Positions 1 through 64,000 of a DNA stretch of 64,000 nucleotides are shown here, one piece after another. This DNA comes from Ashinkailepas kermadecensis (taxonomy: Eukaryota; Arthropoda; Thecostraca; Neolepadidae), in assembly GCA_034440615.1 (NCBI GenBank), contig JAOTOM010004780.1, positions 400,854-464,853 on the forward strand, read 5' to 3'. The notes under the pieces are model-generated. The model searched no databases and had not been told where the DNA came from. It saw nothing but the letters and a program-made list of their open reading frames with translations. A program made the translations under genes and the position numbers. Each line of letters starts with the position of its first letter. The first letter of the stretch is position 1.

Positions 1-939
1 TTGCAGTCTCAGTACGCATGTGGTGTGACACTGACGCATGAGCATTGTCAGCGCGGGAGATAGTGGGGAAGATGTTCCGCGAACTTCATGAAACTTAACA
101 TCACGCTTATGTTGACACTCGCACCGGACGGAGGGAGGGGGTGGGGGTGGGTGCGGAATCCTCCCGCCCGTCCTGTTTGTCGACGATATTCATAAACGGG
201 CAGGGATATTGTCATGCAGTCTTGGAACCTTGTTACAAATTGATAAGCGCATCCTATGCAAACATGTTTTGGGAAATTCGTCAGTAAATATAGGAACTGC
301 GAGGTGCAAAGTCGGCCGACCGGCCGCCCGGCCACCAAGGTCGGGTTCAAGGTCACCGGTTCAAGGTCATAAAGGTATTGTCGGCGCAGTGGCGCGGCGG
401 CGCGGTGTGTCGGCCCATCTCGACCTCATTCGACCCTGAAGGCATTAACATAAGGTCATGAAATTCATACTGCAGTGAGTTCTTTACGGCCGTACTCTAC
501 CCTCCACGTTTTGTGCTTCTGGCTTCAGTAGTTGCCGAGATCTTATGAGGAGCCAAATGTGCCCCCCTCCGGCACATCGCAAAATATAGTGGCCGAAATC
601 AGTTTGTTTTTGTTGGGGGACGACCGAGCTATAATTAGTTTACCCACCCACGAAGGGTCAGAACCATCCCTGCTATTTTTTCTTCAATTTGTGACACTGC
701 TGCCTACCCTATATAATTTCTGCGTGAGGTATCAGTCTCAAGCCTCAATGGCTACTTGTGGTTTTGGCACCTCCGCGAATACTCGGCGCAGAAGAGCAGC
801 AACTTCACTCGCCTTAAAAGAAGCGCGGTTCTTCTGACATCTGGAGGTTTTGACACATTGGAGGTTATGAACGCTGGCGGTTATGATACACTCCCGACGT
901 CTGCCATGTTCGTTCACCATACCGGTTGTGCCCGTGCAG

Positions 940-1194
940 ACCAAAGCCGAGCGAGAGCGCCACGTCGAGACGGAGCACCCGGAACTGCCGGCGCGCGCCT
1001 GCGGCGGCCCCGAGTTCGGCGTGGTCGACAGCTACCGCACCGAGATCCTCGAGCCAGAGACGCTGCCCGAGATCATCACGCGCGGCGGCATGGCCGTCAG
1101 CAAGCTCAGGGGCTACCTGGCCATTCTGATGAAGAAGATCAGCACCAGCGCGCGTCTGCTCAAGTTCGGCTTCGGTCGCCGGCTCATAGATGAG
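940..1194 (+). CDS. Penultimate exon of an unrecognised protein (gene A)
   Basis: This is an internal coding exon of 85 codons in phase 0 at both ends. The acceptor is a GTGCAG preceded by a short pyrimidine tract (937-939), and the donor is GAG|GTGTGT at 1195. The peptide starts TKAERERHVETEHPELP, contains an acidic middle (SYRTEILEPETLPEIITRGG), and ends with a basic helical stretch (LMKKISTSARLLKFGFGRRL). Base composition is clearly GC-richer than the flanking intron. It joins in phase to the exon at 4429-4611, giving ...GRRLIDE|VLKDSLEAAG..., one continuous predicted helix. I do not recognise the family and see no signal peptide or membrane segment. Exons further 5' lie outside the window or were not seen between 1 and 939. 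Confidence 0.7.
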
Positions 1195-2763
1195 GTGTGT
1201 TCTCATAGTGTTCTCGAGGGAGGCGCAGCAACGACCTCATGGTCTGGAGCTGGCTCGTATTTTTAATAATAACTTCCGTCCTCCAGATACCTGCTCGAAA
1301 TTGTCCTGAGAAAGAATGCAAGATAGAATAAGATAAAATACAGAAGATTACGACTTTGTTGTTGACTTCAGAGGTAGGGTGATAGAGAGAGAAAGGGATG
1401 ACATTGACCATTTTCCTGAATTTACCAGTGTAATGTTCCTTGAGGCACGTTACGCCATTGGTGTGTGGAGGCATTTATAATAGATCAGTAACCAATCAAC
1501 GAAACGTTGTTTTGTGTTTGGTTTTGGAAGTTCAATAAAACTACATATTTGTATTTGTCTCCAGGCTCTCTACATATACGGAACTTAACGTTGTATATCC
1601 GCGACACAATTAATTGTGAACAGTAAGGTTATCCCAGCGGCCAACCAGCCTACTCTGTGATCTCACGTTTGAACGATATGTTTTTTGTTGTTGTTTGTTA
1701 CTACGACATCAACTGCACACCATACACGTTCGTTTGCAAAGCGATGGTGCTTGCGAGTACATATGTATACATCTTATAAGCGGCACATGCACTGCTGTTT
1801 AGGAATAAATATGAAACAGGTAAGGAGACACTGTAATCGAGGATCTTGGATCCTCTAAAGACCTTTGACTGTTCGCCGCCATCGCAGCGTTAACTATACG
1901 ACGATTGCTGGAGGTATTTGCAGTTTAAGCCCATTCCTTCCATACAACGCCCAATGGCGTGATGCTGTTTGTTGTCTGATGCGGGGATTCATCTCCTCCA
2001 CCAAAATGATGGCGGGTCTGCATCCCCGACATAATGACGACCAGATATTGGATTCTTGTTGAGCTTCAGCAACATTGCCGAGCTGAATTTTGGTGAGTGC
2101 TCAATCTCGGAATGTATGAAACTTGCGCTCCTTTATAAAACATTGATTGTCCAATTACCACTAGCATCAATTACACTACCACCACTTACAACTGCCACCA
2201 GTTGCATTGCTATTCGCTCCTTGCATCCATTGCAAAATATTGTATTTGTGGATTCAGGCATGTGTATGGCGGAATCCACGTCCGTTATGGGGAATTTTAA
2301 GCAGAAAGCTACCCTCAACCTCAACCTCAACCTCAACCTCGCGGCGCTAACCACTATGACAATTTTAGTTAATAAACTTTATGTTTCATCATTCTACGGC
2401 ATGGCTTCAGGATAATTAAAATGCTCAGGATTCGTCAGGGGCGTATGATACGAACGATATTTGGAAAACAAATTATTTAGTATCCGCCATCCGGGTTCCA
2501 CTTTTGCTATTCCGGAATGAATATATATGGTCTGAATTGTGCTCTACACCCGGCACCTGGCACCAGGTCTGGGCGCAAAATATCGATGTAAGCCACTACT
2601 GACGTCGATGGAATATTATAGCGTCAACACAAATCGATTTCAGTATGGTCACCACATAACCAACGCAGTTGTTCTGAACTGAACCGCATAACAAATCCTG
2701 AACAACCGACACTTGCGAGGAACCCTGGCTATGAAATCTGGCTGATCCGCGCGCCACGGTCAT

Positions 2764-2835
2764 GGGGACGTAGCTCAGTGGTAGAGCGCTCGCTTCGCAT
2801 GTGAGAAGTCCCGGGTTCAATCCCCGGCGTCTCCA
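2764..2835 (+). tRNA. trnA-CGC: tRNA-Ala (anticodon CGC)
   Basis: A full cloverleaf can be drawn. The acceptor arm is GGGGACG / CGTCTCC, the D arm is GCTC...GAGC, and the anticodon stem CTCGC/GTGAG encloses the loop TTCGCAT (anticodon CGC, codon GCG). The T arm is CCGGG-TTCAATC-CCCGG. The A box (TAGCTCAGTGG) and B box (GGTTCAATCCC) are canonical for RNA polymerase III. The acceptor contains the G3:T70 wobble pair that is the identity element of alanine tRNAs. A TTTTTTTT run starting about 10 bases after the 3' end would terminate pol III. It sits in an intron of gene A on the same strand. Confidence 0.93.
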
Positions 2836-2844
2836 CATTTACGT

Positions 2845-2853
2845 GTTTTTTTT
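2845..2853 (+). terminator. Pol III T-run terminator of the tRNA-Ala gene
   Basis: A run of eight T residues lies about ten bases beyond the discriminator base of the tRNA, as expected for RNA polymerase III termination. Confidence 0.6.
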
Positions 2854-4428
2854 CTACGTTTGTATGGTCAAACGTTGTGTGAAACGTTTATCATCTGAAA
2901 TGAAGTGCGGATCACATCACCGCAAAATGATGCTTAAAAACTATAGGGGTATTGGTACCGGTTTATGTCCGTATATCAAGGGGGGGGGGGTCGTAAACCG
3001 TATGTACACTCTAGGTAAATCGTACTGTCATAATTACGTAATGTTTCGGTACATAGATCGCCCCTGTAATGGTGACGTCCAATGCTAACCGGAGTTTAAC
3101 AGGACTTCCATGATGTAGGATTACATGGTTTGCATATCATTTGATCATATCGTTTTCGAGGATTACAGAAATAATTGAAATGCTTTATAATAGGAGATGA
3201 CACTCGTCTCCCAAACGTGGTAAAATTGAACAACGCCCGTTGCTTTGCGTGGAAAAATGAACCTAAAGTTCCCTCGTCCCCCCATCCAAAATATGTGGCG
3301 ACACTCATGGATGACTGCTGCGGGGCTAAAGCACAGATCTTGGAAACGGGCATACAGATCTCGTCCGTGTCACACTCCGAGTCCGACCTCTCCAAACGTT
3401 ACTTGGATTGTATATTCTCTGTCCTCGTCTATCGTTTTCGCGCTTGTGCTTTACTGCCCGGTCTGGCCGTGACCAGCAGCGTGGCCAGAAGATGTTAGCT
3501 GGCGCCCCGGCCAGCAGAAATGTGCTGCTTCGTGCTGACATCAAGAGGTACCGACCGGATCGGAGCATGTAGCGTGGTAGCAAATGCGTGGCCTTGACCC
3601 CCTCGTCAAGCCCTTCGGATTTGATCCCCAACCGTTCTTGCATTTAACCATTGACGTTGTTGCAACCGATGAGAGATGCATGGCTTATATGCTAAATCAA
3701 TAATCGGGTGGGAGTCGGAAGCAAAACCAATGGTAGCCACTGTAGCCTACTCTTTCGTCAGTGTGTCTACATCTTGAAAAAACGAAACGTTCACGCTATT
3801 TTTTGCCAACAATCTGTAAAAAGAACCTCTGTCCGGACCTTCCCTTCCCCCAAAAACGTTCTAGCTGCACACTTGGGGATGGGTGGGGGTAGGTCCTATG
3901 AACATGGACAATATGATGGAGGGAGTACCTCCTTCCGCCGTACCATGTCCTGAGTCCCTATCCTCACTCTCCTGACCTGATCCAACCCTAATCTACCTGA
4001 CCTGGACCTGCATTATCACTGACCTGACCTAGTTTTTACTAGCCTGGCGTCGCTTGACTCATGTTCTGACTTTCATGACCTGACCAGCCTTCCAGCCGTA
4101 TTATAACTGGTCAGCTTGACCTTATGTAGACTCACCCGCGTGATCTAGCGTGATAAGGCCTTCTAACCGTATTCTAACAGGCCAGACTGGCCTTATTTAG
4201 ACTCTCACTCGCCTGGTCTAAGCTGGCACAGCCTTCATGCTCCGTTGGCCAAGCCAGACTTGGCCTACTGACCTACTTGACCTAATCCCTGTGACTACCC
4301 CGTTTCCTGACTGGTTTGACCTGAGCCCACCTTCGGGACCAGACCCAGACTTCTTCCTTCTCACCTGGCCCGACCTAGCGCATCCTCCTGACTGACCTGA
4401 CTTGACCCACCTCCCGGCTGGCCTGCAG

Positions 4429-4611
4429 GTGCTCAAGGACTCGCTGGAGGCGGCCGGCAAGACACCGTTCCGCGAGGGCGGCAACGAAGTGGAGATCCTG
4501 CGAGCCAACGTGCAGCTGCTGCTCGACTGGACCATCCCGCGCGACTACATGGAGCAGTACAGGAAGGAGCGCAAGACTGTCGAGGAGATTCTCGAGGAGC
4601 TGGCGTCGTAG
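4429..4611 (+). CDS. Terminal exon of gene A, with stop codon
   Basis: This is the last coding exon, 60 codons plus TAG at 4609-4611. The acceptor is CTGCAG| at 4426-4428 after a CT-rich stretch. It is read in phase 0, matching the phase-0 donor at 1194. The peptide runs from VLKDSLEAAGKTPFREGG to VEEILEELAS and looks helical and charged (QYRKERKTVEEILEEL), compatible with a C-terminal coiled coil or helical bundle. No clear AATAAA was seen just after the stop. The function is unknown; only the splice phase, the codon-like GC pattern and the paired exon support the call. Confidence 0.7.
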   Translation: MLKDSLEAAGKTPFREGGNEVEILRANVQLLLDWTIPRDYMEQYRKERKTVEEILEELAS

Positions 4612-5929
4612 CCCCGTTGTGTTCCAGAGGAGGGGTCGTGGGTCGAAGCGCGCTGGTTCGACTGGTCGCGTCGTTTGTGCAGGGTGGTGGAACAGGTGAA
4701 GGGCAGCGGCGCCCAGATCGCCCACGTGCCGCGTGTTTACCGCGAGGGAGCTCGCGTCAGGTCTTCAGATGTCTAGTCGAACCGCACGGCCAGTGTGCAG
4801 CGAACCGTTCAGAGATCTCTTCGGAGCTGGTCATCGGGGCCAGCTGTGACAGTCGGCACGCTGATGTACATAGACTGCTGGGTGGGCCCGCGATAGTGGT
4901 AGACAGCGTTGGAATCTTGCGATACCCTCCGAGTCATCGTTGGACGACGATCCCACCGAAGTGTGATTGGCTTGTTGGTGGCAGCGTCGCCACGCAGTTG
5001 GTGGCAGCGCCGCCACGCAGTTGCTGGCGTCGCGACCGACGCCGTTTTGGATATACTCGGCCGAGGTGTAGACTTAGCTGCTGCACGGGAACACGTGGCC
5101 GGCACAGCAAGCCTTGAGCGTCACGTGAAACGCCGAGCGTGACGATTTTATTCTAGATGTGCTGAGTTTCAACGTTAATCCAGAGCTTCTGACTGGTCGT
5201 TGTGGATTGTGGCTGCCGGTTGCGGTGCGTGAGCGCGAGGCTCTGGGTGCGTGTGGGCGTGTGAGGAGCGTGCGTCTAGTCCTGACTTGTGCCATGGCGG
5301 CACGGCCGCGCCCGCTCGGCGTCGGCTGGGCCGCGAGTTCGCGCTAGTCACTCGTATACTGGTGCTGCCGCCTGCTGTCGGCCAGGTGGCAGCACCGCCG
5401 CAGCGCGGTGTCCGCGACGGCCGCCGGCCCCCGTGCGGCTCGTCCCTGCCAGCGGCGGTGTCGCCACCTCTGACCGGTCGAGGGCGCTCAGCTCACGCCT
5501 CCCGAAGCGGCTGGTTTTCAGCGAAGCTTGTACACATCGGCAGAGGTGTCGACGTCGGGAGGCAAGTGATGGATAACACTGTGTTCGGGGTGACACGTGG
5601 TCAACCGCACCTAGTCAAGAGCTGAACACCTTTTGAGAACCGGATGTGTTCTGTTTAACCTTTCCCACTCAAGCGAATTGAAAGTGCGTTTCGGCAAAAA
5701 GCATTGCGCGCCGTCGAGTGTCAGAAATGCTTCCGCGAGCGGTCGCGACCGGTCACAAGCGCCCACCCGCATACAGGAAGTTGAGCATTGCAGCTGCGGC
5801 AGTCACGCGGGGATTTCTGTCGCGGCGTGCTGACTCCCAGCCAGGAATACACGACAGATTGCCTATGGGTCCCGCTCGGCTGAACGATGCTGGAGCTTAC
5901 ACTGGTACTTGGTACCGCCCAGACGGCGC
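4612..5929. other. Downstream flank of gene A, no gene seen
   Basis: GC-rich sequence after the stop of gene A. It probably includes the 3' UTR, whose end I could not place. A short direct duplication (GTGGCAGCGTCGCCACGCAGTT-like) lies near 4979-5025. No ORF here has convincing splice signals or domain content. Confidence 0.3.
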
Positions 5930-6320
5930 TGTTGGCTGTGTCCGTATGTGTGTGCGTGCTGCGTGCACCGCGCTCCGTCGAGTCCGTGTGCTTGGTTTGG
6001 GCGTGAGTGTGTGTACTTGCGTTCGGCGCTCAGCTGAGCCAGCGGGTTGTGTGTGAGTGTGATGCTGTGTTGCGCTCTGCCGGGCATTGCGAGCGTTTCT
6101 GTGCTGTGCTCAACTGAGCTGGTGGATTGTGCGTGTGTGTATGTTTGCTTGACGTGCTCCGCCCATCAGGTGGATTATGCGTGTGTGTGTTTGTGTCGCG
6201 CTCTGCTGATCAGGTGGATTGCGTTTGTGTATGTGTGTGTGTGTTTGTGTGTCGCGCTTTGCCCGTCAGGTGGATTGTGCGTGTGTGTGTTTGTGTCGCG
6301 CTCTGCTGAGCCGGCGGCCG
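5930..6320. repeat. GT-rich minisatellite with ~55-65-bp units
   Basis: Repeated units combine a (GTGTGT) microsatellite with a constant part reading CGCGCTCTGCTGATCAGGTGG and variants. About six units can be counted by the recurring 'cgctctgc...aggtggattg' motif. ORFs across it (runs of CVCVCV) are repeat artefacts. Confidence 0.7.
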
Positions 6321-6654
6321 GATGAGTGGTCCAGATCCAGTCATTAGCGTAAGGACGCCTGCTCGACACACGTGCGCAGCTCATGTCTGTCTGTCACGTC
6401 TGTCGGCGCCAGTACACACACGTCTGTCACGTCACGTCACGTCAGGCACGTCTGTCGGCGGCAGCGTCATGGCAGTTCAGGCCACTTTGGCCGACGCCAT
6501 CTTATAGAGTGGCTCTTTTAGCTGGTGCAGCGCTCTTATTGTCGTTCGGTAAAACGCAGTTGATAAAACCACCAAAGCGACGTAGCACGTGGGAATGAGC
6601 CGATTTGAAGACGACTTGATTTTTGTGCCATCCGTCTATTTGTTGTGCTTTTTC

Positions 6655-6800
6655 AGTTGGTCGTTGACTTGAGCATAGAAGATTGTGGGTTTGAATCTCA
6701 CAACCGACGGCATTACCGAGTCCACCTGCCACCAATCGGCGTGAGAGGTTGGCGACGCTTTTTGACCTAGTGGCTGAATGCGTCGTAAAAGAACCCAAGG
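6655..6800 (+). mobile_element. Diverged SINE copy
   Basis: Shares the body CCAATCGGCGTGAGAGGTTGGCGACGCT and the tail GTCGTAAAA with the other SINE copies of this window. It has a B-box-like GGGTTTGAATCTCAC. The A-box head is eroded, and no clear target-site duplication is visible. It is an old copy of the family described at 8330. Confidence 0.65.
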
Positions 6801-7435
6801 TTCTTGACTTGAGCATAGGGTTGGATTTGTTTGGAATCCTGTACTTGGAGAGAGAAACCTCAGGCCTCTCCAGATCAGGGAGCATATTTTGTCCTTTCTT
6901 GCACATCAATATGTTTATTTCAGTACTTCAAGATGTCATGTTTACCAAACAGGAATGAGTTTGCAACCATTATGAAAAAACACCATCCATCTTTTCCCCA
7001 AAAATGAGTTTATAATTCCCTGGATATAATAATGTTCTGGATGAGAAACACCCAGGACCAAACATTTTTTGCATCAACCCTGTATGAGCATCGTTGACAA
7101 TTGTCATTGCGTTGTAATTAAGCCTGATTCAGTTTCTAACCGGACGTAATAGAAGCGCGCTTAGTTGTTTACGGCTCCGCGACACCGCTCGCCTCATAAC
7201 CGGTAATTTATCACGTGAATTATTCCAGCATGTGTACGTTTTAAGCACGACTGTGCGGTGTGTCCTCTCGCGCCGAGATGCACTTCCGGGATGTGCTCGT
7301 GTTTTCGCTGCGTCGCGTAGCAGCGTCGTGTAGCACAGTATGGTATATGTAGATATGGGTGGGACGGGACTTCGGCCAGTGGATGATTGCTACACTTTGT
7401 CAGGTGATACTAGTTACCAACCAGCCCTGGGTGGG

Positions 7436-7478
7436 CCCACATGGGTACCCATATGGTACCCATGTGGTACCCATATGT
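7436..7478. repeat. Short GGTACCCATATG repeat
   Basis: Four near-perfect tandem copies of a palindromic 12-13-bp unit (GGTACCCATATG / GGTACCCATGTG). Confidence 0.7.
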
Positions 7479-7612
7479 ACACTGCGTGAGCCTACTAACC
7501 ATACATCTGACACAAGCACGTGAACCACACAATGAGCCGGCAAGCTGCTAATGTGTGTTGGTGTCTGATCGCACCATATTTTTATTTGCAGTCGGTTTAT
7601 TAGTCATCTGGT

Positions 7613-7735
<123 letters not shown>

Positions 7736-8329
7736 CGATATTTGGCGCAACGGGCACTGATGTGTATGGGCTTATTGGTAAGAAAATTAACGTCAGCGTT
7801 AATTCCTCATGGATGTTTCGGTGGAATATCGTATTCTTTAGAGAGGGTTATGCGACGCGTCAGCACAGGTCAGTCCCTCAAATAAACGTAGCCTATGCAC
7901 AGGTCTATGCTTATCGTGCGTGTGCGCGTGTGTTGAGGGTGTTTGCACGGCGCTAGTTCCACTCGCGACGCATTTCGGGATTGTGGGCATTATACAATCT
8001 GAACCGAGTATGTCGGCTGGATCGTAGGGCACCGATGCGAGGCTCATGGTTTTTAGAGCACCGCTGTGAACTCATGGTTGGTGTGTGAAGCCGTTGATGG
8101 TTGCCTTCAAAAGCCCGTTGGCTGGCGTCTGTGAACACAGGATGTTGCCTTCTTCTGTCGTGACGTATTGCACTTGTATCTCGACCGCACCGTGAGCCAT
8201 CGAATGCACTGCCTTGCACGCGTTACCTGTACGTTGGTCGGTCCGGAACGGAGGACGACTATCAATACACCTTTAGCTGCACATTTGCCGTTTCCTCTCG
8301 CTGGATGACGGACGATCCAAACCGTGCGT

Positions 8330-8488
8330 AAGGGACGAGTGGTCTAGGGGTAAGATGCTCGTCTCACAATCGAAAGATTGTGGGTTCGAGTCTCACCTGT
8401 CGCTACTCTTCACCCGCGACCAATCGGCGTGAGAGACTGGCGACGCTATATGACTCAATGGTCGACGTGTCGTAAAACCAGTAACCAA
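8330..8488 (+). mobile_element. tRNA-derived SINE, full-length copy
   Basis: The 5' head is tRNA-like (GGGACGAGTGGTCTAGGGGT). Its A box TGGTCTAGGGG and B box GGTTCGAGTCT are at normal spacing, and the head resembles a tRNA-Pro D arm most. The body is CACCCGCGACCAATCGGCGTGAGAGACTGGCGACGCTATATGACTC, and the tail GTCGTAAAACCA is followed by a short AACC-rich end. The 13-bp sequence CCAAACCGTGCGT occurs directly before (8317-8329) and after (8489-8501), a perfect target-site duplication. This shows retroposition rather than a real tRNA gene. Confidence 0.92.
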
Positions 8489-8799
8489 CCAAACCGTGCG
8501 TTGGATGGTGTGCTGCTTAGCCTAACACCGCGGACGCGGTGTCAGTAGAGAGGTGTATTGTGGCACTCAGGGTAGGGGAGTGAATTTAGCGCGATGCTAA
8601 GGCAGGAGAGCGGGTATAATATGGCGTTCGGCAGTAACCCAGCCATAATTTTCTGAAGGGGAGCTCAGTCCCGAACGACAAAACGGAACACCTTCGGCGC
8701 CGTAAAACCCTGGTTTTATTTACGTTGTGAAAATATCAGAATTTCTCATTTGATCTAGTGTATTTTTCGTTGCTGAGGGTGGAGGGGGGGCTTGGCTGC

Positions 8800-9400
8800 G
8801 TCGCTGACGTTCAGCACAGGAGAGCGGGTGCAATGTGACACTCAAGGCAGAAGAGCGGATGTAACTTGATACTCGAGGCGGGAGAGCGGATGTAACGTGA
8901 CACTCAAGACAGGATAATGATGCAGCGTGGTATGTACGCGGGCAAGGAAGCAATGCAATGTGGTACTGTAACGCAGGGCCGGAGAGCTGGCGCACTGTGG
9001 CACTCACGACAAGGGAGCGGATGCAATCTGACGTTCAGTGCAGTGGCGCGGGTGTAATGTCATTCAACTGAGGACAGGAGAGCGGCCGTAATGTGGCGCC
9101 CAGGGCAGAAGAGCGGATGCCATGTGGCGCTGAGGGCAGGAGTGCGGATGCTATGTGGCGCTGAGGGCAGGAGAGCGGATGCCATGTGGCGCTGAGGACA
9201 GGAGAGCGGATGCCATGTGGCGCTGAGGGCAGGAGAGCGGATGCCATGTGGCGCTGAGGGCAGGAGAGCGGATGCCATGTGGCGCTGAGGACAGGAGAGC
9301 GGATGCCATGTGGCGCTGAGGGCAGGAGAGCGGATGCCATGTGGCGCTCAGAACAAGAGAGCGCGTGTAGTGTGGTGCTCAGGGCATAGGCGTAGGAACG
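8800..9400. repeat. 31-bp minisatellite
   Basis: The core unit GCGGATGCCATGTGGCGCTG plus AGGGCAGGAGA repeats with a 31-bp period, regular between about 9110 and 9350 and degenerate on the 5' side to ~8800. The 31-bp period explains the HGIRSPVLSATWHPLS-type peptides, which cycle through frames. Confidence 0.85.
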
Positions 9401-10369
9401 TCTCAAAAAGTGGGTGGGTCAGGGTCAACAGCAGGGGCGCACCCAGGAATTTGGCAAAGTAACATGGTTGAGCACTTATGGATAGATAACCCGATAATTT
9501 TAATAGTGAACACACAACTTTCACCGCTAAGGGGGATGGGGCAGGCCCCCTGGGCGCGCCTATGGCTAACAGCAACATGTGGTACTGAAAAAAGAACTAT
9601 CATCACAGTATAAGTACTTTCAAATTCACACTTCTTCCTGGACTTGGAACTCTCTTCACGACTGATGGATTCTTTTGTAGGTAGGTTTATATGTATATAT
9701 ATGATATGTATTATATTATATAATATATATATGTATAATATATGGTTTATATTATATGCAGATAGGTTTATCTTCCTGGTGTGAGTGAAACCATTAGTAT
9801 TACTGTTCAAACAAAATTTCTTCAACTTCCGCTATGTGCGTGTGTGTGGTGGGGGGGGCGTGCAAGCTCCAAGATTCTTTGATCCGGTGTGTGGCAGGCA
9901 GACCAAGATTGGCAGGCTGACACACTGGGGCAAAGCAAAACGCAATAAATAAACACACATGACATTGTGTCAGCCTTAGGACTTCACTCCAACATATAGA
10001 TGATCAATCACCTCAAACATGTCTCTAGTACACATCGTGCACTTTAGAATATCCGCCACTTGAAACAAAATGCTACAACTACATCACGTGGCACCCGGCT
10101 TAAACGGAATGAAAGCGCTTATTTTGGGGACGAACAATTCGGCGCAAAATAGCCGACAGGTGACAACACACGGCACCTTATATAGTCATGACGTGTTCAG
10201 ACTCTTAAGAGCCACAAGGGCCCATCCTAAATTCAATTCGACGACTAGTTCTCTTCTTCCCACGTTTTCTAGTGGCTAATAAATCCGGATAACCGCTTAG
10301 CTGTGATGCACCTCATCTCTGATTAAATACGCTCCCAGATTGGTTACCGAACTAAGGCTCTAGTTAGGT
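9400..10369. other. AT-rich spacer, no gene seen
   Basis: Holds a TATA-rich patch at 9690-9760. A segment near 10180-10240 (AGTCATGACGTGTTCAGACT and following) resembles 13438-13490, so it is an unnamed dispersed repeat. No coding signal was found. Confidence 0.4.
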
Positions 10370-11082
10370 GTTCTTTTTGGACCTTTTTGCCAATTATTGT
10401 TAGGGGCCTACACATTTTTACGACCCCTACTCTTTGTTTAAGAGGTTTGTTGCTTTTTGTGCACCAACGATACGTTTTAGGTATCGACGCGTTTTCACAG
10501 ACACCGAAGTGTTTATTTAGTGCGCAGTCTTTTTGTTCCTCTTTTAAGACCATGTCGATTTTTGAAGGCACTAGCCTGTTTTTGAGGTGCCCATGCGGTC
10601 TCAAACCCCGCTGTGCTTTGAGGGCCTCGTTGTGCTTTGATTTTTTTTAAAGCTCCCAGTGTGTTTATTTAAACCTGCCAAGCATGCTTTAAGGCCTGCC
10701 GCATTTCTTTTTTGCCAGACTCGGTACGCTTTGGAGGGCCTGGTGCATTTTTGTCCTCCAGTTGTGCTCTCAGGGTCCCGCTGTTTATTTGGAGTTCCAC
10801 GCTCATATTTGTGGGATCCCAGCACGATATTAGGGGCACCGGTATAATTTATCGGGGTCCTGTCGCGACTCGTTGGGCCCAGGCGCGTGCTTTCGGGAGA
10901 ATCCGACGCCAGTTTTCTGGGTTCGACGCCATTTTTGGTGACTTATTCTGAATTATGTAAAGTCCGAGCCACGGCTTGATTTTTCGGGCCTTCGGCGACA
11001 TTTTGTGTGTCCCGTCGCGATTTGTCGAGCTCCGGTACGTTTTTCGGTGTCGCATTCGGTTTGTTAAGGCATCTGGTGGTAT
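10370..11082. repeat. Strongly decayed ~30-bp satellite, left part
   Basis: Successive segments follow a loose consensus of GGNNCC / CCGNCGC followed by a T-run and GG, spaced about 28-32 bases apart (for example 'tttttgtcctccag', 'atttatcggggtcc', 'ttttcgggccttcgg'). Identity between units is low, which implies great age. The same pattern resumes after the LTR at 11342. Confidence 0.5.
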
Positions 11083-11337
11083 TGTAGCGGGCCGAAGCTA
11101 TGCGCCTGCGCAGAGACAACTGGCCGCTTGCCAGTATCGCCCGTGACCTCGCTGAGATCATTGCGCGTGCGTACGGGCCGCTGCTGCCGAACCGCACTCG
11201 GACACGTCGTCTGTTACTGTGTATAATTATATCTCTCACTTGGACCTGCTCTGCAAATACAAGCAATCTTCTACACGCACAAGTTTCTGGCAACATGCCA
11301 TCGAGACAGTGTGGAGTGTGCGTTCAGTCACTCCACA
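11083..11337 (+). mobile_element. Solo LTR, ~255 bp
   Basis: The segment starts TGTAGCGGGCC and ends CTCCACA, the TG...CA ends of a long terminal repeat with TGT/ACA inverted termini. It is flanked by a perfect 4-bp direct repeat GTAT (11079-11082 and 11338-11341), the duplication size usual for Ty3/gypsy-type integration. A TATAATTATA box lies near 11222. It has no periodicity, while the sequence on both sides is the same decayed satellite, so it is an insertion. No internal retrotransposon region is present. Orientation is assigned from the TATA position only. Confidence 0.65.
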
Positions 11338-11650
11338 GTATGTTTCGGCTAAAGGGCGATTTTCCTGGCTCGGACATTTATTTTTCGGTATCTTTTTATT
11401 TTGGAGGGCTCCGGCTTGATTCTTGTCGGGTTCCGATGTAATTTTTGGGCCACGCTGTGCTTATTTGGAAACATCGACGGCAATTTATTGGAGACCCAAG
11501 GGAAATATTGATGCCTCGACCAGAATTTATGCGGATACCGACAGGAATTTTGGGTCTCGATATTTGCGCGATATTCGGGGGGGCTTGGCGATAGTTCACG
11601 GGGCGCGTTGTGCATATCTGGACCACAACGCGATGTTGGCGTTCCTCGGC
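11338..11650. repeat. Decayed ~30-bp satellite, right part
   Basis: Continuation of the pattern at 10370-11082 (for example 'ccggcttgattcttgtcgggttccgatgtaatttttggg'), separated from it only by the solo LTR. Confidence 0.5.
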
Positions 11651-11651
11651 G

Positions 11652-11681
11652 CATATATATATATATATATATATATAATAA
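11652..11681. repeat. (TA)n microsatellite
   Basis: About 14 TA dinucleotides. Confidence 0.9.
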
Positions 11682-12460
11682 CCTTGTATACGCATGACAA
11701 AACTTGTATTCACTGAAAGGGACAGCACAAGATAAAACACCCGGGTTAACGGCAGACAAATGCATTTGCTTGCGGCAGAAACAAAGTAAAAGTGCCATTG
11801 GGTATACACGTCTTCTGGAACCAAATTTAAACCGTATTTAAAAAACCGTCAGATATGTCATATGGGCTTGAAGCAAAAATTGGTACTACCTTCTAATAAA
11901 GGTATCATGGGATGCGCTGTCCCCTATGCCTCCGGTTCCCACAACTGCTCAGCTGATCTGGCCTTGGACAGCCCAGCCAGGTCAATAGCAGTCAATGGAA
12001 CCTTTTCATTAGCTGTTAAAATTTGATTGCTTTGCAATGCTAAAATCATACAAACGTAACGCGACTGCCTTAATTACCGATGCAAATTTTTTTTCTCGAC
12101 GGGAACAAAAGTTTGCGATGGAAGAACGAGAATGGGGAAGGACTTCCGGATAATGAAGGATTGGGTGAAGGGAAAACTGGACGCCCAATATCGTCAAGGA
12201 ATTAAGCTTGCTTCTTTGCGGCATACAACCTCAGTTCTCAAAGTAAAGATATCTTAATACGACCTTGAACGCGGCTGTTCATAATCTTAATTGGGAGTAC
12301 TTGATCGTGCTGCTTCATGGGGGGCGCCCCGGCACTGCGCTGACAAGCACCTATGGTGGCCACCCTACTTCGGGCATTCGCGGCTGTGGTTTCTATTGTT
12401 CTTGCAGCTATGAGCTACTGTTGAAGAATCACAAGCGTGCTGGAATATGCTTGGCCATCG
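11682..12460. other. Spacer, no gene seen
   Basis: AT-rich unique sequence. Short ORFs lack splice signals or recognisable residues. Confidence 0.3.
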
Positions 12461-12467
12461 CCACAAT

Positions 12468-12745
12468 AGGTAGGTAGGTGCCTACCGACCGAAGTGGACA
12501 GGTAAATTTGTGCCTTAAAGTGTTTTATGAATTCTTGGAATTTATATTTCAATGCAATGTTTATGAACGTGACGAAGCTGATGGAACCGCTCTTTTTCTG
12601 CACATGTGCTTACTTTTCAGGGCGTTATTGCAGTTTAAGGCAGGTAGGCACCTAGGTAGGTAGGTACGTAGGTAGGTTGACATGGTACCTACCTGACCAC
12701 AAGACAAGTTTTACACACATTTTAGGAATAGGTAGGTACCTTCAC
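12468..12745. repeat. GGTA-type microsatellite clusters
   Basis: Clusters of GGTA/TACC tetramers at about 12468-12485, 12643-12695 and 12727-12740. Between them lies a segment (ATGTTTATGAACGTGA) related to the arms of the fold-back element at 14590. Confidence 0.75.
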
Positions 12746-13065
12746 AAAGCATACAAAGGGGTTAGATTTGGTCAAGCTAGGTGGTATATATGTCGATCTA
12801 GGGAAAATAGGATTTTTTTGTATTTTTTTATACAAGGTATTTTAACATAAAAATGATGATGCGACCACTCATTATCTCTGCAAATGATTACTTTTTGTTG
12901 GCAAACAAATACACGATCATAGTCTTCACTCTGCAAATATAGCACATCACATATAATTATCCGTACCTGGTGTGTCGCAGACGTGATAATGAATCAATTA
13001 AAACTTCATATGGTTAGATTATATTATGATATAATATGTTTTATATGTTATGCTATGTTATTTTA

Positions 13066-13267
13066 GTCTAGGTTAGGTTAGGTTATATTTTTATTCCTAT
13101 TATTTATCTATTCATACGTAATTTTTGAACTCTTGACCATAAGCAGAACACGCCAGTGTTCTCCTGTATATGCAGTAACAATATGCAGTGTAATAATGGC
13201 AGATAATGTAGCATAATATAAAATATATATCATAATATAATCTAACTTAACCTAACCTAACCTAGCC
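13066..13267. repeat. Interstitial TTAGG telomere-type runs
   Basis: (TTAGG)3 occurs at about 13069-13085 and its complement (CCTAA)3 at about 13248-13265. The two runs face in opposite orientation on either side of the small nested palindrome. TTAGG is the usual arthropod telomere unit. Confidence 0.75.
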
Positions 13268-13582
13268 AGGAAACCCGAATCGTCCGAAACAAATTTTTTG
13301 TCCATGTCATAAAATATATGAAAAATAAAATAACGCAGCATTGCAAGGAACTTCCGGCCTTGGCTGTGGATGCGTCAGGTTGCACATATTCATTCTCAGA
13401 AATAAATGTCTAATTAAGGCAGAAACATAAAAGTCAAAGTCATGAAGTATTCAGGCTTAATAAGAGCCACAGGGGCCCATCTGGGTTAAGCCTATCTAGA
13501 AAAGGTACTAGAAATGTACATACTCCCACCCCAATCAATCCCTTATCCAAAGTTCCTAGGAAGCTATATATCCCAGCCTATC

Positions 13583-13975
13583 TAGCACCACTCACTTGCT
13601 ACCGCATAACACCCTCAACAATCACAAGCTCCTCCCATCATACCCATCATGCCACCATAGACAATCTTATCAGCATCACATCCTGAAGGAAGGTGCCGAA
13701 TCCACTGCTAGGCACATCCCACACAAATTCATAAAGCATTCAGACTTAATAAAAGACTCACTTGCTATTGCATAATACACTGAACAATTACAAACTCCTC
13801 CCATCATACCCATTGTGCTACCATAGACAATCTCATCAGTATCACATCCCGAAGGAAGGTGCTGAATCCACTGCTAGGTACACCCTATATAAAGTTATAA
13901 AGCATTTAGACTTAATAAGAGACTCACTTGCTATTGCATAACACACTCCACACAATTACAAACTCCTTCAAACTC
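13583..13975. repeat. 167-bp tandem repeat, ~2.3 copies
   Basis: The marker CACTTGCTACCGCATAACAC recurs at about 13591, 13758 and 13925, a 167-bp spacing. The units also share CTCCCATCATACCCAT and GAAGGAAGGTGC. It lies within the loop of fold-back element 1. Confidence 0.8.
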
Positions 13976-14589
13976 CCAACTCCTCCCTGTTGATCAACCC
14001 TCCCTGGAATACAGAAAAGCAATCCCCCTAGTCTGATAATGATTGTCTATACCTAAGAAACATAAGGAAACATAGAAACATAAGGTTTTCAATGTCAGAG
14101 TATTAAATTGAGTGCATGAAGTATTGAATTTCTTGTTTATCACATCTTTGACACACCAGATACGGATAATTATATGAGATGTGCTATATTTGCAGGTTGA
14201 AGATTATGATTGTGTATTTGTTTGCCAACTGCAAAATAATCATTTGCAGAGAAAATGAGTGGTCACATCATCATTTTTATGTTAAAATACCCTGCATTAA
14301 AAAAAGGATTCCCAAAAATCAAAATTTACCTTGATTGATATATTTACCAGCTAGGTTAGGTTAGGGTTTTGTTAAGGCAGAATAATTTTCAATTTTTGTT
14401 TGAAATAAAAAAAAGATTTTTTTTCTTGAAAAACAGTTCAGGCTAGCTTAGGTTATGTTTGGTTAGGGTTTTGTGGGTCAGAAAAATTTTCAATGAAAAA
14501 AATGTTAGTTTTTTCTTCAAAAACAGTTCAGGTTAGGATAGGTTAGGTTTTTAAGTTGAATAAAAAAAATTGTTGATAAATTTTTCTTA

Positions 14590-15505
14590 AAAGGTGTTTT
14601 GGGAATTATTGGATTTTTTTTGCAGAATACCATGTTTATGAACCCGATTCGGAAGATGCGATCATTCGTTTTCTCCGTAAATGCTTACGTCTCGGTTAAT
14701 CTTAGCGATAATATCTATAATGCACCATATATGCCACACCGCTGCTCTTTGTTGCATAATTTATCCACCCCTCACCTGGCACTTCTCAGACGTGATTAAA
14801 GGGACATTCAACACTTCACGCAGTTGATTCAACACTTTCACGTTGAAAATGCTTCATTTCTGCCTCTTTGCCACATAGATGACACACCACTACTATTCCA
14901 CCACAATGCCGAAAAAGACTAAACATACAGCACAGATCAGAGAGCAGCCGGCTTCTGCGCGGTCTCGTCTTGCCTCACGACTTCCAACAAATAGTATGAT
15001 AATTCATAATTAAATAGGAAAACCTAACCTAACCTAACCTAACCTATCGTAATACAATCGACTCTTATCTAAACTAATATAAACTCATATATTATAATTT
15101 AAAAACACAAGCGTAATATTTATTGTGACGTCATCCGTACATCACGGCCTCAAGCCGTGCTCTTCTTAGTTTTTTCGGCGTTCTGGTAGAGTAGTAGTGG
15201 TGTGTCATCTATGTGGCAAAGAGGTGGAAATGAAGCATTTTCAACGTGAAAAAGTGTTGAATCAACTGCTTAAAGTGTTGAATGTCCCTTTAATCACATC
15301 TGAGAAGTGCCAGGTGAGGGATGGATAAATTATGCAACAAATAACAGCGGTGTGGCATATATGGCGCATTATAGATATTATTGCTAAGATTAACCGAGAC
15401 GTAAGCATTTACTGAGAAAACGAATGATTTCATCTTCCAAATCACGTTCATAAACATGACATTCCGCAAAAAATCCAACAATTCCCAAAACACCTTTTAA
15501 GAAAA
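14590..15505. mobile_element. Fold-back (inverted-repeat) element 2
   Basis: The left arm (~14590-14920) and right arm (~15175-15505) are near-perfect reverse complements. Both begin AAAAGGTGTTTTGGGAATT when read inward. The arms encode matching ~66-residue ORFs in opposite orientation (MFMN..RKM.SFVFSVNAYVSVNLS), but there is no sign that these are real proteins. The ~250-bp centre contains (AACCT)5 at 15021-15045. Confidence 0.8.
15021..15045. repeat. (AACCT)5 interstitial telomere repeat
   Basis: Five perfect units of the complement of TTAGG. They lie almost exactly at the centre of symmetry of fold-back element 2. Confidence 0.9.
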
Positions 15506-15659
15506 AAATACCAAATTGTTTGCAAATTTTCCATGAAAAAATTGCTTTCTTGCATGGATGGTTAGGCTAGGTTAAGTTAGGTTATGTTACACCATTTTGT
15601 CTTCATTTTTAACATTACTTTTTATGCTATGTTAATGTTACCCAACTCCAAGCCCTTTT

Positions 15660-15740
15660 TGGGCATTGTACACTACAGTGTACCTATATTGTGTACACTG
15701 TACAGGCCAGTGCACAGTGTACAGTGTACACTGTGCAGGC
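15660..15740. repeat. GTACAC/GTGTAC palindromic repeat
   Basis: A cluster of TGTACACTGTACA-type self-complementary motifs that could form a cruciform. Confidence 0.7.
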
Positions 15741-15881
15741 TCCTTTGAGCATGTATGGATGGAGATATTGATGTGGTATGTGATCCACTTTTGTGTTACA
15801 CAAGATTGATTGAATAAGACTAGGTAGGCATTAGTGGGTGTGTAGGATGTTGGTGGATAGTTTCTTTGGAATCTAGTATGT

Positions 15882-16046
15882 TGGTTGGTTGGTTATTGGT
15901 TTTACTACACGTCGACCATTGAGTCATATAGCGTCGCCAATATCTCATGCCGATTGGTCGCGGGCGAAGAGTAGCGACAGGTGAGATTCGAACCCACAAT
16001 CTTTCGATTGCGAGACGAGCATCTTACCCCTAGACCACTCGTCCCC
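15882..16046 (-). mobile_element. tRNA-derived SINE, full-length copy
   Basis: Same family as 8330-8488, in reverse orientation. The B box reads GGTTCGAATCTCACC on the minus strand. It is bounded by the 15-bp duplication TGGAATCTAGTATGT (15867-15881) / TGGAATTTAGTATGT (16047-16061), with one mismatch. The tail is (AACC)n. Confidence 0.93.
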
Positions 16047-16099
16047 TGGAATTTAGTATGTGATATTGGTTGGGTTGCTGAGTATCTGTTTGTCCAGGC

Positions 16100-17412
16100 T
16101 CATGTTCTCTGTGTTAGAACAGATGGCATTGTGTCACATTGTTCAGCTTGTGGTGTGATGCTGGCCTGGCAGTGATGTTGTTCTGTGTGTTAAGACAGAT
16201 AGCCTTGTGCCACGTTGTTGAGCGTGTGGTGTGATGCTGGCCTGGCCATGGTGTTATTCTCTGTGTTAGGAAAGATGGCGTTGTGCAGCGTGTGGTGTGA
16301 CGCTGGCCTGGCCTGGTGTTGTTCTGTGTGTTAAGACAGATGGCGTTGTGCCATGTTGTTCAGCATGTGGTGTGACGCTGACCTGGTCTGGCCTGGCCGT
16401 GGTGTTGTTCTGTGTGTTAAGACAGATGGCGTTGTGCCATGCTGTTCAGCGTGTGGTGTGACGCTGACCTGGCCTGGCCTGGCCGTGGTGTTGTTCTGTG
16501 TGTTAAGACAGATGGCGTTGTGCCACGTTGTTCAGCATGTGGCGTGACGCTGGCTTGGCCTGGCGTTGGTCTGTGTGTTAAGACAGATGGTGTTGTGCCA
16601 TGTTGTGCAGCGTGTGGTGTGACGCTGACCTGGCCTGGCCTGGCCTGGCCTGGCCTGGCCGTGGTGTTTGTTGTTCTGTGTGTTAAGACAGATGACATTG
16701 TGCAGCGTGTGGTGTGACGCTGGCCTGGCCTGGCGTTGTTCCGTCTGTTAAGACAGATGGCGTTGTGCTACGTTGTTGAGCGTGTGGTGTGATGCTGGCC
16801 TGGCCTGGCGTTGTTCCGTGTGTTAAGACAGATGGCGTTGTGCCACGTTGTTGAGCGTGTGGTGTGACGCTGGCGTGGCCTGGCGTTGTTCCGTCTGTTA
16901 AGACAGATGGCGTTGTGCCACGTTGTTCAGCGTGTGGTGTGATGCTGGCTTGGCCTGGCGTTGTTCTGTGTGTTAAGACAGATGGCGTTGTGCCACGTTG
17001 TTCAGCGTGTGTTGTGACGCTGGCCTGGCCTGGCGTTGTTCCGTCTGTTAAGACAGATGGCGTTGTGCCACGTTGTTGAGCGTGTGGTGTGACGCTGGCC
17101 TGGCCTGGCGTTGTTCCGTGTGTTAAGACAGATGGCGTTGTGCCACGTTGTTCAGCGTGTGGTGTGACGCTGGCCTGGCCTGGCCTGGCGTTGTTCCGTG
17201 TGTTAAGACAGATGGCGTTGTGCCACGTTGTGCAGCGTGTGGTGTGACGCTGGCCTGGCCTGGCGTTGTTCCGTGTGTTAAGACAGATGGCGTTGTGCCA
17301 CGTTGTTCAGCGTGTGTTGTGACGCTGGCCTGGCCTGGCGTTGTTCCGTGTGTTAAGACAGATGGCGTTGTGCCACGTTGTGCAGCGTGTGGTGTGACGC
17401 TGGCCTGGCCGT
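16100..17412. repeat. ~75-bp minisatellite upstream of the CAP-Gly exon
   Basis: The unit contains TGTTAAGACAGATGGCGTTG, GCGTGTGGTGTGACGCTGG and a variable number of CCTGG pentamers. About 16-17 units end within some 12 bases of the acceptor used by the exon at 17425. Variation in the CCTGG number alters unit length (74-80). Confidence 0.9.
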
Positions 17413-17424
17413 GCCGTGCCGCAG

Positions 17425-17610
17425 TCTGCGGTGATGGAGCGCGGCAGCGGCGAGACGTCGCCGGGGCCGAAGCCGGAGCCGGAGCCGCGCCGCCTGGCGG
17501 TGTCGGACCGGGTGGTGTGGCGCAGCCCGCTCGGCACCCGCATCGGCACCGTCCGCTGGCTGGGGCAGCTGCCGCAGCTGGGCCACCCGCTCACCGCCGG
17601 CATTGAGCTG
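17425..17610 (+). CDS. CAP-Gly exon 1 (CYLD-like CAP-Gly domain, N-terminal half)
   Basis: The exon follows an acceptor GCCGCAG| (17422-17424) and ends at CTG|GTGAGTG (donor 17611), phase 0. Alternatively the ATG at 17434, in a good context (GTGATGG), is the start codon. After a Pro/Glu-rich leader the peptide is RVVWRSPLGTRIGTVRWLGQ and continues to HPLTAGIEL. This is the first half of a CAP-Gly domain; G-x-V/I-R-W-I/L-G-Q-x-P and A-G-I/L-E-L are the signature of the CYLD-type subgroup. CAP-Gly domains bind microtubule or EEY/F-like tails; in CYLD one of them binds NEMO. The next exon (22438) completes the domain in phase. The 3' end of the exon is copied into a tandem array (17594-18040). 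Confidence 0.75.
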
Positions 17611-18370
17611 GTGAGTGACGCCGGCACTGCACTGGTAGTGTCGCCGGTATGTGACTGCTGAGTACCGCCGGCATTGAGCTGGTGAGTGACGCCGGCACTG
17701 CACTGGTAGTGTCGCCGGTATGCGACTGCTGAGTACCGCCGGCATTGAGCTGGTGAGTGACGCCGGCACTGCACTGGTAGTGTCGCCGGTATGTGACTGC
17801 TGAGTACCGCCGGCATTGAGCTGGTGAGTGACGCCGGCACTGCACTGGTAGTGTCGCCGGTATGTGACTGCTGAGTACCGCCGGCATTGAGCTGGTGAGT
17901 GACGCCGGCACTGCACTGGTAGTGTCGCCGGTATGTGACTGCTGAGTACCGCCGGCATTGAGCTGGTGAGTGACGCCGGCACTGCACTGGTAGTGTCGCC
18001 GGTATGTGACTGCTGAGTACCGCCGGCATTGAGCTGGTGAGTACCGCCGGCACTGAACTGATAGTATTGCCGGTATTTGGCTGCTGAACCCTGTCAGTAT
18101 TGATGTGTGGTGAGTATTGCTGGTGTGTGGCTGCTGAGCATCTCCGGTATTGATCTGGTGAGTATTGCCGATATGTGGCTGCTGAGTACCGCCGCTATTG
18201 ATTTGGTGAGTATTGCCAGTATTTTGGTGCTGAGTAACACCGGCATTGAACTGGTGAGTATTGCCGGTATTGTGCTGGCACTTGCTACTGGTATTGGCCT
18301 GTTAAACATCGTCGGTATAGGGCTGGTGAGTACTGGCGATATTGAGGTGGTGAGTGCGACCACTACTGCC
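17611..18370 (+). repeat. 71-bp tandem array copying the exon end and donor splice site
   Basis: Each unit contains ACCGCCGGCATTGAGCTG|GTGAGTGA, meaning the last ~17 bases of the exon at 17425-17610 plus its donor, followed by ~46 bases of intron. Units begin at 17593, 17664, 17735, 17806, 17877, 17948 and 18019 (exact 71-bp period, nearly identical). From ~18040 to ~18370 the units are shorter and diverged (ATTGATCTGGTGAGTATTGC and similar). The first unit is the real exon end. Confidence 0.95.
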
Positions 18371-18759
18371 GATATCGGGCTAACCGTCTCGGATGATGGG
18401 TTTGGATTTGGGATATGAGATATGTGGGTGGTGCCCTGTGTTGGGAACATGTGTTGCATGAGGCATACTGACTGTCAAGCATGATATATGTTGTGTTTTT
18501 ATTGTATTTGCATCGTGCTTGCATAATGTGGTGCATAGTTTGCATGTTTTAATCTCGTTTTATTTCTTTCAGCTAACCAAATCATTTTATATTTGGCTGA
18601 TGTGACTTGGGGTCTAAGGAAAACTCAGTTCGTCTTAATCGGCATGTCAGCCATCAATGCTGTAAGCAATTGAGACTGCCGACATGCAGCTAGTGTTCCG
18701 AGTGACCTGCAACCACCGGCCCCTTGTATTAGTGGCGTTGGGCGATGGCCACTGGGTGG

Positions 18760-19165
18760 TGATGGTGTGTGGTGTTTGACGGTGGTCCCTGTGTGGCGTT
18801 GGGCAGTGGTCCCTGTCTGGTGTTGGACGGTGGTCCATATGTGGCGATGGTGTGTGGTGTCGGACGGTGGTCCGTGTGTAGTGTGGGACGGTGGTCCGTG
18901 TGGTGTGGGGCGGTGGTCCCCGTGTGTAGTGTGGGACGGTGGTCCGTGTGTGGTGTGGGGCGGTGGTCCGTGTGTGGTGTGGGGCGGTGGTCCGTGTGTG
19001 GTGTGGGGCGGTGGTCCGTGTGTGGTGTGGGGCGGTGGTCCGTGTGTGGTGTTGGGCGGCGGTGGTGTGTGGTGTGGGACGGTGGTCCGTGTGTGGTGTG
19101 GGGCGGTGGTCCGTGTGTGGTGTTGGGCGGCGGTGGTGTGTGGTGTGGGACGGTGGTCATCTGGC
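18760..19165. repeat. 24-bp GT-rich minisatellite
   Basis: The unit GGTGGTCCGTGTGTGGTGTG plus GGGC repeats about 14 times. 24 is a multiple of three, so all frames stay open on both strands; the predicted WSVCGVGR and HTDHRPTP peptides are artefacts. Confidence 0.93.
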
Positions 19166-19339
19166 CGGGCTGAAGACCGGCTGACTGAGCTGGACGAGAG
19201 CCCGGCGCGCGGCCGGCCGACGGCCCACTTGGCTCGCGGCGGGCCCGACCGGCAGCGCTCTGTTTGTTTATGCACCGCGCATCGATCACCGGACCGTCTG
19301 GCGTCTGCCGCCCGGCAACCGGCCTGGTGCAACCGGTCC

Positions 19340-19700
19340 ATGACGCTCGAGCTCACCGGCATGGCAGTGGTGTTGGTGCAGGAGGGGGTACACCGTGATC
19401 ACCCGACCGTCTGGCGTCTGCCGCCCTGCAACCGGCTGGTGCGGTCCATGACGCTGGCTCATCGCGCGTGACAGTGGTGTTGGTGCAGGAGGGGGTACAC
19501 CGTGTGACAGTGGTGTTGGTGCAGGAGGGGGTACACCGTGATCACCCGACCGTCTGGTCTGCCGCCCGGCAACCGGCCTGGTGACGGTTGACGCTCCTAC
19601 GCGTGGCAGTGGTGTTGGTGCAGGAGGGGGTACACCGTGTGACAGTGGTGTTGGTGCAGGAGGGGGTACACCGTGTGACAGTGGTGTTGGTGCAGGGGTC
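19340..19700. repeat. Composite minisatellite (36-bp and ~45-bp units)
   Basis: Units GACAGTGGTGTTGGTGCAGG + AGGGGGTACACCGTGT alternate with GATCACCCGACCGTCTGGCG + TCTGCCGCCCGGCAACCGG blocks in higher-order order. Confidence 0.85.
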
Positions 19701-20810
19701 CCTCCCTCTGAGGCGGGGTAGATGTGCACCATTGTGACGATGATGTGTGGTATGCGGCTCCAGTCGTGGGAGGAGGTTTTCAATGTCGGAGCGGCTGGAT
19801 TCAAAGCTCCGTTCGTTCTCCTCGTGCCGATGGTGTATGGGGGGGGGTGCCATCCCCGTGCCAATGGCGCAGGCGTGGGGATGCGCACCTCGTTGGAGGT
19901 CGCGTGACATTGCATGCAGGGTTGGAGATCTCATGAAGTCAGGAGGGTGCAAGTCTTTATTTTCGAGACAGATTAAATAGGGAATTGACAAATTAACGCA
20001 ATTAACAAATTGACAGTTAGCCGGCATGGTACCAAACTAGGGGGGGGGTATCCAGACCCCCCCCTCTACCCCCCCGGATCTCCAGCCATGATTGCGTGAC
20101 CAATCGATAATGTGTTTGTTTAAAGTGGATGGAAGTGAAGCGAGTGGACGACCTCTCCAATTTAGCGTTTGATAGTTTTGGTTGGTGGACGTGATCGTCG
20201 GCATCTTTAAACACACGCCTTTCAAACCTAGTACACCGGTGATTCGTCGGTGAGAACGTGCCGTAGCGAATGCAGGTCAGTTCGTGACGACTGGCGAGAA
20301 CAGAGTTGACAAAAGACGTTTCTGGATGCTTCGCATCCAGAGCATTATCCTCTCGAGAAAATTTCCCTCTCGCTTTTCCGATTTGGAGGTCGAATGGTGC
20401 GATTTGGGAATGAACTGCGCTGTGACAAAGCACTCAAGATTCGTTGGAAAAAGCAAACTCAGCTTCTGATGGTGCACATTTGATAACAAAAATTATCCTC
20501 CCCGTATTCGATTATCCAATAATTTCCTCTCCACATCCAGAATTACAAAGTATAAATCCAACATTGGTCAATAGAGAAAACTCCTGCCGGGAACGGTTGC
20601 GAAGCAAGGTAATTAGGCAACAGTTGCTCACACACTATCCTGGGCTGTCGAGAGCGACTTTTTTGTGTGGGTGGGGGTGCAGCATTCGCTCACAAACTTC
20701 CTTCCACCGTCGCCTGGACGCGGAACAACCCTTCCATCGGCGCCCGCCTCTGATTCGCTGTCTGCGGCAGTACGGTTGAGGAGACGGCACTTCAGCGAAC
20801 CCCGCTCACA
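19701..20810. other. Intronic or intergenic spacer, no gene seen
   Basis: Unique sequence with short ORFs but no conserved peptide. A run of G (20041-20049) and a C-rich stretch lie near 20060. Confidence 0.35.
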
Positions 20811-21125
20811 GTTGATGTCAGCTGGCGGCGGTCGGCAGCTGTTGCAGTGACGTCACCCACCTCCACACCCTGAGCTGGCGGCGGTCGGCAGCGTTTGCGT
20901 GACAGCTGTTGCGTGACGTCACCCACCTCCAACCCTGAGCTGGCGGCGGTGCGTTTGCGTCGGCGCTGTTGGTCGGCGCTGTTGCGTGACGTCCCCACCT
21001 CCCACCCTGAGCTGGCGGCGGTCGGCAGCTTTGCGTCGGCAGCTGTTGCAGTGACGTCACCCACCTCCACACCCTGAGCTGGCGGCGGTCGGTAGCTGTT
21101 GCGGTGACGTCGCCCACCTCCACAC
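20811..21125. repeat. ~53-bp minisatellite with CGTCACCCACCTCC motif
   Basis: About five units carrying CTGAGCTGGCGGCGGTCGGC and TGACGTCACCCACCTCCAC, with indels between units. The frequent TGACGTCA sequences are CRE-like palindromes by chance of the repeat. Confidence 0.85.
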
Positions 21126-21837
21126 CCATTAGATGTCAGACCCCCACCCCCATCCCCACCCCGCACCCGTCGCCGCGTTTGAAGACGGTGCGTGGTCCGT
21201 CCTGCAGAGGCGGTTACTGGTGCAGACGGACGTCGACAGCTGCCGTCTGCGGGAGCTCGCGAACACTGGGCGACAGCTGGAGGGGCGGCGGTGTGTGTGG
21301 GGGGAGGGGGGGGCAGGGTGTCTCGGGTAAGACTGATCAGCTGTGGCGGCCGAGTGTTCTCCGCGGGTGTTCATTGCAGGGTGTAATGCGTTGCGTGTTA
21401 TCACAGCGAAACTGCGAGCCGCCTGTCGACAGGGGCGTTGACAGCTGGTCAATGCCGTCGAGATGACGTCATTCTCCGATTGGAGGGCGCACGGCTGTTC
21501 CAAGTGACCGCATCTGAGCTGGCAAGAAACCAATGCGTTTCACCGCTTTCCATCAATACGTGGTTGAGTTCCAAACGGGGGTGACGTCTGAGTAATCTTC
21601 GACTTCGTGTATTTTAAAAGAAAGATTAAAATGCAACGTACATTTGTCATCTTGAATGATTCCCAGATAAACTGCTAATTGCCGACGCGATAAGTGATGA
21701 TGTGCTGTTGCAATCAATTCATGAGGCTGTTTTAAGCATGAAGGCAATAGCTACCTATCTCATTATTTCCACACAGTTTCACCTCATGCAAATGAAGCTG
21801 ACAGTGGGCGACGACGGCTACCCTGCGGCCGTGTGTC

Positions 21838-22437
21838 GTTTGACTGCCGTGTCACCGCTAACGGTCCCGGACGCGTCCTCTTTCGACAGGACTACGAGCT
21901 GCCGCGCGGCGGCACCGACGGCTGGCACGACGGCCGCTTCCTGTTATCTGTCGTCTGACTGCCGTGTCACCACTAACGGTCCCGGACGCGTCCTCTCTCG
22001 ACAGGACTACGAGCTGCCGCGCACCGACTGCTGGCACGACTGCCGCTTCCTGTTATCTGTCTCTGACTGCCGTAAGTCCCATCGGTCCCGGACGCGTCCT
22101 CTCTCGACAGGACTACGAGCTGCCCGCGGCGCCCGACGGCTGGCCACGGCCGCTTCCTGTTATCGGACTGCCGTACCACTAACGGTCCCGAACCCCCCCT
22201 CTCTACAGGAAAACACGCGCCCCCGCGGGGCCGCCCCGGCGGGGGGCACGACGGCCGCTTCCTGTTATCTGTTGTCTGACCGCCGTGTCACCGACTAACG
22301 GTCCCGGACGCGTCCTCTCTCGACAGGACTACGAGCCCCCGGCGGCCCCGACGGCCGGCAACAACCCCCCCTCCCTTTTTTTTTTTTTTGACTGCCGTGT
22401 CACCACTAACGGTCCCGGACGCGTCCTCTCTCGACAG
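21838..22437 (+). repeat. ~112-bp tandem array copying an acceptor and the start of CAP-Gly exon 2
   Basis: Units start TGACTGCCGTGTCACCACTA at about 21840, 21957, 22064, 22165, 22277 and 22389. They contain the pyrimidine tract, the acceptor TCGACAG| and then ~56 bases identical or close to the start of the real exon (GACTACGAGCTGCCGCGCGG...CTTCCTGTT). Only the last unit continues into a full exon. In the others the frame meets a stop soon after (FLLSVV*). Units around 22180-22385 have abnormal C and T homopolymers. Confidence 0.95.
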
Positions 22438-22588
22438 GACTACGAGCTGCCGCGCGGCGGCACCGACGGCTGGCACGACGGCCGCTTCCTGTTCCGGGCG
22501 CGCGCCAAGCACGGCCAGCTGGTGTCGGCCGAAGAGCTGGTGCTGGAGGACGAGTACTTTGGCCGGTCGGCGGCATCGGCGGCGGCAG
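22438..22588 (+). CDS. CAP-Gly exon 2 (C-terminal half of the domain)
   Basis: The acceptor is TCGACAG| and the donor GCAG|GTGGGG (22589). It enters in phase 0 and leaves in phase 1. The peptide DYELPRGGTDGWHDGRFLF continues with RARAKHGQLVSAEELVLEDEYF. It completes the CAP-Gly domain: the GKNDG loop of classical CAP-Gly proteins is replaced by GGTDG, close to the GCTDG of a CYLD CAP-Gly domain, followed by the usual G-R-F-L-F strand and the hydrophobic FV/LV end. Joined to exon 1 it gives ...TAGIEL|DYELPRGG.... The acceptor and first 56 bases are multiplied upstream. Confidence 0.8.
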
Positions 22589-22980
22589 GTGGGGAACCGG
22601 GTGTAGTGGCAGTGGCGGCCTCAGATGGGAGGTGGGATGCAGGGTCACGGACAGCCGGAATCAGATTCCATGGTCGTGCTCCAGAATGGATCCTGATAAT
22701 TTGTATTGCTCGCCATGCCACTTGTGATTGAAATATATCCATTACGCGACAACAAACGATCTTCGTGATCTTCGGCCTTTCTAACGATGTTTCAGTGGTT
22801 TAACCTGTCAACTTCCGTTGATGAAGTTCTGAAGTAAGATTATAGCGAGCACCAATCTGAAAGGAAAAGCATCGAACAAACGGACCTGTCTGCGTGCAGC
22901 TGCTCGCTTCTATGATTCTGCAATGCGCTTTTCAGGTTGTGATACTGTGATACCGTCTGGCCCTTGTACGTATGTTGCTG

Positions 22981-23139
22981 GTTGGTTATTGGTTTTACGA
23001 CACGTCGACCGTTGAGTCATGTAGCGTCGCTAATCTCTCACGCCGATTGGTCGCGGGCGAAGAATAGCGACAGGTGAGACTCGAACCCACAACCTTTCGA
23101 TTGTGAGACGAGCATCTTACCCCTAGACCACTCGTCCCC
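22981..23139 (-). mobile_element. tRNA-derived SINE, full-length copy
   Basis: Same family as 8330-8488, reverse orientation. It is flanked by the perfect 13-bp duplication ACGTATGTTGCTG (22968-22980 and 23140-23152). Confidence 0.94.
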
Positions 23140-23690
23140 ACGTATGTTGCTGTGGCCACGCTGTCCGGTGTATATATTTTGCCGTGATCACACTGTCCGA
23201 TGCTGTGGCCATGCTATCCGATTTATATCGGGTGCTGTGACCACACTGTCCGATGCATGTCCGATACTGTGGCCACACTGTCCGATGTATGTCCGATGCT
23301 GTGACCACACTGTCCGATGGATGTCCGATGCTTGTCCGATGCTGTGTCCACACTGTCCGATGTATGCCAGATGTTGTGTCCACATTGTCCGACGTATGTC
23401 CGATGCTGTGACCACACTGTCCCATGTATGTCCGATGCTGTGACCACACTGTCCGATATATGCCAGATGCTGTGTCCACATTGTCCGATGTATGTCCGAT
23501 GCTGTGTCCACATTGTCCGATGTATGCCAGATGCTGTGTCCGCACTGTCCGGCGTGTGTCCGATGCTGTGTCCACACTGTCCGATATATGCCAGATGCTG
23601 TGTCCACATTGTCAGATGTATGTCCGATGCTGTGGCCCCACTGTCGGGCGTGTGTCCGATGCTATGGCCACATTTACCCGGTGGTTTACG
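23140..23690. repeat. Minisatellite of GTCCGATGCTGTG units
   Basis: About 17 irregular units of 33 or 44 bases built from TGTCCGATGTATGTCCGATG and CTGTGTCCACACTG. ORFs (MYVRCCDHTV and so on) are artefacts. Confidence 0.9.
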
Positions 23691-24039
23691 CTGCCCAAGG
23701 CGGGGCATTTACCCGGTGGGTGAGGCGGGGCGGGGGGGATGTCAGGTATCTGGCTGATGTGCTGGTCTACTGTGTCGGTCGGCGCCGACACGGGTGGCCG
23801 GCGGCGGCCGTCTGTTCCGGCGTCTGGGTGCCGACGCGGCCGCCGCCGACCAGCCACGTCGACTGGCCTGTACGACTGCCAGCTCCGTGCCCATCCCCGT
23901 CGGCTGGCCTGCGCTGCGTAATTAGTCTCGTGTCGTGGCGGGCGTCTGGGTGTGGCCACTATTTGCCGCTCCGTTAGCCACGTGCTGAATCCCTGTCATT
24001 GGTACTGGCTGGGGAGCACTGTAAGTGCTTCGCCCCTGT

Positions 24040-24315
24040 GGCGCACAGGTCATGACCTCGCCGACACTCCACCACTTGTGATATCAGCGCGGGACGCTGA
24101 TCTCTGACCCGCAGGTCACGACCTCCCGATCCCTCACCACCTGTGCTGTCTGTGCGGGACACTGATCTCTTGTAACCCCCAGGTCACGACCTCCCGATCC
24201 CTCACCACCTGTACTGTCTGTGCGGGACACTGATCTCTTGTAACCCCCAGGCCACGACCTCCCGATCCCTCACCACCTGTACCGTTGACGCGGGACGCTG
24301 ATCTCTGACCCGCAG
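24040..24315 (+). repeat. 67-bp tandem array copying an acceptor and the start of the next exon
   Basis: Four units start at CAG|GTCACGACCTCCCGATCCC (about 24113, 24182 and 24249, with a more diverged one at 24046). The fifth position is the real exon (CAG|GTCATCACCTGCCCGACCCC). The downstream ~50 bases of each unit align with the first ~50 bases of the exon (CTGTCGGCGCGGGAGCTGATC-like against CTGTCTGTGCGGGACACTGATC). Confidence 0.85.
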
Positions 24316-24539
24316 GTCATCACCTGCCCGACCCCGCGCCGCCGGCGCTGTCGGCGCGGGAGCTCATCGAGGACGCGCTGGCGCGCGTGGCCACCGAGCA
24401 GCGTGTGTTGCGGGCGCGCGCGCGCCAGCTGCCGCCGCCGGCCGTGTTCGGCACGCCTCTGACGATGCTGGAGCCGCCTTGGCGGGTGGTGGCGGCCGCT
24501 GCGGCCGCCGCTGCCGCCGCCACGGCGGCCGGACATCAG
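24316..24539 (+). CDS. Exon 3 of the CAP-Gly gene (helical and poly-Ala segment)
   Basis: The acceptor is CCGCAG| (24313-24315) and the donor CATCAG|GTGAGG (24540). It enters with two bases that complete the phase-1 codon left by the exon ending at 22588 (G|GT, Gly) and leaves in phase 0. The peptide is HHLPDPAPPALSARELIEDA followed by a basic/Leu-rich helix (RVATEQRVLRARARQL), a short PPPAVFGTPLTMLEPPW, and a run of about ten alanines. No known domain is recognised. The phase fit and coding-like GC3 support it as part of the CAP-Gly gene. Confidence 0.65.
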
Positions 24540-27500
24540 GTGAGGGCAGGGGGCGTGAGGCGCCGTCACGCGTCACGCGGGCTGACTGGTGGCTCGTGAC
24601 GGTGCGACGGTCAGGTCGGTTCCCGTTTGGGGTGTGATGGATGCCGTGGTTTGCTGCCGTTCTGACTTGGCTTTGCATGCCGGGTGATTCGTGCGATATT
24701 ATTCTCCCTCGCGCTGTTTTGCGTGCTCGCGTGCAGGGTTTCGTGCATTTTGCGTGTGATTTGATATGATTGCTTGCTCTGTCTTTGAGAATCCTTCCCT
24801 TCACCCTGATGATCCATTCGGTTTTGAAAGCGAGTATCGATTAAAAAGACATACGGAACATATAGAAATTTGTTGATACTGCGACATAACATTCTTAGCA
24901 AGAAACCAAAGCCATCTGCTTACACCTGTAGCGTTGTATGACTGATCTAGAACTGCACCCAACTTAGCCTAGCATGGCTCGAAAATGGTAATAGCGAGGT
25001 AGGGAGGCAAATAAGCCAAGCTTCACGCCCCAGTTTTCACCACGTAATCTTGGATTCCTTCTGCAGTAGATGGCTTCAGTTCCAGCGTATCTTCTCGAAG
25101 TCATGATTTGTTTTGCATGGTGGCGATGTCCGCTTCTCCCCATGCTGTTTGTGCTGGCAGACATCACCACAACTGCCGCGCAGCCATCGGCTGGACAGAA
25201 ATGGTCCCCTTTGTTAGGTTGTTGGATATATACACGCTGCTTTTATGCAGCTAAATGCTGGTCAGGATTTAACGGTGGGTATTCCGTTCAGGTCATCCTA
25301 TGTCAGGTGCACGTCTCAAAGGGCAGGGACGAAAGGCCGGGAAGGGCATGCGAGGCGATTAGGATGGGGATGAAAGGCGGTCAAGAAGGGGATGAAAGGC
25401 TGTCAGGAAAGGGATGAAAGGCGGTCGGGAAGGAGACGAAAGGCGTTCAGCGCACTCCCGTCTGAAATGGTGACGTGGCGTGCCGTACCGAAATAGCCGC
25501 ACTGAACTACAGCCGTCCCGAAGGCACCGCCGATATACAGGCATTCCGCCGTCCGCCTGACTGAAGATGCGGTTCCTCCTACCTTCAGTGGTGCGTGACT
25601 GAGAGGTTTATCCGGGAGGGGGGAGGGGGGTTGGCAGCTGATTTGGTTGCTGACTCAGCCCAGCTGGTCAGCGTTGGGGGCGGGGTCTCCGTCATGCTCA
25701 GCTGGCACGGACCGCTGCGCCGGCCTGGCTTTGTCACCTTCCCTCGGCTCCCCTCCCATATTTATCGGCCGAGGCAACTGGTGTCGGGACGGCGAGCTGG
25801 ACGCTGGCCCCAGGAGACGCGTGGCTGGTCCGGCACTTGGCAGCGGCAGGGATCGGTACTCCTGCTGCTGGGCGGTATTGACCAGTTAGTGCTCAGCAGA
25901 CTGCGCTCGGTTCGTGTGGCGACAGGAGCGCGGCGTGACGGACGCAGTTGCTGGCGTCCCAAGCAATCGGCAATCGGTCATGTGGCAGTCATTTCAGAGG
26001 TGTTTCGTACACGTGGTCTGCACATGGTCGCTGGAAATAACCTGATTGGTATGGAGCAGATAATGGAAACAACAGCGAGGTGCGTGCCTGTTGAGTTCCC
26101 TACCAGTGCATTTACAAAAATATCCGGGACTTTTTTTGTGACTCGAGGGCGGCGTGTTGCCTCTGCGCAGGAAGGTCGTCTCTTTTGATCGCTTCCACGT
26201 GGCACGTGAATTATGTTGAAGTTCCCAGACGAGCGACAAAGCAAATCTACATGGGCCGCGAATTAGCGTTTGTTTGCATTCAGTGACGAATCATGTGGGT
26301 TAGGCACCGGGCCAAAGCTGGCAGTTTTTGTTGGCGGAGGCGTCTGCCTGCAGACCGCTGACATGTGCTGTAGTATGCGTGTGGTCTCCACGGACATGCA
26401 CGGTCGGCGCACTCAGGTGCGTCCCTCCCGAATGAGTCCCGACTAATCACTGCAGAAGAGTTGTTTGGAGGTCTCGTCCCATGACCAGCTCAGTCTTGTG
26501 AAAGAGGGGTGTCTCAGGTCGGATCCTGAGCTGCACGGATGTATTTTTGCGTTCCACTTCCGGGATATGAGTATGAAATTTCGACAAAGATATCAGATAT
26601 AATGAGTGTACTTTTGCTGTAAAACAAACTCAATGATCACGATTATTGCCCACAGTTTGTCTGCACCGCATTGCTAATGGTTATTTAAATGGTTGTTAAC
26701 AGCGCAGCCACATGAGGTCATTGCTATTCGCACTGTGAAACGTCTTGGTGTACAAAATGCACGGGACCCTGTTTTTCCTTCCACCACCTGTCCCGAGTTC
26801 GCATGGATGAATGGGTGTGTTGCAGCGCAAGTTGCCCGGGTCGTTCCAAGTCGCGCGTTTGTGGCGTGGCTGTGTTTGCGCAGGTCCGGAGCGTGATGCC
26901 GATGCGGTGTGGCGTGAATTGCCGCTTGTCGCGGTGTGTGTTGGAGGTGTGCAGCTCGCCGCTGCCGCGATGGTGCTGCACCCTGCTAGCCCGTTTGTGA
27001 CTGCTGCTTAGATGCAGTGACTTGCCTGCCCCAGTTCAGCGCGCCCCAGTGCGCCGCGCCCGACTAACACCAACGTCGCCACAGAGCACCGGGCGAAGTC
27101 ATGACTACCAATGGTGTCAAATCCCTACCCAATCACGAGCAGGGAGCCGAAATTTCACGGTTATTTGGGTAGCGACACTCAGCCAAGCGTAATTTCCGCT
27201 CTTACCTCGCACGAGTAGCTGCCTATCTCACCTTTATCTTTTGAAATATGGAAATGTAGGATAGAGATCGAAGAGAACGTTGCGCAGGTGCACGGAAGTA
27301 TGTCTGCGAAGCGCCAGTACACGAAAAATGCGCTTGGAGATAGACGTTACCTATTATTGCGTTGACTGACTTCTTTATCACATACAATTGTGCTGCATCA
27401 CGGGTCTGGATCATTTTTTTCTCCAGTTTTGTTCAGAATTGTTCACTCCTACATCACGTTTTCAGTGCAAATTTTCTACTCTGACACCGTGATCGGAGAG

Positions 27501-27751
27501 CGCCCTTAAATCCGAATAGTTAACTAAATAATGTTACGTCCAAGTGTCGTCCCTGCCGGAGGTGGGGCCGGCCGCGACCCCGGTCACGTGACTGCGTCGG
27601 GTGCTCTGTGACGCCGCTACTGTGCCCGGTGTGCTCTCTCGCCAGGCAGCGTGCCGTGCCGACGTGTGCGTGTGTGTCGTTAGCCACTAACTTCGCCAGT
27701 TGATGCGCCCCTAAACCCCAATAACACTAACTTCGCCCCGCCGCCACAGAG
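24540..27751. other. Intron or spacer, no clear gene
   Basis: Mostly unique sequence. A short irregular array of GGGATGAAAGGCGGTCAGG units lies at 25320-25450. No exon with a supported domain was found. ORFs such as 25595-26188 have no splice context or recognisable motif. Confidence 0.35.
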
Positions 27752-27811
27752 AGCCGCCCGCCGCCGACCGCCCACCTGCCACCTGGCGGCGACGTGACGC
27801 AACTGAAGCAG
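27752..27811 (+). CDS. Candidate small in-phase exon (20 codons)
   Basis: A segment after CACAGAG| and before CAG|GTGGGTG reads SRPPPTAHLPPGGDVTQLKQ. It is phase 0 at both ends, so it could follow the phase-0 exon ending at 24539. Alternative AG positions two bases away give a stop, so only one reading works. The support is phase and donor quality only; it could be chance in GC-rich sequence. Confidence 0.3.
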
Positions 27812-28174
27812 GTGGGTGACCTTGACCGGCGTGCTGCCGCCAGGCCGGCGGAGCTTAGCTGCGGTTAGCTGTGGATGTGGCGGTGGGGTCGGACAGGGGT
27901 GGTGTGGCTGAAGGGGATGGGGGTTGTGTGCGCCGGGCGACACGACGGTGTAACACGTGGGTGCAACCCGTTGAACACGTTGAAATTCGGCAGTGAAGGT
28001 GCAAAATGACAGGACAGGATGAGACAAATGCCTGCATCTTAATTTATAGTTGTATGCTTTTACTTCCAACTTCGATGGTCTGTTGCGCTCTCATTCCATT
28101 TTCTCTATGCATATTAGCTGAACATCGGCTGAATCCCTTTGCTTTCAGGTCCTTTATACTTTCTGAGTACGAAC

Positions 28175-28345
28175 TTTATGCTCTTTTACGACACATTCGA
28201 CTGTTAGGACATATAGCGTCGCCAACCTGTCACGTTGATTGGCTGCGGGTAGACTCGGTGATCCTATCGTTTGCGGGATTCGAGCACGCGATCGTGCGAT
28301 CAAGAGCCGAGCGCCGTACCGATCGAGCTACCGTGACATCCTTTC
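28175..28345 (-). mobile_element. SINE with the same body but a different tRNA head
   Basis: Read on the minus strand, the body (CCAATCAACGTGACAGGTTGGCGACGCTATATG) and the tail (GTCGTAAAAGAGC) match the other SINEs. The head is different, with A box TAGCTCGATCGGTACGGCGC and B box GTGCTCGAATCCC, closer to a Lys/Arg-type tRNA. CTTTCTGA occurs just beyond both ends and may be a decayed target-site duplication. Confidence 0.7.
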
Positions 28346-28619
28346 TGAACACTACTCGTCTCTGCAATTGTATTTCGCAGTCGTATTCACGCTAAGGTGT
28401 AAAGTTTATCGTTCAATCTGCAACATGTACGATGAATTTGAAGAATTTTGTTGGAATTTGATGCCGAATTGAAAATGAATTTGGGCAGTGTGGGTGGGCA
28501 GGGAGGATGCCGTCGTGACTAGGCAATGCGATTATTTTGCCTGCTGCGGTCAAGCTGGGTCGGACGGCGCCGGCTCGCTTGCTAGACTGCGGCTGAGGCG
28601 GAGCGCACTGAATCGGCAG

Positions 28620-28955
28620 CTGCCTCCGGCAAGACGCACGAGGTCGGCAGCTGCCTCCGGCGAGACGACACGAGGTCGGCATCTGCCTCCGGCTGTCTAT
28701 GTGGTGTTCGATATGCTTGTGGTGGCATGGTTAAAACAGGTGCGTTCGTGGCGGTGGGCGGCCCAGGCGACACGTCGGCAACAAAGTCCGTTACTACCAT
28801 GCCCAGTGTCGGCGCGGAGATCTGGAGCGGCGCACCTCCCGATCTCGCCAGCTGGATGCTCCGGGCGAAGGCCGGCAACAAAGTCCGTCACTACCATGCC
28901 CAGTGTCGGCGCGGAGATCTGGAGCGGCGCACCTCCCGATCTCGCCAGCTGGAGG
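28620..28955. repeat. Short duplications (24-bp repeats and a ~79-bp direct repeat)
   Basis: GGCAGCTGCCTCCGGC-type units lie at 28615-28695. An ~79-bp segment (AACAAAGTCCGTTACTACCA ... CTCGCCAGCTGGA) at 28779-28856 is repeated at 28877-28953. Confidence 0.85.
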
Positions 28956-29294
28956 CATGTGCGCTGTGTGCGTGCTGTTCAGGGTTCCGTCTTCCGCGTG
29001 TGCTAGCGAGCCGCCTGCACCGACGGCCGTTTTACGCGCCACGCGTCAAGTGTGCCGGGACCGTGGGGACGCGGCCGACCGCCGTCGAGGCCACTGCCAG
29101 CGGGTGCCGCACAGGTGTTGTGCCGGCGAGCGACACCGACTTTCCTCGTTCGCGCCACATGGTGCGCGTGTTGGCGCGGGAGTGTGCCGCCTCCGCGCCG
29201 CGCCGGGAGGCGAGCCTGCTGAGACTCGGACGGACTGTGCGACCGGGTGCGGTGAACAGTGGCGCAGTGTCAGACGGTCAGTGTATGCTCCTCT

Positions 29295-29605
29295 GCCAAC
29301 TCGCCGCCAACTCGCCGCCAACTCACTGCCAATTCACTGCCAACTCAGGGGACGAGTGGTCTAGGGGTAAGATGCTCGTCTCACAATCGAAAGGTTGTGG
29401 GTTCGAGTCTCACCTGTCGCTACTCTTCGCCCACGACCAATCGGCGTGAGAGATTGGCGACGCTACATGACTCAACGGTCGACGTGTCGTAAAACCAATA
29501 ACCAACCAACCACTGCCAACTCACTGCCAACTCACTGCCAACTCACTGCCAGCTCACTGCCAGCTCACTGCCAGCTCACTGCCAACTCACTGCCAACCCA
29601 CTGGC
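29295..29605. repeat. 11-bp minisatellite (AACTCACTGCC) interrupted by a SINE
   Basis: The array of CACTGCCAACTCACTGCCAA resumes unchanged after the SINE at 29347-29510, so the SINE inserted into an existing array. Confidence 0.9.
29347..29508 (+). mobile_element. tRNA-derived SINE copy within a minisatellite
   Basis: Full-length member of the 8330 family (head GGGGACGAGTGGTCTAGGGG, B box GGTTCGAGTCTCACC, AACC tail). It is flanked by ACTGCCAACTCA on both sides; this fits a target-site duplication, but the array repeats make it ambiguous. Confidence 0.9.
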
Positions 29606-30334
29606 ACGATCGGATCCTCCAGGCAACTTGCAAGCTTCCCGGTCTTTTCATATCCAACCTGTGACCTTTCGTCGGATGTTTATCTCAACGTCTGGCTGTT
29701 GAACCGCGGAGCAGAAGACAGCCCCAGCTGACTTTTCCCGGCACGTGAAGAGCTAAAGAGGATGCAGAATTAGGATCAAAAGCCGGATGTATATCCCATG
29801 CGCCGTACAACCAATGCAGCTGACATACATTCAGACTCAAATAACTGGACGCCGGTAGTTTTGCGGTGGACCTGATGGTATCTGAGAGCGAAGTCCTGGG
29901 GTTTGATTTGCGCCAGCTGGTTTTTGTCGCTACAGTTGAGCGTGAGAAGACAGTGGCGCGATTTCGCGTATGCAGCCAAGTGTGTGGGAAGTAAACCCTT
30001 CTAGCCCGACTAAGCATCCAATCCGGCTTTGTCCCATGCCTGTCAGTGGCTTTGCATCGTTTACACATCCCTTCCAACATTAATACCTCGAGCAGGTCGA
30101 CGCTGAACCACACGGAGGCTGCCATCAGTCATGTTGGCGTCCACCACCTGCCGACCACCTCTTCCACTTGTTACGGAGCTGAGCCCGTGGCCCCCGGTGT
30201 CGGGCCGGCTTCGGTTCCGGTCTCAGTCTCAATTTCAGTCTCAATAATCGGGCAGCCTGCTAGTCCGGCATTGTCTCAATAATTCAGGGGCGGTTCTGCC
30301 TTCCTCCTGCTACTCTGACTGCGGAACATCAGTC

Positions 30335-30770
30335 GGCAGCCGCCGCCACCATCCGCGGAACACCCGCCACCATCCGCGATACACTCGCCACCGTCCGTGG
30401 GACACCCGCTACCGTCCGCGGAACACCCGCCACCGTCCGCGAAACACCCGCCACCGTCCGCGGAACACCCGCCACCGCCCGCGGAACACCCGCCACCGTC
30501 CGCGGAACACCCGCCACCGCCCGCGGAACACCCGTCACCCTCCGCGGAACGCCCGCCACCATCCGCGGAACACCCGCCACCCTCCGCGGAACGCCCGCCA
30601 CCGTCCGCGGAACACCCGTCACCCTCCGCGGAACACCCGCCACCGTCCGCGGAACACCCGTCACCCTCCGCGGAACACCCGCCACCGTCCGCGGAACACC
30701 CGTCACCCTCCGCGGAACGCCCGCCACCGTCCGCGGAACACCCGCCACGGTCCGCGCCAGCTCAGCCTGG
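30335..30770. repeat. 21-bp minisatellite (CGCGGAACACCCGCCACCGTC)
   Basis: About 20 units with a period of 21, so all frames are open on both strands (PPSAEHP / ATVRGTP / VAGVPRT). It could conceivably lie in a proline-rich exon of the surrounding gene, but no pair of good splice sites supports that. Confidence 0.9.
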
Positions 30771-31034
30771 AGGCGCCACCGCCACACACGTGACCTGACC
30801 TGACGTGTCACTGGTGGCTGCTGACTGGGGATGGCGATGTTTGTTGTAGTCGGCCCCGGTGTGTGGGTCAGGCAGTGCGTCCACCAGTGGCGCTGTCTGC
30901 GGCTGTCTGCGTGACGGGTGGATGACGAACGGGTGTCGCGTTTTAGGGCAAGCAGTGTGTCCCATCATAGGCAGGCAGCGTGATCGGTCATCGAGCTGTC
31001 AATTGATCCGTCGTGGAGCAGGCGGTGTGGCTCG

Positions 31035-31410
31035 TCATTGATATTAAGGTGGTAGCGCGGCCCGTCAGTCACAAGGAGCCGACGCTGTGACCGGTCATTG
31101 ATATTGAGGTGGCAGCTATGATCCGCCATTGATATTGAGGTGGTAGCGTGGCCCGTCAGTCACAAGGAGCCGACGCTGTGACCGGCCATTGATATTGAGG
31201 TGGCAGCTATGATCCGCCATTGATATTGAGGTGGCAGCGTGATCCGTCATTGATATTGAGGTGGCAGCTATGATCCGTCATTGATATTGAGGTGGCAGCT
31301 ATGATCCGTGATTGATATTGAGGTGGCAGCTATGATCCGTCATTGATATTGAGGTGGCAGCGTGATCCGTCATTGATATTGAGGTGGCAGCTATGATCCG
31401 TGATTGTTAC
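31035..31410. repeat. ~31-bp minisatellite (CATTGATATTGAGGTGGCAG)
   Basis: About eleven units of CATTGATATTGAGGTGGCAG + CTATGATCCGT with some longer variants near 31060-31190. Confidence 0.9.
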
Positions 31411-32480
31411 GGAGCCGGAATTGTCACTCGCCATTGATGTTAAGATGGCAGGGTTACTTGCTATGGGGCGGAGGCAGTATTCATCGTCATGGAATGGGCA
31501 GTATGACGCGCCAGTGAGCTGGCAGTGTAACTCATGGTGGAGGGGAGGAGGGGGGAGTCAGTGTGCCCAGTCATGGGGCTGGCAGGTGACTCGTCGTAGG
31601 GCCGGTTGTGTGGCGATCACATGCAAGATTCGACACCCACGAACGCTGGACGTTGGCCAGTTTGAGCATCAGGAACGTCGTGGTTTTGCTTCCGTGGTTG
31701 CACTGCAGCGTCTGTTTTTGAACGGTAACGGATACGGTTGCGGTGGTTTCGGGTATCTAACATGCATGTCACCATGTCGAAACTCCCCACCACGTAGCAG
31801 CTGACATGATGCATCAGATGTAGGTTTGTGCTATCAGGCCATTGCGAAGGAGCAAAGCCATCTTGAAGAGCCGAGTCGTTTGGGGACTGGGTTGACGTCC
31901 ACCCTGAACGACGATTCAGTGCGACAGGTGTTCCACAAGTCGTCCCCAGTCTGGATCGCCAGCGATGTGGCGTCGTATGCAGTCGTTACATGCACCAGGG
32001 TGCAATCGTACCACAGAACATCACCGCGGTCCTGAAGCAATACCTCCAGCTCGTGTCGGCGAAAGGTGATCGGCCGATATTCGGAAACCAAGCGATAAAT
32101 ATGGTATATTTGCGGCTTTGCGAGGCGTTCGGTTCGATGCATTCGTACACTGTTCGCCATATAGATCCATAGACATAGGTCTGATCAGGAACACTCCGGC
32201 TCGGTGGGATCCCCGGTGTGCAGGCACTAGTTTACACCGGCTTGTGCTGTCTCAGCGACTCCCGCTGGAATGCTTGGGTAGGAAAATGACACATGTGGGG
32301 TCAGCGGCAATATTCCGAGCCTTGTACTGAGGGCGAGCGCCGTCCTCGTCATCTGCCCCCCCCTCCCCCCGGAGGTGTTCCGATGTTCTGTGCTGTTAGT
32401 GCAATGCCAGTCCCGGCTGGCATGGTCTCGCTACGGCTTCGTCTCCCATCAATCGTCAGTTCGCTGCCCTGGCTCTGCAC
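31411..32480. other. Spacer, no gene seen
   Basis: Unique sequence. Short ORFs on both strands lack splice context or recognised motifs. Confidence 0.3.
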
Positions 32481-32935
32481 GACTGGTCTGGCCAGTGACT
32501 GGCCAGACTGAGACCAGTGACCAGACTGAGACCAATGACTGGTCAGTGACGAGCCTCGGCTGAGACCAGTGACCAGTGACGGGTTAGACTGAGACCAATG
32601 ACCAGTGACGAGCCAGAATGAGCCCAGTGACCGGACTGTGACTGACAAGGGACAGGCCTCGACTGAGGCCAGTGACCAGTGGTTGATCAGCGACGGGCCC
32701 CGACTGAGACTGTCCGTCAGTCTCGCCTCTCGGCGATCCGATGTTGGTCCTGCTCTGGTCTAGTCAGTTCTGGTCGCATTCGCGTCACCCGCGACTGGTC
32801 TCGGTCACGGTCTCCATGACTGGTATCCGTGACTGGCCTCCATGACTAGTCTCCATGACTGGTCTGCGTGACTGGTCTCCGTGACTGGTCTCCATGACTG
32901 GTCTCGATGACTGGTCGTGTTGTTGTCCTGTGGCC
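32480..32935. repeat. Irregular GACTGGTC / CTGAGACCAGTGAC repeat
   Basis: Interleaved short units (CTGAGACCAGTGACCAGTGA and CATGACTGGTCTCCGTGACT) with no fixed period. Confidence 0.8.
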
Positions 32936-33093
32936 TTGCGTCAGTCCGGTCTCGCCCGAGTCTCAATAGTCTGGTCGCGGTTTAGTCTGGCCGTCCCGGC
33001 ACCGGCTTGGACGGTGTGATCGCGACTTCACCCCGCCGCGGTCGGCCGTCGCCGCCTGCTCGGCCGACGCGCCGAGTCTCGCCGCGCCGCGCC

Positions 33094-33570
33094 TCACAGG
33101 TCGAACAGGCAGTTCTGGGGCACGTTGGTGCCCCTGTTGGGCTCCACGTCCAGGTCGCGGCCGTCGCCGACGGCCGCCTGGATGCGGTCCTCGATGTCGT
33201 CGACGTCGGCGTGCACGTGGTGCGCCAGCCAGGCGGCCACCGACAGGAGCGCGGCGCCGGCGACCAGCGCGCGCCGGTCCTTGTCGTGCACGTGGTAGAA
33301 GTCGAAGCCGGCCGGGTCTGCCGGCACGTACTGCAGCACCACGTCGCGCTCCTGCACCAGCGCGCGCAGCTCGGCGCGCAGCCCGTCGCCGGCGCCGGCC
33401 AGCGCCAGCTGCGCGAACTGCGCGGGCAGCTGCTGCGGCCCGAAGAGGTTGACCAGCCGGCACGGCGACATCGGCTCCACCAGGCCGCTGTCGCTGAACA
33501 CGACGGCGGACAGGCCGGCGTCGCACCAGTCCTCCTCCCAGTGGCGCACGCCCGCCACCAGGTTGCTGAC
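33094..33570 (-). CDS. Terminal exon of a Tudor-like domain protein (gene B)
   Basis: On the minus strand the exon begins after CCGCCGCAG| at 33570 in phase 0 and ends with TGA at 33094-33096 (158 codons). The peptide reads VSNLVAGVRHWEEDWCDAGL, then SAVVFSDSGLVEPMSPCRLV, followed by QQLPAQFAQLALAG, ERDVVLQY and HDKDRRALVAGAALLSVAAW. This fits the pattern of an extended Tudor domain (W-x-A-x-V ... F-x-D-x-G ... L-P-x-Q-x-x-x-x-x-L, then a nuclease-like fold segment ending in a helix). Such domains usually bind methylated arginine or lysine, often in germline RNA granules. The assignment rests on motif reading alone. It lies in reverse orientation between exons of the CAP-Gly/HOIL-1-like locus. 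Confidence 0.6.
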   Translation of the reverse strand, partial: VSNLVAGVRHWEEDWCDAGLSAVVFSDSGLVEPMSPCRLVNLFGPQQLPAQFAQLALAGAGDGLRAELRALVQERDVVLQYVPADPAGFDFYHVHDKDRRALVAGAALLSVAAWLAHHVHADVDDIEDRIQAAVGDGRDLDVEPNRGTNVPQNCLFDL

Positions 33571-33944
33571 CTGCGGCGGCGCGGGGGTCAGTGGTGGCGC
33601 GTCGCACTCGGCGCGGCAGTGCCCCTGGTGCCGACTGGCCAGACGGCACGCGGTGTCGCCGTCTCGCTCAGTTGCCGTGTTTGCTCTGCATGCGTTGTTA
33701 AGCTGCTGACCTCCCATGTGGTCGCACGTGGCTATAGAACTTCGTGCTACCGCTACAAAACACAAAGCTTCTACAGTGTCTTGAACCTCATTTTCCGGCA
33801 AGGGAAGGCTGCCAGACCAAGACGCCAAAACCCACCATCTCGTCGATGGAAGTTAACAAAAACAAAACAAAACAAAAGAACGTAGGAGTGTGAACATAGG
33901 AAATGCTAGCAACAACCCAGACAGCTGAACACGCCGTGGCGTCG

Positions 33945-34220
33945 GCACCCGTGGCGACCGACACCCGTGGCGACCGGCACCCGTGGCGACCGGCACCCAT
34001 GGCGACCGGCACCCGTGGCGACCGGCACCTGTGGCGACCGGCACCCATGGCGACAGGCACCTGTGGCGATCGGCACCCGTGGCGACCGGCACCAGTGGCG
34101 ACCGGCACCCGTGGCGACCGGCACCCGTGGCGACCGGCACCCGTGGCTACCGGCACCCATGGCGACCGGCACCCGTGGCGACCGGCACCCATGGCGACCA
34201 GCAGCCATGGCGACCGGCAG
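33945..34220. repeat. 15-bp minisatellite in the intron of gene B
   Basis: The unit GTGGCGACCGGCACC repeats about 18 times. The 15-base period leaves every frame open (RHPWRPAP / GRHGCRSP), so the long ORFs over it are not evidence for coding. Confidence 0.95.
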
Positions 34221-34256
34221 CGACAAGAGGCGCGCGTCGCCGCCGGCCGCGCTGAC

Positions 34257-34442
34257 CTCGGCCTCGTCGTCGTCGTAGTCGTCGATGTTGCGCGGCAGCT
34301 GGCGGCGGTAGTACTGGCAGTAGTGCTGCTCCTTGTCCAAGTAGACGCCGCCGGCGCCCGAGTCGGACACGTCCAGCGCGCAGTAGATGTCCGCCTTGAG
34401 CTGGCGGCCGCCGCCGGACGCCATGCCGTCGCCGTAGCCGGC
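34257..34442 (-). CDS. Upstream exon of the Tudor-like gene (gene B)
   Basis: On the minus strand it follows CACACAG| and begins at 34442. It ends GCCGAG|GTCAGC (donor at 34256), phase 0 on both sides, so it joins in frame to the exon at 33570. The peptide includes RQLKADIYCALDVSDSGAGG, YLDKEQHYCQYYRRQLPRNI and the acidic end DDYDDDEAE. No family is recognised in this part. The intron to the next exon contains a 15-bp minisatellite that starts about 40 bases from the donor. Confidence 0.55.
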
Positions 34443-34542
34443 CTGTGTGCCGCCGCTCAGCACACAGCCGCTCTGCGTGCTGTCGGCACGGGTCGCGGTC
34501 GGTGAGGCTGTTGAGGTATGGGCAAGTGGCACGAGCACTTGT

Positions 34543-35040
34543 CAATGCAGTACAGTCCATTGGCACAAGGTGCAGATTTCGCCGCGGGGTGCTGGTGATG
34601 AGCTAAGAAGGTGATGGGCTGACACAGTGTGTGTCGCCGTTGCTAAAGTTGTCTGTGAATTATCACGACGATGCACAAACGTAGCGACTGCATTCTGGCG
34701 GCAGTTATAATCAACAAGCAAATGTGTCAGCGTTTCTGTTCGAGGGTGATCTACTCTGCGTCCACATTTCATGCTAGGTAAGCTTGGAGGAAGCCAAGGA
34801 TCGGTGAGGTGTTGATCACATGAGCACGAACACGCGATACGAAGGACGCTTCACCCATCATTATCCTCACTCGTAGAAACTGAGAAGCTGGGTACTTTAT
34901 ACCCTCCTTGGTACTTTATTACCTATCAAACCTAGGAACTTTTAGGACCTCGGCCTGTCCCCTTGCTTCCTAAAAGTTACAAGCTTGCGTTGCACTTCCG
35001 GCTTGACCGAGGACCGAGGATCGCATTCATACTAAACAAG
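34543..35040. other. Spacer, no gene seen
   Basis: Unique AT-richer sequence. No splice-supported ORF. Confidence 0.3.
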
Positions 35041-35445
35041 AAGGCTTCGTCGCCGCACTGCTAATGACATCAGCAGAGGCCCTCCAAGGATGCTCCGTCG
35101 CCGTGCTGCTAATTACATCAGCAGAGGCCCTCCAAGGAGACTCCGTCGCCGTACTGCTAATGACATCAGCAGAGGCCCTCCAAGGAGACTCCGTCGCCGT
35201 ACTACTAATGACATCAGCAGAGGCCCTCCAAGGAGGCTCCGTCGCCGCACTGCTAATGACATCAGCAGAGGCCCTCCAAGGAGGCTCCGTCGCCGTACTG
35301 CTAATGACATCAGCAGAGGCCCTCCAAGGAGGCTCCGTCGCCGTACTGCTAATGACATCAGCAGAGGCCCTCCAAGGAGGCTCCGTCGCCGTACTGCTAA
35401 TGACATCAGCGGAGGCCCTCCAAGTAGGCTCCGGCAGCGCCGCGA
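35041..35445. repeat. 48-bp minisatellite (GACATCAGCAGAGGCCCTCC)
   Basis: Eight units of CTGCTAATGACATCAGCAGA + GGCCCTCCAAGGAGGCTCCG + TCGCCGTA, with an exact 48-bp period. Being a multiple of three, it keeps frames open on both strands. It is followed by a short CAGCAGCTGTCAGCT repeat (35525-35605). Confidence 0.95.
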
Positions 35446-35809
35446 GGCCGCACCTCCGGTCAGAGCGTCCGTCTCACCTGCCCAGTGTTGCGTTGTCGAC
35501 CACTAAGCGGCTGCCAGCTTCCAACCGCAGCAGCTGTCAGCTGTCGACGGCAGCAGCTGTCAGCTCTCAACCGAAGCAGCTGCCAGCTATGGACGGCAGC
35601 AGCTGTGGTGACCCGCTGTCAGCCGGCCGCTTCGCCAGGTGACCTCTGGGGCACTGTCGACGTGCGACTGCCGGCGGCAGCAGTCCCGGCCGGCCGTGAC
35701 AGCGGCGGGGCACGTCACGTCACGTCACGCCGGCCGACGTGCCGCACGAGTGGTAAACACCGGCCGACTGTCAGTCACGGGTCACACGTGGACTGAGTCA
35801 TCGCCGACG

Positions 35810-36800
35810 TGGTCTGGGGTGTGTGGTGGGACGTGGTTTGGGGGTGTGATGGGACGTGGTCTGTGGTGTGAGGTGAGATGTGGTCTGGGGTGTGTGGTGA
35901 GATGTGGTCTGAGGTGTGTGGTAGAACGTGGTCTGGGATGTGGTTTGGGGTGTGTGGTGAGACGTGGTCCGAGGTGTGTGAAGCATGGTCTGGGGTGTGG
36001 TGAGACGTGGTCTGGGTGTGGTGAGATGTGGTCTGGGGTGTGTGGTGGGACGTGGTCTGAGGTGTGGTGGGGCGTAGTCTGGGGCGTGGTGAGACGTGGT
36101 CCGAGGTGTGTGAAGCATGGTCTGGGGGTGTGGTGAGACGTGGTCTGGGTGTGGTCAGATGTGGTCTGGGCTGTGTGGTGGGACGTGGTCTGATGTGTAG
36201 TGAGACGTGGACTGAGGTGTGTGGTGGGACGTGGTCTGAGGTGTGGTGGGACGTTGTCTGAGGTGTGTGTGGTGGGACGTGGTCTGAGGTGTGGTGGGAC
36301 GTTGTCTGAGGTGTGTGTGGTGAGATGTGGTCTGAGGTGTGTGGTGAGACGTGGTCTGAGGTGTGTGGTGGGACGTGGTCTGAGGTGTGGTGGGACGTGG
36401 TCTGAGGGGGTGTGGTGAGACGTGGTCTGAGGTGTGTGTGGTGGGACGTGGTCTGAGGTGTGGTGGGACGTGGTCTGAGGTGTGTGGTGGGACGTGGTCT
36501 GAGGTGTGTGGTGAGACGTGGTCTGAGGTGTGTGGTGAGACGTGGTCTGAGGTGTGTGGTGGGATGTGGTCTGAGGTGTGTGGTGGGACGTGGTCTGAGT
36601 GTGTGGTGAGACGTGGTCTGAGGTGTGTGGTGGGACGTGGTCTGGGGTGTGTGGTGGGACGTGGTCTGAGGTGTGTGGTGGGACGTGGTCTGGGGTGTGT
36701 GGTGAGACGTGGACTGGGGTGTGGTGAGACGTGGACTGGGGTGTGGTGAGACGTGGTCTGGGGTATGGTGAGACGTTGCTGGTATGGTGGGACGTGGTCT
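35810..36800. repeat. ~22-bp minisatellite (GTGGTGGGACGTGGTCTGAG)
   Basis: Around 45 units of GTGTGTGGTGGGACGTGGTC + TGAG with GAG/GGG and period variants, spanning about 1 kb. Confidence 0.95.
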
Positions 36801-36929
36801 GAGCTATGATTGAACGTGCTCTGAGGTGTGGCGGGACGTGACTGATATGGTTGGACGTGGTTTGAGGTATCGTGAGATGTGGTCTGATTTGTGGTAGGAC
36901 GTGATCTCAGTTGTTGGTTTTGCCTGACC

Positions 36930-37430
36930 GACGTCGGTTCTGGTGTGGGGTATGTGAGGGTGGGGATGACTCGCAGCGGTCTGGTGTGGGGTATGTGGGG
37001 GTGGAAGTGACTCACGACGGTCTGGTATGGGGTACATGAGGGTAGGGGGTGACTCGCAGGGTCTGGTGTGGGGTATGTGGGGGTGGAAGTGACTCACGAC
37101 GGTCTGGTATGGGGTACATGAGGGTAGGGGGTGACTAAGACGGTCTGGGGGTGTGGGGGGGAGGGACTCACGACGGTCTGGTGTGGGGTACATGAGGGTA
37201 GGGGGTGAAAGGTCTGGTGTGGGGTGGGGGGGGGTGACTCACGGCGGTCTGGTGTGGGGTGCATGAGGGTAGGGGGTGACTCACGGCGGTCTGGTCTGAT
37301 ATATGTAGGGGTGGGGGTAGGGGTGTGATCTACAGCAGTTCGGCCTCAGGTATGTAGGGGTGGGGTGTGATTTATAGCAGTCTGGTCTGGGATATGCCGT
37401 GGATAGGGGGGGGGGGGGGCTGACTCACGA
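36930..37430. repeat. ~57-60-bp minisatellite (GGTCTGGTGTGGGGTATGTG)
   Basis: About eight irregular units of GGTCTGGTGTGGGGTATGTG + GGGGTGGAAGTGACTCACGAC. It ends in a G13 run near 37407. Confidence 0.9.
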
Positions 37431-37490
37431 CTGCGGCTTGGTGGACTGACGTCATCCTGTCAGCCTGTCATTGCGGCGCCGCCTCACCAG

Positions 37491-37682
37491 CGTGTCGGCG
37501 CCGCCGCCGACACCATCGACACCGACACCGCCGCCGACACCGACGCCGCCGCCGACACCGCCGACACCGCCGCCGACACCGCCGCCGACACCCCGACTCT
37601 GACATCTCCAGCTGACACCACAGCTAGTGCTGCTGCCGGCCAGTCGTCTACACGGCCGGAGCTGGCTCCAGCCGCGGCCGGG
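37491..37682 (+). CDS. Candidate Ala/Thr/Asp-rich exon (64 codons)
   Basis: Bounded by CTCACCAG| (37489-37490) and GCCGGG|GTCAGC (donor 37683), phase 0 at both ends. It would therefore join the phase-0 exons upstream and the phase-0 acceptor at 45946. The peptide begins RVGAAADTIDTDTAADTDAA and continues with DTAADT repeats and TSPADTTASAAAGQSSTRPE. The next frame over is Pro/Thr-rich, so the reading frame is uncertain. The 39-bp array downstream carries copies of the same GGGGTCAGCC donor-like sequence. Confidence 0.35.
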
Positions 37683-38390
37683 GTCAGCCGGCGCCCGGTG
37701 GGTCGGTCACACACGGCCGGGGTCAGCCGGCGCCCGGTGGGTCGGTCATACACGGCCGGGGTCAGCCGGCGCCCGGTGGGTCGGTCCCACACGGCCGGGG
37801 TCAGCCGGCGCCCGGTGGGTCGGTCCCACACGGCCGGGGTCAGCCGGCGCCCGGTGGGTCGGTCACACACGGCCGGGGTCAGCCGGCGCCCGGTGGGTCG
37901 GTCACACACGGCCGGGGTCAGCCGGCGCCCGGTGGGTCGGTCCCACACGGCCGGGGTCAGCCGGCGCCCGGTGGGTCGGTCACACACGGCCGGGGTCAGC
38001 CGGCGCCCGGTGGGTCGGTCACACACGGCCGGGGCCAGCCGGCGCCCGGTGGGTCGGTCCCACACGGCCGGGGCCAGCCGGCGCCCGGTGGGTCGGTCAC
38101 ACACGGCCGGGGTCAGCCGGCGCCCGGTGGGTCGGTCACACACGGCCGGGGTCAGCCGGCGCCCGGTGGGTCGGTCCCACACGGCCGGGGTCAGCCGGCG
38201 CCCGGTGGGTCGGTCACACACGGCCGGGGTCAGCCGGCGCCCGGTGGGTCGGTCACACACGGCCGGGGTCAGCCGGCGCCCGGTGGGTCGGTCACACACG
38301 GCCGGCGTCAGCCGGCGCTCGGTGGGTCGGTCCCACACGGCCGGGGTCAGCCGGGGTCAGCCGGCGCCCGGTGGGTCGGTCACACACGCT
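37683..38390. repeat. 39-bp minisatellite carrying GGGGTCAGCC
   Basis: About 18 units of CACACACGGCCGGGGTCAGC + CGGCGCCCGGTGGGTCGGT, 39-bp period, with only a few substitutions (C/T at 'cacac/cccac', T/C at 'ggtc/ggcc'). 39 is a multiple of three, so all frames are open (VGRSHTAGVSRRP). If the exon at 37491 is real, the donor is duplicated in each unit. Confidence 0.95.
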
Positions 38391-38870
38391 GTGCGAGACT
38401 GGAGGGCTAACATCGAATTCATGAGCGGTGTCCGCCGGCTCTGAGTCAACCCTGGCGCTGGTGAACCGGGTCGGCCATCGTACACTGTCGGCAGTCGTGA
38501 ACAGTGGCTCCCGTGTTGTCCGCGATTTATAAAACACACATGGTCCTGCGATAGAAGATGCTCCAGAAATGTGCCCCAAATGTTCAATAAATTCGTCATT
38601 GTTGGCATGAAATGAATATAGCATTACATATATATCCGGATATAGATGGTGGTACCGGTTAGTGTACCGGCCAAGCTCGGGACAGCGCCTGGAACAGGAT
38701 TAAACCAAACGAAAAACTGGGCAACAGTCCGACACGCACCAATATAGCTACATGTTGTGCGTCACTGCCTCCACAGCTGTGGTGGCAAATGACAGATGCG
38801 CCTGCCAGTGACAGTCACGACAGTCACAACACTGATTTGTGGTCCGGCCGAGGTCACCGCCGGCGGTGGC
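38391..38870. other. Spacer, no gene seen
   Basis: Unique sequence without splice-supported ORFs. Confidence 0.3.
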
Positions 38871-39235
38871 GAGGGTGTGAGCAGTGGTGTTGTGAGTGTG
38901 TGGTGGTGGCGATGGTGTGAGTGTGAGTAGTGGTGGCGGTGGTGTGAGTAGTGGTGGCGGTGAGAAGTGGGAACAGTGGTGGCGGTGGTGTGAGTGTGAG
39001 CAGTGGTGGCGGTGGTGTGAGTGTGAGTATGAGCAGTGGTGGTGGGTGTGAGTGTGAGGTGTGGTGGCGGTGGTGTGAGTGTGAGTGTGTGAGTGTGAGC
39101 AGTGGTGGCGGTGGTGTGAGTGTGAGCAGTGGTGACGGTGGTGTGAGTGTAGTGGCGGCAGTGGTGTGAGCAGTGGCGGCGGTGGTGTGAGTCAGTGTAG
39201 TGGTGGCGGTGGTGTGGTTGAGCAGCGTCGGCGGC
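38871..39235. repeat. GTGAG/GGTGGCGGTG minisatellite
   Basis: Irregular units of GTGTGAGTGTGAGCAGTGGT + GGCGGTG, about 15 copies. Confidence 0.9.
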
Positions 39236-39809
39236 GGCGGGGATGGGGCTGTACGTGGAGGGCCAGGCCAGGTGATGCTGCTGACGCCGCTTTCCGGCGC
39301 CGCCGGCAAATGTTTGGTACCGTCTGGTCGACTGACGCCGCCGCACCTCGCCCGCCCGCCCGCCCGCCCACCGGCGCTGGCAGCCGCCTCCGCTGGTCGC
39401 CTTGGCAACTGGCGCCCTCCGCCGCAGCCGACCAGCTGATGGCGCCACACTCAGCTGATCGACTGGCGGGGGTTCTGATGGTTCGGCCGGAATAATGGCA
39501 TGGGTGCGCTGGGCAGAATACGCCTCGGCTCGGTGCGGGTTTTGGCCGTGAATTTTGCGCCACCTAACGCCAGCCAACGCGACACTCAAGAGTGACGTCA
39601 CACTTGAACCGAAATCGAGTTGGCGGTCGCCATCGGAATATCAGGCGATGTTGTCTTTATATCAGCTGATTTTATTCGATTCCACGAATAAGCATTGTTT
39701 TGTGATCATTCACCGGTGGGTGACAGTCGACAGTCTTGAAGACAAGCGTATTCCTTGCGAAGTGATTAAAACAGCAGACACACTCCATGTGTGCGTATCC
39801 GGCCTGTTG

Positions 39810-39990
39810 TCTGAGGTCTGAGGTCCATCGTCTGAGGTCCGAGGTCTGAGGTCTGGGTCCATAGTCTGAGGTTTAAGGTCTGAGGTCTGATGTCCGAGGT
39901 CTGATGTCCGAGGTCTGATGTCCAAGGTCTGAGGTCCGATGTCTGAGTCTGAGGTCTGGGTCCATAGTCTGAGGTCTGTCCGAGGTCGAG
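39810..39990. repeat. CTGAGGTCTGAGGTCCGATGT repeat
   Basis: Short irregular array of GAGGTCTGAGGTC / GATGTCCGAGGTC units. Confidence 0.9.
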
Positions 39991-41984
39991 ATCTCCGTCT
40001 ACCAGCGTGCATTGGTGAGTTGGCAGCGGGAGAGGCGAGCAGTCGGGAGTGGAGTCTGGGTACGCCCGGTGCTGACGTAGCGTGAACTGGTGGACGAGTC
40101 CAAACCATGGTCTCAGGCGGCGAACTACACCCGGTCGAATCCGGAGTGCTGTTTGGCGTCCCATCGAATGTGGAAGTTGTCTGTCATCTGTTCTAATCGT
40201 GGACATCTGGGACACATCAGATCCAACCGTGTATTGATAATGTAAACATATCCAATTGGCTTCGTGCGGCCAGCTTTTGTGTCTCAGTCATGGGTGCTAG
40301 GAGATGGTGCGCTGGACTCGCTGCAAATTTTAAGTAATCGGCTGGTCAATGCGAAGCTTGCTGCCCGGTGCAGCCCGCATTGTGACCCGTTCCGTTCGCG
40401 ACGTACGGTCGGACTCGGCCGTATTTCGTGTTCGACATTTCGTCTTCCCGTTGGCGGCCGGCTCGCCGAGTGAGAGAGGAGGACAAGTGTGCAATTTTGT
40501 TTCCGACGGTAGCTCCGCGTTGCGGTCGGTTGTGGCACGACTGACGGCTGCATCACGCCCAACCCGGCCTGGGCGCCCCCAGAGGCTGAACACAGCACAG
40601 GGTCGACGCCGAGTCGACACGCGCGTGAAGCGCAAGGTCTCCTCTACACCCACACCAAGCTGACACCCTCCACCCGCTCCCGGCTGGGGGTGCAGCGTCC
40701 CATTGTGGCCGGCCGTGTTGTTCCCCGTGGCCAGGGGCCGGACGGTGGCGGGGCCGCCCCCCCCCCCCCCTCCACCCGGCGGCTGTGGTTGGCGTTGGTT
40801 TGTAGGTCGCGGCCGATTCAGTTGGTCCCTGTCAGGTGCATCTGTTGTAGTCGTCCCCTCCCCCCCACACACACACGGCTCCGCCGCTCACTTGTGTTGT
40901 CGGCCGCCTCACTGCTGCGCAATGTCAATGCTGTGACAGGTGGCGCGCTACTTGTTGCTTCTGTGGATGCATGCTGCGCAATGAGGATATTAAAACAAGC
41001 ATCATGTGCTTTTTTGCAGTGGCCCAGTACGTCACTTCCGCTTTGTCGCGTTGAGATGTACACATGTTGCATCATTATTTCCTGGGGAAAACAACAACGC
41101 GAGAAGTCACACGACATGGCAACGACATATTGGGCACTAAATGACGACACCTTGTCGATGCGCCCTAAAGCCCGAATAACCAACCAGCCAGCAACGACAA
41201 ATGACTCCTGACCGCCTGATCCCGATACGGTGCGTGTCAGCCAAAGGGCTCTCGCTGATTGTGGAAGTTTTGTTTGGGATGCCGAGTCGGTGTTCCGTGC
41301 CTTGTAAAGCATACAGAGCGTGCCAGTCACTCTATTGTTGGATGCAACTAATTCTGATGTTCTGATGCCGTCCTCTTAGTTTCCATAGGTCTATGAGCTA
41401 CATTACAATTTGATGTATTTAGCACGTACTCGCCGGCATGGACTTGGGCGGGTGTTCAGTCATTACACGGCGCTTTCATTGTAATGTGCCTCTACCGCGA
41501 ACGCCACGTGAGGTCAGAAATGGACCGACTTTTTCAGAGAGCTGTTAAACACCCAAGCTTACGAACTTACGAACGAAAGGTTGATGGCCTGTGATTGTGG
41601 ATAGAGTGGCCCGAATATGTTCAGTGCAAGCGACGCGCAAAGGCACTGGACGGGCAAGTACAAGGGGCCGGCTGTGGGCGTCCCGTGCTGCAGGTACACA
41701 ACCGGGAACCAAACCGTTGTCGGGCAGAGAAATTGTGCGCCCGCCACAGCTGCGCACAATTTCTCAATTTCACAATTTCTCTTGGCGAACTCGTGAAGGT
41801 GAAACGTCTGTCACTGCAGGTGGCGCGGCGCGCTGTACGGACGCCGGAAGTGCCACCGCAAACTGGCTCTTTGATCAGAGATTGATAGTGCTTCTGGGTA
41901 AATATTTTGATAAAAGCCGATGAGAATGTAATTTAAAGAGTAGGCCTTATTCTTGGGTTCATGAAGCGGATCGCACGACACAAG
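39991..41984. other. Spacer, no gene seen
   Basis: Unique sequence, including homopolymer C stretches near 40760 and 40860. Overlapping ORFs at 40.3-40.9 kb have no conserved motif or matching splice pairs. A 12-bp inverted repeat (GCGCACAATTTCTC / AGAGAAATTGTGCGC-like) lies around 41725-41765. Confidence 0.3.
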
Positions 41985-42545
41985 TCTGATCGGATCGGGG
42001 CGGGTCGAATGTGATCGGATCGGGACGGGTCGAGCGTGATCGGATCGGAACGGGTCGAGTGTGATCGGATTGGAGCGGGTCGAGTGTGATCGGATCGGGA
42101 CGGGTCGAGCGTGATCGGATCGGAACGGGTCGAGTGTGATCGGATTGGAGCGGGTCGAGTGTGATCGGATCGGGACGGGTCGAGCGTGATCGGATCGGAG
42201 CGGGTCGAATGTGATCGGATTGGAGCGGGTCGAGTGTGATCGGATCGGGACGGGTCGAGCGTGATCGGATCGGAGCGGGTCGAATGTGATCGGATCGGAG
42301 CGGGTCGAATGTGATCGGATCGGAACGGGTCGAGTGTGATCGGATCGGAGCGGGTCGAGTGTGATCGGATTGGAGCGGGTCAAGTGTAATCGGATCGGAA
42401 CGGGTCGAGTGTGATCGGATCGGATCGGAGTGGATTAGATCAGATCAAGTCGGGTCGGGTTAGGTCGGATGGAATCGGATGGGACCGAATTGAATCGAAT
42501 TGCATCGGATCGTGTCGGATTGGGTGGGATCAGATCGGGTTAGAT
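41985..42545. repeat. 25-bp minisatellite (GATCGGATCGGGACGGGTCG)
   Basis: About 17 units of CGGATCGGGACGGGTCGAGC + GTGAT with an exact 25-bp period, then degenerate GGATCGGAT-rich sequence to ~42545. Confidence 0.95.
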
Positions 42546-43640
42546 CGCTGGCATATCGCTGACGTTCAGATTTATGTGCGAGAGTGGACTATAGACTTGG
42601 TTGGGCTTTGCCTTCGCTCGTGACCATGCTCGCTTATTGCGCCCGGTTATATGGTATGTCGTAGAAATGTACCCTACAACTTTTTTGGGGGGGAACGGGT
42701 CGAGATCGAGGTTAAGGGTTCAGGTTTCTTCGGTCAGCTCCCGCCATTTCGAGACTACGGGATGAAGGAGATGGAGATAACAGTGCAGGTAGGAGTACAC
42801 GTGTGATTAGGACAGGATATAATGCGGGGCAGAGCAGGATCGGTGGGTGCGGTCTGCACTCTACGACACTGCTGTGCTGTTTGTGCCAAAGTGGTTGACA
42901 CTCCTCCAGAAGTGAAATCCTTCAACCCACCAATGGCACCACTTGACCCGAGAGCTGGTACTGCCGATTGTCGTCGGGGTGACGCCGACTTCGGCACCGT
43001 TTGCCGCTGCTGCCATCTGTTGGGTGCACTCACAGCTCCATGGGCTCGCTCGGCCTCTGGGGCAGCGCCGTGCACTCGGAATAAACGCGGCGCTCTGCGT
43101 AGAAATGGTGGTGAACATTACAAAGGGGCTGTGAGCTCAGCATTGGTATGCGGGCGAAAACCTATTTGTTTACATCGCCGTTGATCAGACTCCGGGTGCA
43201 GACCGGAGGACGTCGGAAGCGTCTCCCATTATCGCCCATTTTCGCCCATTTACCGGTTTGGTGCGGTTCGTAAGAGCCACCTGTGTGCCTGTGTGCCCTG
43301 TGTTCCAAGAGCCACAGCCACCTGTGTGCATTGGTACGTCATTCAGGTGTTCGCATATCGCTGCAGCCTCATTCCTGAGCGAAACATCATCGCATGCGGT
43401 TGATTGGCACATCGAGTTCGGCTGGCTCTCCCTAGATGGCAGCGGTGTTGTTTGGTCGGCAGTCTTTTTGCGGCGATCTTTGTGTCAGAGTCGGCGCGTC
43501 TTGTTGGGACGCGGCCCGCTCTGTTTATGCCTGAGCCATGTTGGCCGCCCGGTAGTCAGCCGGCCGCACCCGACGCGCCTGCGAGGGTATCCAAACGGCA
43601 TCGGACACCGCCCGCCAGGGTAGCCGATCCGTGTCGAACG
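42546..43640. other. Spacer, no gene seen
   Basis: Unique sequence. No supported coding exon. Confidence 0.3.
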
Positions 43641-43890
43641 TCATCGCGACGGTAACCGAGCAGTGCCGAACATCGCCCGAGAGGGTAGCCAAACGGCGCC
43701 GAACATCAACGCGAGGGTAACTGAACAGTGCCGAACATCGCCCGAAAGGGTAGCCAAACGGCGCCGAACATCAACGCGAGGGTAACCGAGCAGTGCAGAA
43801 CATCGCCCGAGAGGGTAGCCAAACGGTTCCGAACATCGCCTGTAAGAGTAACAAAGCCGTCGAACATCGTCAGCGCGGGTAGCCAAGCAG
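43641..43890. repeat. ~30-bp minisatellite (CGAACATCGCCCGAGAGGGTAG)
   Basis: Alternating units CCGAACATCGCCCGAGAGGG + TAGCCAAACGG and CCGAACATCAACGCGAGGGT + AACCGAGCAG, i.e. a ~62-bp higher-order period. Confidence 0.85.
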
Positions 43891-44463
43891 CGCGTCAGAT
43901 GAAACCGACGGCGGCGCCGGCAGCCTAGAGAGCTGACCTGCGTACCGAGTGAGAGCACCGGGCAGCACACACCTCGCGCGGCTGTTGCGGACAAGGTAAG
44001 ATAGTGTGGCCGTGGGCATTACTGCTCGCTTGTGGTCTAAATGTTCTCGCGAGGTGAAGTTGGATTCCAAGCTAAATATCATGCTAGACCTGTTTATGTT
44101 GTGGCCTGCTGACTTTCTGCGCCTCTGTTCGACAGCTGTGGCACTACTGACCAGAGGTCGTCGGCGGGGCCCTAGACTAAAGATGGCTGTTCAAAGGTCA
44201 CTGATCAGGTCAACTGAGAATAGCGAGAGTTCACCGATCAGAGGCGGCTGACCTCAGTTTCCTGTTAGGGGTCAGGAGGTCATATGTCACCGACCTGATA
44301 CTGCTGCCAGGTGTCATGGACGTGACACAAGTGATCCGAGTCTACTGGTTGAAGGTTGCTGGCAGGTCACCGATCTGCAGCTCCTGATCAGGGTTCGTCG
44401 CGAATATGATGCTGCCGTCAAAGGTCACTGACCTGAGGCGGCTGACAAAGGGTCGCCGGAGGT

Positions 44464-44624
44464 TGGTTGGTTATTGGTTTTACGACACGTCGACCGTTGA
44501 GTCATGCAGCGTCGCCAATCTCTCACGCCGATTGGTCGCGGGCGAAGAGTAGCGACAGGTGAGACTCGAACCCACAACCTTTCGATTGTGAGACGAGCAT
44601 CTTACCCCTAGACCACTCGTCCCC
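44464..44624 (-). mobile_element. tRNA-derived SINE, full-length copy
   Basis: Same family as 8330-8488, reverse orientation. It is flanked by the perfect 14-bp duplication GGGTCGCCGGAGGT (44450-44463 and 44625-44638). Confidence 0.95.
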
Positions 44625-44724
44625 GGGTCGCCGGAGGTCATGTACCTGACCTTGGACCTGGCGGCGATCTGACTCGCCAGTCCGCGGCGAGTAACCTCCT
44701 GACCTTGGCCCGGGTCACAAGGCC

Positions 44725-44965
44725 CGACCGGAGACACTGCGGCGGTGTGACCCTCCAGCGGCCCTGACGCCGGCGCAGGTCACGGCATCCGACTGAGAGC
44801 GGACACGGCGGCGGTGTGACCCGCCAGTGGCTGTGACGCCGGCGCAGGTCACGGCATCCGACTGAGAGCGGACACGGCGGCGGTGTGACCCGCCAGTGGC
44901 TCTGACGCCGGCGCAGGTCACGGCATCCGACTGAGAGCGGACACGGCGGCGGTGTGACCGGCCGG
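44725..44965. repeat. 69-bp tandem repeat, ~3.3 copies
   Basis: The unit CGGACACGGCGGCGGTGTGA continues with CCCGCCAGTGGCTGTGACGC. Starts at about 44800, 44869 and 44938 give an exact 69-bp period. No exon edge is evident here. Confidence 0.9.
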
Positions 44966-45079
44966 TCGGCGCCGGCGCGGGTCGCACGCCACGGTCGGTG
45001 TCGCCTCCGGTGGCCGGCTGTCGCCACGGTCGGCTGGACCGACTCCAACGGCGGCGCGGCCGGCGGTGACGGAAATAAC

Positions 45080-45104
45080 GCGCCGACGCCGCCGCCGCCG
45101 CCGT

Positions 45105-45136
<32 letters not shown>

Positions 45137-45150
45137 GCGGTGGCGTCGTG
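45080..45150. repeat. (CCG/CGA)n trinucleotide run
   Basis: CGCCGCCGCCGCCGCCGTCG-type trinucleotides. RRRRRR or PPPPP ORFs are artefacts. Confidence 0.9.
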
Positions 45151-45639
45151 TCGGCGCACCCGCACCCGCACCCGTCGTCGGCACCGACCCGTGTCTCGGC
45201 CGCCGACGGCGCAGTGCCTCAATCGTACCCCGGGGCGAGCGTCCAGGTCGGACGCGGCCGTGACGCGCAGGTGGTGGTGACAAGCTGTGTGGAAGGGACT
45301 GCGCGACGTGAGATAGTGTAGTGTAGTGCTGTGGTGTGCTGCAGTGTTGTGGTGCTGTGGTGCCATTGCGGACGGTGGGCACGTGAAGCGCACACGATTG
45401 GGAGAGGAGAGAGTTTTTGGTGGCGTTGCTGCTGATGGTGTGTACATCAGAAGTGCGCCGTGGCGGTAGATGTGGTGTGTTGCTGCTACGGATGGTATGC
45501 GCCTGGTGTGGGCGGGCGGCGCGAATGAGCGGCGGTATTTCACGACGAGCTAGGCACCGTGCGCAAGTAAACACGGCAGACGAAGCGTCGGGCCGGGCTG
45601 GTGAGTGCAGGTCCGTCCGTCATCTTAGCGTCTGGTTAG

Positions 45640-45925
45640 CGTCTGGTGTTGTACGGCAGTTGTCTGTGTTGTCTGATCGTTGTTGTGTATTGTCTGCCCA
45701 GTGTGTTGTCGTCTGGTCGTTGTCTTGTGTTGTTTGGTCGGGGTTTTATCTGGTGAGTGTCGTATTGTGTGTTCAATGTACTCTTTTTGATCAGGATGAT
45801 GTATTTTCTGCCAATGGCGTTATAGTTGTCTGATCAGTGTGTTGTTTTGTCTGGCCAGTGCGTTGTGCTGTCTGATCAGTGTGGCATATTGTCTGACAAT
45901 GTGCTGTTTTGCTTGGTCGGTGTCT
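45640..45925. repeat. GTTGTCTGATCAGTGTG degenerate repeat
   Basis: Loose units of GTGTTGTCTGGTCGTTGTC / GTCTGATCAGTGTG in the intron just before the large exon at 45946. Confidence 0.75.
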
Positions 45926-45945
45926 GAGTATGGCTGTGGTTCCAG

Positions 45946-48900
45946 GCCGATGAAGCGCCACAAGCAGAGCCGCCGCGCGCTCCGAAGTCGCCGGTGCGCA
46001 GCCAGCGCGTGAGGAGTCCACCGCCGGCAGGCAGCACGGCCACCATGCCGGCGGCCGGCCTGGCGGCTGCAGCGCCGACCGCCGAGGCGGCGCCGGCATC
46101 GCAGCGCGGCCTGTTCTCCCTGCTGCGGCTGTTCCGGCGGCGGCGCTCGCTGTCGGCCGAGCGGCGCCGCTGTCAGACCAGCTCGCCGCCGCCCAGCCGG
46201 CCGGCGCGCGCCTCCAGCGAGGACCGCACGCTCGTCGGCCGGCCCCGCAAGCGCGCCGCGCCGCCGCCGCCGCCGCCGCGGTCGCTGGCGCCGCCCGGCC
46301 GGCCGGCGCGAGGCACCGACCACGTGCGCCACGTGCGCGGCAAGCGGCGCGCGCCGGCGCCGCCGCCGAGTGCCGGCCAGTTCGGCAGTCTGCAGGCGCC
46401 GACGCGCGCCGAGCAGCTGTCGGCTGAGTCGGCGCGCAGTCTGGACCGGCCGGCCAGCCGGCAGACGGACACCCTGGTGCTGGAGGACGGCGTGCTGATA
46501 CCGCGCCGCGGCCGCTCGCCCGAGCCGGGCCGCGTCGAGGCGCGCTCCGTCACACTGGGCCGGCTGGCCGCCGCCGCCGGGCCGCGCTTCTGGTACAAGC
46601 GCAAGAAGCCGGTCCAGGCGCGCGCCGTCGAGCCGAGGGAGCGGCGCGGCCGGCGAGAGCGGCGCAGCCACGCCGCCGCCGAGCCGGACGGCGAGCTAGA
46701 CTGGCTGGCCGACATGGTGTACGCGCGTCAGAGCGTGGCGCCGCCCGACGGCACCGTGGAGCGGCGCCTGCACGTGCTGCGCCACCTCGCCGACCAGGAG
46801 GAGCGTGTGGAGCCGCCGCCGCCTCCACCGCCACCGCAGCCACAGCAACAACCACAGCCACAACCACGACCACAGTCACAACCACAGCCACAAACACAGC
46901 CACAGACACAGCCGAAGTCACAGCCGAAGTCACAGCAACAGTCGGAGCCGCAGCCACCACTGCCCGTCAAACACCGCAGTCCTCTGCGCAGCCTCTTCGG
47001 TCGCGACCGGTCGCCGCGGCAGGCAGCGCGGCAGGCGGCGCGGCCGCGCTTCTCGATGCTGGCCAGCATCAGCGCGCTGGACGCCGAGGCGGCGCGCCTG
47101 ATAGAGGACAGGGCCACCGACCAGGCGGCGACCCTGCCATCACACAGTCAGCTGGGTGCGGCGGCAGCGGCCCTGCCGCCGGCCACGCCGCCGACCGCTA
47201 GGCCGCACGCCGAGCAGGAGAAGGAACGGCAGCAGACGTGTCAGATGATCGCGCTTCTGGTCCGAGAGAAGTTCGAGGACGGCCCAGGTGAGGCCAGAGG
47301 CAGGGTGGAGGCGCTGGGAGAGCGGACTGCCGGCAAAAGCAACTCTGGTTGCGACCCTTCTCATGATGATGCGGCAGGTGTGACGAAGAAAGATGACGCC
47401 AAGTCTACACCGGGTGGCATGTCCCGCAATGGCACTGAGGCCTCTGCGAAGGCGAGCGCTTCCGCCGTCCCGGTGGTCGTCGACACCTGTGATGCTAAGG
47501 GCAGCTCAAAGCCGACTGAGTCGCGTGCGGTCGTGCGGAAACCCAGCTACCCGGCAGAGAGGAACCCTTTTGAGGAGGCGGCGGGCGCAAATCCGTTCGA
47601 CGAAGATGCGAGCGCCGCCGGCGTTCCCATCGTTGGCCACTATGATAACGTGGTCGCCGCAAGCTCGTCTACTAATCCGTTCGACGAAGCGTACCCGGAC
47701 GAGATGAATCCGTTCTGTGAGGACGACGAGTCGAAGACAGCGTGCGGACCGCCACCGACGTCGTCAGGGAAGGCGAACATGGCGACACCGCCTGGTGAAC
47801 ACCGTGCAGCAGGCATTACTTGCACCGCGAAGGAGACTGTACCGCCGCAAAACTCGCCGTGTGTTGGCAGGTCGAGCCGGGCGAAGGCGCCCGACGGGCG
47901 TGGTGCCCATGCGGAGCGGTCGCCCGAGCAGCGGCAGCGTGTGCCGCGCAGCCCAACACCGCGCGCCAGCGCTCCCGCCACCAGCCCGCCACCGCAGGAG
48001 CGGCGCGCCGACCACGCGACACGCCCGGCGGCCGACCAGAAGGGCGGCGACATACCCACCCTGGTGCGCGAGCTCCACCAGTTCCTCGACACGACCGTGC
48101 AGACGATGAGCTCGCCGGGCTGCCAGCGGCGCGCGCTGGGCGGCGGCCGCGGCTGCGCCGACCTGGCCGCCGGCTGGACATGCGGCCGCTGCACGCTCGT
48201 CAACGTGGCCGCGCTGTCGACGTGTCAGGCGTGCGGGGGCCGCAGGTCGGGCGTCGACCGGGGCGCGGAGATGCGCCGCTGCCTCGGCGACGGCCCGCCG
48301 CAGCCCTCGCAGCGCTGCGAGAGTCTCGGCATCGTGCAGGGTGGTGTGGCGCGCCGGGTGGCCGCCTGGCCGGCCGCCGACGCCACCCGCTCACTCAGCA
48401 GGGACGGCGGCGCGGCTGCGCGGCCACCGCCGCTGCGGCGCGCCGGCCACCACAGCCTGGAGCTGGCCGACGACGCGGCCGACCGGCCGGAACAGACGCC
48501 GCAGAAGCTGGCCGGAGATGGCCAACGGGCTGTGGCGGGGAGAGGCGTGGGCGAGGAGGTGGCGCTGGCTGCGGCCGCGACGGCTGGGCCCGGCGGACCG
48601 GCCGGGGACCGGACTGAGTGGAGAGAGGGAGTCGCGGCGAAGGAGCAGCGCGGCGCCGCGGAACCGAAGCCCGCCCCGGCGGGCTCGAATCGCAGCCTTG
48701 GCGGACATGACCAGCCCGGGGATCCGGAGTTGCCGCTCGAGCCGAGAGTCAGGAAGCAGCCGGAAGCAGGGCCGGCGTCCGAGGCTGGTGTCAGGAAGCG
48801 GCCCGCGCTTCCGTCGACATTCGTGGCGCAGCTGCTGCAGAAGGAGTCGTCGGCGACGGCGCCCGTCGCTGCTCCGCCCGACCGCGACACACCCGATGTG

Positions 48901-49600
48901 GACGAGGTGCGGCGCGCCCGCCTCGCCTTCTTCGCGCAGCGCGCGGAGCCGCGCGGCACGGACGAGTCGCGCGCGCGCGACGTCGACGAGCGCCGCTCCA
49001 GCTCGGCCTCGCCGTCGGCCGGCTCGCCGACGGACGCCGACGACGCGGACGACGAGAGCGAGTCGGACTCGTCGGCGTCGGCGTCGGCGTCGGCGCGCGG
49101 CCGCGAGCCGCCGCCGACGCCGGCGGCGCGGCCCGCCGAGCCGGCCGCGCCGCTGCCCGCCATCAAGGAGGCGTCGCCGTCCGAGTACCTGGAGGAGGCG
49201 GCGAGCGGGCCGGCGCGGCCGTCGCCCGACCACGAGTACGAGGAGGTGGAGGTGGCGGCGCGGCCGTGGAAGCTCAGCCCGGCCGAGAAGGCGCGCCGGC
49301 GGCCGGCGCCGGCCGGCTCGCCGCAGTGGCGCGGCGACGCGCTGCTCGTGCCGGACGGCTGCGGCGGCCGCGTGCGCTGCGTCGTACAGCGGGAGCCGGC
49401 CGCGCCGCAGTACGTGATCCGCGGCGGCGTGCTCTACAGCCAGCTGCCGACGCCGGCGGCCGTGCAGAGCCGCGCCGAGCCGCCGCCGCCGCACGGCGCC
49501 ACCTGCAATGGCCACCGCCCGCCGCCCGCCGACGCAGAGGGCGCCACCGGCGAGCGCCCGCGGCTGCGCTCGCTTCCAGGCCAGCTGGAGTCGGACCAAG
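45946..49600 (+). CDS. RBCK1: Large exon: basic/Pro-rich N-terminal region, NPF motifs and NZF zinc finger
   Basis: The acceptor is GGTTCCAG| (phase 0) and the donor CCAAG|GTTAGT (phase 1), leaving 1,218 codons. No start codon with context is needed, because the acceptor frame ADEAPQAEPPRAPKSP is open. Features in order: Arg-rich segments (RLFRRRRSLSAERRR); a possible conserved block ELDWLADMVYARQS; a PQ-repeat stretch; four NPF tripeptides in about 60 residues (ERNPFEE, GANPFDED, STNPFDEA, EMNPFCED; 47560-47720), the ligand of EH domains; and an NZF finger at about 48175-48245 reading GWTCGRCTLVN...CQAC. The NZF has the W-x-C-x2-C-T-x2-N-x6-C-x2-C pattern that binds ubiquitin, the type HOIL-1 uses for linear chains. 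The tail is Ser/Asp/Glu-rich (DDADDESESDSS) and ends LPGQLESDQ|G. GC3 is extremely high. Confidence 0.85.
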
Positions 49601-50649
49601 GTTAGTCGGCGGCGCCGATTTAGAGCGGGTATATTTAGCCGGGCCGTCGCGGCGGGCGGTGCCGGCGCCGGCGCCGCGGCCGCGACAGGCCTTCGGTCCA
49701 GCCGCGGCCCGCCACAGCACGCGGCTTTCGTCCTTACGGCGCCGCTGATAAATGCCGACGGCCTGTGATAGATTAGCCGATTGCTGAGTGGGTGGAATTT
49801 GCATGCGGTGGCGCCGGCTCGTGCGTGGACGTGTTGATGCTGGCCGCGCCACTGTGTGTGGGTGGCGGTGCTAAATCTGCCGGCGACTGGAGTGAACATG
49901 CGAGCGGCCAGCGTGCTACACGTCATGGACTGTTTGGGACGAGGTGGGTGGCCTGGCGGAACCAAAGCGAGGCTCGTCCGTTGTGTCATAATGTGAACGT
50001 CTCGGCTCGCTTCCACGTGTGAGTTTCGTGTTCGCGGTCTGATCTTAACCTGTTTTTCTTCGTGTGCTGTTCGTGCGTTCCCTTTGCATGGTTATTGTCC
50101 TCTCCGTTCCCGTTTTGCAATCCTCTGGAATGTGTTGTGCGTAACTACGACACCAGACAGTGGAAGCCAATCGTGGATGGTCACGGAATACGTTCGCTAT
50201 CTGCCACGTCAAGCTTCGTATGGCAAATCTAGTCATTTGCGCCTGTTGCATTCAACCATGACCATAACATCATCGGTGCTCATTCAACTCAATATACACA
50301 TGCGAAATGATCTGGTTTTGGTTTGATGCCCGCCTATGCTGGCCTCAAATCTATGCTGATTGGCATCAGAAGTCAAACCGGGCTGACGGTTGATCCGCAA
50401 TGTGTAGATGTCCACACTTAGCTTTGAGTGAATAGGCGTGAGCTCAGTGCAAAGCAGCGCAATTTCAAATCAGGCTTGTGTTAAGCTGAGGTCGCATACA
50501 AAACACGGTTTCATCTCAACTACCCATGTAGTTCTACTGTTTATCTGTTACATCGCTGCACAAACTAATCCCATCTTACTGGTGCCTTCAGTCTGTGGAA
50601 TCACAAATCTCGACCATATCTTGACGGTCAGCCGGCGGCTCATTGTCCC
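49601..50649. other. Intron, no gene seen
   Basis: First 1 kb of the intron between the large exon and the tethering-motif exon. Unique, AT-richer sequence. Confidence 0.5.
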
Positions 50650-51537
50650 GGGCTACCGCCCCGCCCCGCCCCGCCCCGCCCCGCCCCGTCCCGTCCCGTC
50701 CCGTCCCGTCCCGCCCCGTCCCGTCCCCCGTCCCGTCCCGTCCCGTCCCGTCCCGTCCCGTCCCGTCCGTCCCGTCCCGTCCGTCCGTCCCGTCCCGTCC
50801 CGTCCGTCCGTCCGTCCGTCCGTCCCGTCCCGTCCGTCCGTCCCGTCCCGTCCCCGTCCCGTCCCGTCCCGTCCCGTCCGTCCCGTCCCGTCCCGTCCTC
50901 CCGTCCCGTCCGTCCACTCCCGTCCCGTCCACTCCCGTCCGTCCCACTCCCGTCCGTCCCACTCCCGTCCCGTCCCACTCCCGTCCGTCCCACTCCGTCC
51001 GTCCCACTCCCGTCCCGTCCCACTCCCGTCCCGTCCCACTCCGTCCGTCCCACTCCCGTCCGTCCCACTCCGTCCCGTCCCACTCCTCCCCGCCCACTCC
51101 GTCCCGTCCCACTCCCGTCCGTCCCACTCCCGTCCCGTCCCACTCCCGTCCCGTCCCACTCCCGTCCCGTCCCATCCCGTCCTGTCCCACCCGTCCCGTC
51201 CCACTCCGTCCCGTCCCACTCCGTCCCGTCCCACTCCCGTCCCGTCCACTCCGTCCGTCCCACCCGTCCCGTCCCACTCCCGTCCCGTCCCACTCCCGTC
51301 CCGTCCACTCCGTCCCGTCCCACTCCCGTCCGTCCCACTCCCGTCCCGTCCCGTCCCGTCCCGTCCCGTCCCGTCCCGTCCGTCCCGTCCCCGTCCCGTC
51401 CCGTCCCGTCCCGTCCCGTCCGTCCCGTCCGTCCGTCCCGTCCCGTCCCGTCCCGTCCCGTCCCGTCCCGTCCCGTCCCGTCCCGTCCCGTCCCGTCCCG
51501 TCCCGTCCCGCCCCGTCCCGCCCCGCCCCGCCCCGCT
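50650..51537. repeat. (CCGTC)n / CCACTCCCGTC microsatellite array
   Basis: About 890 bases consisting almost only of C, G and T on the plus strand, in pentamers CCGTC with variants CCGTCCGTCC, CCACTCCCGTCC and CCGCCC. Long PSRPVPSRP and GTGRDGTGR ORFs in several frames are artefacts. It ends 56 bases before the exon at 51594. Confidence 0.98.
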
Positions 51538-51593
51538 CTTGTTTACCGCCCAGTTTCGGCGCCTCACCAGTTCCAAAATTTGGCTGTCGACAG

Positions 51594-51723
51594 GCTGTTC
51601 GGACCTGATGGCGGAGCTTCAGCGCGCCATCGACAGAGGGCAGCACAAGGAGGCGGCCGTGTTGGCGCGTAAACTGGCCGCCCTCAAGGCGGAGAAGAGT
51701 CGCCTGGTGACGGCTACAGTCAC
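51594..51723 (+). CDS. RBCK1: Exon for the LUBAC-tethering-like motif
   Basis: The acceptor is TCGACAG| and the donor GTCAC|GTGAGT. It enters needing one base (from the exon ending at 49600, G|GC) and leaves in phase 2. The peptide is CSDLMAELQRAIDRGQHKEA then AVLARKLAALKAEKSRLVTATV. It aligns with the N-terminal helix of HOIL-1 (acidic, L-x-R-A-x-x-x-G-D/Q ... A ... A ... L), the tethering motif that pairs with SHARPIN and supports HOIP binding, directly before the UBL. In human HOIL-1 this motif is the N-terminus; here at least 1,200 residues precede it. Confidence 0.75.
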
Positions 51724-52203
51724 GTGAGTGTAGTCACTGGGGAAGGGACGTGTGTGACTTCCTTCTTTCTACCGACAGAAGTGCATGGTTGTTCTGCGGC
51801 TTCAAAGTTCTCAAATTGCAGCTTCGCCGGTGCAAAGCTGAAAACGTGAACCCATAACAGGTGATATCGCACCTAGTTTTGCACCTCTCAGTGATTTACT
51901 CACAACGTTCCACATCTTGTTACGATGTTATGCGGCACAACCAACAGCTGCCGTACAGCGTGTCTTCAGAATGCCGCCACCATGACTACCCGCTTCGTCT
52001 GGCTACTGTATTGTCCACGTGTTCTTCCAGCACTAGAACGCCGCGATTAGTCGCCGAGGACCAACCTCATGGAACCGGCAGGCACGCCGGGCCATGTGGA
52101 GTTTAGCCGGCCCTGACCGGCTGACCGGATGCTTTTCATTCATTCTACTCAACTGGCGGTGTAGTTGTCGCCCACTGACACGTGACGTGCCGGCACGTTG
52201 CAG
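51724..52203. other. Intron, no gene seen
   Basis: Short intron between the tethering motif and UBL exon 1, without repeats. Confidence 0.6.
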
Positions 52204-52297
52204 CGTCAACCTGCACGTGGAGGACGGCACGTGCCACGTCGGCCCGATCCCGCTCCAGCTGTCGCCGCTGATGGCCGTGCACGAGCTGAAGGCGCTG
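52204..52297 (+). CDS. RBCK1: UBL exon 1 (first half of the ubiquitin-like domain)
   Basis: The acceptor is CACGTTGCAG| and the donor GCGCTG|GTGAGA. One base completes the phase-2 codon and the exon ends in phase 0. The peptide is VNLHVEDGTCHVGPIPLQLS followed by PLMAVHELKAL. It matches the first beta hairpin and helix start of the HOIL-1 UBL (V-x-V-E-D-x-x-x-H-x-x-x-I-x-L-x-V-x-P-x-M-x-V-x-x-L-K). In HOIL-1 this UBL binds the UBA of HOIP. Confidence 0.85.
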
Positions 52298-52329
52298 GTG
52301 AGAACAGCTGTGTCTTGGCGTCGACCATG

Positions 52330-52665
52330 TGCTGCCACCTGGAGTGCTGAACCACCTGGGGGCACTGAGCCATCTGGGGGTACTGAGCCACCTGGGGAGG
52401 CTCAGCCACTTGGGGATGCTAAACCACCTGGGACACTGAACCACACTCGGGGGTACTAAGCCACCTGGGGGTACCGAGCCGCTTGGGGGTGCTGAACCGC
52501 CTGCAGCACTGAACCACTTTGAGCACTGAACCACCTATGGTACTGAACCACCTGGGGGCACTGAACCACCTGGGGGTACTGAATTATCTGGGAGTACTGA
52601 ACCACCTGAGAACCATTTGGGGGTGCTGAACCACTGGAGGATGCTGAACCACCAGGTTTAAATCC
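52330..52665. repeat. ~20-bp degenerate repeat (GAACCACCTGGGGGTACT)
   Basis: About 15 units of CTGAACCACCTGGGGGTACT variants starting about 35 bases after the donor of UBL exon 1. The units do not include exon sequence. Confidence 0.85.
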
Positions 52666-53482
52666 TGCCAGATCTGAAAGGCTGCAACTTTACGGCTCAA
52701 CAGAAATGTTTCCCTGTTCATGCCCTTTTAAAGGAAAGTGCTCTACTACCGGAGAAGCAACTCGTCGAAACGTGTACCATCTCATACATTTGACAGCGCA
52801 GTAGTCCAAATATTATTGACATCGTGCGTACTAACAACTCGTCATAATCCTGCGGACGATTACCACTCATCGCTAGCCTGCGGACGACCTCATATGTTCC
52901 CATGACGTGCCTTGGCGTCGTATGCGAGTGACGCGACACTGGTCGTTTGTGCAGCCTGCTATGCCACAGCGCAGCATAGGGCATCATTGGTAGTTGTGCA
53001 GCGTGGTGTGTCTGAACGTAACATAAAGTATCGTGCGGTGTTGTTATCTCGCGTTGTGACGCAGTATATCAAGACCTACAGTTTGCGGTGCTGCGCTTTG
53101 GCGTATCATGGCGCGTGCTCAGTAGTTCGCGGGCACATTGCGTTGTCACGCATTAAGAAGACAGTGAGACGTGCGGGTGGCAGCTCAGTTTAATAGCAGC
53201 ATAGCAAGACGTGTGGTTGGTAGCTTGTACGTCGTGCGAGAACGAGACGCGTGAAGGTGTTGCGCCTTTAGCTTGTGTGGCGTCGTGGTGTTAACGGCCT
53301 GACGGATCACTGATAGCTTGTGCGTCTCGACGTAGCTAAGTCAGACGTCTTTAGTAGCTTGTGGGTCGTGCCGCCGTGTAATGCCGTCGCGCATCGCCAG
53401 CAGGTTGTACATAGTATCACAGGCGCCATCACGTGACACCGGTGGTTGTGCGTGACCTGACCTTCAGTTGACCTGCCGTCAG
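52666..53482. other. Intron, no gene seen
   Basis: Unique intron sequence up to UBL exon 2. Confidence 0.5.
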
Positions 53483-53630
53483 ATCGAGCGTGACTACCGA
53501 CTGCCGACGTCGTGTCAGCACTGGACCATAGCCGGCGAGATGGTGGCGCCCTCCCGCCAGCACAAGAGTCTGGCCGAGAGCGGTGTCACAGACGGGTCGG
53601 CTGTGTTCCTCTACTTGGAGACGGCTTCAG
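53483..53630 (+). CDS. RBCK1: UBL exon 2 (second half of the ubiquitin-like domain)
   Basis: I chose the acceptor CCGTCAG| (53480-53482) because it gives the same 15-residue spacing between the LK of the helix and the W that HOIL-1 has. An upstream CTTCAG| (phase 0 too) would add five residues. The donor is TTCAG|GTCAGT, leaving phase 1. The peptide IERDYRLPTSCQHWTIAGEM continues VAPSRQHKSLAESGVTDGSA and VFLYLETAS, matching D-Y-G-F-P-x-x-x-Q-x-W-x-I-G ... L-x-x-x-G-V ... A-Y-L-Y-L-L of HOIL-1. The last ~20 bases and donor are repeated downstream. Confidence 0.85.
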
Positions 53631-54260
53631 GTCAGTCCCGTGTGGTGCGGTGTGGTGTGAGCTGATGTGGTGTGGCTCCCCTACTTGGAGACGCTCTCAG
53701 ATCAGTCCCGTGTAGTGTGATGTGACCTGAACTGATGTGATGTAGCTCCTCTACCTGGAGACGCCCTCGGAGCAGTCTCGTGTGGTGTGATGGGACCTGA
53801 ACTGGTGTGGTGTGGCTCCTCTACCTGGAGACGCCCTCAGGTCAGTCTCGTGTGGTGTGATGGGACCTGAACTGATGTGGTGTAGCTCCTCTACCTGGAG
53901 ACGCCCCCAGGTCAGTCTCGTGTGGTGTGATGGGACCTGAACTGGTGTGGTGTAGCTCCTCCACCTGGAGACGCCCTCAGGTCAGTCTCGTGTGGTGTGA
54001 TGGGACCTGAACTGATGCGGTGTGGCTCCTCTACCTGGAGACGCCCTCAGGTCAGTCTCGTGTGATGCGGTGTGACCTGAGCTGGTGTGGTGTGGCTCCC
54101 CTACCTGGATACGCCCATAGGTCAGTCCTGTGTGGTGTGATGTGATGTGACCTGAGCTGATGTGTGGCTCCTCTACCTGGAGATAGCCTCATGTCAGTCC
54201 TGTGTGATGCGATGTGACTTAAGCTAATGTGGTGCGATTGCTGTCTGTGAGCAACCTCAG
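53612..54260 (+). repeat. 70-bp tandem array copying the UBL exon end and donor
   Basis: Each unit holds CTCCTCTACCTGGAGACGCC + CTCAG|GTCAGTCTCG, a copy of the exon end CCTCTACTTGGAGACGGCTTCAG|GTCAGTCCCG, then GTGTGGTGTGATGGGACCTGAACTGATGTGGTGT. About eight units follow the real exon end with a 70-bp period (for example 53821, 53891, 53961). The last units, near 54100-54250, are more diverged. Confidence 0.95.
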
Positions 54261-55238
54261 GTCAGCGTGATGTGATCCTACCTGACGTAACCTGACCTGA
54301 CCTGACCTAACTCGGTGGCGCTGTCTGGTCAGTGTGGTGCAATCTTGCCCAGCCTGATGAGTCCTGACCTGACCTGATCTGGTATGGCGTGGTTTCTCTA
54401 TCTATTGGTGTCTTCTGGTGCGTGCAATGCGAATTTGTCACCTGGCCTACACAATATGTACGGCCTGCAACTTCGTACCAGATCGACACCAACAGACCAT
54501 TGCATCGAAAGCGTTGCCGTCAACACGACGAAATCGATGCAGTCGTTCTGACAATACACATCAACAGCTCAATACGTACAAATGGCACAACCATTTGGTC
54601 AGGCTGTAGAGGGATTGTGTCGTGGTGTACGGAAGGATGCAGCAATTCCACCTACGGCGGCAAAATGTTACAGCTGCTGCCAAGTTTTAACCCGACATCG
54701 AAACAACCACCAGGATGTTTCTATTGCGTGCTCAGCGATGTCAGCAGAAGCTGATCAGTCGAACGACCTGTCTCGGTACACATTTGCTTCTTTGGAATAG
54801 CCCAGCATTTAATCACCGGCAAACATGGCAACTCTTGCGAAGTGTGTCAGACGCGATCACCAGTACAACTTTTGCGAAGGCAGTGAAGGCGAATACGGGC
54901 ATTATCCGAACAATTTCGGATGCTCATGGTCTGGAGCCGAAGTCATTTTATGGATGGTCGGAATCGTTCATTAGGTAGGCGTTCTTCTGAACTGTTTATG
55001 TGTATACGCGGAGTAGAAATTCGCTGTCCTTATATAGCTAATGAAGTCGATGAGCCCTAAAGCTTGCTTTCCCGATAATTTTATCCATGCCTGTATGTAG
55101 CATGGCATGCTACGGATTGTGTGACTGCTAAATGATGTGGAGTGATGTGCGTTGGTAGAACCTGCCGGCTGATTCGGCGGTCGTCGGCAGGTGGCACCGG
55201 AGCCAAGTGTCCGCCCGGACCTGCCGTGTCACCCACAG
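54261..55238. other. Intron, no gene seen
   Basis: Unique sequence between the donor array and the repeat-rich exon at 55239. Confidence 0.5.
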
Positions 55239-55818
55239 CCTTCCTCCGGCCGGGGAGTTCGCCTGCCGTCCGACTGGCCGATCCCGAGCCGCCCTCCGCC
55301 GCCGGCAGACTGGCCGGTCCCCAGCCGCCCTCGGCCGCCGCTAGACTGGCCGGTCCCGAGCCGCCCTCCGCCGCCGGCAGACTGGCCGGTCCCCAGCCGC
55401 CCTCGGCCGCCGCTAGACTGGCGGGTCCCGAGCCGCCCTCGGCCGCCGCTAGACTGGCCGGTCCCCAGCCGCCCTCCGCCGCCGGCAGACTGGCCAGTCC
55501 CCAGCCACCCTCGGCCGCAACGCCGACGGCCCGGGGCGATGCCGCTCGACTGACGCGCACCCCCAGCGGAGAGGAGTTCCACGACGCGACCGACCGGCAC
55601 CCGCCGCCGGCACCGGGCCCCGAGCGCGGCTCACCGAGCCACCAGGGCGTGCCGCCCGGCCGCCAGGCGGCGGTGAAGGGCGTGACGGGCGCCGACAGCG
55701 CCACCTGCGCGAGTGCAGCGCCGCCTGGCGGGCGCGGTGCGAGACTGCGGCGCTGTGACGCCGGTTTGGGGAGCGGGGACCCGCCGCGGGCCGCCCACGC
55801 ACGGCCTGGCCTCGAAGT
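55239..55818 (+). CDS. RBCK1: Low-complexity exon with 12-residue repeats
   Basis: The acceptor is TCACCCACAG| and the donor GAAGT|GTGAGT, a strong site. It enters with two bases completing the phase-1 codon (G|CC) and leaves in phase 2. The first half holds seven to eight copies of a 36-bp unit (RLAGPQPPSAAA / RLAGPEPPSAAG). The second half is TRTPSGEEFHDATDRHPPPA and Pro/Gly-rich sequence. In HOIL-1 the corresponding position holds the NZF finger; no Cys pairs of that type are present here. The function is unknown, and it may be an unstructured linker. Confidence 0.65.
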
Positions 55819-56647
55819 GTGAGTATGAAGTGCGCTGGACCGGCGTGATGTGCACTCGTCTGCAGGTGTTTACTAATAAAAGCATGACCTCTGGATGTAG
55901 TTTCTACGACGATTAACAGGCTATCGACCACCTTCCGTTATTCCGGTAGAGGTGAACACACCGCATCCCGCTCAAAACCGGCTACATGTTGGGGATAGTC
56001 GACGAAAGCCAACAACCGTTTTGGAAATTGCATACGTCAAGCGGCCGACCAAGGCAATGCCAACAATGCTGCAGACTCCTCGCCGATCTTAGTGCGGCTG
56101 ATGACGTGTCTGAGTGTGACGTCACCGTCAGAAGGTCACCGCTAACGATGGCCATGCCTCCAGGCCGCCGCCGCTACCAGCCAAGCGGCGCCACCTGGAC
56201 GCAATGACGTCATCAGACTACGCCTCGAGAGCGGAGGCGACTGCGAATGGCATGACCGGATTAATAGCAGGTCCGTTCTTGAGATGTTTGATGAATGCGA
56301 TGTCGTGAGTATGGGCGTGAAGACAACATTCAGATACGATGTTCATGTGTTTTCAGGCATTAATAATTGAGCATATCACACTCTCATTCAGCCGAATTTC
56401 ACATACAATGGAAGACAAGCGATATGTTTGTTATTCGGTTGTTTATTATGTGTATCGTCATACAGGCTGTGACGTACAGCTGCGATATTTCCTTTTCGCT
56501 TAGTGGATTTGACAGTGGCTGATCAAACTCTCAGCACTCTTCACTTTGGCAGACCACTGAAACATTCTTTCTTCCAGAGTTCGACACTGCTAACTCTCGT
56601 GTCAACGGATTCATGCATACTCTGGCTGATCCGGAGCCCTCTCCAAG
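55819..56647. other. Intron, no gene seen
   Basis: Unique, AT-richer intron. No exon-edge array. Confidence 0.5.
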
Positions 56648-59425
56648 CCTACAAGCGCAGGGCTCGTCCAGCGGCACGTGGGGCTGCTCTGGTGAAACTC
56701 CGAGCTCGTCCGGCGGCGTGTCGGGCTGCTCTGGTGAAGCCCCCAGCTCGTCCGGCGGCCTGTCGGGCTGCTCCGGTGAAGCTCCCAGCTCGTCCGGCGG
56801 CCTGTCGGGCTGCTCTGGTGAAGCTCCCAGCTCGTCCGGCGGCCTGTCGGGCTGCTCTGGTGAAGCTCCCAGCTCGTCCGGCGGCCTGTCTGGCTATTCT
56901 GGTGAAGCTCCCAGCTCGTCCGGCGGCCTGTCGGGCTGCTCTGGTGAAGCTCCCAGCTCGTCCGGCGGCCTGTCGGGCTGCTCTGGTGAAGCTCCCAGCT
57001 CGTCCGGCGGCCTGTCGGGCTGCTCTGGTGAAGCTCCCAGCTCGTCCGGCGGCGCCCGACTCTCACCAACGGCGGCGAGGGCGTCGCAGCACCGTCTGTC
57101 CGGCTGCTCGCCGCCGCCGCCGCCGCCGCCGCTGCCGGCCAAGCTGCGCCTGCCGTCGCCGGGCCTGGTGCGCCGTAACGCGGCGCCCACGCCGGCGGAT
57201 TCCAGCGCCGCCGCATCGTCTCCGTGTCGCGGGGCGGCGAACGGCCCGGGTTCCGCTCGTCACGCGAAGCCGACGGCCGGGCGGACTGAGGCGACTTCGA
57301 CCGGGCCCGATTTCGAGTATGCAGCGGCGCCCGCCGCCGCGCGAGAAGACGATCCGACACCGCCTGCCGCGGGGGCAGCGGTCGAACCTGTGCCCCGTCT
57401 GGCCGGCGTGGCGGCGGCGACCGGGCCGATCCCGACTGCCGCGCCGGTCGCTGCGGCCGTCCCGACCGGTGATGACCTCAGCAGTGGCGTCACGACTGCT
57501 GGCGGGGAGCCGGCCGTGCGGCGGGGCGCCGAGGCGCTGACTGAGGCCGGGACAGAGCCGGGCGAGGTGCTGTCCAGTTCTGGCAGCTCTCTGGGAGACA
57601 CCCGAGGGACGGCGCCGATCTCTTGTACTGTCGCCGTCTCCGGCCTCAAACCCGCAGCTGAAGACACACCGGGTACCAGTCCTGCGCCGTCTGGTACACC
57701 CGCTGTTGTACCCTCTGCTGCACGCTCTTCTGTACCCTCTTCTGTACCCTCTTATATGCCCACATCTGTAACCCTGTCTGCACCCGTCTCTGTATGCTCT
57801 GATTTCCCCGCTGGTGTATCTCCTGTTGTACCCTCTGTTGTCCCAGCTGGTGCGACCGCTGCCTCTTCCTCCGCTCAGCTGCCAAGATCTCCGGCGCCAC
57901 ACGTGACTCCCAGCCGCGGAGCTCCGCCCGGTCTGTCTGGAGAGCCACGCTGCGGTGTGCCACCGACCGCAGCGGGCCAGACGACCACATCAGGGGCCTG
58001 TGGCGCTCCCCTGACGAGCTCACTGGCCCGCGATCGTGCCTCCGCAGCGGCCGTCGCTCCAACTCGCCCCGTGGCTGTCACACCGGCCGCTGTCAAGGTC
58101 ACACCGGCCGCTGTCAAGGTCACGTCCGCCGCTGTCAAGGTCACGCCCGCCGCTGTCAAGGTCACGTCCACCGCTGTCAAGGTCTCAGCGGCCTCTGTCA
58201 GGGCCGCTAGACATGCGGGTCAAGCGGCTGCCTCTGCAGGGGCGAAGAGTACCATGTCCAGTGCTGTGCTTGGAGGCCAGTTGTCGCCCGTCGTTGGGGA
58301 CGATAAGGCGTTACCTGCGTCTGAGGTATCGGGGCCACCGTCCAGAGGAATGTCGAATGCCGCCGCTACAACAGTCACTGCCACACCTTTCAAGGGATTC
58401 AACGGGACCATATCGAGTGTGATCTCTCCGCCGGGGAAGGTTGCCGCTGCCGCTGCCACTGCCACTGCCAAGGCCACTGTCTCTCCGGGCCATGTGTCTG
58501 GTGCTGTGACCAAAGTCGTAGCCTCTGTCGGTGCGGTGGTTGCATCCACGTGCAACACCGCCGCAAACACTGCAGCTCCTGCGATAAGGGCTGCCTCCAC
58601 GAATAGAGTGGCGTCGACTGCTTCAAAGATTCCTACGGCATCGGCAGCAGCTAAGGCGGCCGCTGCCTCGGGCAGGGCAAATGGTGCAGTGTCCAAGACA
58701 GCCAGCACGACGACCAAGCTCGCCAGTTCACCCGCCAAGTCGGTCGTAGCAGCAGGCAAGTCCGCCGCGCAGATCTCAAGAGCTTCAGCTCCGACCAAGG
58801 CCACCGGCGCTGCCAAGACGTTTCCCACTGCCGTGTCGTCGACCTCCAGGGTCTTTCCCGCCACGATAAGTTCGGTAAGACCGACCGCCGGCTTCCGGCC
58901 GACCGCCAAATCACCAACGTCTGCCCAGCCGGCGGGCAAGGCATCGCCGACTCTCCCGAAGACTGCCAAAGCGTCCACGAGCACGCAGCCGCTCCCGACC
59001 GGAACACCGGCCGCCTCCAGAGCGGCTGCTGCGACTCCTGCTGCGGCGGTGGCCTCGGCCCCGGCCGCCGCCGCCACACCGCCGCGAACTCGACCGGCGT
59101 CGGCGGTCGTCTCCGCCCCGGCCGCCGCCGCCACGCCGCCGCGGACTCGACCGGCGTCGGCGGTCGCGCGCCGCCGCTCATCGGGCACCGCCGTCCAGGA
59201 GAAGGTGGCACTGTTCTCTGGCACTGGCGCCAGCACTGGCGCCGGCACTGGCGCCGGCGCCGGCGGCCGTCGGTCGGAGCCGGCCGCCAACTACGCCGCC
59301 CACCTGGAGGCCATGCGACAGCAGCTGGTGCCCAACAGCGAGCCGTTCGAGTGCGTCGTCTGCATGTCGGACGTGCTGCCGGACGTGGGCGTGGTGCTGC
59401 GGGAGTGTCTGCACATGTTCTGCAG
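56648..59425 (+). CDS. RBCK1: Large low-complexity exon ending in the first half of RING1
   Basis: The best acceptor is CTCTCCAAG| at 56647, which supplies the one base needed after the phase-2 donor. GCGCAG| at 56660 is an alternative only if the donor phase differs. The donor TGCAG|GTGAGA leaves phase 2. The 925 codons begin with nine 14-residue repeats (GCSGEAPSSSGGLS), pass through Pro, Ala, Ser, Thr and Val-rich sequence (KVTPAAV repeats at ~58080-58190; alanine-rich 58430-58790), and end with ECVVCMSDVLPDVGVVLREC then LHMFCR. This is the N-terminal half of HOIL-1 RING1: C-x2-C ... V-V-L-R-E-C-L-H-x-F-C-R, almost identical to the vertebrate protein. The Zn ligands Cys, Cys, Cys, His and Cys are present. 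Confidence 0.85.
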
Positions 59426-61008
59426 GTGAGACGCGCAGCGACGTGCTGTCCTTCGCCGCGCTTTGATTTTAAAGCATAACGTGCCATTGTGTGGTTAGTA
59501 TAGTACGTGTTTGCTGTCACACTATACTTTATTTGGTAATGTTACGCAGCATGTTCATTAGTATTACACGAGTAATCCTTGGATGCCATTGGATATCTCC
59601 CAAAATGTTCTGGGTTGATGAGATGCACATGCATGTTGTTTTGTGTTATTTATTGAAGGAGCATCGTACCGCCATTATTGGTTTGAGCTCCACAATGATT
59701 CCGTGGCCCTTGCAATGTTAAGTAAAGCGCAGACGGGACCTCCCAATACCCTAATTCAACACAATTCGCATTATTTTTCTTAATTAAGCGCATGTGTAAT
59801 GTTCCCCACCTCTCTCCCAATCGTTTTCGTAAAACGGTACTCATGGAGATGCCCACGATAAGGTCTGTTCGATAATGCGTGCTTCTGCTCGCGGACTTGT
59901 CTGTTTTATTTTGTTGGGGTCAGTTCATCCATCCAACCTTTTCCTCCATGTTCCACTCTGCCACCCCGGCACTCCATCCTAATCCGAAGCGTGAATTGCT
60001 GACTGTATGTAGACATAGCACACCGTTTTTCTCATGCTGCATTATATCGCTTTTAAAGGGCTCAGACTTGGAAAGAAAAGTAGAGCGTCCAAAGGAAGAA
60101 AAGCGTGACCAGTTCGGGTATTCATTGTAGCCTACGAATGCTTACCAGTGGGCAGTTCTTGTGCGTGGACATGCAATTAAAATAAGTCAGTTTAGAAATG
60201 AGGTCATTGTGTGCATCATGTTTTCTCTACAGCCCACCTGAATGCATGCCATCATGGAAGTAATGCAGTTCGATATGCAATTATTTGCTTGGTGTAGACC
60301 CCCAAGTTTCGCCCCAAAATTGAATTCTTCCACAAATGACTAGTGTGGCAGTGACGCAGCCGGAGGGTCTTATGGTTCGTGGGACATCAGCCATTTTGTC
60401 TGTCGGCCAGACAGGGGCACTCCTTTCTGGTGGGAAAGGAGTGCCCTTTCCGTTCCCTCCTTTCCCACACTCCTTCCTGGTGGGAGAGCCATTAGTAGGA
60501 AGACCCCAGAAGGAACTCCGTACCTTCATATGCCTTCGATTATTGTGCCACCAAAGCTCCAAATATGTTCATACACTCATACATACCCACTACATATACA
60601 CACCCTGGAGCATTGTCCTGGTGATAATTTACCCTGATTTACCTTCTTTCAGAATGCGTATTGATAAAAGCTTGCATATGGTGGGGACGAAGGTTGTTGG
60701 TGACACTGCAGCTATTATCTAGTCTGCGGAGCTGCCACTCCGACCCCTGCCCTCTCCATAGCCGTTTATTTCATGTCTTAGAGAAGCCAACACGAGGAAG
60801 TTCTACCCCTCGCCCAGGAATAAATAACCCACCACTCGCAATGCAGCCAATCCGGATGTCTGTCGACGGCGGCCACCGAGCCGCCCGGGGCGAGACGGAA
60901 TCGACCCCACCGCTCAGTAGGGGTGGATTGAAACTGGCCAATTAAGACACGCGTCACCCCGCCCAATCAGTCACTGAAATTTCTGCCGCAGTTGAGTGAT
61001 GGTTTGGT
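59426..61008. other. Intron, no gene seen
   Basis: First 1.6 kb of the RING1 intron. Unique sequence including a hairpin-like pair GGAAAGGAGTGCCC / GGGGCACTCCTTTC at ~60415-60450. No coding exon. Confidence 0.5.
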
Positions 61009-62083
61009 GCGTCTCACTGCACTCGGCGTTGCGAGGAGTGTCTGTCGGGAACGGTGGAGCACTGCGACACACAATTCCTGCCGCAGTTGTGTGATTGTTT
61101 GGTGCGTCTGACTACAGGGAGTGTCTGGCGGGAACGGTGGAGCACTGCGACACACAATTCCTGCCGCAGTTGTGTGATAGTCTGGTGAGTCTGACTACAG
61201 GGAGTGTCTGGCGGGCACGGTGGAGCACTGCGACACACAATTCCTGCCGCAGTTGTGCGATTGTTTGGTGCGTCTGACTACGGGGAGTGTCTGGCGGACA
61301 CGGTGGAGCACTGCGACACAACATTCCTGCCGCAGTTGTGTGATTGTTTGGTGCGTCTGACTACAGGGAGTGTCTGGCGGGCACGGTGGGGCACTGCGAC
61401 ACACAATTCATGCCGCAGTTGTGTGATTGTTTGGTGGGTTTTACTACAGAGAAGGTTTTGGGGGGACTGCGACACAACATTCATGCCGCAGTTGGGTGAT
61501 TGTTTGATGCGTCTGACTACAGGAGTGTCTGGCGGGCACGGTGGAGCACTGCGACACACAATTCCTGCCGCAGTTGTGCGATTGTTTGGTGCGTCTGACT
61601 ACGGGAGTGTCTGGCGGGCACGGTGGAGCACGCGACACAACATTCTGCCGCAGTTGTGTCATTGTCTGGTGCGTCTGACTGCGGGGAGTGTCTGGCGGGC
61701 ACGGTGGAGCACTGCGACACACATTCCTGCCGCAGTTGTGTGGTTGTCTGGTGCGTCTGACTACAGGGAGTGTCTGGCGGGAACGGTGGAGCACTGCGAC
61801 ACACAATTCCTGCCGCAGTTGTGTGATAGTCTGGTGAGTCTGACTACAGGGAGTGTCTGGCGGGCACGGTGGAGCACTGCGACACAACATTCCTGCCGCA
61901 GTTGGGTGATTGTTTGATGCGTCTGACTACAGGGAGTGTCTGGCGGGCACGGTGAGGCACTGCGAAACAGTTGTGTGATAGTCTGGTGGTCTGACTACAG
62001 GGAGTGTCTGGCGGGCACGGTGGAGCACTGCGACACAACATTCATGCCGCAGTTGTGTGATTGTTTGGTGCGTCTGACTACAG
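61009..62083 (+). repeat. ~84-bp tandem array copying the RING1 acceptor and exon start
   Basis: About 12-13 units. Each contains GCGTCTGACTACAG|GGAGTG + TCTGGCGGGCACGGTGGAGC + ACTGCGACACA, the acceptor and the first ~37 bases of the real exon at 62084, followed by ~47 bases (CAATTCCTGCCGCAGTTGTG...). In a few units the acceptor AG is changed to CG (TACGGG). Typical period 83-85 bp. Confidence 0.97.
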
Positions 62084-62195
62084 GGAGTGTCTGGCGGGCA
62101 CGGTGGGGCACTGCGACACTGCCGAAGTCAAGTGTCCCTACATGAACTCCGAATACAGCTGCCAGAGCAACATCCAGGAGATCGAGATCAAGGCG
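62084..62195 (+). CDS. RBCK1: Exon for the second half of RING1
   Basis: The acceptor is GACTACAG| and the donor AAGGCG|GTGAGA, leaving phase 0. The first G completes the Arg codon AG|G from 59425, giving HMFCR|ECLAGTVGHCDTAEVK and then CPYMNSEYSCQSNIQEIEIK. It follows HOIL-1 closely (R-E-C-L-x-G-T ... E-V-x-C-P-F/Y ... Y-S-C ... E-I-K-A). The remaining Zn ligands of RING1 are here. Of ~13 similar acceptors upstream, only this one is followed by sequence that continues the RING. Confidence 0.93.
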
Positions 62196-62199
62196 GTGA

Positions 62200-62490
62200 G
62201 AGCGGCCGGGCTGGGCTGGGGCGGGGGAGACTGCAGCAGGCTACGGCTGCAGTTCGACAGGGCTGCAGTGGGGGCAGAGCTGCAACAGGGCAGAGCTGGG
62301 GCGAGGCAGAACTGCGGTGGGGCAGAGCTGCAGCAGAACAAACTGAAAACAGGGCAGAGCTGCAGCGGGGAAGAGAACTGTGGCGAGGCATAGCTGCAGC
62401 AAGGAGAAGCTGTAGCAGGGCAGGGCTGCATCAAGGCAGGGCTGCAGCGGGGCATAGCTGCAGCAGGATAGAGCTACAGCGCCCGTCATC
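62200..62490. repeat. GCAGAGCTGCAGC-rich degenerate repeat
   Basis: Irregular units GGGGCAGAGCTGCAGCAGGG just after the donor at 62196. The units do not include exon sequence. Confidence 0.8.
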
Positions 62491-62683
62491 ACGTCGAGCA
62501 TAGTGACGGTGTCACCGACATTCAATGGAGCGGCGATTTTCTATTCGAAAACAAGCACCAATATGTGCACCAAACTCTACACTGGTTGATCGATTGAATC
62601 GGTGGTGTTACTATGCTGCCGCGTCCATGTCGGGTGTACACTTGATTGTCATGATTGAATATTATGCAGCATTGCACTGAACA

Positions 62684-63600
62684 TTCTTAATAATATTGCT
62701 AGTTAGATTTTTGACCTCATGCTCATTATGACAAACAGATAATATAGTTAGGCCAAAATTAAGCTGTACATTTCGACGGCTTGTCTTTGTCAACAGTCTG
62801 TCAACAGCGACAGTTTCAAGACGGGAGAAAACAATTATAAAATGTCATGGAACATGTCGCAGTATGCACTCCACAAGTTATTGATCTCACAGCCAGTGGA
62901 ATCATGAACGCCATATGGCCAACGGAGTGGTGCGCTCAAACCAACGAACAGCCAGTGGAATTAGATTCAGATGAAATGAATTCAATTTACAGTATAGTCA
63001 CGTGTACATTAGTTAACAAAATACAGAAAACACATTTCACCACATACTATATCTACTCCACAGCTCGGATTTATAACCATCGGCTACGGCAGACGCGATC
63101 TAAGTGAGTAGCCATGTGTTGTGCAGATGACATGTACTAGCAGTGACCAACACTGAACACCCAGGCACCCTCGTGGACCCTGTTGCCACCGGTCCCATGC
63201 CGCACTACACCCCCAGCACCAAACACCGATATACAACACATCAGCATAGCACAGGGTTACTCGCTTAGCTCGCGTCCGACGTAACTGATGGTTATGGTTC
63301 CCCGCTTCGGAGTAGATATAATATGAGGTGATATGTTCTTCTTTTTTTAGTTCATAGAGCACTTATGTCTATGTTGTAGATTGTATTCGTGTTTCCTCAG
63401 TCTGATTCCACTGGCTATGATATCAATAATTTGTAGAGTGCATGCTATGACACGTTCCATGCCATTTTGTAATTTATTTATATCGTCACTGTTAACAAAG
63501 ACACGCGGTTAAAATATGCAGCTTAATTTTAGTCTACTGTATATGTTTAAGTTATAATGAGCATACGGTCAAGAGTCATACTAACAATATTACTTGACTG
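62684..63600. mobile_element. Fold-back (inverted-repeat) element 3
   Basis: The left arm (62684-63110) and right arm (63245-63600) are reverse complements over about 350-420 bases with ~75-85% identity, for example TTAATAATATTGCTAGTTAG against TAATATTGTTAGTATGACTC, and CAGCCAGTGGAATCATGA against CATAGCCAGTGGAATCAG. Both arms yield related small ORFs (TTYYIYS / TSYYIYS), which are artefacts of symmetry. The centre is ~130 bases. It resembles a non-autonomous DNA transposon or an inverted duplication in an intron of the HOIL-1-like gene. Confidence 0.75.
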
Positions 63601-64000
63601 ATATCCTGGACTGGCAGATAGACATTAGGCTGCGTGTGTGGTGGGCTTGTGCTTTGACCTTGCCCGCCCTCTAGCGTTGGTGAGAATGGACTAGCGAGCC
63701 GCACCACCAGCTATCACCCGCCATCCACCTGAAAAAGGGCTCACCGCTTACTCTATTGGTGATGCGCGTGATAAATGGCCGTCGCCGAATGACATTTACA
63801 ACAGCCAACGCGCCCTTCACCTCCTCGTCCCCCAGAAGAAGCTGAGCTCGATCGGGCGAACGTCAAGCAAACTTGCAGGTCAGAGGAGAACAAAGCGAAC
63901 CGATCCGGGTGTCGTTGCAAGACTCGTTCCACGGGGTGTGAAAAGCGGCGCCGAAGACCAGCACCACCTGAGCCGTTGTGACCTTTGTGCGATGTGTGGG
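63601..64000. other. Right edge of the window, no gene seen
   Basis: Unique GC-richer sequence. Short reading frames (AACAGCCAACGCGCCCTTCA...) without recognised motifs. The next exon of the HOIL-1-like gene was not found here. Confidence 0.3.

Follow-up and report, generated by a model that had tools for sequence, protein, structure and literature searches.

Five tandem arrays, each lying across one exon-intron junction of a single gene, were identified in the barnacle Ashinkailepas kermadecensis. They are most probably neutral minisatellites of the ‘mirage’ type, which would have been founded by duplication across a junction and then spliced out with the intron. The window analysed is a stretch of 64,000 nucleotides, and all the coordinates given here refer to it.

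The host gene and its junction arrays

By its best protein matches, the DNA of the window belongs to a barnacle. The gene carrying the five arrays is a LUBEL/HOIL-1-like ubiquitin ligase. Its 12 exons, when joined in a phase-consistent model, yield 2,778 codons without a stop (Table 1), and the domain encoded by exons 1 and 2 matches Pfam CAP_GLY at 2.8e-10. Homology crosses three of the five array-bearing junctions: a thrips protein alignment runs over the exon 1-exon 2 join, which comprises donor 17611 and acceptor 22438, and both Amphibalanus and thrips proteins align over the join of the RING exon with the last exon (acceptor 62084). At donor 53631 the alignments to both animals reach no further than codon 1542, leaving the final four codons of the exon uncovered. 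A further protein search returned no homolog with exons 1-4 as the scored part, and acceptor 24316 is placed by phase only.

Table 1. Exons, junction arrays and the 39-bp array of the locus (window coordinates)
Feature	Position	Strand	Description
Exon 1	17434..17610	+	Start ATG; first CAP-Gly half; donor GTGAGT at 17611; thrips homolog across join to exon 2
Array A	17593..18087	+	71-bp units, 7.0 copies; exon 1 donor (17611); 18 exon bases
Array B	21834..22493	+	6 units, copy spacing 98-118 bp; exon 2 acceptor (22438); 56 exon bases
Exon 2	22438..22588	+	Second CAP-Gly half; thrips homolog across join to exon 1
Array C	24046..24361	+	About 68-bp units, 4.7 copies; exon 3 acceptor (24316); about 46 exon bases
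Exon 3	24316..24539	+	Phase evidence only
Exon 4	27752..27811	+	Phase evidence only
39-bp array	37675..38354	+	Possible sixth case; open reading frames through array
Large exon	45946..49600	+	RanBP2-type zinc finger match under Pfam cut-off; edges without spanning array
LTM exon	51594..51723	+	LUBAC-tethering (LTM) match under Pfam cut-off
Exon UBL1	52204..52297	+	First part of ubiquitin-like domain; homology
Exon UBL2	53483..53630	+	Donor GTCAGT at 53631; homology stops four codons before donor
Array D	53607..54234	+	70-bp units, 8.9 copies; UBL2 donor (53631); 24 exon bases
Exon X1	55191..55818	+	Holds in-frame 36/108-bp coding array
Exon X2	56164..56270	+	Homology and phase model
Large exon with RING start at its end	56578..59425	+	In-frame coding arrays inside
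Array E	61035..62119	+	83-bp units, 13 aligned; last-exon acceptor (62084); 36 exon bases
Last exon, RING continuation	62084..62195	+	Phase, Pfam, homology

TRF and the exon model agree with the first-pass annotation that five arrays have units extending across an exon-intron boundary, two at donors and three at acceptors. Over the five, the units range from 68 to 118 bp. The exon part, previously given as 17-56 bases, holds at its upper end and becomes 18 at its lower end. As every array contains such exon bases, the earlier statement that the arrays begin exactly at the exon edge is overstated. The true splice site does form the terminal unit, but this is a geometric necessity rather than an additional regularity, because any junction-spanning array in an intron must end in this way. 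The unit of array A is itself composed of about three times 24 bp, array B has a TRF period of 216 with splice-site copies unevenly spaced at 98-118 (one spacing being 111), and array E is assigned a period of 166 besides 83. The exon part of array C is taken from the end of the TRF array.

The units are unlike in sequence, which bears out the view that they do not represent one mobile repeat: all ten pairs of array units fell inside the range of shuffled sequences (200 shuffles each, of which 17 to 186 scored at least as high as the real pair). When the units of each array were aligned, the splice dinucleotide GT or AG was found to be kept in 29 of the 35 decoy units, with GT lost in two of the eight decoys of array D and AG missing in four of the 12 of array E. 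These alignments omit the three weaker donor copies at 18158, 18254 and 18326, which follow the end of array A at 18087, as well as a weak final copy in array D (near 54261) and, in array E, a unit near 61450 that is damaged. Mean identity between true and decoy units was lower than that among decoys in arrays C and D, and higher in A, B and E.

The 39-bp array, proposed earlier as a possible sixth case, has a period divisible by three, and more than one of its reading frames is open. Upstream of exon 1 a possible acceptor ends at 17424; the array at 16698-17410 falls 14 bases short of it and is not junction-spanning. A nested gene on the minus strand, with a donor at 34256 according to alignment to relatives, lies inside the locus; the 16-bp array at 33934-34219 was considered as its junction case and is not spanning, because that donor sits 37 bases away.

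Minisatellite setting and the overlap with junctions

The locus is rich in minisatellites. The 136 TRF rows of the window, once those with a period below 10 and overlapping rows were dropped, gave 46 non-redundant arrays (period at least 10) in the gene, which occupy 29% of the intron bases and 17% of the exon bases. The period is divisible by three in all ten wholly exonic arrays. Unlike these, the junction arrays have periods of 71, 68, 70 and 83, none of which is a multiple of three, with array B being uneven, and thus the junction arrays look like intron. A comparison of TRF match percentages by eye gave no clear difference that would mark the junction arrays as younger than the others. 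In such a setting, a splice junction would be copied by a short tandem duplication that breaks once on the exon side and once on the intron side, and slippage or unequal exchange could later multiply the unit and leave its copies within the intron. Of these, the one still attached to the remaining exon would stay in use, splicing would proceed normally, and the other copies would leave with the intron.

Whether five such cases are in excess depends on the null. For the placement tests the ten wholly exonic arrays were dropped, with 111 and 83 taken as the basic units in place of the 216 and 166 of TRF; the regions with a complete model comprise 12 non-exonic arrays, the 24 arrays between 27812 and 45945, where exons are not placed, being excluded. 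With random placement of whole arrays, the five junctions covered out of 23 are not above expectation, which is 4.8 for the whole gene with its 36 arrays (P 0.52) and 3.3 for the 12 arrays of the complete-model regions (P 0.25). With random placement of the founding unit, five spanning units compare with 0.77 expected for the 36 arrays (P 0.001) and with 0.50 for the 12, where none of 5000 simulations reached five; this excess is post hoc and comes from one gene. Since unit placement predicts 0.50-0.77 against the five seen, neutrality may need to be supplemented by some bias towards exon edges, either in how arrays arise or in which of them are kept.

One such bias would arise if exon edges were mutational hot spots for tandem duplication, through R-loops, nucleosome borders or microhomology around proto-splice sites. 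This explanation, which is possible though rather doubtful, can hold together with that of neutral mirage-type minisatellites. It draws on the unit-placement excess, with five of 12 non-exonic arrays of the complete-model regions spanning a junction, and on a resemblance, judged by eye only, between the exon sequence TGCCGAAGT that follows the unit in array E and TGCCGCAGT inside the unit, a likeness that fits microhomology-driven duplication. The hot spots are not favoured by the whole-array counts, however, nor by a general crowding of arrays near exons, as two of eight non-spanning arrays (seven together with the 5-bp array) lie within 100 bp of one against 0.9 expected (P 0.22), and the nested minus-strand gene has a spanning array at neither of its two junctions seen. 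We put forward only tentatively that exon edges are preferred for founding tandem duplications in minisatellite-rich genomes from lancelets to barnacles, so that junctions are multiplied several-fold above random seeding. If true, this preference would amount to a general bias of mutation or retention at exon borders that is yet to be counted, and the question of exon edges as duplication hot spots is a countable one.

Decoy splice sites and stop codons

In the two donor arrays the first in-frame stop lies 49 and 33 bases past the true donor and precedes the first decoy donor. Similarly, 16 of the 17 acceptor decoys tested lead to a stop, 15 within the repeat and one in the exon; for array E the analysis covered the eight of 12 decoys that fit a strict acceptor pattern. 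The acceptor decoy at 22327 stays open, and its use would add 37 codons. As decoy use leads to a stop in nearly all the cases tested, mRNAs spliced in this way would be truncated or lost, with selection tolerating the arrays and not favouring them. Because stop codons occur often in any sequence, they show the consequence of decoy use, not selection.

These stops count against the suggestion in the first-pass annotation that selection keeps decoy splice sites. Regulation of splicing by such decoys, by way of unproductive splicing or alternative isoforms, has a precedent in human IFI6, whose minisatellite units are cited as serving as splice donors (PMC4526556). The retention of GT or AG in most decoys would fit with this, but recent copies would retain splice sites anyway, some units of arrays D and E have lost them, and the unit lengths are not divisible by three except in array B; selection is therefore an improbable explanation. 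It is very unlikely that some or all of the arrays are assembly or base-calling artefacts, as the units carry different substitutions and artefacts would not respect the divisibility by three of the wholly exonic periods, even if the homopolymer-like degraded stretches of array B (22199-22400) and array E (61438-61475) look by eye like read errors. The copy number of the arrays may nevertheless be wrong in the assembly. Neutral mirage-type minisatellites remain the best explanation.

Comparison with known systems

The first-pass annotation knew of no named element or process of this kind, but the ‘mirages’ of amphioxus are such arrays, as described in the available portions of two reports (PMC3087553, PMC3902484). 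According to these portions, mirages occur in Adh3, the globins BflGb6 and BflGb9, TnC and PGBD5, at both intron ends and with units of 10-160 bp, and the data suggest that regular splicing is undisturbed by them; their length is described as unstable, also somatically. To the extent that these portions permit comparison, the barnacle units likewise span 5' and 3' exon-intron boundaries, vary in length within a similar range, and keep AG or GT in many, though not all, copies. Unlike the amphioxus cases described there, the host is a barnacle and five arrays lie in one gene; the barnacle arrays are known from one sequence of the locus. In BflGb6 the boundary copy is reported in the same portions to be left out of the homogenisation of inner copies (PMC3087553, PMC3902484); across the barnacle arrays the true-versus-decoy identities are mixed and form no clear pattern of this type. 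Among the matches listed in the open-licence literature, there was no report of such arrays outside lancelets and human genes. On the literature covered, this little-known structure is here extended to a second animal phylum, in a crustacean, and one gene can hold five of them, which is unusually dense. The arrays also provide natural material on how the splicing machinery chooses among near-identical neighbouring junctions.

Human IFI6 (6-16) is said to contain a splice-donor minisatellite, reportedly described by Turri in 1995, whose repeat donors are used to produce several mRNAs. The barnacle donor arrays likewise repeat a splice donor in tandem; unlike those of IFI6, the downstream donors of both lie beyond in-frame stops. 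In human segmental duplications, internal tandem repeats at exon-intron boundaries are described, with 27 intron modifications reported (PMC2812944). Minisatellite expansion at boundaries is common to these repeats and the barnacle gene, but the human repeats are tied to novel introns and alternative splicing (PMC2812944), whereas the barnacle arrays are known from DNA alone. Finally, as in intron gain by tandem genomic duplication, in so far as the available portion of that report describes it (PMC4974935), the barnacle duplications copy splice signals; unlike the process described there, they extend existing introns. The five arrays offer material to test the intron-gain model that has been proposed from mirages.

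The host gene and its junction arrays

The window is eukaryotic. In protein searches and alignments, the 3' half of the host gene matches an acorn barnacle (Amphibalanus amphitrite) protein of 2,387 residues, with 80% identity over 86 residues in the RING part. Among Pfam domains, CAP-Gly (2.8e-10) and RING reach or exceed the cut-off; the matches to ubiquitin, LUBAC-tethering (LTM) and RanBP2-type zinc finger fall below it. From the domain order and general knowledge, we take the gene to encode a LUBEL/HOIL-1-like ubiquitin ligase. The A. amphitrite homolog is publicly named 'mucin-17-like' despite the RING and ubiquitin-like parts of such a ligase, and its record begins within the large exon, without the CAP-Gly part (host gene 45946-62195).

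The gene model (17434-62195) covers 17434-27811 and 45946-62195, where its 12 exons form an uninterrupted reading frame of 2,778 codons. The exon 1|2 join is covered by a thrips protein alignment, and the Amphibalanus alignment covers the successive joins between the large exon and UBL2 (the exon at 53483-53630), between the exons X1 and X2, and between RING and the last exon. In the ubiquitin-like part, both homolog alignments stop four codons short of donor 53631. The exon 2|3 join, including acceptor 24316, is predicted, being placed by phase alone; a dedicated protein search found no homolog for this region.

The first-pass annotation had described five tandem arrays at splice junctions of this locus, and all five, at two donors and three acceptors, were confirmed as a real feature of the host gene. 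Intron 1 carries one at both ends (A and B). Their divergence in sequence likewise held, as in none of 10 unit pairs did similarity exceed that of shuffled sequence (200 shuffles per pair). The unit of array A itself consists of about three sub-units of 24 bases. Runs of C, T and G that replace the expected unit at 22199-22400 (array B) and 61438-61475 (array E) look like base-calling errors.

Features of the window; decoys are extra copies of the splice site within an array
Feature	Coordinates	Position	Exon part (bases)	Decoys keeping GT/AG
Array A	17593-18087	crosses exon 1 donor 17611	18	6/6
Array B	21834-22493	crosses exon 2 acceptor 22438	56	5/5
Array C	24046-24361	crosses predicted exon 3 acceptor 24316	about 46	4/4
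Array D	53607-54234	crosses UBL2 donor 53631	24	6/8
Array E	61035-62119	crosses last-exon acceptor 62084	36	8/12
Nested gene	33094-34400	minus strand, within host intron; first donor 34256		
tRNA-like matches	8338-8398, 15979-16039, 23072-23132, 29355-29415, 44557-44617			
5-bp CCGTC-type array	50656-51535	end 58 bases upstream of exon		
Coding minisatellites	55260-55518, 56662-57053, 58086-58200, 59044-59175, others	wholly exonic		

The nested gene gave zero matches in a Pfam search at E 0.1. Its relatives, of 183-222 residues, are LOC119114796 of the goose barnacle Pollicipes pollicipes, the best match (67% identity by search, 71% by alignment), and two further proteins. Together with the Amphibalanus match of the host gene, this level of identity suggests a barnacle distinct from both species. 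Three of the five tRNA-like matches (36.0-36.5 bits), those at 23072, 29355 and 44557, share by eye one longer repeated sequence, which suggests a tRNA-derived SINE family. The CCGTC-type array extends over nearly 900 bases.

Junction-spanning units and chance

Placed whole and at random over the gene, 36 non-exonic arrays would be expected to cover 4.8 of 23 junctions, against the five seen (P 0.52); for the 12 arrays in complete-model regions, the expectation is 3.3 (P 0.25). With 29% of intron bases and 27% of the whole gene lying in arrays, junctions show no enrichment in arrays over the locus overall. However, for a junction to fall within an array's partial terminal unit, the founding unit must have crossed it. 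In a second test, units were placed randomly, with wholly exonic placements barred and at least 10 bases required on each side of the junction. For the 12 arrays 0.50 spanning units are expected and five were reached in 0 of 5000 runs; for all 36, 0.77 are expected (P 0.001). Where one base on each side suffices, the 12 arrays give 0.69 (P 0.0002). For the question of origin we consider the unit-placement null, rather than the whole-array one, to be proper. The excess is suggestive, in a pattern picked for being striking and in a single gene. Neither of the two visible junctions of the nested gene has a spanning array.

The true splice site does occupy the terminal unit, as the first-pass annotation noted as a shared property; since the unit spans the junction and the copies are intronic, this is forced by geometry and adds no regularity beyond one fact, namely that the founding duplication crossed the junction.

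Predicted consequences for splicing

All 10 arrays lying wholly within exons have periods divisible by three, and protein length variants would be expected from these coding minisatellites. Unlike them, the junction arrays resemble intron: periods of 71, 68, 70 and 83 are not divisible by three, and the uneven spacing of array B (98-118) has one value (111) that is. Among the 35 decoy units that were aligned, 29 keep GT or AG. If a true donor were read through, the frame would reach a stop 49 bases on in array A and 33 bases on in array D, ahead of the first decoy donor. Of the acceptor decoys, 17 were tested: for 15 the stop lies within the repeat and for one within the exon; the remaining one, 22327, stays open, and its use would add 37 codons. 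Stops are frequent in random sequence, so those at decoys are a consequence and not proof of selection. The arrangement fits neutral minisatellites: a founding duplication would cross a splice junction, the unit would multiply neutrally, and the array would be spliced away along with the intron.

Comparison with known systems

Tandem repeats across exon-intron boundaries were named 'mirages' in amphioxus globin genes, where the units are about 150-160 bp long and 5' as well as 3' boundaries are affected (Ebner et al., 2010; PMC3087553). The same report gives units of 10-72 bp for amphioxus Adh3, whose data, together with RT-PCR, suggest that mirages leave regular splicing undisturbed, and proposes a role in intron gain. 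TnC and PGBD5 have been added to the cases, with Canestro et al. (2002) cited for Adh (PMC3902484). A human parallel comes from segmental duplications, in which tandem repeats lie at exon-intron boundaries (PMC2812944); another is the minisatellite of IFI6, which has several donor sites (Turri, 1995, as cited in PMC4526556). The literature searched held no earlier report of such arrays in this animal group, and they are present here at high density. A boundary copy set apart from the homogenised inner copies, as in the amphioxus globin gene BflGb6, has no clear counterpart: the mean identity of true to decoy units is below that among decoys in arrays C and D and above it in A, B and E. The barnacle arrays, known from sequence, share the other structural features of the amphioxus mirages and belong to a known kind of structure; an interesting possibility that they raise is a preference of tandem duplication for exon edges.
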